This document shows positions 1 to 64,000 of a DNA stretch of 64,000 bases, in pieces. Every line of letters starts with the position of its first letter. Positions within the stretch are counted from its first letter, which is position 1. The position numbers were made by a program, and so were the translations under genes. This DNA is from Ectobius pallidus (Eukaryota; Arthropoda; Insecta; Blattodea; Ectobiidae), in contig CAXKWD010000009.1 in assembly GCA_964059195.1 (NCBI GenBank), positions 90,059,432 through 90,123,431 of the forward strand, read 5' to 3'. The notes beneath the pieces are model-generated. The model made no database searches. It was not told the DNA's origin and saw only the letters and a program-made list of their open reading frames with translations.

Positions 1-84
1 CCTTAATAACGGCCTAACTGAAAGACCTGAAATTTTTTTATTTGGATTAACTACCTTCCGGGAATTTTGGAAGCATGATGATGA

Positions 85-844
85 CTTTCTCTTACGTTTA
101 CTACCGCTTTGTGCGTAGAAAATGCATTTTATCTGTATTTTCGTGGAAATGGTTTTAACGATTTTGTTAAATTTTTTTGAACAAACTGAGTTATTAAGAT
201 CTTAAACTAGTAGGCTGCGCATTTAAAAACATTTTAGTATAAATTCTTTGAAGGGCTGTTAGAAGCTATCAATGTTTTCAACGATATTTTGGACTTGCGA
301 ATAATACGAATCTGAATTAGGCTTACAGAACTGAAAGCACACTCCCACAATGTGGACTACACTGTGTTCCAATATAATGGATAGAGAAGCCCTTTTTTGA
401 AACAGGCTTCTATGTAGCCTATATATATATATAGGCTTCTATGTAGCCTATATATATATATATAGGCTTCTATGTAGCCTATTAATATATATAACTGAAA
501 GCACACTCCCACAATGTGGACTACACTGTGTTCCAATATAAAGGATAGAGAAGCCCTTTTTTGAAACAGGCTCCTATATATTGTGGGAGTGTGCTTTCAG
601 TTCTGTAAGCCTCATTCAGATTCGTAGGCCTATTATTCGCTAGGCATCGTTGAAAACATTGGTAGCTTCTAACAGTCCATCAGAGAATTTATTAAAAAAA
701 TGTTTTAAATACGCCTACTAGTTTAAGATCTTAATAACTCAGTATGTCCAAATTTTTTTTAAACAAAATCGTTCAAACGTTTACGCGAAAATACAGATAA
801 ATTGAATTTTCTACACATAAAGCGGTAGTAAAAGTAAGAGAAAG
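85..844. mobile_element. Foldback (long inverted repeat) element
   Basis: The left arm (85-350) and right arm (581-844) are imperfect reverse complements over about 265 bp, from ctttctctta inward to ctgaaagcacactcccacaa. Between them a 78 bp block is directly duplicated (331-408 and 495-572), and a 28-31 bp unit (aggcttctatgtagcct plus an AT run) occurs three times from 405, 433 and 464. No transposase ORF is present and I could not define a target duplication. The right arm carries TAGGCCTA where the left arm has TA. A diverged single-arm relative lies at 63040-63300. The class of mobile element is inferred from structure only. Confidence 0.75.
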
Positions 845-846
845 CG

Positions 847-852
<6 letters not shown>

Positions 853-915
<63 letters not shown>
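853..915. repeat. (GA)n microsatellite
   Basis: About 62 bp of uninterrupted GA dinucleotides, preceded by a short GT run, directly at the outer end of the right foldback arm. The Ser/Leu-repeat ORF it generates on the minus strand is spurious. Confidence 0.97.
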
Positions 916-917
<2 letters not shown>

Positions 918-1984
918 CAGGATCTTTGGTTACACCAGTAGGCCGTAAAATATTGATGTGGATGTGTTTATTGTGTATGTCATGGCTGGTGTTCATTTTA
1001 ATTGATGTTGAATATTAATGATTATTTGATATTAGGTAAAATAGCGGGAGATGAGTGAAGGACTATAATCCTATAACCTTTCCGGGTGTGAAAACTGGTT
1101 TATGCAAAATTTCAGTTTGACAGTTTTTGTGTCAAATCGGAACAGAGATGAACCATTACATTTTTATATAAGTACTGTTTATTATTTAAGACAAACTACA
1201 GTATCCCATAGGATACATTATGAACTTATGGGTTAAATAATCATATTTATTAGGCCTAAACATTCTTTGCAAATGCCGATTGACTGTGTCTACTCTTTGG
1301 CCTAATGTGCTTTTATACACATTTTCCGGCCAAAGCTATTTCTTTAATGTTTCATGTTTTCCAAAATTGTTTTATATGAATGGACTATGCTGTTGTTTTT
1401 CGTAATAAAAAGTTCAAGCTATTTCCATTGTCCATGGTTCGATTCGAGAATTCATGCTGGGTGTTCTACATGTGTGGTCCATGCTGAGTGTATTCGCCTA
1501 CTGTTTACGCTGCCAAAGAATTCCCGCTAATTCAGCGAACAAATTTCGAATTCGCACATATTAAAACTAGTAGCCTCACCATTAGCCATTACTAGCATTT
1601 ATTACATACACAATCATAAAAGAGCGAACCGCGCTGAAACACTTTTATTGTGTAACATATATTAACTCACAGAGATAGTGGCTATGCACTTTGTGTTGAT
1701 CAGTCAAGGTTTAGTAACGTCGTTTGACACACCTTGTTAGAGAATTAGATTCTAGTTATACGGATGGCATTTCTGCAGGCTTTGATCTTCAGGTCTAATG
1801 TATTGTAGTCACCCGCACTTGAAACTGGCCGCAGTTGTCTCATATTTAAATCCAGATTGCTATTTGGTTGATCCGATAGTAATTTATGACTAGGACCCGG
1901 ATTCTTAGGGTTTAAACTATTTTATTCCTTGCTTTCTAACTGTGATATTGTAACATAATTATCCGTTTCATTGTCATGCCAATC
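916..1984. other. Unannotated AT-rich stretch
   Basis: No ORF with recognisable similarity, no terminal inverted repeats and no tandem structure was seen. One TAGGCCTA-type octamer lies near 1251. Confidence 0.6.
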
Positions 1985-1992
1985 ACATAGAC

Positions 1993-2499
1993 CAGCGTTT
2001 CTCAACCTATGGTCCACAGATGGTGCAGATGGTCCACAGACATAGTTTTAAAATATCATAAAGCAAGTGGAAAGTAAAGAAATAATTCCGGGGTGCGCGG
2101 GCAAAGAGAGTTAAGTCCACTTTCTTGTTACTGAGAATTAGAGTGACTTAATACACTATACCAGCCCAACATAGCTTTGGAGATGGATAAACCCATGAGG
2201 GACACATCCATAACTACCGTACAATTTTGAATATGACTTACTGGACTTAACACAAATGTAGAGAACATTTTTATCTATAACTCTATGGACATATCTCATT
2301 TTTTTTAGAAGGTGGCCTTAACTCTCTTTGCCCGCGCACCCCGGAATTTTTTTCACATATTTCGTTACAATGACCTATAATTAATACCCCGAATATTAAG
2401 AATATAGGCCTTTTTTTTAATGGGATGTAAAATTAGGGGTCCGTAAAATTTTTTAGACATTTTAGAGGTCCTCAGGTTCAAAAAGGTTGAGAAACGCTG
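1993..2499. mobile_element. hAT-type MITE with perfect 8 bp target duplication
   Basis: The element starts cagcgtttctcaacct and ends with the exact reverse complement, aggttgagaaacgctg. It is flanked on both sides by acatagac (1985-1992 and 2500-2507), an 8 bp duplication typical of the hAT superfamily. The CAGNGTTTCTCAA terminus is a common hAT MITE end. It is 507 bp long and non-coding. About half of its interior is a second, nested inverted-repeat element (2088-2344). Confidence 0.93.
2088..2344. mobile_element. Inverted-repeat element nested inside the hAT MITE
   Basis: About 30 bp of near-perfect terminal inverted repeat (ccggggtgcgcgggcaaaga inward) bounds a 257 bp segment flanked on both sides by aatt (2084-2087, 2345-2348). 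The aatt could be a 4 bp target duplication or simply part of the palindromic terminus. The GC-rich termini contrast with the AT-rich interior. No coding capacity; family not recognised. Confidence 0.7.
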
Positions 2500-2507
2500 A
2501 CATAGAC

Positions 2508-3602
2508 CAATCTTATAAAACCTAAAAATGGCTAAATAAGACGTTAAAAACTAAAAATGGCTAAAACTGCTTTTCAATTAAAATACGTTAAAATAACAAC
2601 AATATTATAATACGAGTAATTAATCTAATTATTAGGTTCTGCTAAAATTACTTTTTAAATATGTGCGTACATTTTGCATTTTGCTCATAGTTACCAGTAG
2701 ACCTACATTATTTTGTGAGATGCAATAAAACATTGCGTTTTGTAATTTTGTCATTTTGTACTCCAGTGCCCTGATAAAGGAAATCGTTAAGTGAACCGAA
2801 ATCCCCGGTTTCTTCAGGAGCAAATTAAAGGCATTCTTAGGAAGCTTACACTTGGTTTGTTCACAATGTTTACTCCAGCAAGACGCCGAAAGTGAAGTAT
2901 TCTAAACGTTGGTCGATTAGGCTAATTATTGAGAAACGTTCTCATTGAGTTTGTGGTGAGTTGGACATGACAGGGACAATAAAATTGTAAAACTAAGAAA
3001 ACGCATTCCTTTAGTTTTGTGGTTCACAGCAAGATAAATTTAAGTAAAAATAAAATTAATAAATAAATTATTTTTTAATGTGTTTATTGTAGGCCTACTT
3101 ACTAAAGTGAAACTAAAAAAATCGACTGAAAATGGTAAAAAACTATTATAAAATTATTTTAATATGTTAAAAAATTAAAACATTAGCCTATTCATATAAT
3201 ACTAAAAATCCCGGCCCTGCTTATGACATAATAGTAGTGGCTTTAAGGCCCCTACATATCCTGTATGGCGACAGACAAATCGATTTTTCTTCCATTTCTT
3301 TCTATTTGACGAAATTGGTCACTAACGGCCTCCGGCAATTAAAACCGTGCATAATTATTATAAGTGAAATAAAGTTGGAAAATTGAGTTTGATGCAATAA
3401 CAACGCAGATTTAAGAGCTACACGTTTCCTGAAAATTACGAAGGGCCTTTATTTATTTTATTGAAATCATACAAACAAAATTATTTCGCATTACAAAATC
3501 AAATACCCCAGATGAGGAAAGCTCATGTTTAGGGGTGCAATTACCATATAGTCTACAATAAATAAAATAGAAACATGGAAATTTACAAGTAGGCCTACAC
3601 AC
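2508..3602. other. Unannotated AT-rich stretch
   Basis: Contains short repeated 'cctaaaaatggctaaa' phrases at 2518-2575 like those near hAT ends elsewhere in the window, but without resolvable termini. No credible coding region. Confidence 0.5.
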
Positions 3603-3939
3603 GAAATGCTAAGTTGATAGCCAATTTCCGCCGTAAAACACTAGTTATGAGCTTTTAGCACCTGAGTCTGAAAGGATTGCTGTTTGAATAAAAAACATTC
3701 ACATTATATTAGGAATGTGTTTATATTTATGTAATTAATGTAATATACACTTATCATAAATATAAACATAAATTAAACATAAATTACATTTATGTGTAAT
3801 TAATGTAATATAAGCCTAGGCCTATTATAAATATAAACGTATTCCTAACGTGAATGTTTTTTTTTCAAGCAGCAATCCTTTCAGACACAGTTCATAACTA
3901 GTACTTTAAGGTGGAAAATAACTACCAACTAAGCATTTC
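3603..3939. mobile_element. Foldback element, about 337 bp
   Basis: The arms 3603-3735 and about 3828-3939 are imperfect reverse complements, from gaaatgctaagttg inward through 'ctgaaaggattgctg' and 'aacattcac'. The loop contains direct copies of gtaattaatgtaatata. No target duplication was found and there is no coding capacity. MITE status is inferred from the hairpin structure. Confidence 0.7.
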
Positions 3940-4893
3940 ATAATTCAGGTTTTCTGTTATTCGAAATTACCAGAAATAAAATTCAACAACTAGAATCAAT
4001 TATCAATATTAACAAAAAATTAAAGTAGAAATTCAAAATATCAAAAGTATATTTAATTTTTATTTAAATTGGTTGACACTAGGCCTTCTTTTTACGGAAC
4101 CAGGTTGCTCAAGAATAAGGGTATTATAAAGTTTCAAACCATTGTTTACACCTTGTAATTGGCTAGTAGTACTGTATTCTGTTTCCGCCAAACGAAACTT
4201 GGTGTTTCTTCTAATAACTTATTTTGACAATATCTCCTAAAGACCCACTTCTTCCTTCTATTAATACGCCGAGGACTGCCACACTTATAGTCCAGTTCCC
4301 CTGTATTTAAAATTGGGGTTACCTGGAAAAAGGTCCTAAGGTAATGATCTTTTAATATGTTGGTATGTGGGTATTTTGTGGAGCAGAATACAAGTTTTTA
4401 AGTATGAGAACCATGTGCGAACTTGAAGGCAGCCAAAAACCTCAGTTTTTTTACTTATAACTCCTACACAACGCGTTTTAGCCTAAAACATTCCATTACA
4501 TAAGTTAGAGATTTGCAATTTGCACTTTTAACCCTTTTTTGAACACATATGAACCGAGATATAGTGCTTCAAAGTTTCGAAAAAAATTCAAAATATCGAA
4601 AAACTGCGAAAATTGCAGGTTTTTTCCTAGTAACTTTAATTTTTCACCATTTCTATGTGCATCACGTTCAATAACCTAAACAATAGAAATCCCACCCTTT
4701 AACATGTTCATTTCAGAATAAAGAACACACCTATCGGTGTATACAAATGTATTTTATAAATGTATTTTACAAGTAATGATATGTGGATATATTAACTAAA
4801 TAGAAAATATTTAAATTATTACAAATTAGCCATTAATATTAATTCATAAAAGCCTTGACCTCATTGGTCCCGGTGGCAAGTCGGCAAAATCTC
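3940..4893. other. Probable 3' flank of the 4.9-5.6 kb pseudogene plus AT-rich sequence
   Basis: No coding signal. The part from about 4437 to 4893 lies immediately downstream (minus-strand sense) of the broken gene and may be its 3' untranslated region; this is positional inference only. An AT-rich segment at 3940-4436 shows nothing else. Confidence 0.4.
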
Positions 4894-5605
4894 TCAGAAT
4901 TCCTCTTCCTCCTGAGCAATGATCTCATGGATGACGTCCTCCTCGTCGTCGCACTTAAGACGTCCGAGTCTTCCTCGTTGCGGCAAATTCTCGCAAGCCT
5001 TTCTTGCACAATTTTCGCAGTTGGCTGAGCACCGGAGTCCTGCTTTTTTGCAGCAAGCCCTAGTGCTACACCCTATCGTGTATTTGCATTGTATTGTGTG
5101 CAGCAACTTTTATGGTCGTTGTTATGGGGATCAGCCTTCGTTTCGTTCAAGTCCAGCCCCAAACTGACGGAAACTTTTCATAGCCCAGCCACGTTTGCAC
5201 TTCCAGATAGGTACGGAAAGAATGGTACCGGGAAGCTTCTCATGTAGTATGGGGCAATCTGGCAAGTTGGAATTTGGGTTTTGCCACAGAACTAGAAAAT
5301 ATTCGGTAGCGAAGATCGTTCAGAGTATCTGTGTCCATCTTTCCCCTGTACAGTTTCACAATAAGCTTTTCCCCTGCTTCCGAAATTTGGCGTGGTGTTG
5401 CTTCGTCATATTTGAAAATACTAACAATGTCAGGAAGAGAACGGGTTTTCTCATAAATAGTGGAAACTTGATTCTTTCCTTGTCCAAATGGGTTCGACGT
5501 AGTGTCATACCCGCGTGCTGCATGAAGGAGTATTGTATTTGCACGAAGCTGACGAATACAAAACACTGGGGGCATTACCAACTCGTTTGGAAAGAAACTT
5601 TTCTT
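4894..5605 (-). pseudogene. Broken gene: 'DTTS...FGQGK' domain with Cys-rich C-terminus (multicopy arthropod family)
   Basis: Read on the minus strand, three consecutive frames give one protein. 5605-5240 encodes a segment with HAARGYDTTSNPFGQGK, where related copies normally have GCDTTS. A frame change follows at about 5235, then a segment with RYHSFRTYLEVQTWLGY and a VWGW motif interrupted by a stop near 5160. A second frame change follows, then a Cys-rich tail (CSTRACCKKAGLRC, then CSANCENC) and an acidic end EEEEF before the stop at 4894. The order matches a family I recall from many arthropod genomes as multicopy uncharacterised proteins, plausibly spread by a transposon. Function is unknown to me. 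The N-terminal part is missing. The frameshifts and stop show it is dead. Confidence 0.7.
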
Positions 5606-5609
5606 TAGA

Positions 5610-6230
5610 AGAGCCTATTGGAGTTTGAAAGTAGTATGACCACAGTCCATTGATGACCCAAGAATATTTAAAAACTGGCCACATGAAGTTACACAAAATA
5701 AAATCAAATACATAAAAACATAGAGATAGACAGGTTTGTAATTTATTTTTAAAAACAAGTGAAATCTGTCATTTTATGCAAGTAACCGGCAGCTCCAAAT
5801 AATTTGCCTCCAAATAATTTGACAATACAAACAACTTTGCAATTTTCCTGTTAGATGCAATGTTATTAACTCAGCATGCGGTGTAATTTGGAAGTGCTGA
5901 AACGAATCAATGCTCTTATTTATTTTAACTTTCTATCGATTCCTCTAAAAGTTTCTGGAATTAGCTGATTCTTGCATCCAACCTTCATTTATACGAAAAA
6001 GAGATTCATAGGATCTACACTATAGGCGTAACTAAAATCATTCATTAGGATCTGATAACTTAATGAGCAGATGAGGGGGGGGGGCAATACCGACTTCTTC
6101 TTATTTATTATAACAGTTGGCGTCCTTTCCAAGTTTTGCTACAGAACGAGAGATTTTCTTGCAATGTAATTATTAATTTAACTTCACTTCACAATCCAAT
6201 AAAATACTTCTTATTTTTACAACAGTCTTT
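5610..6230. other. Unannotated stretch
   Basis: The proximal 100 bp may be further 5' sequence of the broken gene on the minus strand, but no clear reading frame continues. A G9 run lies near 6075. Nothing else recognised. Confidence 0.45.
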
Positions 6231-8606
6231 ACACTAGATGTTGGAGGTGAAGGTGGCAATTAAGACGAATGAAGAAAATGAAAGCACTAATTGAGGACGG
6301 AATACATGAACTGGCGGACATTGTCTCCCCATGGCTAAGGGAACTAGTAAACGAATCCTTGTTCAAAGGAAGAGTTAGTTCCCTATTTTTGGAATGTAGT
6401 GAACGTAATGATTCTGAAGAAAAGAAAAGATAGGGACCCAAGGGAACCTAATCTTACCTCCCAATCTGCCCTTCTCAACAATATGGGAAAAATACAAGAA
6501 AAACTTTCGAACACCAAGATTACGGAACTCAGATTCATGAAGGGGATGAGTGATAGAAAAGGAAAATCAACCGAGGATGCTATAAATGAAGTAAATGAAG
6601 AAAGTCGGGGAAGAAGTACGTAACAGGAATTTTCATTGACATAGCCGGGCTTTTGACACCTTGTAATGGCCTTATCTCGTTAAGCAACTTACAACACTTT
6701 AATAATGCCCGGCATCTTTCTACTTCTCGCTCAGAGACTACTACAGCAACAGGGGGGGCACAAATAAAAGGAACTTAAAACAGAATAACAAGGAAGGTAA
6801 CAAGATAAGGGTCGGTTTTCGGACCGGAGTTCTGGGACATCGGGCTTGAACCTTTCCTGAACATACTGAAAGAGAGACAGGAAATCTGCGGCGTGGTAGT
6901 GTATGCGGACGACCTGTTAATCCTGACACATGGAGACGGCAGGAAAGATCTTGAAAGCACATCAAACATCATCGTGACGATAGTAGGCAACTGGCACAAG
7001 CAGGCTAAGCTGCTAATATCAGCGCACAAAACCACCTATATGCTAATGAAAGGAATGTTGGAGAGAAACCCAAGCATAAAGGTCAATGGTAGCAGTATCG
7101 TAAGGTCGAAGCATAAAAAGTACCTCGGAATACATGTGGATGAGACCCAAAACTTCAGAACCCATGTGGAAACGGTGAGACAGAAATCATAAAAATTATT
7201 ATGACACTTAAATACATTGGAACAAAGGAAGTTCCTAGTACTACTGCAGACAATCAAGATGTACCATAACACCATTTGGGCTGCCATCGTGGGCTACAGA
7301 GCTGGGATCTAGAGCCATAAATTCTCACTTAAAGAGGACACTCGGAAGTACCGAAAGGAAAGTACTGCTTAAGTTCAATGGGCCTTTCGGGACAACGCCA
7401 ACTCTCGCTCTGCTGGTTATATGGCCTCTGGACCTCCAAATTAGATGGAAAGGAGCCATGTGCTGGAGAAAGAAGAAGAACGTTGACAAAGTTGAAGAAA
7501 TAGTCGGGATAAGAAATCTCTAAAAGCAAACAATAAAAAATAAACTACTCAACGAATGGCAAGAAGAATGGACGACGGCGGGAGTTGATGTTAGAGCAGA
7601 GGATTATTTCCCGGACATCAGGGAGCGGCTACGTCTGCGACATATATCACCGAGCAAAAGGGTAATTCGATTCCTAACCGGACATGGGTCATGCTGTGCA
7701 TGTGAGGGATGTATGCAAACGCCTGCTGTCGAGAGCCCTAGTGCATCAGAGGAAATCTTTGAGAAAATTATTCCCTGCAAGGGAAACCTGTGTGGGAGAT
7801 TCTGAGGGACAATGATCAGTATGTCGTCTTGGAGGAACTGGCCGAACTGGTCGCCGAAGAAGCAGCGAGGGAGTACAGCATCAACAGGGCGACGGAAAGG
7901 ACATACCGGAGGAATCAGAGATGGAAATGGAGAGAATTCCCATGGGGCGATCCGAGAGATTGCGAGAGAAACAGTCTCCTGCGTAAACAATAACCAAGAA
8001 GAAATTCAAACAAATCATTAACAGGGGGAAGGAACTTGGGCAATCCCTGGGCAGACTGGAAGTATGTTACAATGTTAAAATATTTAATATTTATTGGTTA
8101 AATGCTGCCCAGCAGAGGATAAACCTTATAGGGACATTAACACGGAAAAAAGAATTGATCGGATTAATCAAATGGCTGATAGACAAAGTCAGATCAAGAG
8201 GGAAAAATAAAAATAAAATAAAAATTAAGTGTAAAGCGTGATGGTAAAAGGAAGGGAGAGCGGAAACAGAGTTTGCCGAATAATCGTTTCGTAACTGAAA
8301 TGCCGAATAGCGGCAAACTGAAACTAAGCACTCCCATCTTTCTTTCTCTTTTTTTCCTCTTTAGTAAGTATACAGTTTTAGATGTATACATAGTTGTAAT
8401 TGTAGTAGTTGTAAGCTACCAGCAATAGTAGTGTTATTTATTACTGTATTTAGCTAAGGAACTGTATATTGTTTAGTAAGTAGTCCTAGTTCTGTAAAAT
8501 TGAGATAACTATGCACGAGTTAAAGTGAAACATAATTGTTGAATTATTATTAACTATATATATTTGTATTAAAAAAAATAAACTTTGCAAAATAAAATCA
8601 TAGCAG
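6231..8606 (+). pseudogene. Degenerate non-LTR retrotransposon (R1-like LINE), reverse transcriptase ORF
   Basis: Reverse transcriptase landmarks appear in order across changing frames. 6270-6420 resembles the segment before RT motif 1. 6399-6623 has KKRKDRDPREP, LLNNMGKIQEKL and MSDRKGKSTEDAINEV. About 6640 retains a degenerate 'FIDIAG' motif. 6893-7192 has the catalytic motif VVYADDLLIL, then KYLGIHVDET. 7640-7750 has SKRVIRFLTGHG followed by Cys residues, as at the C-terminus of R1-clade ORF2. Several frameshifts and stops make it non-functional. The endonuclease domain and ORF1 are absent (5' truncation). The downstream AT-rich sequence to about 8606 is probably 3' UTR. The clade assignment is by motif memory; a Jockey-group alternative is possible. 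Confidence 0.8.
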
Positions 8607-8796
8607 ATTACGTCCTGGTTTAGTAACCTAGACACCAGGACATAAAATGCAGATTTTCATTTACTTTTTATTGTTACCGTAGTATTATTTTAAAGTTATA
8701 TATTACATTTAGTATTTATTTTTCATTACTGCCCCAGAATTACCACAGGAATAACATTACCCTGGAATCATCGTAGCTTATATTATATAAAACTAG

Positions 8797-10350
8797 CATG
8801 TGCCCGCGGCTTCGCCCGCGATAATTATTTCAAAAATTAAAAATTAAGAGCATAATAGTTAAATCATTATATTTATTAACACCTAAATCACGTGGACTAC
8901 ATACCACGATTAGATAGCGTCGCCTGGTAAAAGCGACCTCAGATTCGAGTTCCTTGGCCCAGAAAACCCCTGTACAGTGAGTTTCGTCCAAATCGAACAA
9001 TGTTTGACCATATTTAGGCCTATATTGATTATCCCTCTTCCGAGTAGGTTGAAAATTTCATATGTCTTCGGGCCTTGATATTCTAAACAAATGAATCGTC
9101 CAGGATGGACTTACAAAATCAAGCGATCGCCCGCGATAATTATTTCAAGAATTAAAAATTAAGAGCATAATAGTTAAATCATTATTTTATTATCACCTAA
9201 ATCACGTGAATTACATACCACGATTAGATATCGTTGCCTGGTAAAAGCTATCTCAGATTCGAGTTCCTTGGCCCAGAAAATCCCTGTATAGTGAGTTTCG
9301 TCCAAATCGAACGATGTTTAACCATATTTAGGTCTATGTTGATTATCCCTCTTCCGTGTAGGTTGAAAATTTCATATGTCTACGGGCCTTGACATTCTAA
9401 ACAAATGAATCGACCAGCGTGGGCTTACAACATTCAAGCGATCGCGATGCTTTTATTTCCACGGTATGACAAAAATAGCCAAAGCCAACTGCAATTGATT
9501 TGACATTGAAATGTATTACTGAAATCTGATGCTTCGACAGCGCTAAAATCACGTTTTCTGCCAGTTTTTTACTCATAACTCGCGAACGAAAGCTAAAATT
9601 AAAAATTCGGCTTCGAGGTGCATTCGCCCACCTTTCAGTCCATCTATCTTTAAATTTTCAGATCTTTGCGTTCAGTAGATTTCGATGGGCATCGTGGACA
9701 GACAGACAAACAGCATGTGCCCGCATGTGCCCGCGGCTTCCCCCGCGATAATTATTTCAAATTATAATTATTAACACCTAAATCACGTGGAGTGCATTCC
9801 ACGATTAGGTAGCGTCCCCTGGTAAAAGCGACCTCAGATTCGAGTTCCTTGGCCCAGAAAACCCCTGTATAGTGAGTTTCGTTCAAATCGAACAATGTTT
9901 GACCATATTTAGGGTTGATTATCCTTCTTCCGTGTAGGTTGAAAATGTCATATGTCTGTGGGCCTTGACACTCTAAACAAATGAATCGTCTAGGATGGAC
10001 TTACAAAATCAAGCGATCGCGTTGCTTTTATTTTCAAGGTAGGCTATGAGGTATGTTGACAAAAATAGCCAAAGCCATCTGTAAGTTATTTGATATTGAA
10101 ATTTATTACTGAAAACTGATACTTCTAAAACGCAAAAAAATGCACGTTTTCTGCCAGTTTTTCACTCATAACTCACGATCGGAGGCGAAAATTAAAATTC
10201 CGGCTTCGAGGTGCACATTCCGACCCTTTAGTCCGCCTACTTATAAAATTTCAGATCTCTGCGTTGAGTAGATTTCGCTGGGCATCGCGGACAGACTGAC
10301 AGACGGAAGACAGACAGACGGAGGACAGACACTTCCTTTTATTAATATAG
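8797..10350. repeat. Partly triplicated dispersed repeat ('cccgcggcttcgcccgcg' family)
   Basis: Three head-to-tail copies. Copy 1 (8797-9130) carries only the 5' half. Copy 2 (9128-9709) and copy 3 (about 9713-10350) run through to a (cagacagacgga)-type tail, and copy 3 ends attaatatag. The start tgcccgcggcttcgcccgcg and the bracketing by AT-rich sequence are typical of dispersed arthropod repeats, probably a LINE 3' end, although I cannot assign a clade. The copy 1/2 junction lies in gatcgcccgcg, where both sequences share a short 'cg' overlap. At the start of copy 3 'catgtgcccg' is itself duplicated. Confidence 0.8.
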
Positions 10351-10482
10351 ATTATCCACTTCTGCAACCTCACTTGGTTTATTTTTTCTGGATTCTGAAA
10401 ATTGTAGAATGTTTTATTGTTGAGAGAATTCCTTGTAATCAATGTATTGACATTTAAAAATCAGAAAGAATGATATAGTATA

Positions 10483-11040
10483 ATGATTTATTGAACAAAA
10501 CTTTATTATTAAAACTAATGATAATTAGGCATTTTAAGTCTTTCCTTTTCATTTTGTTATTAGTGTTGCCTCTAAGGATTTTAAAACTATATAAAGAATA
10601 GTAACTTTTACATGAAGAGAGCTCATATTTCCTGTACTACGCTTATTGTTCAAAATAAAAAATTGAAATATTTCTATGATGTATTAAACAAAACAACTTT
10701 ATTGCTAACCTAATGATAATTGGAGATTTTAACTCTTTCTTTCTAATTTTGATAATAATGTTTCACTAAGGATGTTAAAACATAAATATTAATCTCTTTT
10801 ACATGAAGAACAGCCCATAGCCTATAGCCTATATCCTGTACTATTGTCTAAACATAAAAAATGAAATAATTTAATGATGTATTAAATAAAACAACTTTAT
10901 TGCTAAACTAATGATAACTCTTTCTTTCTAATTTGATATTAGGATTTCCACAAGGATTTTAAAACTTAATATATATATATATTACATAAAGAAGAGTCCA
11001 TATATCCTTTACTATTGTCTAAACACCATAAAACCCTATT
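10483..11040. repeat. Tandem repeat, three units of about 195 bp
   Basis: Units begin at 10483, 10676 and 10874 with atgat followed by a tta-rich lead and acaactttattgct. Each continues with ctaatgataa, tctttctttcta, aaggattttaaaac, tacatgaagaa and cctgtactattgtc. The third is shorter. The units have diverged, with an AT run inserted in unit 3, so the amplification is not recent. Non-coding. Confidence 0.85.
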
Positions 11041-12917
11041 GTTATTTCTCGCAGTCTTCTATACATTCGTGTTCTTCAGTTTAATAATGGAACTAGAATT
11101 TTCTTTGACCCGTTCGTTAGAGGCATTTCTTATAAAATTCTTAGGCCTATGTCTAACGATCTCTTCCGGTAAATTCTTGTTATTATGATTTCATCACCCT
11201 ACCGTAAATACTCTCAAAACAAGACCACAGAAATGAAATTGGCTATAAATCAAAACAGGTAATCGGCCCGCTTCGTAGTTCGTAGAATTCATCTTGCTGC
11301 CGTACGTGATATGATTTTTCACACCGGAATTTCTAAATGATGTCATGCTTTCCTTATCGACAATCTGATACCATAAAGGAAAAATAGCCAAGCAGCGTAA
11401 TCATCATATTACTTTCGATTTAATATTTTTCCTAAAATATTTTTCCAGTGTATTTAGCATTTGAAAAGAGCAGAAAAAAGAACGTGAAATGGAAAAAGTT
11501 CTGACAAAATTAAAACGTTAAAGATTCAACTGTACCAGCAGAATCTTTAGCATGTAGGCCTATAGCTTTGAAGTAAAGCTTAAGGACACTTCTTTTGCGT
11601 TTAATCGAAGTAGGCCTACTCTGCCCTACCCACATGAGTACTACAGGAAAAACAACTTTCAGTTAACATTGTGTATAATATCGTGCAGTTCATGAATTTT
11701 ATTCCACATCAGGCCCAAAATTCAATATTCATAACTTAATCCTAGCCCATCCTGAGAAAAATTTGCCCATCCTCATCTTGAATTCTGGCTATTCTGGCCT
11801 GGTTGTCCATCCTCTTCGTTGGTGAAATTTCACTTTTTATTAAAAACGGAGCTATTAAAATAATTCCTGTTAAGGAGAAATTACTTAGCGAGAATAAATT
11901 TTCTAATTTCTAATGCAAAACTAGGGCATCTCGTGAGATATTTCGAAGACGATTTAGTTACACTTATTTTCCTGTAGAGGGCCGAGTGACAGGTGATAGG
12001 TCCATTGATTCGACAAATCTTTACGGGAAACTAGTGTGAAGGGATCGGAAAATTTCGTCCAGTTTTGTTTTGAGTTCTTGAACATGCCGTAAATTTACAA
12101 TGGTTTATAACCCAGGATTTTTATGCACTAAACATATATCGATCTCGGCAGGGTTTGAAAGGCGAACCTCAATCCAGAGGCGGGTACGCTACCTCCACAC
12201 CAAGGTTGACTTTAATTATATGAACATAGAAATAACAATCGTCATATTGTTTGTAAGAACTACATTATGCAGAAACAGGCTTTTAAATTTATTTCAGTAT
12301 CTAGTTATGAATGCATAATGCAGATCAGAGCTTGAGTGATTTGTTAATTCTTTCCGATCTCATTTTAGTGATAGGTGAGTTTTGGTAGCCCAATAATATT
12401 TTAGCGTATATAAATTATTTGGTTTTGTAGGTTGGTTATATTGATTGACATGTATAAGTTTAATTAGAAAAAAGAACGGAGTGATAATTGCTCAACGAAA
12501 GCAGGAATGGTATTTATTGTTGGAACAGAGCACTATATTTGTCTGATATAAAATAAATATTGCATGTTATTGGTCAAATTCAAAAGTATTTGTAGATACA
12601 TTCTAAAAGTATTTGTAAGTAGATACATGCTCTATATAGGATATGTGATGCGTACCATTCTACGTACGATTCTAAAAGCACTGAATAGTTTTCATCCAAC
12701 AGTAGAATCATTAGGCCTAACTGAATTGACTTTTTAAAATATTGGAAATCACTCAATTTATTTGAGGCTTGTACAGACACACGATAATAAAATTCATATT
12801 ATCTAAAGAGGTCCCTGATTAAGAAATAAGCAAGGCTTGTGTTAGAACGGCATTGCTTGCAAATTAAAAATCTTGCCAAAGCGAAATTTCATATTCGAAT
12901 AATAGGCAAATCACATA
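11041..12917. other. Unannotated AT-rich stretch
   Basis: No credible gene. A tRNA-like patch at about 12130-12205 was considered (see rejected list). Four TAGGCCTA octamers lie at about 11143, 11555, 11611 and 12712. Confidence 0.55.
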
Positions 12918-13207
12918 CGAGGGCGAATCAAAAAGTAAGTTACATTTCCAAGTTATGGCCATTTATGAAACCACCTACACATAGCAACACGGCTATGACA
13001 ACATACAATGTACGTTCACTTTTCCACATAGTCCCCAAGACTCTGTAAACATTTCTCGGAACGGTGAACCAACTTTTCGATTCCGAATGCGTAGAAATCA
13101 CCTCCAGCGCTATGCAACCCCCTAGAGAGCTGCTTTCACCTCCTCATCGTTTCGGAATCGTCGTGGTCATAACTTGGAAGTGTAACTTACTTTTTGACTC
13201 GCCCTCG
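12918..13207 (-). mobile_element. Internally deleted mariner element with TA duplication
   Basis: Terminal inverted repeats of about 40 bp (cgagggcgaatcaaaaagta at the left, tactttttgactcgccctcg at the right) are flanked by TA at 12916-12917 and 13208-13209, as required for Tc1/mariner. On the minus strand the interior retains the C-terminus of a mariner transposase: EVKAAL at about 13138, a frameshift, then GIEKLVHRSEKCLQSLGDYV with a stop at 13016. The body of the transposase, including the catalytic triad, is deleted, leaving a 290 bp non-autonomous derivative. Confidence 0.92.
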
Positions 13208-13659
13208 TACTTCTCCTAATGTTTCTACCAAGTATAAAGCAGTATTTTCTTGATTTTCTGCAGATTTGCTCAACGACTCTTTTGTAACTTATATAATTGT
13301 GCTTAGCCTATATGGAGACCTACAACTATAATTTGAAACATTTCATCCTAAGAAGTACCTGAAGGATAGTTAAAATAGGATATAACACTCAGAAAAGAAG
13401 TCCTACTTCTGATGAACTTTACACTGCGTAAAAGGGAGGTAGTGAAATGCACTCTCCTTCTAGGAGGCCGCTTTTGCTATGCTGGAATTTGAAGTGAACA
13501 AGTAGCGAGATCAAAACTCAGGACAGAAATAGTCATGTGAGTAGGCCTAACTCTCATGAGAACTTTACTCAAGGAACTTAAAAACGGGTAACCTATGTCT
13601 ATCGATAAAATAATTAGGAATTTGTTATTGTTATAACTATCAGAAGGAAGAAACAAGAA

Positions 13660-13900
13660 ACTATTAATTTATCCTGATGAAGTTAAGGCCATAAGGACTT
13701 CTCTGCCACTCAGCGAGGGGGAAATACACGAATTACAAGAATTGTACAACTTAATTATAAAACAGTATAAACCGACTTAAACAAATACAAGAGATAAAAT
13801 GTTATATGAAATTAAAACAAATGTAAACAATACAATATTATATGAAATTAAAACGAATGCATTGAAATGTGACTGTTGAAAAATGCTTAGATAAGCATTT
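13660..13900. repeat. Dispersed repeat, copy 1 ('gttaaggccataaggccttctc' family)
   Basis: The core 'gaagttaaggccataaggac' with 'ttctctgccactcagc' matches the copy at 15166-15440. Both are followed by an A-rich stretch full of short acaatta/aaatt repeats. Family not identified; retrotransposon 3' end or SINE are both possible. Confidence 0.65.
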
Positions 13901-15120
13901 AAAATTAAGCATAAGAAATAATTATACACGTAATAAAAAAATAAGCATAAGATATAGTAGGCTAATTTATTTCAATACAAGTTTATTTACAGAATTTTGA
14001 AATACGACGTTAATTTTTATTTATTTATTTATTTATTATTCGCATGAAAGACAAGTTTTAAGGAAACCGAGGAGTGTATGCTTTTCATTCTTCATTCTTT
14101 AAGTCTGTAATTTTTTTCTGAAGCTTTATGGTTTGTTTTATATTGTCTGATGCTTGTTTTTATTTATTTAATTTGTTGTTAAATTATCTTAAACGTTTAT
14201 GACTACGCCCCTACACCCCCTTCCCTTCTACCTTCTTGTTAGAAGCGAGCACGACGCCGGATTTGTAAGTCAATTGGTGGTGGGAAAAAGTTGTATGTTT
14301 TTACGAAAGTTAATATGAAGACTGTGGGAGGAATGCAAAGCATGCCAGCAACACGGCGCCAACGTAAGGTGGATGTTCTTCACCTCTTCTTCTTCTCCTT
14401 CATATGTATAAGAAAGAAGTGGATGGCAAATTGCAGTCTTGTGGTTTATGAGTCCTTGATACTATCGTTCCACTTTGATTGTTGTCCTCAAATTATTCCG
14501 GACCTCATACATCGTGCATGCCTGTTACTAAACTATTCTACCATCTTGCATTTTTAAGAATAGAATTCCTCCTTGTGAATAAATAAATTTTTGTAACAGT
14601 GACACTCCCCAGGTTCTATCGAGTTTGTGAAATCTTTATAGAATAATTTTATAGGCCAAATCCTGATGGATTGAATTTTTACTGGGACTAAGCTACTACG
14701 AAAGTGAAAAGTGATGTGGCTCGTTAGGATGATCATCCTGTAGGAGTACCTCACCATATAGCTGAACACATAGCTTAAATCTTAGAAACCCTGCCTTATT
14801 CGTCACTGATGGCACTGACGGCTCTACCGACTTAGCAGGTATAGTACTCATGACATTAACTCACCACCATATCGGAGTATCACCTCCTCAACATTTTCAC
14901 ATGGTGAAGCGACCAGCAGTCCTCCAGAGACCATCCTCAAACATGAATCCACTTGTATGAAAATGATATAGTTCCGTAGAAACCCAGGAGCACATTGAGG
15001 AAGTAAGGCTGTGAACTAGGTGGACTAAAGGTTACTTTGCCTAGAGCACGCCATTCCCCAGCACTCTACGAATCCAGATGAGTTCGGTAAGACGGTAAAA
15101 CCCCAGATCGGCGGTATCCA
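13901..15120. other. Unannotated stretch with a GC-richer block
   Basis: A short (TTTA)n run lies at about 14015-14038. 14790-15120 is clearly richer in GC than its surroundings and may be an old repeat fragment, but has no open frame and no similarity I recognise. The 88-codon ORF at 14291-14557 has no recognisable domain. Confidence 0.45.
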
Positions 15121-15129
15121 GTCCAAGCA

Positions 15130-15440
15130 TGCATCTATTTTATTTTATTTATTTATTTATTTAACCTGGCGGAGTTAAGGCCATAAGGCCTTCTCTACCA
15201 CTCAGCCAGGGCAAAGACATGAAATACATAATGTTAACAATAATAATGATTAAAAATAAATTAAAAAAGAACTGATATGCATGAATACAAGAAACGAACA
15301 TTAAATACAAAGAAAAAATTAGAACATATATACTTGAATAATTAAGATACATTAAGATACATTAAATGATAAAAAGAAATTAATTGTTACAAATACGATT
15401 TAGTTATATAAAAGCATTAAGTGATAGAAACTGAAATTAA
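15130..15440. repeat. Dispersed repeat, copy 2, with (TTTA)n head
   Basis: Begins with a (ttta)n run (15133-15161), then 'gagttaaggccataaggcct' and 'tctctaccactcagcc', matching the copy at 13660. The following sequence is A-rich. The TTTA run may be the priming tail of a retroposed copy in antisense orientation (inference). Confidence 0.65.
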
Positions 15441-15579
15441 CATAGGATATGAAAAAGATTATTAAGTACTACGTATATGTGCTGTTAACTTCGATCTGAT
15501 GGCACTGATCAGTAAGTAACCAATGATCCAGTAAGTAACCAATACTGGGTTCTCTGACCCATTAGTCGTTTATAAACTT

Positions 15580-15715
15580 TGCTCCGTTCCGTGGCGCTAC
15601 ATCCCTGAAGGCCTATCATCCGACCGCTGCGTGATCTGTCATAGGCATATGACATGATTGAGGGGTGGGGGCATGTGGTTAACATACCGACACCCACGGC
15701 CGTTAATGATGCATT
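15580..15715 (-). mobile_element. SINE family A, 3' part, antisense
   Basis: The reverse complement reads cattaacggccgtgggtgtc ... ccacatgcccccacc ... gcagcggtcggatgatagg ... cagggatgtagcgccacgg. This matches the 3' half of the complete copy at 52205-52502. The tRNA-like 5' head is missing, so the copy is truncated. Confidence 0.8.
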
Positions 15716-16030
15716 CCGTAATCCGATTTTATAACTTTGAATAAGGTAAATTTATTGTAACTATCGAAGGACGCATGTATTTTAATACGCTTATTCATTT
15801 TATTCATAGTATGTTTTTTTTTTTTTTAATTTGTTTATTAACTGCATGTCCCATTACAATGAGAGTAATACTACATGCACTAATTACTAATATTACATTT
15901 TAATGCATATAATATACTGTCTTTTATCTCCCTTGTTCGTCGTGTTTCTGCTGGGGCAGATCTCACTTATTTTATTGGATTGACTAGACTGACTAGTAAT
16001 AAATTTATACTTTTCTAAATTAACATGGAT
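15716..16030. other. Unannotated AT-rich stretch
   Basis: Contains a T10-type run near 15817. No gene or repeat recognised. Confidence 0.5.
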
Positions 16031-16865
16031 TTTTCCTATTATAGTGCGACGAGTTACCAAGTGTATAAATATTCGGGCTGCGCATCGACCACGTCTTTAG
16101 CTCTAGTTCCTCTCCCCCTTGCTGCTCCACCAAACCGTCGTACGAATATGCCCGACTGCCTATCCGGAACTTCCTCTGTCCCATTGCAGCAAGTTTCATC
16201 ATTAGCTTTTTCTGATTTTCATCGTCACATCTCCACTGAAGCTCTGGGTCTCATCCATTTGAATTCCAAATTATTTAGTGTTCTTCTATCTTGAGATACA
16301 GCTATCATTGACCCTTGTGGTTGGATTTCTCCTCAACTTTCCTTTCATTAGGACATAGGTGGTCTTGGTATCTGCAGTTTCGCCCTTTTGCACAATCATC
16401 TACCACTGTCAAGATCTCATTAGATCTCTCCTGCAGTTTCCCTGTGTCAGAATCAGTAGGTCTTCCGCGTACGCAACCACGCCGGAGATTTCCCTCCGAT
16501 CCCTTAGCAGATTTATGAGAGGTTCAAGACCGATGTTCCAGAATAGTGGTCCGAGGGCAGGCCCCTGGGGGAATCCTTTCGTAATTCTTTTATAACCTTG
16601 TTGTTCCCTTGATATAGGTTCTCAAAACTATTACGTGGTGAATCACGTTTAACACACACTGCTGTAGCTTTCATGCTGCACTCATCCGGGAAGGCCATCC
16701 ATGTCCTTGACAGGTCAAAAGAGTAGGTATATGATCCAAAGGTAATTCTCTCCCGACAGGTCGCGGTTCTGTAAGTCCTGGGCGGCGTCGGTCGCATAGA
16801 GTCCCTATAACAGGAGAGGTAAAACCGAGAAAAATTGATTGATTGATTCATGATTTATTATGAGT
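16030..16865 (-). pseudogene. Second copy of the R1-like LINE (RT fragment), antisense
   Basis: On the minus strand 16600-16440 reads RITKGFPQGPALGPLFWNIG, then EISGVVAYAEDLLILTQG. This is RT motif 4 (GxPQG) followed by the catalytic motif, in which YADD has become YAED. Farther on, KTTYVLMKGKLRRNP and MDETQSF match the copy at 6.9-7.2 kb position by position. Upstream (16850-16610) corresponds to the RT palm before GxPQG. Stops and frameshifts occur throughout. The copy is shorter at both ends than the 6.2 kb copy. It can help to derive a consensus of the family. Confidence 0.78.
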
Positions 16866-17098
16866 ATCGATTGTGATGATTAATAATGGCACATGATCTA
16901 TAATGATGCACTTTCTCTTTTCAGGTGAGTTTTATATCGAAGAGTGGCCAGTCTTACAAAATAGTAAGTTATGCTCGTTTATGTAGCCTAAATTAGCTTA
17001 ATATAAGTTAGGACCAAGTAAAGATAAAGAGAGCAGTAAAAAAAATCAATTTTTGAAGTAAAACTTCTTTAGCCGCGGTAGGGGTGAATCGAGAGCTT

Positions 17099-17159
17099 GT
17101 GTAACACTCAAAACCGTCACGAAATTAGTGTCACACTCAAAATCGTCACGAAATTAGTG
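17099..17159. repeat. Two-unit direct repeat
   Basis: Two adjacent copies of a roughly 30 bp unit ending cgtcacgaaattagt (first 'acactcaaaaccgtcacg', second 'acactcaaaatcgtcacg'). Confidence 0.9.
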
Positions 17160-17204
17160 AGGTGTGGCGGAACGGACTGCACAGAAAACAATCAACTCAA
17201 TGAT

Positions 17205-17712
17205 TAGGCTTATCCAAAATTAAAAAAATCCAAAATTTAAGAAATCCAAAAATCCAAAATTAAAAAATCCAAAACATAAAAAATTCAAAGATCCAAAATT
17301 AAAAAACCAAAATTCCAAAATTAAAAAGATTCAAAAATCCAAAATTAAAAAGTCCAAAAATCCAAAATTTAAAAAATAAAAAATCCATAATTAAAATATT
17401 TAAATATCCAAAATTTAAACAATTAAAAATTAAAATAATTCAAAATTCAAAAAATTCAAAAAATAAAAATCCAAAACTAAAACATCCAAAATACAAAAAT
17501 AAAAAATTGAAATTCCAAAAAATAAAGGATTCAAAGATCAAAAATTTAAAAAAATCTAAAATTAATAAACCGAAAATTCCAAGATTAAAAAAATTAAAAG
17601 ATAAAAAAATAAAAAACCCAAAATTAAAAAATCCAAAAACCCAATATTAAAAAGTCCAACAATCCAATATTAAAAAATCCAATAATCCAAAATTGAAAAC
17701 TCCAAAAATTAA
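17205..17712. repeat. AT-rich minisatellite of 'aaaaatccaaaatta' units
   Basis: About 500 bp built from irregular 10-20 bp units, mostly aaaaatccaaaattaaa with variants attccaaaa and attcaaaa. One strand is almost free of G. The array is heavily mutated, so the period is not constant. Non-coding. Confidence 0.9.
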
Positions 17713-19695
17713 AACAATATAATTAATTTTACGGTCAATATTAATTAATTCCCTATGCAGTTTGCGGCTCCCAGTGTAGATTTAAGTACACATTAGTTTG
17801 TTACTGAAATAAATTTAATTGCACATAAATGAAAACTATATTTTATCTTAGCCGGGCAGTATAGGCCAAGTAGTTCTTTGAGGTCGGTCTGTGTGGACAT
17901 TTGCCCTTCTGTTCGTAAATTCACGAGATCGCTAGGGCGATGACATTTATGTGGGCGTAATGTCCATTGTAGATTTACAGGCGTACAAAAGCGGGGAAAA
18001 ATTGGCATACCGGGCATACTATTTATAAATACAATATATTTTAAGTTACATTAATAGACATTCAAGATTTAGATCACATCCACATCCCCATACGTACGAC
18101 GCAAGACAAAAATAAACAATTCCTTTAATTGAACCTAAACGTTTTACATCTGCAGGTCTCAAACACAGCTCTAGTTTTTTATTCAAGGTTATTCAAACCC
18201 ATCGTAAAAAATAACCCTGAATTATTTATTTGGACACAAAAGGAAAATTTTCTTTCAGCCTTTCCGACAGGCGGGACAAAGCATACCAATAAAACTATAA
18301 TATTAAGAAGAAAAAAAGACAGTATGAATATCAATTTCACATACAACCCAATACGAATTTAATATTTTCTATGCATTCAATGCCCAAAATTTGTGGAATA
18401 TTATGTTTCTTTAAAGATGCGGAGTGAACTTTCAGTTGCAGCAAAGGACATGTCATTTATAAGGCTGTTCTTCAAGCCAAATTTCTTACAAAAATCCACT
18501 GACCTCTGGCTCCGGCCATCAGCCAATCACCGTAATAGACAGTTTGTACTTCTGAAGGTAATAATGAACAATAGGCTCGTAAATGACAAATTTAAGAAAA
18601 TAATTTAGTTTATTGTATAAAATAATATTTATTTTTCAAGTTTCTTTCTTCTTTTTAAAAATTCCTTCCTATTCTGTAAATAAATGTAACTAATTTTATT
18701 TCTATTTAAAATAATTTTAATGTATTTATGTCTGTTTCTGAACTATCCCCTACCATGAGCATGTGCTCATTAGGGTGGCGTTTCAATGAAAAAATAATGT
18801 GGAAAAATTGTAAACAAATCTTTCATGCGTATTATTCAAGACAGTAAACCAACTGTACGCCACAGGCGAATTTAGATATCCCTAGAAAAAGGTAAATGTA
18901 CTAACTTATACTTTTACCTAGGTATTTTATTATCCTTACACCGGCAAGAGATAATGGATAATGGGAAACTTGAGTCATTTCACTGCTCATGGCCATTTCT
19001 ACCTTCTCCGGTGATTAATAGGCCAAGTAGTGTTTTTCTATGGAAATTATGTTAAGAAAAACTAGCCACGGTACGTTAAAGCTTGTTTCAAACACGTACT
19101 TAAAACTGATATTTTAGTTTGTCATAAATTGTTTCTTATCTGGATGATTATCTCCTGTTTTCGTATTTAAAATAAAACTCTTAAGATGGACACACCCTTG
19201 CAAAATCAATTTTAATGTGGGGCGCTGTTTATCTTACTATGTATCACAAAATAGTTTTGATATCAGCTACATGTGATCTCATTGAGAATGTGTCGTAATA
19301 TCTAGTCTCGTTGTCCAGGAGACAATGTCTGGCGTCAGTTATAAAAATAATGTTCCTTAACCATGATTAGCTTAGGTCAGTGTATGCATACAGTTTTGTG
19401 CTAGCTAGATTCAAATAAAAAAAGTATTCATTAAGTAGCCAAAATAATTTACTGAAATGTTGCAGAACTGTTTTAATATTATGCTCTATTGAACTATTCT
19501 TAATCCAGTGAATTTAAGAGTTAAACACGGTTAGCGCTTGGGATTGTCACCGACCGTGTGTGAGGAAGCTTGCCTGCGGTCCTCATTGGAATAGCAGTTA
19601 GGCTACAGTTCGATTTTGGGCAACGAACTCTGAGCCCGCCAATTATACCTCCCGCAAGTCCACGCTGCTCTATTTTTAACCAGAAAATATCTTAC
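17713..19695. other. Unannotated stretch
   Basis: Two ORFs of 77 and 71 codons (18129-18362, 18393-18608, plus) lie close together but have no domain I recognise and ordinary AT-rich composition. 19530-19660 has a tRNA-like phrase (ggttagcgcttggga ... cagttcgattttggg) that may be a decayed SINE. Nothing else is supported. Confidence 0.45.
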
Positions 19696-19954
19696 GTCAG
19701 AAAATTAGCTTGTATTTTCCAGGAATAAATCTTTCTAATTTCTCCACTGAAATTGATTTTTTTTGCTAGCTTCATCTGATGTTGCACCTGGTATAGCTCC
19801 CGTAACGTCCACTTTCTTTGCTATTTCCTCTGCTAAAGTTGATTTTGCATCTCCGCCATTTTCTTTTGTACTAAGTATAGGTCTAATGCCCCGGATGTGA
19901 AAATCTAAATTTGTAATGCAATCTAATTCAGCTTTTTGTACATATTCTTTTGGG
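19696..19954 (-). pseudogene. Possible cryptic or dead exon of unknown protein
   Basis: On the minus strand a T-rich acceptor (gatttttattttag, AG at 19956-19955) opens into 72 uninterrupted codons without an ATG. They include RGIRPILSTKENGGDAK and TLAEEIAKKVDVTGAIPGAT, ending at a stop at 19735-19737. An A8 run at the end of that frame coincides with a switch point: the +1 frame continues SVEKLERFIPGKYKLIF to a stop at 19697-19699, beside a good donor GTAAGA (GT at 19695-19694). The residue composition is protein-like and the DNA is richer in GC than its flanks. I recognise no family. It could be a real exon with a frameshift, a processed remnant, or chance. Confidence 0.35.
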
Positions 19955-19956
19955 CT

Positions 19957-21375
19957 AAAATAAAAATCTCATAATAAAAATTTGGGGCACACACAAACAG
20001 AAAAATGTCACAACTTTTTAGGCAAGAATAGGCTACTTTAAAATCAAAATGATGTGAAATATACATAGAATAAATATAGTAAGCAGAATTATTACTATAG
20101 ATTCATTCATTAAAAATGTAAAATTTTAAACAAACAGTTTAAAATTCCTTGATGCAAAGAAAACTCTTTCTTTTCACTTATTTATTAGTGGTATTCTGCT
20201 TAAAAACGAGCTTCATTTTGGGGTACAGATGTAGGGATCTCAATAATACTGTTCTAAATGTACTTTTTATATGACCAAAGATTCAGATGTTTTGAAATAT
20301 GAGAAAAAATTAATTATAGATTAGGTATGTGTCAGATGCAACATGCCATCAGATACATCACATGTACTTTAAAAAATGTTAATTTTTCTGGTATTAGTGA
20401 CATAAATGCATAAACGTATACGTTTTCAGAAACTCTAAAAATCAGACTTTCATATATCGATTTTTTTAATTACAAAAATTCACCACAATAACAGTTGATG
20501 AATACTTTTTTTTAAATTCATGACAACACAGCGTAAACATATTTTATAATTGTAATCGTTTACTTTTTATGATATGCCTAATCGTTTAGTTGGACGTACT
20601 TGGACCACAATAATTTTTCTTTCTGTTGGAGACTGGATATTTAAGTAGAATATATTTGCCATGACGACGTTATAGTAAATAAAGATGAAGACGTAACAAA
20701 TTCAGAAACAACTGATTAAGGATAGTAGGCTACGATAAAAGTATTAAGGAACGAAAAGCGTTTTAGGAGAATTAAAATGTATTAATAAAAAAAAATGAAA
20801 ATTTGAAAGCCAGGAAAAATTGTAAGAAAGTGCAGTACTTTTGGGTGTTTATCCTATATAGTTAAGTAACAACAACAACAACGTATTTCAACAATACGTT
20901 ATTAAGGAGAAATTCTATGCATATTAAGCATTGTTAGTTGTATTACGGAAATCAATTGAGTACCGGTAATTATTGAAAATATTATGTAATATGTTATGAG
21001 AAGAAGGTGTTGGAGACATGGCATTAATAATGGTTGTCATGATATGACAAATAAAGATAAAGACGTAACAGTCTAAGTTTCTCAGTTTGCTACCTCGTTA
21101 AAAATATACTTTACGTGCAATAGGACATTAGGTTTAACTTCTTCAACTCATATTTCGCCTTGACTGAAAGGGTATACAAACCACTTGGTATTTTAAATTT
21201 GGTAGCATAACGTCTGGTTTTGTTTGAATGCATTTATTGGAACAAATTGTCTTTCTTGGGCCTAAGGCTTTCTCAGGATTCCCCGTTGGTCTTACCTAAT
21301 ATAAAAGTCTGCAGTCCCTTCCCTATCGCAATTTGCATATATTTAGTCAGCAACAAAATTAACTCTTTCAAAGAA
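19957..21375. other. Unannotated AT-rich stretch
   Basis: No credible coding region, inverted repeat or tandem repeat. A short (aac)n run lies at about 20869-20882. Confidence 0.55.
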
Positions 21376-21378
21376 ATA

Positions 21379-21379
21379 A

Positions 21380-21415
<36 letters not shown>

Positions 21416-21416
21416 G
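21379..21416. repeat. (TTA)n microsatellite
   Basis: About twelve perfect TTA trinucleotides; gives a spurious poly-Tyr ORF. Confidence 0.97.
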
Positions 21417-22080
21417 TGAATCAATCTTAGAATTTTCTGTTCATAGCTTCATTTTCTCAAGTATACTTATTAGGTACACGAATTGTAATCACAGATATCA
21501 GGTAGAATTTGACTGGGAGGTAAAATCACGTTCAAGAAACAATTTGTAGAATGAGTATGTCTGAATATTTCCACGTTTTACTACGTCTGATTTGATTGGA
21601 ATCTCCTGAATGAAGTGATGGCTGGGGTCCCGCCTTGCTGTTTGTTTTAAGCTGTAATCACTTGCTGCTAAAGTGGCGTAATAAACATCATCCTCATGTA
21701 GGCTAGATCGGAAACTTCAATTTCCGGTGAATAGCTCTTTACTTTTGAATATACAGTTTAATTTTGCCTAAGATCTGTTGATTTTTTCCACCCGTATCAT
21801 AGGTAATATAGGTAAAATGATTGATATACTATTAAAGATAACATAATTACGGGTTAATTAGTTGAAATAGAGAGAGTGGAACTCTAGGGACGTTATCAAG
21901 GTTTATGAATACGTTTACGAATACGAATAATTACACAGGCCATAAAAAATACTTAAAAAAAATCTTTTAGGTGATCCTTATGGTCTTTTTGTTTCTGATT
22001 CCATAGCTGACTTTAATTTTTGTCTGTCACCCTCAGTTTCGTTACAATGGGACTTCGTTACAAACTAGAAAATCAGCAGA
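21417..22080. other. Unannotated stretch
   Basis: No gene or repeat recognised. Confidence 0.5.
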
Positions 22081-22345
22081 ACTTACTATACTTACTTACT
22101 TACTTACTCAATGGCAATAGACAATTCCTAAGCAAGCTAAAGGAATATTATCTATTTTATGGAACCCTAAGGTTCATTGCCGCGCTTACCTGAATACGCC
22201 ATTCAACCTTATACTGTGCTAACTTCATCCAATCATCTCTCACAAATCCTACTTCCCTTAAATCCTTTCTAAGATTGTCCTCCCACCTACGTCTAGGTCT
22301 TCCAAGTGGTCTTTTCCCTTCGGGTCTCCCAGTCAATACTTACTA
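22081..22345 (-). mobile_element. LINE 3' end, antisense, with (AAGT)n tail
   Basis: Matches the first 235 bp of the larger copy at 30497-31015 almost base for base. It starts at an (actt)n run (22088-22108), which is the retrotransposon's simple-repeat tail read in antisense, and runs through caatggcaatagacaattcc to cccttcgggtctcccagtca. The minus-strand reading near 22320 is the arginine-rich GRPEG-K motif of the LINE ORF C-terminus. It is 5'-truncated, as is usual for LINE copies. Confidence 0.85.
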
Positions 22346-22429
22346 TAGGAATGAAAATTAAATTAATGTTACAATATATAAAAAACTTTTCTCTAAGTAA
22401 AAGCATGGGAAACCTCTCTATTTTATAGG

Positions 22430-23040
22430 TTATGTGTCCATTTCCTTATTTTTCCTTTCCCTCTCCTGCTTAAAGCTTCTGGTGTAATTTTTTCTCCTGT
22501 GAGACGCTTGCTGAACTTCTCGGTGAAGTGACCAGCCGTAGTCTCCCTAATACCTTCTTTCCATAATTTTGATATCTTGATGGAAACACTCACCTTACTA
22601 CTCAATCACATCCCCAAATTGTGTGGGAAAAAAAAATCAAGGTGACTGTCCAAAAAGTGAATCTTTAGGCTCATCGTACATCCTAACTTTTTGAACCTCT
22701 CCAACATGTTGACAACAATATAAATATAATTATATGATGCCCAAGAACGTGGTAACAACCTGCTTGAGTGAAGCCAAGCCTCACTGAATTTAATTTTTTA
22801 TTCAAAGTTGGAATAGGCCCAACAAACACGCCATCTTTTAATTTCGCTTCTTATAAATGATGAAAGTTCTCACTTGAAATAATGCCCATTTTTGGGTAAG
22901 GCTTTCAAGAACTATTTCATTAGCCCTAATTTTATGCGTAGAGGTGGCAGTAGAATGTTTTCCGGATCCACGAGGTTCTTGCAGATCTTCTCTCAGATCT
23001 TGTTTCTTGCAGGCAAGCTTTTTCTGGACCAATGTTGATC
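22430..23040 (-). pseudogene. Broken gene: 'GCxMSLKIHFLxSHLDFF' family (multicopy arthropod protein)
   Basis: Minus strand, order 23040 to 22430. A segment (23032-22838) of unassigned sequence is followed, after stops, by a region reading NMLERFKKLGCTMSLKIHFL then SHLDFF (about 22710-22630). A further frame reads ECFHQDIKIMERRY, a stop, then GDYGWSLHREVQ and HRRKNYTRSF (about 22590-22470). I recall this succession (GC-MSLKIHFL-SHLDFFP-NLG-ERFHQDI-ME-RYQG-YCWSL) from many arthropod genomes as an uncharacterised multicopy protein, probably mobile-element-borne. Function is unknown to me. At least three stops or frame changes make it a pseudogene. It is only the C-terminal part. Confidence 0.72.
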
Positions 23041-23595
23041 CCTTTCCCTATTGTCATGATCAGTGCAACCACTGCTATGTTAATTTAAACCCATTTTACC
23101 TGTTTAAATAGTCTACAATATGGGCTACCGTTGAATTTGATACAAATGCAATTTCCTAAATTATTTAGTTCTGAAATGTAAAAAAATGGTGGGTCATACA
23201 GCTTTTTTAATCAACATATTTGGATTCAGCGCACTGAAAACCGTAAGAATAAGGAAAATTAATTCAAAAAGATTGTTCATCGTTGGTTTGTGTTTATTAA
23301 TGCCCCTTAGGAAGATACTGCCTATGCCCCTCTTGCACTCAGAAGATCTGGTCGTCTAGAGAACTGGCTGGTTGCTTCATCATACCCTGTCTACAACACT
23401 CCGGTCTTATTCAACTTGGAAACTTCTTTCATATTCTCATGGTCACTCGTAATAATGAATGAAAACTAGTCTCCTTAACAAGGACGAACCGCACAGTCTG
23501 GAGTTCGTTTCCTGTGGCAAGATAGCTTTCGTCGGCTTATTGAAACACGAACAACTTTCGTTTTCAAACACTTCTGTGGTTTCAAACTGTTTGTT
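23041..23595. other. Unannotated stretch
   Basis: No recognised gene; an ORF pair at 23443-23713 partly overlaps the neighbouring SINE and is spurious. Confidence 0.5.
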
Positions 23596-23785
23596 TACTG
23601 AGCGAGGTGACCGAGACTGGATTCGCATATGGAGATCCCGGGTTCACACTTCGTGGCCGTACAATTTGATGTGGTTTTATCATGGTTTCCCCAGTCGTAA
23701 AGGCAAATGCTGAATTGGATATTTACTTACCGTGACTCAACGCTGCTATTTCATGCTGTCTCATATTAATTGAAATTTAATATGA
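23596..23785 (+). mobile_element. SINE family B (tRNA-derived)
   Basis: Head: actgagcgaggtgaccgaga with a box B-like gatcccgggttcacac, then tttccccagtcgtaaaggca, aatgctgaattggat and cttaccgtgactcaac. The body matches, in reverse, 36050-36180. No tRNA fold is preserved, so this is not a tRNA gene. Confidence 0.78.
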
Positions 23786-24700
23786 GTTGAAATTAAAGGA
23801 TCTCATAAACACATCAACAATAGAAAACACATCTGTAGTTACAAGGCCTATTGGTATACACACTGAACCTTAACACCTGCTATGACCTCGATGTTCAAAT
23901 GAGTATAAATAAAGCTGAATTAAATAAAAACTTTGTTGCAGCTAGTACAAATTTGAATGAATCCAATTATTGTTTTGTCATCTCGACCGCGTTTCAGTTG
24001 TTCAATAAATGTATGACAACTACTTGCCAGTCTGATGGTCTTAGAAGCCAGAGCTTCTTACTGAGGTCTGGGGTTCAATGCCTGGTCATAAAAGGGAGTT
24101 TTATCTATTCTTCTGGGGACTGTAATCTAGTTAGTTTTAGAGCTTTAGGTTTAAGGACCCCCCCCCCGCTACAACATAAATGTTTATTCAGAACACGTTT
24201 AGCAATGCAATTGAAATGGGTTTAGTTATAAAAATAATAAAAATACAGATACGCTGTAAATTAAAATTCAAATATAACAAGTATTTCTCAACAGCATAAA
24301 ACATGTTCTTGAACAGAAGCTGTTGTTGCAGTAATCACAGCTTAGATCCGCGCACGTTTCTTCTAACTTCTAGGGTAGGACTGTACCTGCCACTAGAACC
24401 TAACTAGAACTTATTTCCCATTTCATAGCTGGTCGTTCTGTTAGTAGCCTATTGTAACTAGCGAGATTCTTCACCCGGAGGATGTTCAGCTTCAAATAAG
24501 GTATTTAGAATTTAAAACACAATTCGAAAAAACAGGCTTAAAAATGGCGGCTGTTATCAAAATTGTGGAGTGGAAAAAAAAAAAAGATCAGGTCTGAATA
24601 ATAGGCCTATGTGAGGGAAACTTGCTGAAAATGTAATTGAAGCTTTAAATAAATAATATCCTATCTTTAAAATTTACAATTTTCTCTAAAACCTGTTATT
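23786..24700. other. Unannotated stretch with a possible decayed SINE
   Basis: 24030-24125 has a box B-like ggggttcaatgcc in a GC-richer patch followed by a C9 run near 24160. It has no second copy in the window, so I do not name a family. The 124-codon ORF at 23851-24225 runs across this patch and has no recognisable domain. Confidence 0.4.
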
Positions 24701-25290
24701 AAGTGCCAAAATGGTACTTCCTGAGATTGTGTGGTGGACGGGAAAATGTCTGTCCGTCTGTCCGTGTGTCTGTACGTGCGATTACTCGAATACGCTTTAT
24801 CGGATTTTCATGAATCTTGTTATATTTATCCATGGGAATAAGCCTATTGATTTTGGACACAAATCTATTGTGTGTTACCAGAGTAATGACCCAATTTAGT
24901 GCCTATTTTATGGTAATATATTATACAGATTTTATCAAATGTAAATCAGTTCTCATGGCAACATATTGTTTTACAGTGTTCATATGCGGCTTTGGAAGTT
25001 GTAATAAAGGTAGTTTTGAAAAGTAACACTATCCACATATTCCTTCACATGATATGCTTATCAGACTTTAGATATTTGTTCTTCCTTAAGCCCAGCTTAA
25101 TGAATCGTTCTGGAGCTTAACTCAGAAATAGATTACAAAAATAACTTATTTTCTGCATATCATGATTGCAATCGTCACCGATTAAACAAAAGAATTCTGG
25201 CACTTAGTGATATCAGTTCATATGATTTTATTAAAAACCCGATCGTTTTTCTGAAAAAAAAAAAGGGGGACAGACAGCAAAAGTTACAAA
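24701..25290. repeat. Probable dispersed repeat with 'ctgtccgtctgtccgtgtgt' block
   Basis: The block tgtctgtccgtctgtccgtg followed by gcgattactcgaatacgctt resembles the tail of several arthropod dispersed repeats, and a related 'gacagacagac' tail ends the 8.8-10.35 kb repeat. A second 'gggggacagacag' lies at 25265. Boundaries are not resolved. Confidence 0.4.
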
Positions 25291-25753
25291 AATTCTGACT
25301 AGCCGCAGAAGCAACGATATGAAATTTTTCATATTTGTTTCTCTACAGCCTCTGACATCCATTACAGCCAAGATAAAGTAAAAGAAGAAGAAGAATATTG
25401 TAATCGATATGTCGTCGGTGTTCTTAAATCATAATGCAGACTGATGATGATTTACATAGGTCTCGGTAGCCGTTTGGCCGTGTGGACAGCAGGTCTCCCG
25501 CAGCTTCATTGAGAAGAACTGACCGGTATGCAGGCACAACATGAAATATAAAACTCTTGCTTATTTAATATCTTCTCTCCTGAGCTTGGCTGCCATGAAT
25601 GGACGACCATAGCGCCATACACGCCCATGAGCGTGACGGTATCTTAGTAACTCATAACTTGAGAACTCAACCTCGACATAGATAAGTAGGCTTATATATT
25701 CTTTTGCTACCAACCTAGGTCACATTCACGATCGACTTTCCCCTAAGTAATTA
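25291..25753. other. Unannotated stretch
   Basis: Includes an (aga)n run near 25383 and a patch at 25455-25530 (ggtctcggtagccgtttggc) that resembles a SINE head but has no partner here. Confidence 0.4.
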
Positions 25754-25761
25754 GTTATACG

Positions 25762-26065
25762 CATGGGCGTAATTTCAGCTTTTTAACTGGGGTGGCAAGG
25801 TCTGCCGGGGGGTCTGGAAATTAAAAAAAAATCATCTTTAAAATGATGTAGTTTAAGCATTTTTAAAACTTTTTTACATACCATACCAGCATAAATATTA
25901 AGTTTAATAAAGAATCACGATTGTGCCATGTTTATAAACTAATTTTTCAGTTGTTTGCAAATAACTGATATTTTTACTGCTGATTTTTTGGGGTGGCAAA
26001 AAGAGGGGTTTGGGAATTCTGGGGTGGCAACTGCCACTCCTTGCCACCCCGTAATTACGCCACTG
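25762..26065. mobile_element. hAT-type MITE, GGCGTAAT-ended family
   Basis: Termini catgggcgtaatt and aattacgccactg are inverted repeats. They are flanked by perfect 8 bp duplications gttatacg (25754-25761 and 26066-26073). The interior has 'ggggtggcaa' near both ends. It is 304 bp and non-coding. The ends are related to those at 27147-27414 and 45763-46428. Confidence 0.93.
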
Positions 26066-26073
26066 GTTATACG

Positions 26074-27138
26074 TAATATTGCTTTTGAAGTTCTAGTGGC
26101 TCTGGGAGTTAATTTATGACTACAATTCCATTAGGTAGCCTATACCAAAAATTGCACTGATAGTTTCTCAAAATGGGATAAAAAAAACTCTGCTTACAGT
26201 AATAAGAGTAAGAAAACTTTCCAAAACAAACACAAAATGCAATGATGGCTAGTGTAAAATGAAACGACTTGAATAGACAAGCGTTAGATGTTTTGCTACG
26301 TGGTGTTCACCACTTAACGAGTAACGAGTATGAAGTATTAGTTAATGGACTCCTAAATGAAGTAAAAAAAAAAAAAAAATCGTTACTGGTTGAAAAAATA
26401 GTTGCTTGCAGTCTATTACTGAAATTAGCCTAGAGTGGTTCAAACATTCACAGTTACGTATTATTTTATGAATAAGTATTTTAAATTCTGTTTTGTAGTG
26501 TATTATCTTGTTTATGAATAAATAACCTTCATTTAATTCCTTCGGCTACTATTATGAATCGGTTAATATTTTCAGATTAGCTGCGTCCCGAAGTGATCAC
26601 AATAAACGGCGTGCACTGTATATGACCCACTTGTTCATATTAACATAAAGGGTGTCCCTTTCGAAGGGAATTGTTGGATCTAATATCAAACCACAGTTAC
26701 TATTCTCGTTAGTGCATTTTTTATTTATTTTTTAGCATATTTTTAGTGCTTATAATTTGCAACCTAGTCATTAGCCTTGTCAGCATAGTTTGTTGAAATA
26801 CGATTCTTGGAGTATGTACAGCCATTTCATAATTAATTCTAGCATTTTATGAAAACTATTTTGTTTATTACATATCATAAATAATAAACTAGAATTGGTA
26901 CTTCACATTCTGTAAAATTTACAATGCCTTCTCCTCCACACTACATGGAAAACATTATTTAAAATTTATTTTAAATACTTAAATTTGTTTTTCAAAATCT
27001 ATTACGGGTGGGCATAATTTGGACACTGATTTTAATGATGCAAAACAAAAGTTCATTTGCTGTTCTGCTATGAATGTTAGGGTCTTAATGTTGCTATTAA
27101 TGAAGATATGATTGATTAAATACAAATTATAAACTGCT
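26074..27138. other. Unannotated AT-rich stretch
   Basis: No gene recognised. An A15 run lies at about 26365. Confidence 0.55.
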
Positions 27139-27146
27139 TCCAGGTT

Positions 27147-27414
27147 CATAGGCGTAACCAGGCCGACCATATGGGGGGGGGGTTATAACATCTAGAGAGG
27201 GGGGTTCCGGGGTCCTCCCCCCGGAAAATTTTAAAAATTAAGATGCACAATAACGAGTTTTAAGATTCCCACGCTTTAAACTCATATTAAGTAATTTATA
27301 AGCAGATTTTTTAAAAAGGTGATATATCACAATAATGAAACAAATAGTACAATTTTCCCCTTTTTAATCAATGGGGGGGTTCAAACCCCCAAAACCCCCC
27401 TTGTTACGCCTATG
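27147..27414. mobile_element. hAT-type MITE, GGCGTAAC-ended family
   Basis: Termini cataggcgtaac and gttacgcctatg are perfect 12 bp inverted repeats, flanked by tccaggtt (27139-27146) and tccacgtt (27415-27422), an 8 bp duplication with one mismatch. The interior holds G9-G10 and C6 runs near the ends and an AT-rich centre. It is 268 bp and non-coding. Confidence 0.92.
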
Positions 27415-27422
27415 TCCACGTT

Positions 27423-28390
27423 GTCAGAACATTTAATTAACTCATCAATAATAATATAACAAAAGTATCACTATTACTTGTGGGACAAAAAGTCACTGTT
27501 TGTTATTTTACATAGTATTTAACCACACATTTTTAAAGTTAATTTTATACCAAATTGTACCTTAGATGTAGGCCTATATTTTCTCAAAATCAAAATCGAC
27601 ATAGCTGATTACTCTTGACTACCTGGTATTTAAAGAATGTTAAAATCATGCTAAAAATGGCAAAAAAAAAAAGTAACTCAACGCAATAAATAAGTAAACC
27701 GACAGATTTTACACATGAAACAACTTAAAGTACACCTTAATGTTTAGTGAATTTGAGGTTTTAAACTTATATTTGACCACCCAATCACAATCTTTTATAA
27801 CATCTCTCTTTGAGGGAAAATTTCCCATATTTTATGAAATGGCTGTGTACTTAAAATAGGTAAAGATGGTTCGAGTCAAGCTAATAACGAAGGTAGTCTT
27901 CGGGAACGATGGCTAATTTCTCTTTTGTTGTATGTTTGATTTAGGATAACTGCGTGTTAGGTGAGCACGTTTATCTGGAGTTGGTGTTACCGGACACAAT
28001 GAAGCGTGCTGCATAGCTACAGGCGACAGCGTAATTGCAGGTTTCAGATTCTCACAACAGTTGTAGTACAGCACCCAGCTTAAGTTTCAGTATTCCCAAC
28101 ACATCATGCAATTAGCTGAGATGCACGTCTCAAACAAATAGCCCCAAGCGTTTCAACGTTTCCCTCGCAATATTTCAGATTAAAATAATGCTTGCAATAG
28201 TATTGCAATTTATCATAGAGATAAAAGTGTCCAATTATTTACAATGATTATTATTTGATAATATATTAGGGAATACTGCATGGTTATTTTAGAGTAACGT
28301 TCGTGTATCTCTATATACCGTATAGTTTTATTTAATTTCTGGCATGTTTTGAAATAAGCATACCAAATAGAAGATACTGTAGTGGTAGGC
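27423..28390. other. Unannotated stretch
   Basis: No gene, inverted repeat or tandem repeat recognised. Confidence 0.55.
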
Positions 28391-28392
28391 CT

Positions 28393-28490
28393 ATGTACGC
28401 TTCTGATTATAGATCTGGATGCCGGTTCTGTCCCTGGTACCTGATTGGATTTTTCTGAGGTAGAAAAGTCTCGCAAAGGGTGCAGTATAA
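28393..28490 (+). mobile_element. SINE family A fragment
   Basis: The segment gtccctggtacctgattgga then tttttctgaggtagaaaagtctcg and gggtgcag matches positions 52255-52310 of the full copy (tcgacttcatcggatttttt, ctgaggtagggaggtctgg, ggggtgcac). Decayed and truncated on both sides. Confidence 0.65.
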
Positions 28491-29612
28491 TTATAAATAT
28501 TCATCGAAAAAATCGTCTGCGTTTTTATATTTAAAAAAATATTTGTTATCTATTGTTTTGTAGGAAGACAAGACAGTCTCCACAATTTTTAGCTTTCATG
28601 TCTTTTGGCCCTTCTGTCAGACCGTCAATCATGCCCAAACTTCGGTTTTTAATGGGTACGAGAAGTAAAAATGGCAGACTTTACAAGATTTTTTTCTAAA
28701 AATGGAAATATTTGCTTCAAACTGTATCTCGCTATTGCAGCTTTATTTTCATTGTTTCCTAATAATGATAAAAGCTAGCCTATTGGCCTATGTCCATTGC
28801 CAACTTCCTGTCCAGACAAGTTCAACAGGTGTGCAGGCTATGGGAAATAGGCTAAGGTGATGTTTTGTTTCTATCCTGTGAGACCCAGTCCATTTGATTT
28901 GATTTATTTTTTCACTTATTTATTAAGTTTTAAAGGATAAATTCAGAAATTTATAGTGGGATTCTTCCCTCACTTCTTTGAGGCTGGATTAAACCATTTA
29001 TTTCTTTAAAGGTCTAAGATAAAACAATGCATAAGCCTTACCTGTATGAGACATGTAAGTGAATTAGATCAAGAACTGGTTCCGAGAATTTTGGAGAAAC
29101 TTTTATAAAATTTGTTCCAGATCTCTGCACATACTTCTAAACCCTTTTAAGTACACCAAGCTATGTGTAATATTGTACCTAACAGAATAGGCCTAGATTA
29201 TGTTCGTATATAAAAGTCAAAATATAATCTAAAGAATATTATTAATTGAAAGAAAAAACGCTACATACTTTGTATAGTATAAAAAAACTGTCTTCTGTTT
29301 CAATGAAGAACTCTTGTTCATACATTCGTTATGTAACATTATGATTATTATGTCGTCCTACTTTCTGACTTAAACAGTAACATGACTCAAAGACTACATG
29401 TTGTTCATAATGCGGCGTATGTCAGATAGGGTGCCTACAAGGGGGTTTAAGACGCGGAGTGTGCCATTCAAATTTCTGGTGGGGTTGAAAACTGTTGCAA
29501 AATTAGCATTTTTTTTTAAAAAATAAAAAGGTCAAGTTTTATTACTTCAAACGGTAATAAAAACCTCTTCTAATTTTCAGGATATATTCTTTAATCTTTT
29601 GTTATTACTAGT
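28491..29612. other. Unannotated AT-rich stretch
   Basis: No gene recognised. Confidence 0.55.

Positions 29613-29662
<50 letters not shown>
29613..29662. repeat. (TA)n microsatellite
   Basis: About 50 bp of TA dinucleotides with a single 'ca' interruption at 29627. Confidence 0.97.
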
Positions 29663-29666
<4 letters not shown>

Positions 29667-30495
29667 AAGGCTGCTTCATTAAACATAACTTACTTTATCA
29701 ATTGACACTTTTTTATAAAAAATTCAGCAAAATCTATTCCTTGGGAAGAAGTTTAAAAGTAGGCCTACTATTATTCCAATCTATTTATTTTCTTTCTAGA
29801 TTCTAAAGATTTCCACCCTAGTGTTTTTAGCGTAGCCGTAACGCTGTCAGTTTGTTGGTGCTTATTCATAACAAATTTTGCATACACTGACAGAAAATTC
29901 CAAATTTGGTCTCACCACAGAATATGAATGTGGAAAATTTAATGAAAATTTATCCAGTCAAAGTCAAATCATAAAATATTTTATAAAAAGCTTCTTTGCT
30001 ACTGTGTGAGCCACCCATAGCATCTGAAGTAAGGAAGTCATAATTTAAATAGCAAAATATTGTTTTAGATTTCTTGGAAACATGAGTTTCGCAGTCGCCT
30101 AGTGACAACTGTCATTATAGCTAGTCTGCCAGACGGACAGCAATCACATGGACATCATGCAGACGTAGAAATCAACCTAGTAAATCATACATAATCGTCA
30201 TATCAACTATCATAGCAATTATTCGTAATAACACTGCCAATTAAATGCTCGCAATGTTACAGTTGTCGGACTCGCCTGTCAACTCATCAAAACCTAATGC
30301 ATAATGCAAATATTTATTGCACAACTCACTGTGTCATCCTGTTACGTGCAAGTTCCCTATTTCCAAGTCCAGGCAGATGAAGCACGTTGGAATTGATTTT
30401 TATTGAATTTGAACACTTGTAGTACGGGTATATGAGTCGGTACAATCTTCCAGGGTTTTGCCTCAGTAGATTAGACTGTTTTGAATATATCCTAA
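29663..30495. other. Unannotated AT-rich stretch
   Basis: No gene or repeat recognised. Confidence 0.55.
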
Positions 30496-30496
30496 T

Positions 30497-31015
30497 ACTT
30501 ACTCAATGGCAATGGACAATTCCTAAGCAACCTAAAGGAATATTATCTATTTTATGGAACCCGCAGGTTCATTCCCGCGCTTACCTGAGCCCGCCATTCA
30601 ACCCTACTCTGTCCTAATTCCATCCAACTATCCCTCTCAAATCCTACTTCCCTTAAATTTTTCCTAATATTGTCCTCTCAGATACGTCTAGGTCTTCCAA
30701 GTGGTGTTTTCCCTTCGGGTCTTCCAGTCAATATTTTTTTAGATATGTCTTTCCTCCCCCATGGCCGCAATATGTCCAGCCCATTTCATCCTCCGTGATT
30801 TAATTACCCTTACTATAACCGGTGACGAGTACAGGTTATGAAGCTCATCGTTATGCAGTTTCTCCAGTCCCCATTTTTATCTCTCTTAGGCCCAAATATT
30901 TTCCTAAGCACCCTGTTTTAGAATAGGCCTACTCTCAGATTATGTTCTTCCCGAAGAGTAAGCGACCATGTCTCACATCCATATAATACAACCGGCAGGA
31001 TAATTGACTTATACA
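30497..31015 (-). pseudogene. LINE ORF C-terminus, antisense (same family as 22.1 kb)
   Basis: On the minus strand 31010-30780 reads MYKSIILPVVLYGCETWSL, LREEHNLRV, NRVLRKIFGPKRD, WRKLHNDELHNLYSS and IKSRRMKWAGHIA, the familiar C-terminal region of an insect endonuclease/reverse-transcriptase LINE. After a frameshift it continues GRPEGKTPLGRPRR and NLREVGFERDSWMELGQ, then a 3' UTR ending at caatggcaatggacaattcc. The exact clade (RTE- or Jockey-like) I leave open. At 30921-30929 the copy carries TAGGCCTA; deleting six of its bases restores alignment with the usual LRVFENRVLRK. One frameshift and at least one stop. Confidence 0.85.
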
Positions 31016-34000
31016 TTTTTATTTTTAGATATCGGACAGAAGACCGGAAGATAAGAGGGTATTCCTTATTTCTGGTAAACTTTTAGATGGAGTCATAGTT
31101 TAATTTTTGACCTCCAAAATGCAGTTAGTATGATACATTTATTAATACAATTATTTAATTTTTACCATAAGCTTAGCAAAATCTTTTGCTGATTTCGTAG
31201 TGAGGCAACAATAATGAATTTATATCCCCAATGTGTAATAAGAGTTGCATAAAGCGGAGTCAATGCGTTTATGACATTTGAACGGTCATATTTATACGCA
31301 AGGACTGACTTATTGTAAGACTTAGACTGAAGCCTGCACTATTTTAATTCTACAGTAAAATACTTTTCAAGATTTGGTTCCTGCTGCCTAATCAAGACAC
31401 TCCGCACGGTGAAGGCCACCAAAACTTTTTGTACATACTTTCGCATTTGTCTCTCATGTCAATGGCAGAATTAGCAAAAACGTAAATAAATAATTAGGTG
31501 AATAAATACGAAAGGTGGAAGTTTAATAGTGGCAAAACATCTATAAAATCAAGGAGAATTACACGAAGTTCAAATCCCTTTTGTTGGATGTTGGTTGGAT
31601 ATCCAGCATACTTCAGAGCAATAATAGGAGCCTTCTATCACTCCGTATACCTTCACAGTAAACCAGAATAAATTGAGCTGGCGCTATCAATCGGTCTAAA
31701 ATGAATTTTGGATCTGACAGAAAGCCAATGATTTAAAAAAATATAATTCAATGCCTTAAAATTATTCTTTATTCACAGTAATTTGTAATAAAATAATGAA
31801 TTGTTTCAAGATTGGTTGTCACATGTTCTTCACTTCCTTACGGCGGAGGTCCAATCATGTGTTACACTCAATTATTCATCATAATGAGCAAATTTTTAAA
31901 ACCGTTCTTGAAACTTCCTACCCTCGTATTAAGTAAATAAATGAGGTATATAGATAAATAAGTAAATAGGTAAATTGGAAGATAAATAAATACGCAAACA
32001 GACAAGTAGGAGGCTTAAATAGATAGCAACAAATAGACTAGAATAATAGAACTATTATCGAAACAAAATGTATATTCATAGGAGCATAAAGAAATTATAT
32101 AATACTTCAATCTCAATGTTTTCAAAATTTATTATGCCTAGACCTTTCGCTTTCATACAGCCATCAACAGAACATCTTATTTTGTAGAATTACAGCTAAA
32201 ACTTTCTTAGTAATGGCATCATTGATTATTAAAATCACTAAAACATAAAAGTTCTTAAAATATCAGTAAAATTTACACAACTTAGAACAACAATCATTGT
32301 AGGCCTACTAACACACTCATTGCTTATATGCTTTAAGATTAATACTATTAATCTCTGAATTGGTCACTGATAATGTTTTCTAAGAAGACGCACAACTTTA
32401 GATACAAGTTAAAATTTCTTATCACGCCTTAGGATAAACAGAAAGCCAACGTGTTCTTTTTCACTAAAACGATAAAACAAGGAATAAAAAGCTTTACAAG
32501 GAAAAATTAAACGAGGACGTGAAGATTTTTTTTTCCTCAATATAGTAATTTTGCCTCATAGATAGCGAGTGTGAAAAGCATGGAGTGATTGCTCACATGT
32601 GTGCTTGACATCATTAAAATTTATGCTTCTTATATTCTATATAAACAAGAAACGTTTGCTCACTGGGTGGCATTTATTGAGGGAAGAAATAACTGGTTGT
32701 AGCAACGGGCCCTCATCAACTTATTACCTTCGTAGTTTCTTGCATATTTTCCCTTGCATTGTTATGCTATAGTAGCATAAGTGCTTTTTATATTCTTTCA
32801 CATAGACCTTGGACGTCTATCTTATTGCCTTACTTGTTAAGAATTCTGTACATGCATTTTAATACCTGTTAATTGCTTTGGAAGCAAACGCTTGTTTTTT
32901 ATAATTATAAATACCTCGTAAGTTCACTTGTATTTATGCAACAAAGATGATTTAAGGTGAATTTTAACAATTGTTATTCTATCTTCTGTCAAGATTTGAG
33001 GAGGAACTAACCTTATTTATGAATGGGTAATGTCAATCCTAACAACCCATAACTCATATGTTTCATATTTTTGTGTGAAGATATAATTTTATTTAAAAAC
33101 AGATTGAAGGAATTTAAATTCTACAAATTTCAAGCAATTTAGGCCTAATTGAAAATTTTGCCACATGTTTGCCTTTTATATTTTATAAAAGGTTAAGTTT
33201 AGTATCACTATGGGTATATCTTTGACCAATCATTAATTAATAAGAACGATGGAAGGATTTTGGATTCCAGAATTACTGACGCTTTGGGGAGAAAAAGGAA
33301 TGGAAGATGATCGTGTTTTTTATAAAGAAAAATGTGGGAAACGCCTATGAAATTTAAAAATCCAGTCATAGGCCAAAGAATAAATAGTAATTTGCCTTCT
33401 GTAAGTAATATAGAGTATTCTTATTAGACTACAGTAATATCACGAGTGCTGATAGTTTTCCTGGGAAGTAAGGTCTCGAAATAATTATCTCCTTACAATA
33501 AACATGAGCTCAAAAGCGAAATTAAATTATTAGATACCCAAGTAAAACTCAACTCAAGTGGTATTCGCTAGAAGATTCCACGCGAAGAAAAATGAGCACA
33601 TTTGTTTTTTTTTCATTCAAAGCAAAGAGTATATTACAGTAAAGATATGTTTTTTACATACCGGTAAGATGTCTAGTCTCCAATATGAAATTATATAATT
33701 TTGAGATCGCAGGTTGACATGACGTATTCATAGGGCTCTAAATAATTTTCATGGCGAGAATTATACGTTAAGCTCAATTAAATTAGGCCTACCAAAGTAA
33801 GAGACATAACTGAGAAAAAATGTCACGCATTAGAATTGGAGTGAAAATTAAAGTATGGGAACATGACTTTAAGGTTGTAGGCAGTTTGAATGAAAAAAGT
33901 GAATATACAGCCTCCGTGAAAGTTCATAGCCTTCTTTAAAGTGTAAACCTATTTAAAAATTGTCTCTTTTTTTTCCTTAATGACAATCCTTGAAGTAAAT

Positions 34001-34843
34001 TTTTATTATTTTTGAAGGATTGTTTAGGCCTATTTAATCACTTATATTTAAAAATGTAAATATTTAAGGAGTGCTACATTTTCATTATCGCATAATAAAT
34101 TAGGAACACTAAGAAGTGCCTGAGGGCGCTAAAACTTAGCCAATATACTTTAAGGTACACAGTATTTTTTAATAATACAAACAAAATTGCAAATTTTGAC
34201 CAAAAATCGTCAATATTTCACCATCTACCCTTTAATAACGCGGACCAATAATAATAAAAAAAAAACTTTTTGTTTGGTGTCTCAGGTGTTTTATCGGATT
34301 TTGGCTATACTTAGTGTGCTTATTCCAAATATGTAAACAGTTTTTCTCTACTAGCTCTACTTTTGTCGAGTGGGGGATTTTATTCGTGAACTCTTAATCT
34401 AGCTAAACAAAATCTTGCTTGATAAAATAGCTAGTGAAGGTTATTGACCATACTTTGGACACGTAGGATGAAAACTGTACGAAGTACAGAAAAACTAAAA
34501 GCTGAATTATTTTTTGGCCCTCAAATTGACAGCTCATAAGTCATAAACGACCATACAGTATGTGATAAAATTAATTTTTTGAAAGACTCCATGTTATATT
34601 GTTTTTGTAATGTTAATGTAATGCTAGTGTGTTGCTTTTTTCTTCACATGATTTAGAAGCTACAAATAGCGACTGTTTTTTATTTATATCAAACTTAAAA
34701 TGGGATAATATGCATAATGGTAATACCATATCTCAAAAACTAAAGCTGATAGGGCAAAACTAATGGCACATTTGGCATCACCAACCTAAATATACCCAAG
34801 AATAGGTATAAATTCTAAGGCACCAAAATGGGTGTTGGTCTGT

Positions 34844-34845
<2 letters not shown>
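31016..34845. other. Long AT-rich stretch without recognised features
   Basis: Nearly 4 kb with no ORF of interest, no inverted or tandem repeats that I could define and only scattered TAGGCCTA octamers (32301, 33139, 33786, 34026). The longest feature-poor block in the window. Confidence 0.6.

Positions 34846-34846
<1 letters not shown>

Positions 34847-34914
<68 letters not shown>
34847..34914. repeat. (AAT)n microsatellite
   Basis: About 22 uninterrupted AAT trinucleotides, followed by a degenerate continuation to 34930. Confidence 0.97.
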
Positions 34915-34915
<1 letters not shown>

Positions 34916-34930
34916 TTAATAATAATAAAA

Positions 34931-36045
34931 TAGGTGTTCTACCTGCCCTTCATTCTTAATGTCTAAAGATTTTCGAAATTAAAATGTACCATGCAGACAT
35001 CTATAACTTATCAGGATAGTTACATTAATATGAATAATAATAAATACATAAATAGGGGGTATTACCATTTTTAGCGGGCGCAGGTGACTGTTGGCACGGT
35101 GTCATTTTGCTGTGTAGCTAACTTCATAAAGCAGTCAAGAGATACTCTCCGCCCATAATTACAGCCAACTCACGAGTTCATTCCTATGTGAAATTTTGAT
35201 TGGTTAATTTGATGCCACCACAATTGGATCATAAAATTTAAAAGATATATCATGCAAGAATGGCATATAAAATATTATATCTGAGAAATTTGCATGATGA
35301 GTATTTTAACCCCCTCCCTCCCCCTCTCACTCGTTAATATTATTTATTACAAATAGGGGAGGGGTTGGTCATGTTTCCTTCTTATTTTATGGCTGTAAGA
35401 AATTGCTGTTTAAGATGCAATCTTTATTACTGAGATTTCTGAGTTTTTGCGTGAGGTTTTGCATATAATTGAGGTTGATGGTTAGCAGTCTTAATCACCT
35501 ATTTGCTTTTACTTAATTAGTTGTTCAAAATATAATAATTATGCAAGAGCAATACATTATACCCTAGTTAAAGATTTACGAAATAGCAACTAAGCACACA
35601 ATTTTCAAATGCTATAAAAATTACCATCTCCGGCTAAAATTCATACACACAGGTTAAGTGTAGGAGTTTTAATTGATTCGGTTTATATTTATTTTGCTCT
35701 TGACCGTTACCTGGATACTCTGAAAGAAGCTTATGAATAGTCTGGTACAAATATATGATGTTAAATAAAGAAAAATCAGCGAAGGTCCTATTTACTTTGA
35801 AACATCACGATACCTCCCATCCTTTTCGTCTAGCGCTACATTCTTAGGTGTTCATATCGACAGTATTATTTTTTAAAAATTCAGCTTTATTTATTTTCCT
35901 ATGAGCATCGAGGCCATATCAGGAGTTCATGTTCTGTGTATACCAATTACCGGTAGGCTATTCATCTCTTGATTGTGAACTTTTTCTATTGTTGGTGTAT
36001 TTCATGTCAGTAAATTTCAACTGATATTAAATTAAATGAATATGG
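34931..36045. other. Unannotated stretch
   Basis: No gene recognised. C-rich patch ccccctccctccccctctca near 35310. Confidence 0.5.
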
Positions 36046-36049
36046 CACA

Positions 36050-36185
36050 TGAGGATGAGTCATGGAAAGTAAAAATCCAATTCGGCACTTGCCTTTACGA
36101 CTAGGGAAACCATGTGAAATTAGTCGGCCATGGGATTTGAACCTGGGACTTCCCGAACGCTAGCCCAAAACGTTACTATCATTAT
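36050..36185 (-). mobile_element. SINE family B, antisense
   Basis: Reverse complement reads catggtttccctagtcgtaa then aggcaagtgccgaattgg and ctttccatgactcatcc, matching 23680-23750. A box B-like 'gggttcaaatccc' read from gatttgaacctggg supports the tRNA-derived head. Confidence 0.75.
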
Positions 36186-36505
36186 TGTGGACTAGACTAT
36201 CCATATTAAACATTTGTTGCACTGGTTATGAAAAGAATAATTTCGTTTGATATGGTTTTTAATTTTTACTAATATGTTCACAGATTGTAAGTTACTGTTC
36301 TGTTTTGGAAACCTAAAATCGTATACATATATAGCCCACGACAAACGAAATTATGTTCGAGTCATCACAATGCTGGTACTAAATTGGGATCAGGATACAA
36401 GGCGCTATGGGTAAGGGACATTGAAAGATGCGCAAATAGAGATCATTGTTTTATTCGTATTACATATTCACAAAACAGAACGCGTAATACTCGTACTTTT
36501 ACGAG

Positions 36506-36905
36506 CTAATAACCATCAAAATAATCCCCCAAGGCGTCCACACATCTTTGCCAACGTTGAGGAAGGCGCTGAATACCATCAGATGTGTATGATGCGTCTA
36601 TGCGCGCCACCTCTCTTTTCCGCCAAAAAAGTCCTTTAATTTCGGAAACAAATGAAAATCGCTGGGTGCCAGGTCAGGGCTGTAAGGAGGGTGTCCAAAA
36701 ATTACCCACTTAAAACGTTGAACTTGTGCCTGTGTTTGAGTAGTCGAATGAGGCCGAGCGTTTTCGTGAATCAAAAACACCTCTTCACACAACTTTCCAC
36801 GTCTCTTGTTTTGGATAGCGCGTCGTAGTAGTTGAAGAGTTGCACAATAGGGTGCAATAGGCCTCTGCGTTTATTCCTGGTCTTCTTGGCAGAAACTCCA
36901 GGCTC
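36506..36905 (-). pseudogene. mariner transposase, C-terminal half, frameshifted
   Basis: Minus strand: INAEAYCATLQLLRRAIQNK, then VFLIHENARPHS containing the second catalytic Asp context (normally HDNARPH, here HENARPH, so the Asp is Glu). It continues GHPPYSPDLAPSDFHLFPKL with the third catalytic Asp and KDFFGGK. After a frameshift at about 36600 it reads SYTSDGIQRLPQRW and DALGDYFDGY before the stop at 36506-36508. This is the D,D34D mariner layout. The first catalytic Asp and DNA-binding domain are missing. The D-to-E change at the second site would itself be inactivating. Confidence 0.88.
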
Positions 36906-37062
36906 AGGTCTTTAACGGTAGAAGGGCATTGAAAAACTGGTACAACGTTACAATAAATGCTTTGACAGCAAGCGCGATTACATTGAGAAATAGAATAAGG
37001 TACTGTATCTTTGTAAACGAAGTTTTGTATTGATATATTTCGTTATTATTTAGTTACGCCAA

Positions 37063-37094
37063 ATTGTTCTTTACTTTTTGAACAATCCTTGTAT
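37063..37094. mobile_element. Solo mariner-type terminal repeat
   Basis: The sequence tttactttttgaacaatcctt followed by gta is a typical mariner terminus (read inward: tacaaggattgttcaaaaag). It may be the 5' end of the 36.5-36.9 kb remnant after internal deletion. The satellite begins directly beyond it. Confidence 0.6.
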
Positions 37095-38516
37095 GATGAG
37101 TTTTAGCAAGTGATTCCCTACATAGAGATGTAACGTTTTCGTTACATGTTGTTTTAGCAAGTATCCTTTTTGTAATGTAAATTATTCGTTGCTGTAACGT
37201 TACGTTATGCGATTTTAGCAAGTGATTCCCTACATACTGTTGTAACGTTTTCGTTGCATGTAACGTTACATGTGGTTTTAGCAAGTAATCCTTTATGTAA
37301 CTTTCTGTTACTGTAACGTTAAATGATGCGTTTTAGCAAGTGATCCCCTACATAGAGATATAACGTTTTCTTTATATGTATCGTTACATGTTATTTTACC
37401 AAGTGATCCTTTATGTAATGTTTTCTTACTTAGCGCTACGTTATGCGATTTTAGAAAGTGATCCCCTACATACGGATGTAACGTTTTCGTTACATGTGGT
37501 TTTAGCAAGTGATCCTTTATGTAACTTTCTGTTACTGTAACGTTAAATGATGCGTTTTAACAGATGATCCCCTACATAGAGATGTAACGTTTTCGTTACA
37601 TGTATCGTTACATGTTGTTTTACCAAGTGATCCTTTTTGTAATGCTTTCTTACTTTAACGCTACGTTATGCGATTTTAGAAATGATCCCCTACATAGAAA
37701 TGTAACGTTTTCGTTGGCCTATATGTATCGTTACATGTTGTTTTACCAAGTGATCCTTTTTGCAATGCTTTCTTACTTTAACGCTAGGTTATGCGATTTT
37801 AGCAAGTGATCCCCTACATACGAATGTATTCGTTACTGTAATGTTACGTTATGCGATTTTAGAAAATGATCTCCTACATACGGCTGTAACGTTTTCGTTG
37901 CATGCAACGTTACATGTGGTTTTAGCAAGTAATCCTTTATGTAACTTTCTGTTACTGTAACGTTAAATGATGCGTTTTAGCAAGTGATCCCCTACATAGA
38001 GATGTAACGTTTTCTTTATATGTATCGTTACATGTTATTTTACCAAGTGATCCTTTATGTAATGTTTTCTTACTTAGCGCTACGTTATGCGATTTTAGAA
38101 AGTGATCCCGTACATACGGATGTAACGTTTTCGTTACATGTGGTTTTAGCAAGTGATCCTTTATGTAACTTTCTGTTACTGTAACGTTAAATGATGCGTT
38201 TTAACAAATGATCCCCTACGTAGAGATGTAACGTTTTCGTTACATGTATCGTTACATGTTGTTTTACCAAGTGATCCTTTTTGTAATGCTTTCTTACTTT
38301 AACGCTACGTTATGCGATTTTAGAAATGATCCCCTACATAGAAATGTAACGTTTTCGTTAGGCCTATATGTATCGTTACATGTTGTTTTACCAAGTGATC
38401 CTTTTTGTAATGCTTTCTTACTTTAACGCTAGGTTATGCGGTTTTAGCAAGTGAACCCTTATGTAACTTTTTCGTTACTGCAATGTTACATGAAGCGGTT
38501 TTAGGAAGTGACCCCT
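37095..38516. repeat. Satellite array, 118 bp dimeric unit with 644 bp higher-order repeat
   Basis: The phrase gatcccctacata (or a close variant) recurs at about 37108, 37222, 37342, 37461, 37566, 37686, 37808, 37869, 37986, 38104, 38209 and 38328, mostly 105-122 bp apart. Each unit has two related halves, one with gatcccctacata and one with gatcctttttgtaatg, each preceded by ttttagcaagt or ttttaccaagt. The palindrome gtaacgttac recurs. Blocks 37270-37800 and 37914-38444 are nearly identical at a constant 644 bp offset, so a multi-unit block was duplicated as one piece. Predicted ORFs inside it are frame accidents and occur twice at the same offset. Confidence 0.95.
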
Positions 38517-39692
38517 CTATGGGCCGATTTTAAAGACGTTTATACGTCAAAATATTAATCTTGTTACTAGTAATTAATATTATATTCTTTCACGTAGGCC
38601 TATGTTTGTTTTAACTGCGCTGTTGAAATACTACGGCTGCTGCCGAGAGTACGGGAAGATGTTAGATCCACATATAAAATGATCTCTTTGTTACGAAACC
38701 AAACACTGACAAGGTAATTGAAGCATGCTTTTGATACGCTTTTGCATTAACCCGATGTCTATACGTGACGTAGCATCAACATATCACCAGCAATCTGGAT
38801 TGTGGAAGTGAGAGAGAGAGAGAAAGAGAGCATCAAGAGGGCAAAAAGTAGAAAAACATAACTAGGTAGTTGATATCATGTTTATTTTTTTATGACTCAG
38901 GTTGTACTTGGGGCTAATTATTCATGATGATGATTATGATGGTGGTGGTGATGCTGGGTGATGCGGACCACACAGGCTAGTGCTCACGCAACGGCTAACT
39001 CGCCACATCAACGGCAGGTGTCAGCACCTACGATGCCACTAGCATCACCTTTTGATTATATTTAATAAGTGTCCACTGTAGTCTCGCTACTTAACTGACA
39101 TAATAACCTACAAGAAGAGTGAAAGTAATAACCGATCTGCAAAACGGAAATTATTATAAACAATAATGTTATATCTCTCTTATAATGTGCAATGGAATTT
39201 GCAATTTACAGCTTGTGTTGCACTTCCTTTGGTTTAAAAAATATAATTTTAATTGATAAAAAATGAGATTATGAAGTAAAAATGTTGTACTGAATAGATG
39301 GAAGCTACATACGTGACTTGTGAGAAATTATTTTAATTGCGGGAAATAACTCTGTAATGAAGGGGTAAAAGCCATTACAAATTACCTTGAAGTGCTATAC
39401 CTTGTACAGGAGGTTGGCGCGTAATTGAAAATTTTAGCAAAATGAAAATGAACAACCATGAATTATGAGTTAATTGATTTGCAGCAACATGATACGGGCA
39501 AAAAATGAATAATTGTATAATTTAACGATGGAGTGCAAGTATTTTCTAGAAATTTCTCACGCGGGTCTGTGCTTCAGAATCCTTGCGCCCCCAGCAAAAT
39601 ATTGTTGTTCTCTCGAAATAAAAGATGCATAAAATTATTTTAATAACCTGAAGAGATTATTGATAAACTTAATTTTCGTCCAATGAGGGAAA
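38517..39692. other. Unannotated stretch
   Basis: A short (ga)n run lies at 38808-38830 and a (gat/ggt)n patch at 38926-38960. No gene recognised. Confidence 0.5.
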
Positions 39693-40293
39693 GTTATTTT
39701 GTATAAGAATTTCTTTGTCCACCTCATACCCTCATATGTAACTCGGGATGTCCACGGGATTTTTTCCAATAACATTCACAATGTATGCTAGTCTTTATAT
39801 TTGCATATATGTTTACACTAACAGCTTAGTCAGCTTGTTTCGTCTAGGCCTATTGTCATATAATCTTTAAAAGAATTTATAAAATCAACTATACACAATT
39901 AAAATATGTAGTTTGTAACTAACTTAAATGAAGTGGTGTATATTACTTTCGCAGTGTTTATATATAGTGTTTAATGTAAATCAGAATCTGCTGATTCTTA
40001 TATATTTCTGTCATATATTCACAATCTGACGTAAAATGTATTTATAGCCTGATCGCTTACATGTGAGCTTTTATCGTAGTAGTTTAATAAGCAATTATTT
40101 CATTTAGACTTATATATAAAAAATCCTATTGTCATATAACCTTTAAACGAGTATTACTAAGCTGTTATTGTAAACTTATATGCAAATATAAAGACTAGCA
40201 TACATTGTGAATGTTAATGGCAAAAATCCCGTGGACAACCTGAGTTATAGATGAGGCTATAAGGTGGTCAAAGAAATTCTTATACAAAATAAC
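39693..40293. mobile_element. Foldback element with 138 bp arms
   Basis: Left arm 39693-39830 and right arm 40156-40293 are reverse complements with a few mismatches, sharing gttattttgtataagaattt, gtccacgggattttt, attcacaatgtatgctagtc and tttatatttgcatata. The central 325 bp is unique and AT-rich. No target duplication defined, no ORF. A 'tattgtcatataa' phrase follows the left arm and precedes the right arm in direct orientation. Confidence 0.82.
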
Positions 40294-43200
40294 CTGAAGA
40301 AAGATTATGTCAATCTCTCCAAAATGGCAAATTATTTAACAATTTTTAAAAACGACCAAATTACTAACTAGTTAACTTTTACGTTCTTATTGATATAGAT
40401 TGCCTCATATTTTTTCTTTGAAGTGTAGCCGTGTAACACTTCAGTTTTTAAAAGAGTTCCTATTTTATAAAACTATTTCAGAGGATGCTCAATGCAATGC
40501 ATTAACATTAATTTTATATGCTCTTCTTGTACAACGATAGCAGAAGTGATTTTCTCAGGCCTTTTCGTTTTTTGAGTGTTATTTTTAATTATATTTACTT
40601 ATTTTCTAAAACTCAGATATTTTACTTGGATCGTTTATTCTCTCATCGTCAACTCAGACTAAACGTAATTTCTTCAAAATCGATTTATTGGTTTTGTAAT
40701 TGTTAGGGAGACCATACAAACGCCTATTTATGAGCCCTTGTTCTCATTCTACAAAAACCATGGACTTCCAAAATTTATTTGATCAGGTATTTAAATTATA
40801 CGGACTCCAATATAAACCAGAAATTGATCCCGGAAAGTCAGGAGAGTTGTTTAATAAGATGTAACTATTATGAATGCACCGTTATTAGTTTATTTTGTTG
40901 GAAATTGCTGAGGATTGTAAAAGCGTTTCCAGAAAGTTGTTTTGTGGTGGGAACAACTTTACGAGGCAGCAATCTAATGTTGAATGGTCCTGCTCGGGGC
41001 GCTGTTCTGGCATGCAGATGGGGATCAACAACGACTTATGTGGGGCTCGATCCTGCTTGTTGGATGATATATAATATAATTAAGTCGACCATATAAAAAA
41101 TCCTTAACATGCAGACATTCGAGACTGAAGGACTCTATTCCAGAGGGGCTGACTCCATCAGCATTATAACCACCTCTATTCACTCATTCATAAGACAAAT
41201 GGTGCTTCTTTTTCTTCATTTCAATTTCTTATTTGTGAATTTTGCAAAATCTGTACAGGATATTCACATAAAACAATTTCTATTATTCATTTTCCTTGTA
41301 TCACTATGAGTCTGTTGAAATAATGTTTGTTTTTCATTAGACCGATGCCTGATCATCATTTACAAAATCACTCATCTAATTACAATGTTAGACTGTTTTA
41401 CAAACGAACAGACAAACAGAAATTTGCAAATATTAATTGAAGTTCAAATTTTTAATGTTATGAAATAAGACAAATTTTAATAAATAACAGTCTTATCAAA
41501 TAAAGTTCTTCGTAATTAATATGTATTATTATATATTATGCACGTATTATTTATGTTGTCATCCCTTTATCTACGCGAAAACTTTTCATTACCGGTACAT
41601 AATGTGATATATCAATTGAAATATCTTTTCTAAGCACGTTTAGCCAATTTATATAACCTAGGCTGCTCTTATGTACGACTACAATAATTTGCTTATTTGT
41701 CTACTTGTCTTTAATATAAATGATTTTCATCTATTTATGTGTAAGTATTAATGTATTCCCTGTCAGATTGTTTTAAATTTGAAGGTGAATTTGCTGTACT
41801 CGATTCTAATCCCTACGGCCCCTTTAATTCTATAAGTCTAGAGTTCGGATGTTGGTGATATGTCATATTTTTATCCTGACCTTCATTCTCACCGAAAGTA
41901 TAAATTAAACATGAATTGCACATTTGTTATCCTAATTGGACCGTTTTTATTTTGCATATATAATTCATATTTTGGTCATATTTCTAATTTAACGTTATAT
42001 TTTAGTTATAAATTCGATAAAAGAGCACAATTATGCAGTATGTGCACTAAATTGTCGACTTAATTTTTTCCGAAAAAGTCACTAATATAAGTTGTTGGTG
42101 TTACTGTAACTGAAATGTGAAGGGATAATAACAAGTAATAGCACAATTACCTCTTCCTCCTTGTTGTTAACAACTTCAAATAGATGTCTTAAAAATATTT
42201 TCAGTTCACATTTGCAGAGGTGTCTTGAAACATTAACAGATTAGAGGTTTTTTACAAGTAAAACTATAAATCACCTGTAAACTTGTTAAAAAAGTGATTG
42301 TCTGAGTGAATTAATTTGGTATAATAATTTAGTGTCATTTAACGTTTTAAATTGGAACATTATTTTTTTAAATACGTTTTTTTATGATGTCATATTTAGG
42401 ATTTTTAGGGCATATTTTGTCATTTTTAAGGTCATATTTTATATTTTTTAGAGTGCAACTTTGAAGTTACATCGTAGTGTAAATGGTTGCACCTAGCATA
42501 TAGGCCTAGTATAATTTTTATAAGGGCCTTAAAAGCATTTCTTTATAACGTGCCAAAAATAGTTCCATATTGCTTATTTAATTGAAAGCAATATTCGGTT
42601 TTTATACATTTAAATGAATGAAAAATATAATATGTATAAATGGAACATATCAGTGCATTGAAAAGAAAAGGAAAAATATAAAACGTAGAATGATTTTTTC
42701 TTTAGATAGATCAATTTTGGGGTGAGATTAGGAAGAAATGTGTTTTGTTGTTAAACCTCAAAATAGGGAGTCAAATATTGAATCGAAGTCAAATTTACTA
42801 GGGATATGTTCCAATATGAATGTGGCTGTGAAAATTTCAATAATTTTTCTTATTCTAAAATACAATGTATTTTTGTTAGATTTTAAGTTGGTTCATTTTA
42901 TCAACCCACACTTCATGTTAGGAGCATCAGGGAACCCCTGGAGAGTTTGCTATACCGACGACGAATTTAGTTACGTTTATTTTCCAGTAGAGGTAAGAGT
43001 GAAACTGAGGTAGGCTACTACTAAGACGTGAAAGGCCGGGAATTTTTATCCACAGGGTATTATTAGGCCTAACGTAATGAAAACGTACGACACGAGACCC
43101 ACGGTTAATACTTTTGTTCCCTTAGGACATTTATGTTGCAATCATGCACTAATCATGCTCTAACTAATTATGTGCTATGTAAGATAGTTGGATGCATTAA

Positions 43201-44397
43201 ATGAGTATGAATAGGCCTATGAAATCACTAGAAAACTATTTCACAACCTGGTTTCACTATCAGTTTAATAGGCCTACGATTCTCATTTTTCTATTGGCCA
43301 AGATAAATTCAAGTGGAATTTTCGAAAACAATATTTTTTCACTTCCTCGGAACAATATAATCGAACCTTGGAATATGTTATGTGACTATTGCTTATAGTG
43401 AAATAGGCACCCACTCGAAATCATCACGTAAAATATAATTTCCATTCAGATATGGTCATACATCATTTTTCCACGGAGCTTGGCAGTATATAATCTCTGA
43501 CATTCTTCAAAATGCAATACGTACCTTGTGATTGCTAGATGAGTGTTATTAGGGTGTTTTTGTGCAGCCTGCGTGTTTATATAAAACAAATAGTGATAAA
43601 ACGAGCTTGGTCAAGGTGTCAGCCTCGGGTAGCCTGAGGCCAGAGCACCCCAGAAGCATACAACAAGGTCCTAAGTACCACATCCTGTCCCTTGTGACAA
43701 GGAAAATGATAGCTATCATTATAATTTGCCACAAGAAACAAAAGGGGTCTAGAACGTCACCTTCCGTCCTATAAATTTCGCTGAGCCAGGTATAGGAAAT
43801 CGAAGTCTACCAACACGGGTTTAAACCTTAACCTTCTGCTAATAATTAGTTCTCCACATTGTGAGTTCTTGAGTAGATGAAATAAAACGACTGGGGTGTG
43901 TCTTAAAGAGTCAAGAAATGCCTATTATTAAAGTTTTCTTCTCCGTATCCAACCGCAGTTTGCTGTTAGTTCCGGTGATTTTTCCTTCCGCGACCGCGTC
44001 TGTGTGAGACGAAATCAGGGTTCTGCAACATGTCAACAAAATAGCACAAGGAATTTTGACGAAATAGCTTTTAGGAATGAGCTATTTAGGTAACTCAGAG
44101 AGATACATAACGCTAGTAGGCAAGCTGTAAGACGTGGATGTTGTTACCCTGTTAAAAAGGAAAAATCTGCTGAATCTGGTTCCGGAAGTATGTAATAAGA
44201 CCGAGATCCCGCTGACAATTCCAAAGATAGGGGCTGCGTAGGATTCCGTTGCCAGGCTACCAGGAAGAAAACAGGATGAGAACTTGATAAATAACATAAA
44301 ATCATAACTGTATGAAAGAAATTGTGCTTTTGTTCGACCATACTACGGTTATTATAGACCTAAGCTACGTAATAATATCTTAATGGCATCTATTAGC
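40294..44397. other. Long stretch with only weak ORFs
   Basis: The longest frames, 40779-41096 (105 codons) and 42738-43013 (91 codons), both plus, have no domain I recognise and AT-driven composition. 40975-41065 is richer in GC than its surroundings (gctcggggcgctgttctggc). I do not call either a gene. 42365-42450 repeats tttttagg/cattttt phrases like those inside the hAT copy at 58.4 kb. Confidence 0.45.
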
Positions 44398-44648
44398 CGC
44401 CCCCATGGCTGAGTGGTTAGACCGCTCACCTTCCACCGCTGGGACCCGGGATCGAATCTCGGTGGAATTTTTGGTGGACAAAATGGGGTCGGGGCAGGTT
44501 TTCTTTGGCTGAGCAGCCAAAGAAAACCTGCCCCGACCCCATTTTGTCCACCAAAAATTCCCCCGTCATATACCCGTCATATATCATTCCACCGTTGTTC
44601 CATTCATGATAGTATGTCCATTTGGTTGTAATAAAAATTATTGACATC
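44398..44648 (+). mobile_element. SINE family C (tRNA-derived) carrying a perfect palindrome
   Basis: The head gccgcccccatggctgagtg with box A-like tggctgagtggttag and box B-like gggatcgaatctcgg resembles a tRNA, but the acceptor stem does not pair. The body aatttttggtggacaaaatg then gggtcggggcaggtttt is shared with the antisense copy at 54698-54852. The tail gttgtaataaaaattatt matches that copy's gttgcaataaaggattatt. Within the body 44465-44511 and 44514-44560 are a perfect inverted repeat. Confidence 0.88.
44465..44560. repeat. Perfect 47 bp palindrome (2 bp spacer)
   Basis: The left arm starts gaatttttggtggac and ends tctttggctg; the right arm is its exact reverse complement, with only 'ag' between. 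The sister SINE at 54.7 kb has just the outward copy, followed by different sequence, so the second arm was acquired in this copy or lineage. Confidence 0.98.
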
Positions 44649-45754
44649 CATTAAAGTCAGATTTTCATTATAGCATTGATGTGGTATCGATCAATATCGA
44701 ACAGGGAAAATATTCAAGTCTTCAGAGCAGCAAATGAAACTGCGTAATGAAAAACCTGTATTTAAAATAAAATCAATTCTGTTTGTGTTAATTTTAACAT
44801 AATAGACAAAGTTCATTTCGTGTTTTAAAGTCCATTGGTTTCATATTAAAACTACCAAGAGACGTTTCGAATTGACTTCATACCATCAGCAAAAGATGAA
44901 AACGACGAGAACTTACTAACAGCTGATTGCCGGGGTCAGCCTTCTCCTTTTGATTAATGAATATAAAATCTCAAAATTTTAACTTTTAATTATGGTCGAA
45001 CAAAAATAGTCGTATGCAACTTGTATATAGCCGAATTGTAACCCAAAACACTCGTATGTAAGTTATGAGCCTTAAACATTCTCTTTTTTTAACAAATGTA
45101 ATTAGGCCTATAGACTCGTTCTTTCACGGTTAAAAATTAAATCAGGCAAATAATTATTACTGACTGTAGGTGAAGCTTTCTTGTCTCCTTGTCTTCTTGT
45201 CTCTGCATTTCTGCCTGCCTGTCTTCTAGGGCGTCAATCACATACACAGCACTGCATACAAACCAAAAGTTTGTACTACAAATTTATAGAATAATTTCAT
45301 TTGTATGGCAATAAATGGTGGGAGAGGTTATATGAATCATATAAAATAAAAATGTGTTTATAAATAACTAGCTAAATTTTAATTTAAAAAAATCTTATTT
45401 ATTGATTCTCATAATTTACCAAAATTTGAAGCCTACCATCCCTCGTGAAGATCGATATCCCCTCTCGGAGGAAAGTGGCTGTATTGAATACTGACCAACA
45501 TGATTTACACGATCGTCTTTGATTCTCGTGAGGGTTAAAATATTGTCATTGTTTTGTATTCAGAGTATCGAGCCATAGCGCATTATCATGGATAAAAAAA
45601 AAGAGTTAACTCGAATTGTTATCCGTTGAGTAAGCTAAGCAAAATCCCTCTTGGCTAGAGGGCACTCCGAGAGACTGCACTCTATAGTCTACTCAACTGC
45701 TGCATTTCTCTCGCTTATGCGTCATTCTTCCAGGCCTATGCAAATAAGCAGTGG
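44649..45754. other. Unannotated stretch
   Basis: A C/T-rich patch at 45175-45230 (ttgtctccttgtcttcttgt) is microsatellite-like. No gene recognised. Confidence 0.5.
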
Positions 45755-45762
45755 CCTACATC

Positions 45763-46428
45763 CAGTGACGTACTCAGAAATTAATAAGGGGGGATGTGTG
45801 CGAATATGCAAACTATAACTATGCAATATATGAAAATTTATAAACTTATAAACTCTGTGTCATTTTCTCAATAGTTTAAATGCAATTGATCTTCTAAACT
45901 AAAAAAATAAAAGCAAGCGTTTTCATTACATATGAAACATAAACGTGAGAATTTTAGTGGGGTCTAAATTCCCAGTACATTATTTTATTGGAAATTTTAT
46001 TGATACAACTGTTTTGTATGAAAATTCATCACTTTAGGGCAATTTAAAAATGAACTTTTGATTGGCAAATAATAATGCAAAAAAAAAAAAAAAAAAAAAA
46101 TTTGCTGTGATGGAAAAAGTACATGTAGCTTTTCAGGCTCCTATTATAAGAACATAACAAACTACAATCTCAAGAGTTAGGGGGTATTATTTTTCACAAA
46201 ACAAAATCTAACTTTTGAGGTATTTTGTTTAATAATACCTTGATAACATGTTCTGGGCCCACTTTAAGTTCTCTGTGGACTTGCAATCCCATTGAGTCTG
46301 TTTTTTCTTAGTACTTCATAGATAAGTCTTCACTCGTTTCACCGATATATTTAATTTTTTTAAAACAAAAAATTGGCTTCAGGGAGGAGTACTTTAGCAC
46401 CCAAAGCACCCTCTTGGTTGGACCACTG
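45763..46428. mobile_element. hAT-type MITE with 8 bp target duplication
   Basis: Starts cagtgacgtactcag and ends ttggaccactg. The shared terminal CAGTG is short, but the flanks cctacatc (45755-45762) and cctacgtc (46429-46436) form an 8 bp duplication with one mismatch. An A22 run lies at 46078-46100. The 5' end resembles the GGCGTAA-ended MITEs at 25.8 and 27.1 kb. It is 666 bp and non-coding. It abuts another element across the shared 8 bp. Confidence 0.75.
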
Positions 46429-46436
46429 CCTACGTC

Positions 46437-47022
46437 CAGGGCCGGATTTAAGAGTACGCCGCCCATAGGCTGAAGTCCATTTGCCGCCCCCTCTGTACTT
46501 CATATTTGCTTAATACATTTGTTTTATACAACAGAAGGATAGAATTCATTGGTGTTTTCATCTTTTTTAAACATAAAATTAATTTAGTTTAGATAAAACT
46601 ATACTTTTAATGGTTTACATAATAAATTATATAATCAAATTAGTTTTCGACTTTTTTCACTTACTTCTCTTAAGATTCGTTAAAAAATTAAATGTGTTTC
46701 GAAATTAATGAATTAATCTGTTCTTGGAGATCAGTGATCACTATTTTAAACATATTTTTATATTTTAATGCTAATGACTATCTTTTGCGTAATTCAAGAA
46801 CTGTGTTCAATTTGAATTAAGTTGTCCTACACGGTGAAATTAAATTACACAAAATGTAGTTAATTACTGGTTTATTTGTTGAAAAATATACAAACTTCTC
46901 CAAAACAACTCACCCTACGAAATACTTCATTTTAACTTTTGAATAAATTGCCAAACTGCCGCCCCTGAAAATTTGCCGCTCTAGGCTGCAGCCTACTTAG
47001 CCTATTTAGAAATACGGCCCTG
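46437..47022. mobile_element. hAT-type MITE with perfect 8 bp target duplication, adjacent to the previous one
   Basis: Starts cagggccggatttaag and ends with the inverted repeat aaatacggccctg (a single mismatch in 13 bp). It is flanked by cctacgtc on both sides (46429-46436 and 47023-47030). Near both ends it carries 'gccgccc' and 'aggctgaagtcc'/'aggctgcagcc' phrases. It is 586 bp and non-coding. Confidence 0.92.
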
Positions 47023-47030
47023 CCTACGTC

Positions 47031-47712
47031 AAATTAACTTATTCTAAACAGCTCCCTAAATTATCCATAAAATAGAAAATTCAAACCTGTCGTAGGCCTA
47101 TGTGAATTTTTGTCTGTAACGAAATAGGACGACGTACAATATAATCATTAGCGTGATTATTATTGAGGTTATCTTCTTTATTCATAATATTTTATAGTGT
47201 ACAATAAAGACAAACAGCAATTATTGGATTCTTGTGGCTACACGTTTCCTTCCTAGGACAGCCTTGTTAAGACCTACAGGATGCGTGTGGTGCTCGCTTT
47301 TGGTGCACTCTTGCACTGTCTATCACACTCTCTCGTTATGTTACCTAGTTATGACAGCTAGGGAACATCCCACCTCCCCCTCCCCTTAATTCCGTGTCTT
47401 GGTTGTGTATAATGTAGGCGTCAAAAACCTTTTCTTCATCTTCTAAAACAAATAAAAATAAATTCAGCATGGAAAGAACAGCCTGCCCTCTTCTCCAATT
47501 AACATTGTTATCTACACTGCCTTCAGGATAGTCTATAGAAATTACAAAATCGATAGATTTGGAATTATATTATGTGTAGGTCTACATCGTATGACATACA
47601 TTAAAACTTTTTCCTTCCCGTAAATACCTAGGGCCTATTTAGATTTAGAATTAAGATGGGACGGATTAGGAAAGACACTTATGGACAGAAGCCTACATTG
47701 AAGAATTTTATA
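47031..47712. other. Unannotated stretch
   Basis: No gene or repeat recognised. Confidence 0.5.
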
Positions 47713-47714
47713 TA

Positions 47715-48425
47715 CAGTCAACCCTCGATATAATGCCCCTGTTTACAGTGCCACCATTGTAATGCGCCAATAAATGCGAATGAACTGATCTTCTCCCATA
47801 TAAAATACATAAGAAACCTCGTGACTGTGGCAATTCATTTAGTGTCAGTGAATATAGGACGAAAATTTTTACAAAATTAAGCTTGCAGTGATTTTTTTTT
47901 CAGTTGCAGAATTCTTTTAAAACTGGCGTGAATGTTAGGAAGATAATTTAAGAAACAAACTGAACTGTATTTCCAAGAAGTAAGTGTTCATGCAATGGAA
48001 TGAGGAAGCTATGTTAAGAAGTCTGACAGAAGCGTGCGTGAGGATGGAGCAGGTAGAAACAGCCCTTCGTACAATGAGACATTCCAAACTTTCATTCCCT
48101 TTAGTCCAGTGTCCATTCAGCTGTTAAACACTATAGCCTACTACAGTTACTGAGCTACAGTTAGTCACTTAGGCCTACATGATTTTCAATTCCTTTGTGT
48201 ATTGTAGCACTGGACATGGGCTATAGGCTACTGTAATAAATTGAAATAAATTTATTTTGTGCTAAAATTCTCTATTTGCCTTTCATTTAATTTTTATTTC
48301 ATAATACAATACAGTAAATTAATGCAGCACTGTATTATGCCATTTTTATTTTAGAAATTAAATTTTGTTTTAGTGCCACCCTCGCTTTGTGCCACTAAAT
48401 GTGGCATTATATCGAGGGTTGACTG
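47715..48425. mobile_element. pogo/Tigger-like MITE with TA duplication
   Basis: Perfect terminal inverted repeats of at least 23 bp (cagtcaaccctcgatataat, then gcc, and the reverse complement at the right end) are flanked by TA (47713-47714 and 48426-48427). The CAGTCAACCCTCG... terminus is typical of pogo/Tigger members of the Tc1/mariner superfamily. Near both ends phrases 'agtgccacca' and 'gtgccaccctcgctttgtgccac' hint at subterminal repeats. It is 711 bp with no transposase frame, so non-autonomous. Confidence 0.93.
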
Positions 48426-48599
48426 TACCTCCAAATTTATAATGAATGGTGATGACTGATGAGTTCTCCTGGCATTTGAGCCCCGTGCCTCTTAGGGGCT
48501 ATGCCGAAAACTAATAAAAAAAAAGGAACTGTGACATACAGAACATATAATTCAATATGAATGAATGAATGAGCCACATGTGTCCCATTCAGGGCTAGG

Positions 48600-48998
48600 G
48601 CCTCCCTCTGATGAGGGGTAGCTCGGTTAGAATCTCATATGGTGAGCTGGTCCATATGAGCTTGGTAAACACTTCACTTTCACTAAACTTCTTCCAGGAA
48701 CTCGGTGTGTAGGCTTCTCCAGACATCTCTGTTCTTTGCTACGCTGGACCAGTGTACCCCGGCACGCCTTCTGAAGAAATCTACCCACCTCGTTCTTGGT
48801 CTTCCTCTCTCCCTTTTGCCGATCCGCGGGTCCCATACAGTAGAGATGTTTCCCCATCTGGTACCTGGAAGTCTCGCTACATGACCACCCCACTTCCACT
48901 TCAGGCTGCATGCGCGCTGGGCCACGTCGGTTAGTCCTGACATCTTTCTCAGTCTTTCTGTTGAAATTCTGTCTCTGAGAGATATCCCCATTATCGCT
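48600..48998 (-). pseudogene. LINE ORF C-terminal tail, antisense (different family)
   Basis: An open minus-strand frame of 102 codons (48991-48683) reads MGISLRDRISTERLRKMSGL, TDVAQRACSLKWKWGGHVAR, GKRERGRPRTRWVDFFRRRA and AKNRDVWRSLHTEFLEE. This is the arginine-rich 'KWxWAGHVAR...GRPxTRW.D...DRxxWR' tail that ends many arthropod LINE ORF2 proteins. It is uninterrupted and less decayed than the 30.5 kb copy. Only the tail and about 80 bp of 3' UTR are present (severe 5' truncation). Confidence 0.85.
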
Positions 48999-50392
48999 GC
49001 AAGATTTAATTACGAATAAAAAAAAAATGCAAGATGAAAGTGTAGGTGGATTATGAAATGATTAAACTTTATTTTTATGTTTACTTAATAACATATTAAT
49101 GTGTAATATTGTTCAATAATAAGCCTATTCAGTTATATGTACAACAGCACGATATGTTAATGTGATGCATAAAATCACACGTTGATAATATTTAATTTGT
49201 GAGTAAGCTTTGTTTATTCATATCGTGTGGTCATTGTTAGGCTATCATCTTTACATCGCTAATTACCTTATAGTAATGTTCGCTAGATAGATTGCCCGGA
49301 AGGTTGCCTATGTACACCCTTATATTTTCGTCGCTTCCGCCATGTCCAGAGATTGCGTCGTTGCCGCAATAACCTCACTAGGTAGAGACTTAGGTGTACA
49401 AACTATCTGTATTTAGCCGGTTACTTGATGTCGATTCATTACCCACATAGTTTTGAATTTCGGCATAATTTCATTGCATCGTAAATTTTGACCTGGCTAA
49501 TAAGCCGAACCTACACGTCAAAATAAAAATAATTAAGTAATAAAAAAATTAAACACTTATTGGTGGCAGCTTATTATAACATTTAGGAATATTAAAATAC
49601 ATATTATTTCTTTTTTACTTGGTTCTGTAAGGCTGATAGTAGCATTATTTTAACATATTCAATTACTATTATTAGGATGCTTGGCATTTTCAACCTAGTG
49701 GCCTCCAGAGTATTTAATACCACACTTAATACAGGCACTAAACGGCGGTGACAGTTGAAAACCGCTATCCGGATTCAATATTGCAACTTCGTAATATTCG
49801 AGAATTGCAATAATACATAAACGTCAAAGAATCGTGAACGGAATATAGATACCTCGTTGTCCAGTTGATGGAAAATTGGCCCACCATGGGAGCAGGTCTC
49901 CCAGAATGGCGCCTCTCGGCTGCTGGTCAGCATTTTTCTTATTATCGAACTACTCTCTCAGCCGAAAACATCGATCCCGTTTTCACGGGCAGTAAATTTC
50001 AATAAAAGCGATAGTAAAAACAGCTGGACGCGTCAGTTTCAATCAAACCGTATTTGAGACGCAATTTAGCCACTTCTGTTTCTAAAGCGGAGACTTCTCT
50101 TCTCTTGTGATCCACAAATTTTAAATAATCGATCTTCATGTGCTGTGACCCACTTTTGTGACCAAAATATGTAGTTAATGGTATAAAATATAAAGTGACT
50201 ATTTAGCTTTTTAATCAGTGACCAATTCAGTATAAGAATATGTAACATTTTGTCCACTCATTTCTGTCGGAATTTCATTTAATCACTTACGTACACTTGT
50301 GTCTTATGTACAGTAAATCTGAAACATGTTATACTTTTGCATTTTTGATAAAATACAGTTAATCATTGAACTCAGTGGTTGGGTATAGACCA
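48999..50392. other. Unannotated stretch
   Basis: A moderately GC-rich patch at 49855-49990 (ccaccatgggagcaggtctc) has no open frame of interest. No repeat recognised. Confidence 0.45.
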
Positions 50393-50394
50393 TA

Positions 50395-50560
50395 GGTCTG
50401 TTCGCAAAGCTAAATCATGTAGGCTACTGTCATGTACCGCGACGCATGCGCACATTTCGAATATGCTGATATATGACATTGTGCGCATACTTTGCGCAGG
50501 GAGACCTACAATGTGCGCATGCGTCGTGGTCTGTGACAGGGATTACTTTTCGAACAAACC
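50395..50560. mobile_element. Short MITE with GG...CC ends and TA duplication
   Basis: Begins ggtctgttcg and ends cgaacaaacc; the inverted repeat continues with gaps to gacgcatgcgcacatt and aatgtgcgcatgcgtc. It is flanked by TA at 50393-50394 and 50561-50562, consistent with the Tc1/mariner superfamily. It is 166 bp with no ORF. The left arm has an extra 'tgtaggcta' not found in the right arm. Excision of such an element with a 2-base stagger would leave TAGGCCTA, the window's most over-represented octamer. Confidence 0.8.
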
Positions 50561-50562
50561 TA

Positions 50563-51484
50563 ATATAAGCCGCAGATGATCAAGGGGAAATAAGGAAATG
50601 ATGTGTAATTATATGTATGGTGAAACATTTGAAATCTCGTATAGTAGGCTACTATTAACAGTATTAATAAGATGATATTATGTAGCGCGACTATCGCCGA
50701 TAGTTAGACGATCGATATATTATAATATGGGCTATCGATCGTCTCCCCATATTCTATCTCGCTTAAAATGACACAAATAGCTATAGCCTATATATTATTT
50801 ATTTTAGTCGTTTTAATTATTCATTACATGTTAAATTTTGTGAGTTTGATAATGATACTAAATATAACTTAAGGTCCGGATTCTCTCAAGATAAATTAAT
50901 TATCAAATACCTATTCCTTATTTTGTCTCTTTTTATCGCCCTAAGTTCAATTGTTTTTGTACGTGAATTCGTATTGAAATAGCTTTATAGCTTCTTTTAC
51001 CTAAACGATTAATCGGACATAACCTCAACCTGAAGTTAAATATCTTTCCATTCCCATTCATCGATAATATGTAAAGAAGAGGGACTTCCTTCATTTAATT
51101 TCGTTAATAAAATTGCATTTTCAATAAATATTTACTCAATTATATGGCTATAGCTTCTATTAATAGTAGCAACAGCCAGGAAATTCATCTAAAAGTAATA
51201 CAGCTGATTACCGTTACGAAAAGTGTTGTTAATAACCGCTCGCAGCATGACCATCGCTTTAATAAATTGATTTTTCCCGATGGCTAAAGCCGATATGTTT
51301 AATTCATTTTAGTGGTTTTAATTACACCTTTTTATTACATGCTTAATTCTGTAAGCCTTCGCTATAACTCGAGACCCGGATTCTCTCAAGATTCATTCAC
51401 GAGCAACTTCTTTGCAATAATATAGGCCTACTACATGCTCTGTAAATCTACAGACATGGGCATGCCGTAGTTATGCATACATAA
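50563..51484. other. Unannotated stretch
   Basis: A small imperfect palindrome lies at 50700-50742 (gacgatcgatat ... ctatcgatcgtc). No gene recognised. Confidence 0.5.
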
Positions 51485-51485
51485 A

Positions 51486-51572
51486 TGTTATCGGCCAGGG
51501 TCGAGATCGAACCCACGACCTTCAGTATAGAAAACCAGCGCCAAACTCACAGCGCTACGGAAGCTGACCATG
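51486..51572 (-). repeat. tRNA-like sequence (possible SINE head), antisense
   Basis: Reverse complement reads gtcagcttccgtagcgctgt (box A-like), tttggcgctggttttctat, then gtgggttcgatctcgaccc (box B-like ggttcgatc). No closed acceptor stem is evident, so I do not call a tRNA gene. No second copy in the window. Confidence 0.55.
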
Positions 51573-52204
51573 ATGCAACGAATTACAGACTTTGGAGAGC
51601 GAAAATACATAATATATAGCACTGACCGCGTTTTGAATTCAATACTTCTGGCTGAGAATATTCTTCTCAAATTGGTTGGAAGTATTATATTCAACGATAA
51701 GAAATACGTGTCTATCGGGAAATATTTTCAATCAACATCTTACGTTGTCACAGATTTGTTGGGCAATTGGATATAGGCTATACTTCCCTACCCATTCGAT
51801 TATCTTATCCCATTTTTAAAAGACTGTACTTCACGAATTTCGAACGATTGTCTTAAACTGTCAATATGCACTGATTAAAAAATTGTGATACCTGAAATGG
51901 CGTAGGCCTACATTTACTCCTTGAAGGACTCTCTCTCCCAGCACGCTGCCTGCGAAATCGCTCGTGGGGTATAGCCCTCGTTTAATTCGATTTCCTATAT
52001 GGCGAAAAACAAGTAAGTTGGCCTGGAAGAAATCTGATCTTTCGACTAGGCCCATGTTTTTTTTTTTCTCCCCGCTGCCGATTGATGATTTGTATAGGCA
52101 AACTTATATAATGAACCCCTGGCCGTAATGTTTCTATATTTCAATATTCTTAATCTAAAGTCATTATGCCCATTTTAAAATACGTTTGTAATGCCATATC
52201 TTGA
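51573..52204. other. Unannotated stretch
   Basis: No gene recognised; an ORF at 51570-51776 has no domain. Confidence 0.5.
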
Positions 52205-52502
52205 CCGCCGGCGTGGTCTTGTGGTTAGCGTCGCTGACTACAGTTCCTTCGGCCCGGGTTCGACTTCATCGGATTTTTTCTGAGGTAGGGAGGTCTGGAA
52301 CGGGGTGCACTCAGCCTCGTGATTCAAATTGAGAAGCTACTTGATATAGAAGTAGCGGCTCCGGTCATGAAAACCACCATTAACGGCCGTTGGTGCCGGC
52401 ATGCTGACCACATGCCCCCAACCCTGCCATCTGCTTATGGTAGATGACGCAGCGGTCGGGTGGTAGGCCTAGTCCCTTCAGGGATGTAGCGCCATGGAGT
52501 TT
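52205..52502 (+). mobile_element. SINE family A, near-complete copy (tRNA-derived)
   Basis: The head cgccggcgtggtcttgtggt then tagcgtcgctgactac (box A region) and gcccgggttcgacttcat (box B) precedes the body ctgaggtagggaggtctgg, gaagtagcggctccggtcat, ccattaacggccgttggtg, ccacatgcccccaacc and cagggatgtagcgccatgg. Related pieces lie at 15580-15715 (antisense 3' part) and 28393-28490. It carries TAGGCCTA at 52462 where the 15.6 kb copy lacks the extra bases. Confidence 0.88.
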
Positions 52503-53215
52503 TAGTTTAATACCATATCTTAAATACAGTAATGTTGCGTTCTATGGATAGGCTAGTGAAAATGTTTTACTGCAGAAAATATCAGTAGCATTGTTATTTT
52601 TTATGATGTCCTTATTAATATGCGTAGCAAGAACTGAGAGGTATAATTAGATTACTTAATTGTTTATTATTAAATTACAAAGTAAATTGATGCGCTTACA
52701 CCGTTACTACTGCGATATAATCATAATAATATCAAATTTATTTAGCCGTTTAGTGTGGTATAATTGACCAGGTCTATAAAATAAATTAAGAAGATTAAGA
52801 AATAACAATACACAGTTTTAGGTAAAATTACATTTAAGTTTACGTAAAATTCAAACAATGCTAAAATCTAATAAGAAATTTCTTCAAGATAATTATAATA
52901 TAGCCTACTATAGGATTATAAATATGCAAAATTTCAATATTCGTCTTAAACTAATTAAACGATGTGCTTAACAAATTCTATCAGAAAGTGCGTTGATTAG
53001 TACATACCTGATTAACTGAGGGGAAACGTTTTAGTCCCCATCCACTGATGTGACTTATGAAACCTGCTCTTCATGTTCAGTGTCACGTCGAAACTGCTTT
53101 ATTCTGACGTCAAGGGCGACTGTAGTGGGAGACATTACCCCACCGCACAGTGGCACAATGTGCCACAGTTGCGCACCCGTGGATTAGTATAAGATACACG
53201 TAATTGAAAGTATTA
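52503..53215. other. Unannotated stretch
   Basis: 53040-53180 may hold more of the transposase-like remnant that follows, but no frame could be joined. Otherwise nothing recognised. Confidence 0.4.
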
Positions 53216-53216
53216 G

Positions 53217-53469
53217 GAGTGTAGAGTGGGATCCTCGATCCCCTGATTTAAATCCAATGGATTTTGCGATATGGGGGTACCTGAAGGCAAAAGTGTACGA
53301 GGTGAAGATCAGGGATGAAAAACATCTTCGAGAGCGAATTGTATCAGAGTGCCGTGCTGTTACGTCAAACTTGGTGTCCAATGTTCTACGGAACATGGGC
53401 GACCGTTTACAGATGTGTTTTGATTTGAACGGTTCTCATATTGAAAACATAGGCCTAATCACAGAATAG
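53217..53469 (+). pseudogene. Tc1/mariner-superfamily transposase, C-terminal fragment
   Basis: Reads DPRSPDLNPMDFAIWGYLKA with the third catalytic acidic-residue region (SPDLNPMDFAIWG), followed by KHLRERIVSECRAV, NVLRNMGDRLQMCFDLNG and SHIEN, then a stop at 53467-53469. The motif run 'PRSPDLxPxDFxxWGxLKxxVY...LRxRI...CxxxxGxHIE' belongs to a transposase group frequent in insects and distinct from the mariner copies at 12.9, 36.5 and 63.5 kb. The frame is open for about 80 codons. The N-terminal part is absent and no terminal repeats were found. Confidence 0.85.
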
Positions 53470-54543
53470 TATAATCCCTATGGTGCATGACTTCTGGCCC
53501 ACTCAGTAGGTAATACGATGATGAACTGATGATAAACTAAGCGTTACTGCTCCGATTTAGCATGTATCATCGTAATCAAGACACTTCAATATTTCTTTAT
53601 TTAATAACGTTTCGAAGTGCTTGGTGTAAATAACATGTTAGCATATTTTAACCTTAATTGAGCTAATATTTTTGGGCCGGGTAACATTTAATGTTTGCGA
53701 AAGTGAGTGTGTTTTCCTTCTGTTAGCCTTATTCAGTTAATTTTGAGGAGTAATTGGTTTTCACCCGATATAATAGTTATCGTTTGGATGGCATGTTGAT
53801 GTAGTTATTAGACCGACACTGTTCAGGCCACACAAGAGGCCCAGGCAACCAGGTGGCAGACGTTCAGGGTTCACAAAATGTGGGGCGCATACCTATGTTT
53901 ACGTTTATAGCTGACAATTATACCGAAACAACAAGTAACTTCTTAATAATATGGTAGATTCTAGGTCTGTTAAATGCATTACTTACGGAGTTCATTTCCA
54001 CGTAATAAAAACTCTTTACCTCATGACGCCAGCCGTTAAGCGGTTCGTACAATGAGGTGCGCGATCTCTTGCCTTGTAAAACTTCATAGTTTACAATTTA
54101 CTGTAAAAGCAGAGTTATGTCTATTATAATTCTTCAGGGTACAGTCATACAAAAAACTTATGTTAAGGAAGAAGAAATTTAATTGAATTTTGGAATACGG
54201 TGCCAATAGTCAGTATTGACTATAGGTCTACTGACTATCAGCGATAATGATTTAACGTAGGTATGAACTTACTAATTTAATTAATTAGTGGTAGTTATTG
54301 TTTTTAAAAGAATAACAAAGGAAGAATGTTTATGTTCCTTTTCAATTTTATTTCATATTTATTTTAATTGTTTTATTTAAACAATTTATTTAATAATTTA
54401 AATATTGTTATCTATCGGAAGTTCAAAAATGTACATTTGCTTTACTGTATTTAAATTCTCACAGAGTCGATTCACAAAGACTTTAGTGAGATTCATCCTT
54501 AAACTAATATCACACTATAATTCCGGAGGTATTAATTAAATAT
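53470..54543. other. Unannotated stretch
   Basis: No gene recognised. A SINE-like box B patch at 53860-53885 (acgttcagggttcacaaaat) is too weak to call. Confidence 0.45.
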
Positions 54544-54888
54544 ACATACGCACACTCAACACTTACACGCACACTCAACACGCTTACGCACACTCAACAC
54601 GCATACGCACACTCAACACTTATACGCACACTCAACACGCATACGCACACTCAACACTAATACGCACACTCAACGTGCAAACGCACACTCAACACTTATA
54701 ATAATCCTTTATTGCAACCAGTGGTCATAGTATGATGAATGGAGCTCTGGTAAAATATGTGGCAGGGGAAACAGGAGCACCCCGAAAAAATCTGCCCCGA
54801 CCCCATTTTGCCCACCAAAAATTCCACATAAATACCGAGATTCTATCCCGGGTACACTCAACACTTATACGCATATTCAACACACACA
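54544..54888. repeat. Minisatellite of 18-19 bp 'cgcacactcaacacttata' units, split by a SINE
   Basis: Units acgcacactcaacac followed by gcat or ttat repeat at least eight times from 54548 to 54698, then resume after the SINE (54853-54885: cactcaacacttatacgcat and attcaacacacac). The array is interrupted by the 54698-54852 SINE. Confidence 0.93.
54698..54852 (-). mobile_element. SINE family C, antisense, inserted in the minisatellite
   Basis: The reverse complement reads gtacccgggatagaatctcg (box B), then ggaatttttggtgggcaaaa, tggggtcggggcagattttt, tcggggtgctcctgtttccc and a tail ggttgcaataaaggattatt. It matches 44450-44505 and the tail at 44625-44645. The tRNA head upstream of box B is missing. 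It lacks the palindrome seen at 44.5 kb. Confidence 0.88.
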
Positions 54889-54889
54889 C

Positions 54890-54926
<37 letters not shown>

Positions 54927-54928
54927 GA
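54888..54928. repeat. (TA)n microsatellite
   Basis: Two TA runs separated by 'catata', directly after the minisatellite. Confidence 0.95.
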
Positions 54929-55060
54929 CTAATGTACACAAATACACATATACATTCAAATACGTGTATAGGCCTATGTGCGCCCATATACAAAATCTTA
55001 TATACAACACACAAACAACAAAAACACACATCTATACACACTTAACATGCACAAATATAC

Positions 55061-55091
55061 AAATTACACACACACACACACACACACACAC
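55061..55091. repeat. (CA)n microsatellite
   Basis: About 15 CA dinucleotides. Confidence 0.95.
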
Positions 55092-58000
55092 CATATCGAT
55101 GTTAATGTAAAAGTTTCTCCATTGCCTTATTTGATCTACGCTATGATATTTTCTTATTGACTGATACTGTATGGCTACACGGCAAATTATATGCTATGGG
55201 ATCTGTTCATCGACTGATTGAAAATTCGTTACATGACTCCAGGCAGGTGTGTTTTTACAGCTGTAATTTCAATTATAATGTAATATTTCTGAGCGATATC
55301 TTCATTTCCAAAGACAACGGCCCCTAACTTTCATTATGATCAGAAGAAAATTATTTTTTGTTCCGGTTATCTTCCTTTTGTAGGTTATGTTAACAGCTGT
55401 ATGGTAATGATTCCACGAGAGCGTGCTGGATTTTGGTATTAAAGTCTATGGAGTATCGTAGTGTTGCAAGCGATTTTAATGCAGAAGTCATATAATACAT
55501 TCTTAAAAACTGATGAAATACATTTTTCTACTCTTAAGCATGGGCAATGGAATTTTCTTGCTTCACATTCCGACTTGGAGTAAGCACCAAGTTTCTTAGC
55601 CCTACGCAAAACTGTGTTTTAGAGCTTAGTATGGTCTCTTAGCATGAGAAATTTGAAGAAAATCGTTTGAAAATTTTGAAGAAAAACGCAAAAAAAAAAT
55701 CTTGGAAAATAATAAAAGTCAGAGAACGTAGATTCATCTTATTTTGACATATCTCAAAGTATATTTTTAATTTATTACTTTTATATTGAGATTGAATGTT
55801 TTTTTAATGTTTTTAAGTCTTTCTAACTATAATTGACTAGGCTTAATAAGCCGATTATCTATTCTTAACATTTTAATATATATTCAACTCTATTAAACAA
55901 TACCTATTTATGACAAAATTCTGGGTTTCTATCTCTTTATTTGAGGGTATAAGGTGGACCTGTTTACAAACCTATAAGTTTTTTTTTTCACGTCACATCA
56001 TGTGGAGTAGTGGCCATATCACTTCCAAACTTATGTGGTTAGGCCTAAGCAGTGCTAGCTCTGGAGAGAACTAGAATGGGGAAATCAACCTTCATTTGTA
56101 ACAATTCTTGTAAGGCCTACAAGCAGGCCCACTGCGGTTTGGATTCCACGTTAATTTGTAGATCCTTGTAACTGTAAAACAACTTCAGTGGTCGTTATCA
56201 CAATATAATGGGGTCTGATCCACCCTCTAGCGGTCCCCATGATCGTTGATCGCCTCATGGCGAAATAAACACGCCCTAGGCCTATACATAGGAATAAGAG
56301 AGAAGAGAAGTTAGGAATAAGAGAGAACCACAACAGGTTTCAATATTCCTTTGTGCATCTTCTTTCTTCCTCAGGAGTTTGATTCAGGTAGGGATATGAA
56401 CTATTTCAGGATAGGAACAGGTCTGTGGATAATGTTACTGGGTCTCTGCTGAGTACAAAGGCCCATCGCTAGAGTTCTGACTAGTAGGCCTAATGGTCAG
56501 GGTCCGGATTTTGATGATCTAAAAATACTTAAAAGATTAACTATAAAACGACTGCAAAAATTAAAAAAGGAATAAAAAATTTATATGAAAAAACTAGTTT
56601 ATTAATCTGATTTGTGTCTATTCTACTCGTACATTTCTGGTATACTAACCCCTATACTGGGCCATGGGTCAGATATGGCACATAGGCCTACCAGTTTTTT
56701 TATCCATATACGAGTACTTATCAATTTCTATGGGTGGTCAGATATGTTAGACAGCCTAGAATAACTATGCAAGCAGAATTTGTCATCTGTCTTTAGAGTG
56801 AGGAACTAATTGTCTTGAAACTTTCTCTTGTGTTGTCAGCCATTTTCCTCAATTCTGTCTACATCAATAGTTGTATATTTTACAGTGAAATTTGTATTTG
56901 TGCTCTTATATTATTCCTGTGAAAACATTGATATATTTGAACATTTATAAAGATATAAGTTTGAAGGTTTATCCACCAGTGTGATTATAATCTCCCAGAA
57001 TCTAGTTGGGTCAGATATGGCCCAACATGCGTTTATGGTAGGCCTAAGCAATAGTCTATAGTAGCCTATGTATAACATAATTCTTGCTACTGAATGTATA
57101 GTAATCCGATTTCTTTGCGTTCAGTTTGTTTGCTACAACGAATGTGAAATACTTTTATTTTCTTCATCTGCAGTAAGAGCTATGGAGCTATAGCGAACGA
57201 AAAAGTTCTGGTATGCCAGATGGCATTATTTACGAGTAAGTTACATAAAATAATTCGCAAAAATGACGTGATTGTTTCTGAGACGAAACCTGTAGCTTGT
57301 CAGAAGTGCAATGCAATAATGTGCTTCAACAAAGAAGGAAATGTTTCTTCAAGTTTCGCGACGTCAAGAACAATGAGCGCAATTTCTGGCGATTGGGCCT
57401 CTATAATGTATGAAAGTTTAAATATTGTATACACTAAATTTTTCAGTCTTCCATATGTATCTTAATTTGTAATCCCCATTTAGTACATCTTCCCTCCTGA
57501 GGCTGATATCATAAAAAGATAACTGTTACTGCATACTGTGCCAGATAAGACAAACCCTGAATCCCTAAAAGAAAATCTGTCACATAAGGTTTGGATTTTC
57601 TTTACTATTCTTCCTGAACTTAGGATAATATTTAACAAGTTAGATTTTCCAAAAAATAAAAAAATAATGCATTAAGGGCTAAATTATATACCTAAAATTG
57701 CCACTGTTCCCTCCTAGATAGAATAAATCTGGTAGCTTAAGTATTACTATATGGACACTCTGTGTACGAGGTATAGGGTCTCCAAGAGGAAGTTTCAGTA
57801 TGGAAGACGATTATTTCCTTTAGAGGTCAGAGGAACAAGTGGTAAGCCGATCGCCTCGACGATTAGGTAGAGGAAACTAAGTATTGCTTGAACGTGAATC
57901 TACGACATTTATACGTCCTTAAAAATCCATCTACCTCTCCTAGGTTTGATTCCGCGACTTTCGGATCCAAAGGGGGGTCACGTTACCTCTACACCAGCCG

Positions 58001-58380
58001 TGCCCAACATTTTAGGTCTGTATATAGGTCTACTACAGGCCTATTATATTGGATTGTATTGTTCATTCTTATCTACCTCTAATTGGAGATTGTGCAAATC
58101 TGGGAAGTCACTTGATCGTTAATTCGTAGCCCTAGCAACAGGCTCCCCAGACTCGGGTAGCGGTGACAGAGGGAGATAGTGTGACTTACATGTTATTACA
58201 GATACCACAATTACAGACATTTTGGTGTAACAGTATAATATCTACCTCCATGTGACAGTGGCTTACATCATTTACATAAACACTCAATCGTACCGCATAA
58301 TTTTGATTACATGTCATCCTTTAACTGGAAACATAATGAAAGTTGCCCACTAGTGCAAATATTCTGATCATGACTCTTAG
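55092..58380. other. Long stretch without supported genes
   Basis: The ORF at 57220-57465 (plus, 81 codons; CQKCNAIMCF, TMSAISGDWASIMYES) has no family I recognise and weak composition. 56640-57020 contains two direct 'gggtcagatatggc' phrases about 340 bp apart. 57845-58010 has tRNA-like phrases. TAGGCCTA is unusually dense between 56040 and 57040 (five or six copies). Confidence 0.45.
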
Positions 58381-58825
58381 ATTATAAAAATGGTAATTTT
58401 TAGGGTTTTTTTGGCCATTTTCTCATTTTTAGGTTATTTTTAGAATATGTCATTATTTGAACTTTTTATAGTTATTTTAGGTCTTTTTTTCCCACATTTC
58501 GAATTATTAGGTAATTTTGGTTAATATAAAGTAATTAATTTCTTATTTTGTGTTGTTTCTCGCATGCATTTAGTTAGGCCTACATAGAATATTATCGGGA
58601 CTCTATTGTTATAATTTTAATTTAGATACAGAAAGGTATCGTAGATACGGCTTAACTAATTGTGTAGAATTGTAATTGTAGTGGACAAAGACAAATTCAG
58701 CATTAAAATTCCAAGTCTGCATTTATCGTGGTACAATATAAGAACTATTTATTCACACAATAATCTATTAAGATTATAAAATAAAAATTCTTATTTAAAA
58801 AACAAAACTTCATGAAGTTTTACAG

Positions 58826-59000
58826 AACAGAAAGGCAATTATTTTGACTTGTAACAATGCTTTAACTATTTGAACTTCCGCTGTTGACTTTCCGTCGGTC
58901 CAGATTGAGTCTATTACAGAGAAAAGTCGTTCAGCAGGTAAATTAATACCTGGAAGACTCTTAATTAAGTTAACGACATTATTTCGAGATATAAACAGAA
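58826..59000 (-). pseudogene. hAT transposase, C-terminal dimerisation region
   Basis: An uninterrupted minus-strand frame reads NVVNLIKSLPGINLPAERLF, then SVIDSIWTDGKSTAEVQIVK and ALLQVKI, ending in a stop near 58828. The pattern 'P...ERLFS......T..R..L......ALL.IK' is the C-terminal signature of hAT transposases (Dimer_Tnp_hAT). The upstream region (59000-59100) gives decayed fragments such as LSKYKRAIL. Downstream, 58380-58520 has repeated tttttagg/catttttagg phrases that may be the element's 3' terminus. The parent element's ends were not found. It may relate to the 'ttaggt'-rich hAT element at 60.45 kb (inference). Confidence 0.82.
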
Positions 59001-59100
59001 ACTATTTTTTCCCTTGAAATGTTGAAAAATCTTCTCATCTTATATCGCCTTTTAACCGTTGGCTTGTCACAAAATTGCTCGTTTATATTTACTTAGAAAC

Positions 59101-60028
59101 TTCCAGCGAAAAAACAGTTTTCTGAGAAAAAAAACCGGGACATATTCTGTATGGGCACAGCAATTAATTTAGGAGAATTAAACCTAATAATTCAATCATC
59201 TGACTTGTCCCCTGATTGAGTTTCATACTAGTAACTTATAGTGACCAGATCCATCTTGTCCCTTTACCTAAACTGCTGAGCTTAGCCGAGCGAGATTTGT
59301 TGCTTACATTGAATCAATATAAGGTGCCCCGGAAGCAACAGTCTCAGGTTTGAGGACCCGTCTTTCCTTCTAAATTTATAGAAATCACTCTCTCATGCAA
59401 CTCATCGGAATACGGAGCCCCTCCTAATAATTGTGTTCCACCTGGAACCACCGAGTGAGAGGGGTATACCACAAATCCTAACAGGATGGTGGCGTTGCTT
59501 CATAATGATTTTCCTTTCATGTAGGCCTATACTGTGGAAGGAATATAACTGTGCAGATTTTAACAGCTTGTTCCTTCGATAGAGACACACAACAAATTGA
59601 AGTATTTTTGTCTCAAGTCGGTACTTTTCTCAGAACAAAAAAGGTGTCCCTAAACTTTAATGATCTTGCATTATTTGATAAGTGTTGTTCGTACTGTTCT
59701 TTTCTTGTACTTCATCAGGAAACAATAAAGGGTATATTTTACGTTTGCCGTTTTTCAATGAAGTTGGTAGTTTTCGTGCAAATTAAATACAAATATTACT
59801 ATTTTGACTTCATACTCTATGAAGTCTGGCAACGTCAAGGCACGTACCTTCCCTTAAATAATATGTTTGTTTTATAAGAGTGACAGACAGGTTATTGCTT
59901 CCGCATAAGCGATCTTGCAGTGCGCTGTTGCAATTATCCGGATACTAATAATAATATTTTAGGCTTGTCTGTAGCCATGGACTAAGTTTCATATTTATTT
60001 TAACGTTACCTACTGAACCCTTGTCCGC
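59101..60028. other. Unannotated stretch
   Basis: The 108-codon ORF at 59551-59877 (plus) is the longest here but shows no recognisable domain. Its Tyr/Phe/Lys-rich C-terminal half reflects AT-rich DNA; I do not call it a gene. Confidence 0.45.
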
Positions 60029-60029
60029 C

Positions 60030-60240
60030 GCCGTGGGTGAGTTGTGTTAGCTTGACTCCCAGCCACCTGGACGTTTCGATTCCCGGCCCGGTCGGAGATT
60101 TTACAGAGATGTAAAGTTTCCTTCCTGGGGTAGGACTGGGTGTTGTGTCTTCATTCCCATCCCGCGAAAGGACCTGGCCATCCTACGCGGTATCATCCGG
60201 CCTAATGTACCTCAGTCGGGCTTGGAGATATATTATTATA
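60030..60240 (+). mobile_element. SINE family D (tRNA-like head)
   Basis: gccgccgtgggtgagttgtg then box B-like cgtttcgattcccggcccg, followed by a GC-rich body (ctggggtaggactgggtgtt, cattcccatcccgcgaaagg, acctggccatcctacgcggt) and a short AT tail (atattattataa). It stands out from AT-rich flanks. No second copy in the window, so SINE status is inferred from the layout. Confidence 0.7.
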
Positions 60241-60450
60241 AGCCACTCTTACTAAGTTTTGAGAAATTGATTTTACTATCTCTTTAAAACTACATAAGAA
60301 ATTTGAAAATATGATTTGTGTTCACAAATATGTTTAATTACATTCTGAAGTATCATTTCATAAAAAAGAAATCATATCAGCTTTGTTTAAATACATAATG
60401 ATAAATATCAAACTTTAATTTCTCAAAACGGAGTAAGGATGGCTTATGAC

Positions 60451-61158
60451 TAGACTTCGGATTTTAGGTAAAAACCTTTTTTAATCCTTAAGTGATAGGC
60501 TATATGGACGAAAACTTGTATAGCCTATGCATGTTTCTTAAGTGACTATCCCTAAAACTGATACTTTTATAAGACCTAAAACAGCCTATTTTTACATTAG
60601 AGCCTAATATTGCCTTTTTACTTGTTTTTCGCCTAAAGTTCAAAATAAGTTATTTTTTGTTATAAATTCTAGCATTTATTTTCAGTTCGTACTAAATTTT
60701 TAGCTCGGAATGTGCAGTACATGACACATTTATGACGTGGTTAAAAAGTAAGGAATGTTTCGTCTTCAGTAGAAAAATTCCTTGGAATTCCTAAGAAAAA
60801 AAAAGTAGTTCTCTGAATCACGGAGGGATACAAGGGGTTGAATATGCTAGCGTGCATAGCTTCTGGGCGCAGGGATTAAGTTTTCACTGTTATAGTAGTA
60901 ATACAGGCCCTAGTAATAGGTCTATATAATTCTGTGTACCATAGGCCTATAAATCTGTGTTTTTATCTTGATTATTGATTAATGTTGACTTCAGTAAATA
61001 TAATATTCTGCATTGCAATTGGGATATTTCTGAAAATTGGCAACTTAACGATTTTATAAGAGACTATTTTACGATTTTTAGAACCTATTTTCCAATTTTT
61101 AGAGCCTATTTTAGGTGCCTAAAACAACATTTTTAGCGACCTAAAAGTCCGAAGTCTA
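60451..61158. mobile_element. hAT-type MITE with 8 bp duplication
   Basis: Starts tagacttcggattttagg and ends cctaaaagtccgaagtcta, 18-19 bp inverted repeats with one mismatch. Flanks are cttatgac (60443-60450) and cttataac (61159-61166), an 8 bp duplication with one difference. The interior near both ends repeats phrases such as 'gacctaaaacagcctatttt' and 'agagcctattttaggtgcct'. It is 708 bp and non-coding. Confidence 0.9.
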
Positions 61159-61166
61159 CTTATAAC

Positions 61167-62018
61167 TAACCTATGCCTCTCCAAGCCTTTCATTATGAAT
61201 GAATGTGTGGTTTGTGAAATTACAAGACATGATTTATCAATGCAATGTGGTGCGTTCAAGGTTTATATTCATATAATAGGCCTAGAACTATTTTAAAATG
61301 GTCAAAATGTCCATCTACTTTACTGTTGAAAGTAATTAAATCTTAGAATAACAACCTGTCTGTTTCTTAATATCCAACCAGAATATGTTTCGGGTAAAAT
61401 AGGGTTTGGTGAAAATACAGTAAATAAAAAAAAATAATATATAGTATAACTATTTTTAAAAATCGAAAAAAACAAAATAATGAATGGAATAAAAGAAAGA
61501 AAGAAAAAACTTTTTACTACAAATATATGGGTAGCATGTATACACCAATTTGGAGTTTATTAAGATGACCGGAAATTGTAATTCAATGTTGCAATATTTT
61601 ACTGCTAAGATAGATGGGAATTCATTGGCAAACTAAATAATGACAGCGGATTACGTGGGTTTTAAACACACATATCAATGCACGAAGCGTGTGGGGCCTG
61701 GGGACAAATAAATTATTCATTTATTCATGATAATGAGTTAGGATTCCATTCAAACCAAATATGTAATTTCTTCAACACGGATTTGCTTACTTGGCCTTCA
61801 TGGAGGTAAGGTTTTTAAAATTCAGGAATAGTCTTCAACTATTTGATATGTATACTCGAGGCGTAAAGGATGTGGCGCATTAAATGTTGATTAACTATCA
61901 CTGAAAATACTAATTACTCCGAGCTCTAGTATGATAAATTTAGTAGTTCCCTGGGACATGTATGTGTTGATAGGCTTCTCTAAGAGTAGGAAAGAGATCA
62001 AACTCTTAAGAGCATTTG
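61167..62018. other. Unannotated AT-rich stretch
   Basis: No gene or repeat recognised. Confidence 0.5.
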
Positions 62019-62019
62019 G

Positions 62020-62077
<58 letters not shown>

Positions 62078-62091
62078 CAATAATAATAATA
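62019..62091. repeat. (AAT)n microsatellite
   Basis: About 24 AAT trinucleotides with two AAC variants; gives spurious poly-Asn and poly-Tyr ORFs. Confidence 0.97.
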
Positions 62092-62177
62092 GCCTAATAA
62101 CAATAAAAATAATTATTATAATAAATAATTTTCGACATCAACTTGTCATTGGCTGTAGAGGGACATCAGATAAGTCA

Positions 62178-62426
62178 CAGGGGTTCTCAAAGTGTGGTCC
62201 GCGGTCCCCTGGGGGCCCGAAGGCATGGGTTGAGGGGTCCACGAGATATTTTTGAATCTTAATTTGTAAAGCACTCGTACCAATAACACCCGCTATTTCT
62301 GCGAACAAAAAAATCTCATTCTTTTTACAAAATGTGTAGGTGGCGTATGTTTATTTTTTAGGGGTCCGCAATGACAACATTAATAATTAAAGGGGTCCTC
62401 GAATAAAGGACGTTTGAGAACCCCTG
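62178..62426. mobile_element. hAT-like MITE
   Basis: Terminal repeats caggggttctcaaa and tttgagaacccctg are perfect 14 bp inverted repeats. Their core (GTTCTCAA) resembles the 1993-2499 element (GTTTCTCAA). The flanks agataagtca and aggtaagaca resemble each other (8 of 10) but do not give a clean 8 bp duplication. It is 249 bp and non-coding, with 'ggggtcc' phrases near both ends. Confidence 0.8.
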
Positions 62427-62670
62427 AGGTAAGACATAGAGACATTCTCTGGAGGCAGATCAACTTTATGCAGGACCTCCTCCTAGGAGGACAAATAGAA
62501 CAGGGGACAGGAAAATGCGGACTATATTGGAAGTAAATTATGAAAGGCCATTCGTAAACTCGAAGTCCAAAAATTCATTCATATTGATCGGTGATGGGAT
62601 TTGAAATCACAACTTCACGCATGTGTGTCCGGACTTTCGGTCTCGGCCATATCACTCGCTAGTAGTAGGC
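62427..62670. other. Short unannotated stretch
   Basis: Nothing recognised between the MITE and the next microsatellite. Confidence 0.5.
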
Positions 62671-62671
62671 C

Positions 62672-62673
62672 GA

Positions 62674-62721
<48 letters not shown>
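62672..62721. repeat. (AAT)n microsatellite
   Basis: About 16 AAT trinucleotides. Confidence 0.97.
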
Positions 62722-62722
<1 letters not shown>

Positions 62723-63039
62723 AATTTTGAGTATTATGACTTTTAAGATATCAAAACAATTTGAAAGTCCTGTTGATGAGTAATAAACATAAAATAAATT
62801 TCTTCTATTTAATTTTATTTTTTATTTCGTAAGCCCAAGTCAGCTGCATTGATCTTTTTTTGGACTAAAATTAATATGAGTAGGCCTATTCCAATTTAAA
62901 ATATCAATACAAATAATATAGCCTGGTTATATTTTAAGCTTTATCCATTGACCGAAATGATTGGTAATTCATGAAATAAAAAAAAAAGTCTTATGTGAAA
63001 CAACTTGTCCTTCGTATTGCCTTGTATGTTATAGACATA

Positions 63040-63300
63040 GAGTAATCGGCGGCACTGTGGGAGTGCGTATTCAGTTGTCTAAGCTTCATTCAGAACCTAT
63101 GCAAGAGTAGACAAATCCGAGACTGTTGACGAGATGGATAGTTTATAATTAGCCTTCAGAGAATTTGTACAAAATATGTTTAAAATAAGTTATATTGTTT
63201 AGCTCCTAATAAATTTATTCTGTGTTAGAATTTTAAACAAAATCGTTAAAAGTATATCATGTAACGAGCCTATAATGGCATTTATTAAGATACGAGTTTT
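63040..63300. repeat. Diverged single arm of the foldback family at 85-844
   Basis: Shares, in the same order and spacing as 581-800, gtgggagtgcg/gtgggagtgtg, attcagtt, cttcattcagaa, tcagagaattt, ttttaaacaaaatcgtt. Considerably diverged, and no opposite arm is present. This may be a solo arm or an older element that lost one side. Confidence 0.6.
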
Positions 63301-63345
63301 TTTTATTTTATTTTATTTTATTTTTTTTATATTTTTTTTTATGGA
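63299..63345. repeat. T-rich low-complexity tract
   Basis: Runs of tttta and T8 to T9 following the foldback-family arm. Confidence 0.9.
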
Positions 63346-63504
63346 ATGAGCACATTTTCGAGTTTTTAGAATAAGTTGTAATTCATATTATCATACTCGG
63401 CCGACGAGCGTTTTAATCTCAAAACAACGTACATTAAAACACACAAAATGAAGTCAACTTAGTATAATAGTAAACTTAACACGGATAGAATTACTTTAAT
63501 TATA

Positions 63505-64000
63505 CGGGGGTGAGTCCGAAAATAAGTTTCCTCGGCGATTGTGTACAGACGTATAGATGAAAGACAAAAATATAATCAGACATTAAAGATAAGACGAACC
63601 AATATTTTTCCATATAATTACTACATACGAGACATTTGTCATACCACTTTATAAGCTTCAAAAAGTCCTCCAGGAAAAAATCAGGGCTCTGCGCTCCCAA
63701 TCAAGAGTTGCAATATGGTTTTGCGTTGCCGTCGCCGAGTGTGGTCTCACATTGTCATCCAACAGCAGAACACCAGATTGGAGAAGACCAGGCAGCTTTT
63801 TCCGAATCGCCTCCTTCAATTTCGACAGGGTGTGACAGTACCGCATAGCAGTGATGGTTCCATCCTCCAAAAAGTCCAGCAACAAAACCCCTTAGACGTC
63901 CCAGAACACTGTGAGGAGCACTTTACGTGCAGAGGGCGTTGCTTTGAACTTCTTTCGGACAGGTGATGACGGATGCTTCCACTCCATAGTTGCGGCTTTC
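63505..64000 (-). pseudogene. mariner element, truncated by the window edge, with internal deletion
   Basis: The left terminus gggggtgagtccgaaaataa is preceded by TA (63503-63504), as for mariner. On the minus strand from the right edge the frames give MEWKHPSSPVRKKFKATPSA, KVLLTVFWDV (first catalytic Asp), then LLLDFLEDGTITAMRYCHTL, KLKEAIRKKL and GVLLLDDNVRPHSATAT (second catalytic Asp context). The D34D segment containing the third Asp (HPPYSPDLAPSD in relatives) is missing: after HIATLDWE the sequence jumps to the far C-terminus, FFLEDFLKLIKWYDKCL, in another frame. A frameshift and a stop also occur near 63890. The copy is clearly inactive. It continues beyond the window. Confidence 0.9.

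Follow-up and report, generated by a model that had tools for sequence, protein, structure and literature searches.

Across the Ectobius pallidus genome, sequence-exact insertions of a few bases have very frequently converted TA to TAGGCCTA or TAGGCTA, and they resemble the scars that a jumping gene leaves on moving out. In the window, the 64,000-nt stretch of DNA analyzed here, AGGCCT occurs 56 times and TAGGCCTA 46 times, close to the earlier note's counts of about 55 and about 45, as against 13.7 and 1.07 expected under an order-2 Markov model; 60 motif-masked order-3 simulations gave a mean of 1.0 and a maximum of 4 for TAGGCCTA. The octamer is fifth among all 8-mers of the window, after poly-A and AAT runs, and is its commonest palindromic 8-mer (followed by TATATATA, 45), while in 20 preset 10-kb stretches it is 18th among all 8-mers and third among palindromes after ATATATAT and TATATATA (58 copies). 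We counted 69 copies in 24 preset 10-kb stretches (240 kb) of the 2.12-Gb genome, implying by extrapolation about 0.6 million genome-wide, and TATAGGCCTATA has 13,036 sites genome-wide compared with 78 for its backwards control. Sequences flanking the window sites are unrelated to one another, and scars occur within a LINE and a hAT element, in a satellite and in otherwise unrelated sequence. The over-representation is thus confirmed as real.

Copies of the same repeat differ at TA by exactly GGCCTA or by GGCTA/GCCTA, with the TA duplicated as in a Tc1/mariner-type footprint. The tabulation of repeat families proposed earlier did yield 6-bp gains of TAGGCCTA, six of them clean in a filtered catalogue of repeat-copy alignments, with three more in the window (Table 1), several of the supporting copy pairs having a low overall identity of 63-75%. 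The catalogue lists 58 clean insertions 4-8 bp long, counted as rows and not as independent events. The TA-duplicating form makes up 10 of the 17 insertions of 5 bp and 12 of the 18 of 6 bp, compared with 4 of 23 for lengths of 4, 7 and 8 bp combined. Within the window alone, a second copy spans 13 of the 91 motif and variant sites; clean TA counterparts exist at 625, 38359, the tandem pair 10818/10825 and the microsatellite site 62090, and the remaining sites are ambiguous or common to both copies.

The four examples on which the earlier note relied fared differently. The foldback at 625 does show an exact 6-bp gain relative to the other arm, although with only two copies it carries no polarity. 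At 38359 the gain holds against four satellite copies without it, which are two pairs from a higher-order repeat; the sister copy at 37716 reads TTGGCCTA. In the LINE at 30924 the insert, which adds Gly-Leu in frame on the minus strand, is lacking from the L061 and L051 copies, but these read CA in place of TA and the alignment splits the gap. The SINE A example had to be given up: the L043, L051 and L053 copies also contain TAGGCC, which is therefore ancestral in the family, so TAGGCCTA at 52464 is no local gain, and it is the 15.6-kb copy that lost 7 bp.

Table 1. Scar words and related features, by window position or by locus
Feature	Position	Strand	Remark
TAGGCCTA scar	625..632	.	foldback arm; TA in other arm
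TAGGCCTA	1251..1258	.	word count
TAGGCCTA	3090..3097	.	word count
TAGGCCTA	3590..3597	.	word count
TAGGCCTA	3817..3824	.	palindrome arm, counterpart ambiguous
TAGGCCTA	9015..9022	.	common to repeat copies; predates spread of that repeat
TAGGCCTA	11142..11149	.	word count
TAGGCCTA	11555..11562	.	word count
TAGGCCTA	11611..11618	.	word count
TAGGCCTA	12712..12719	.	word count
TAGGCCTA	13542..13549	.	word count
TAGGCCTA	24602..24609	.	word count
TAGGCCTA	27569..27576	.	word count
TAGGCCTA	28386..28393	.	word count
TAGGCCTA	29188..29195	.	word count
TAGGCCTA	29760..29767	.	word count
TAGGCCTA scar	30924..30931	.	in LINE reading frame; L061, L051 copies without
TAGGCCTA	32300..32307	.	word count
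TAGGCCTA	33140..33147	.	word count
TAGGCCTA	33784..33791	.	word count
TAGGCCTA	34025..34032	.	word count
TAGGCCTA scar	38359..38366	.	in satellite; four copies without
TAGGCCTA	38595..38602	.	word count
TAGGCCTA	39845..39852	.	word count
TAGGCCTA	42501..42508	.	word count
TAGGCCTA	43064..43071	.	word count
TAGGCCTA	43212..43219	.	word count
TAGGCCTA	43269..43276	.	word count
TAGGCCTA	45103..45110	.	word count
TAGGCCTA	47093..47100	.	word count
TAGGCCTA	48170..48177	.	word count
TAGGCCTA	51423..51430	.	word count
TAGGCCTA	51903..51910	.	word count
TAGGCCTA	52464..52471	.	in SINE A; TAGGCC ancestral to family
TAGGCCTA	53450..53457	.	within transposase-like reading frame
TAGGCCTA	54969..54976	.	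word count
TAGGCCTA	56040..56047	.	word count
TAGGCCTA	56277..56284	.	word count
TAGGCCTA	56485..56492	.	word count
TAGGCCTA	56683..56690	.	word count
TAGGCCTA	57039..57046	.	word count
TAGGCCTA	58575..58582	.	word count
TAGGCCTA	59522..59529	.	word count
TAGGCCTA	60942..60949	.	word count
TAGGCCTA	61277..61284	.	word count
TAGGCCTA	62881..62888	.	word count
Clean TAGGCCTA gain	L040:676		paralogue comparison
Clean TAGGCCTA gain	L040:2734		paralogue comparison; again in overlapping L063
Clean TAGGCCTA gain	L052:9278		paralogue comparison
Clean TAGGCCTA gain	L060:5453-5455		paralogue comparison
Clean TAGGCCTA gain	L061:902		paralogue comparison
Clean TAGGCCTA gain	L061:8725		paralogue comparison
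TAGGCTA	10040..10046	+	5-bp gain at TA vs L058 copy; common to L060:6631
TAGGCTA	50420..50426	+	5-bp gain at TA vs L045 copy
Tandem TAGCCTA TAGCCTA	10818..10831	-	12 bp longer than two plain-TA sister copies
TAGCCTA	62090..62096	-	within TAA microsatellite; minus 5 bp, triplet phase continuous (hand-read alignment)
TACCGGTA, candidate minor scar	35948..35955	.	others at 20961, 33659, 41590
MITE, TIR GGTYTGTTCGMAAAG between TA and TA	50393..50562	.	ends GGT, not GGC

The short form TAGGCTA/TAGCCTA, found 37 times in the window compared with 8.9 in simulation, is about as frequent as TAGGCCTA. It is a direct product at TA and no decay product of the octamer: TAGGCTA appears as a clean 5-bp gain at four loci (L052:9124, L058:8133-8135, L060:6631 and window 50420), and the excess of the short form in the window (28) is larger than that of all twelve single-substitution classes of TAGGCCTA together (about 23). 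The earlier reading of an excision scar therefore stands as to gain at TA, TA duplication, genome-wide spread and polarity at several loci, and falls as to these shorter words, which it had treated as variants left by imperfect repair. Counts of TAGCTA and TAGGTA showed no excess over simulation or expectation, and TAGG-Nk-CCTA is clearly in excess at k = 0 only.

The outer flanking bases point to a preferred target. Over 208 flanks of TAGGCCTA, the outer base is C in 74 (35.4 expected), T in 71, A in 48 (70.0 expected, so that T before TA is depleted) and G in 15 (33.2 expected; chi-square 58.9). TAGGCTA has a similar bias on its two sides (chi-square 19.7 and 33.9); TACAGTA and TACCGTA showed none. 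The two sides of a scar appear independent, and the target preference of both scar forms is roughly R-TA-Y.

Among 16 TA-palindrome-TA words compared, TAGGCCTA (99 vs 2.9 expected) and TACCGGTA (18 vs 1.9) stand out, besides TATATATA, and TACATGTA is not enriched (6 vs 8.3); the symmetric inserts that are enriched are GGCC and CCGG, not GCGC or CGCG. TACCGGTA is a minor sister scar, like TAGGCCTA in behavior, and TATACCGGTATA occurs 1,298 times, with 339 for the reversed word. Gains at TA of TACTGTA, TACCGTA and TACCGGTA were seen at L044:4212, L061:2426, L045:8539 and L058:335.

We infer, with about even confidence, that TAGGCCTA and TAGGCTA/TAGCCTA are excision footprints of a TA-inserting cut-and-paste element that leaves 3-nt 3' overhangs reading GGC. 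The donor would carry a TA target duplication and the ends 5'-GGC...GCC-3', and cutting the non-transferred strand 3 nt inside, in the Tc1-like manner, would leave a 3' GGC overhang on each flank. Were the overhangs to overlap in full, the outer bases would pair and the middle G:G mismatch could be resolved to TAGGCTA or TAGCCTA; in a 2-nt overlap, the self-complementary GC would pair with GC free of mismatch, and gap filling would give TAGGCCTA. Another donor type, weaker and with CCG ends, might similarly yield TACCGTA and TACCGGTA, although TACCGTA is not significantly enriched (18 vs 15.1), so that this predicted 5-bp partner rests on one locus. For CAG ends, which are resident in the genome, AG is not self-complementary, so that TACAGTA/TACTGTA should be the sole products, and this prediction fits the data. 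The overlap model was devised after the products were seen, and it leaves TAACTTA (105 vs 58.5) unexplained. Counting against GGC-donor scars, TA elements ending in CAG are common in the 316 kb (8 TIR pairs, two being one duplicated locus), yet TACAGTA reaches only 1.44 times expectation.

The earlier expectation of a TA-element-TA state is so far unsupported, none having been seen in about 0.3 Mb of the 2.12 Gb. A scan for TIRs of 14-16 bp with at most 3 mismatches left, after inspection, no TA element ending in GGC or CCG in 316 kb, nor in an overlapping 276-kb set, and paralogues of the scar loci showed no filled state at any scar site. Their 45 candidate large gaps were mostly tandem-repeat phase shifts, and by eye none read TA|GG...CC|TA. 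Look-alikes with TAGG...CCTA ends, which we take to be hATs from their duplication length and ends, were rejected as donors because their 8-bp target duplications, read partly by hand, make the TA part of the element. Of a Tc1-type DDE transposase that might make the cut, the window has only two weakly matching fragments, 36598-36870 to DDE_3 (E 0.0062, below cut-off) and 53188-53469 to Sleeping Beauty (E 0.057).

It is also possible, at somewhat less than an even chance, that GGCC, GGC and less often CCGG are written into R-TA-Y with no resident donor, either by a hyperactive element now lost or very rare, or by a TA-cutting host enzyme with symmetric end addition. In the first case, scars would outnumber the element by orders of magnitude. 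Mutagenesis free of any donor, in which both ends of a TA-staggered break at R-TA-Y gain an identical short GG(C) or CC(G) and are then joined, seems on the unlikely side. It would accommodate both the failure to find a GGC- or CCG-ended TA element in 316 kb despite the copy number implied and the presence of scars in such different hosts, but element ends would be expected to leave just such a pair of products, GGCC and GGC, such symmetry and such agreement with the rejoining of 3-nt overhangs, and we are aware of no enzyme able to attach GG or CC symmetrically. By rough arithmetic from three gains in about 5.6 kb (three copy pairs, about 11% divergence), insertions may occur at close to half a percent of the rate of substitutions, an estimate biased upward because the pairs were chosen for holding scars.

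The form put forward in the earlier note, a GG...CC-ended element whose 2-nt overhangs are filled and blunt-joined to give TAGGCCTA, we regard as improbable. One GG-ended TA MITE family does exist (50393-50562 and L061 4978-5496), its ends reading GGT, but this route by itself leaves short words as common as the octamer unexplained, with TAGGTA and TAGCTA not enriched; 2+2 nt naturally explains the longer product only, whereas a 3-nt GGC overhang explains both. Very improbable is the reverse direction, in which an ancestral TAGGCCTA lost 6 bp by slippage between its TA repeats: the repeats could mediate such a loss and the word is ancestral in SINE A and the 9015 repeat, but at least two copies without the insert face one with it at L060:5453-5455, L058:8133-8135, L052:9124, L061:8725 and window 38359 and 30924, and over-representation in unrelated flanks would go unexplained. 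We see almost no prospect for telomerase-type healing, in which TTAGG, the insect-type repeat, would supply GG to each of two TA ends that meet head to head. TTAGG/CCTAA in that arrangement does include TAGGCCTA, but T before TA is depleted, the window holds no TTAGGTTAGG and TACCGGTA is left over. A binding site or restriction-type signal of the HIP1 kind, raised by point mutation and selection, is scarcely credible either, for all that a palindromic octamer lies far above expectation, since what is gained at TA is an insert of 5 or 6 bp and no point mutation; the gains occur also in satellite and transposon copies, and take two forms of different length.

If the words are footprints, they constitute a fossil record of about one excision per 1.8 kb (from 69 + 86 words in 240 kb of preset stretches, chance subtracted), from which excision rates, target choice and end-joining outcomes could be read in a reference genome. 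If no donor exists, this would be a new kind of insertion mutation. Under either reading they are a testable source of small insertions, one of them lying in frame in the LINE near 30.9 kb, and a case in which the range of products seems predictable from the chemistry of overhangs.

Several known systems invite comparison. A hAT footprint would carry an 8-bp duplication, and the gains here are of 5 or 6 bp with TA duplicated; the hATs of this genome (TAGGGACCGG..., CATAGGCGTAAC...) share the TAGG...CCTA end letters but differ in their 8-bp target duplications, the TA being part of the element. PIF/Harbinger elements duplicate a 3-bp TWA, and no fixed third base stands beside TA here. The piggyBac target is TTAA, which the depletion of T before TA does not fit. 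Tc1 of C. elegans has 2-nt overhangs and leaves TACATGTA. For Sleeping Beauty, TACAGTA and TACTGTA are reported as consensus footprints (PMC4378557). Like these Tc1-like footprints, the scars consist of a duplicated TA with what would be a few element-terminal bases between, and their product set would be explained by the re-pairing of short 3' overhangs; unlike them, the letters are GGC/GGCC (and CCG/CCGG) rather than CAG, the implied copies number in the hundreds of thousands, and the donor was not found in the 316 kb scanned. The cyanobacterial HIP1, the highly iterated palindrome GCGATCGC (PMC4390886), is likewise a single palindromic octamer far above expectation across a whole genome. 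Unlike HIP1, the word in E. pallidus has a visible origin, in exact insertion at TA accompanied by a shorter sister product.

The palindromic octamer TAGGCCTA is strongly over-represented in the window, as the earlier note had proposed. It occurs 46 times, alongside 56 copies of AGGCCT, in sequence with a GC content of about 35%, whereas order-3 simulated sequence, with the motif masked, contains a mean of only 1.0 TAGGCCTA. Across the assembly (2,124,618,226 bases in 410 contigs), TATAGGCCTATA was found at 13,036 sites, compared with 78 for the same word reversed. Twenty-four 10-kb stretches at preset positions held 69 TAGGCCTA, ranging from 0 to 8 each, and 86 copies of a shorter form, TAGGCTA/TAGCCTA. 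By our own arithmetic, extrapolation puts the genome total of TAGGCCTA at about 0.6 million, and the scatter among the 24 stretches implies a standard error near 18%. The window is denser (7.2 per 10 kb) than these preset stretches on average (2.9), and in 20 preset stretches the octamer ranked 18th among 8-mers. An 11-kb gap free of TAGGCCTA (13550-24601) is long given the local density, and a tandem unit of 31 bp containing TAGGCTTCTATGTAGCCTA is set in a TA microsatellite at 404-493. In other sequences, a search for three TAGGCCTA spaced at most 30 apart returned 11 stretches of viral contigs, mostly local arrays or tight clusters and none dense in the octamer throughout, and a three-octamer search of prokaryote contigs returned 27; the word from the window's satellite had no match in viral sequences. 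Among the literature matches listed, titles and abstract openings mention neither genomic insertion of TAGGCCTA nor, for word over-representation and excision footprints, this phenomenon. A Blattella germanica primer contains agtaggcctatc (PMC7650587).

The flanks of the octamer sites in the window are unrelated and have no longer word in common, and GGCC is tied to TA, lying between two TA in 110 of 592 cases and between any other repeated dinucleotide at most 7 times. No single repeat family therefore accounts for TAGGCCTA. TAGG followed by CCTA is clearly commoner than expected only where the two adjoin (spacing 0; 46 versus 1.1 per spacing in the window). Two families, SINE A and a repeat at 9.0 kb, do carry the word ancestrally, and the SINE A copy can no longer be counted as a local gain. 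The base just outside TAGGCCTA is biased, C being twice and G half as frequent as expected (chi2 58.9 in 208 flanks, against 1.2 and 8.5 one and two bases further out). On the two sides of TAGGCTA/TAGCCTA, C or T is up and G is down (chi2 19.7 and 33.9, falling to 10.4 and 8.7 one base further out), so that for both words the bias is largely gone beyond one base; TACAGTA has no such bias in the same flank test. The left and right flanks of TAGGCCTA appear independent, as expected for an R-TA-Y target preference and not for a longer inserted palindrome.

We compared repeat copies within 326 kb of the same genome, taking as clean any insertion of 4-8 bp with at least 10 of 12 bases identical in each flank (58 rows, which are not independent events). 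Satellite self-pairs (37.0-38.7 kb), simple-sequence contexts, flanks gapped or below 10/12 identity, alignments above E 1e-6 and sites only a few bp from an earlier one were left out. Because stretch L063 overlaps L040, the rows L063:1655, L063:530 and one TAGGTCTATA row duplicate L040 sites; window 10040 and L060:6631 are a single ancestral gain. TA was duplicated in 12 of 18 inserts of 6 bp and 10 of 17 of 5 bp, and in 1 of 11, 1 of 6 and 2 of 6 inserts of 4, 7 and 8 bp. TAGGCCTA makes up seven of the 6-bp rows (six loci) and TAGGCTA five of the 5-bp rows (four loci). At L060:5453, L058:8133, L052:9124, L061:8725, window 38359 and window 30924, the insert is missing from at least two other copies, the remaining sites with a second copy being ambiguous or shared. 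The insert at 30924 lies within a LINE reading frame, where it adds Gly-Leu to what we take to be the undisturbed motif; the two other copies lack the 6 bp, but both have CA in place of TA. Insertion at TA, duplication of the TA, restricted letters and a target bias are direct observations.

The shorter word does not derive from decay of TAGGCCTA. In the window it exceeds expectation by 28, whereas the twelve classes of single substitution together exceed theirs by about 23, and one-base deletions should be far rarer than substitutions. It also arises straight from TA between repeat copies, and the two words are two products of one process. With about 23 single-substitution neighbours to 45 intact words in the window, the mean scar age would, by our own arithmetic, be near 6% substitutions per site. 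Copy pairs about 88-90% identical (L040/L061, L058/window, L060/window) share some scars and not others; the process is long-running and reached into the fairly recent past.

There is about an even chance that the scars are excision footprints of a cut-and-paste element that inserts at TA, ends in GGC...GCC and leaves 3-nt 3' overhangs. The Tc1-type scar proposed earlier agrees with the insertion at TA and the duplicated TA; an element with matching ends or a filled allele did not turn up. Overlapping scans of 276 kb and 316 kb, which could detect an element only if it lay whole within a single stretch and had a good terminal repeat, found none that ends in GGC or CCG and duplicates TA only, and no filled allele was seen among the repeat copies compared. 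A donor, then, is scarce, has been lost or was never there. The same scans leave room for a donor-free insertion process, with no transposon ever at the sites, which we consider possible though the less probable of the two.

Several candidate donors were rejected (see the table). The TAGGGACCGGATTYTTAGG family looks ideal, with TA|GG...CC|TA, but three flank pairs are 8-bp duplications (those in L050 and L061 also found by a separate test), which makes it a hAT; a fourth copy has no 8-bp match. TAGGCGTAACCAGG and TAGGCTTGCCAGA also have 8-bp duplications, some 7/8, by hand reading (for L049 also by a separate test). The hAT naming is our assumption from duplication length and ends. The GG-ended GGTYTGTTCGMAAAG duplicates TA only, but its ends are GGT, and TAGGTTA/TAACCTA, which full overlap would give for GGT, is at most weakly raised (47 versus 35.7 in a 252-kb sample). 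T follows TAGGCC in 100 of 117 cases (window, both strands), which makes TAGGCC an improbable terminus for a longer MITE family. A telomeric origin was set aside as well, T being depleted before TA.

Rejected donor candidates and other TA-flanked elements
Feature	Location	Ends
TAGGGACCGGATTYTTAGG family	L046 3508-4356; L050 8742-9510; L061 8408-9577; fourth copy L039 1668-2324	GG...CC
TAGGCGTAACCAGG, hAT-like MITE family	window 27149-27412 (27147-27414 as read with these ends); L049; L050	CATAGGCGTAACCAGG
TAGGCTTGCCAGA	L049 1110-1695	
GGTYTGTTCGMAAAG MITE	window 50393-50562; L061 4978-5496	GGT
TA element, presumably Tigger-like	window 47713-48427	TIR CAGTCAACCCTCGATATAATGC, identical at both ends
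MITE	window 12916-13209	TIR CGAGGGCGAATCAAAAAGTAAG, between TA and TA
TA element, ~760 bp, three copies in 200 kb	L043 2320-3081; L046 7147-7907; L047 8035-8802	TIR CAGTCGGTCAAATAAAAAACGTCG, identical

If the scars are excision footprints, GGC overhangs that fully overlapped would pair at their outer bases round a G:G mismatch, giving TAGGCTA or TAGCCTA, and a two-base overlap, with GC paired to GC, would give TAGGCCTA. The same rule, devised after the products were known, would yield TACCGTA and TACCGGTA from CCG ends, and only TACAGTA and TACTGTA from CAG ends. TA words were counted in 252 kb, leaving out L044 (a tandem array), the satellite, L039-L042 and L063-L067. Besides TATATATA, two of the sixteen TA-palindrome-TA octamers stand out in this sample, TAGGCCTA (99 versus 2.9) and TACCGGTA (18 versus 1.9), unlike TACATGTA, TAGCGCTA and TACGCGTA. 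In a separate count, TATACCGGTATA occurs 1,298 times and the same word reversed 339 times. Gains of TACCGGTA at TA are seen at L045:8539 and L058:335, and its outer base leans like that of TAGGCCTA (C 14, G 3 in 40 flanks). TACCGTA is gained at L061:2426 and is not significantly enriched in the sample (18 versus 15.1). TAACTTA/TAAGTTA is raised too (105 versus 58.5), with diverse flanks, and may be a further scar type, since its outer letters are complementary, like those of GGC, CCG and CAG.

TA elements ending in CAG are common in the 316 kb scanned, where 8 TIR pairs include two from a single duplicated locus. TACTGTA is gained at TA at L044:4212, and TACAGTA is raised 1.44-fold in the 252 kb, with TACATGTA not raised. 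The two consensus footprints of Sleeping Beauty, TACAGTA and TACTGTA (PMC4378557), are the pair that the overlap rule would predict for CAG ends.
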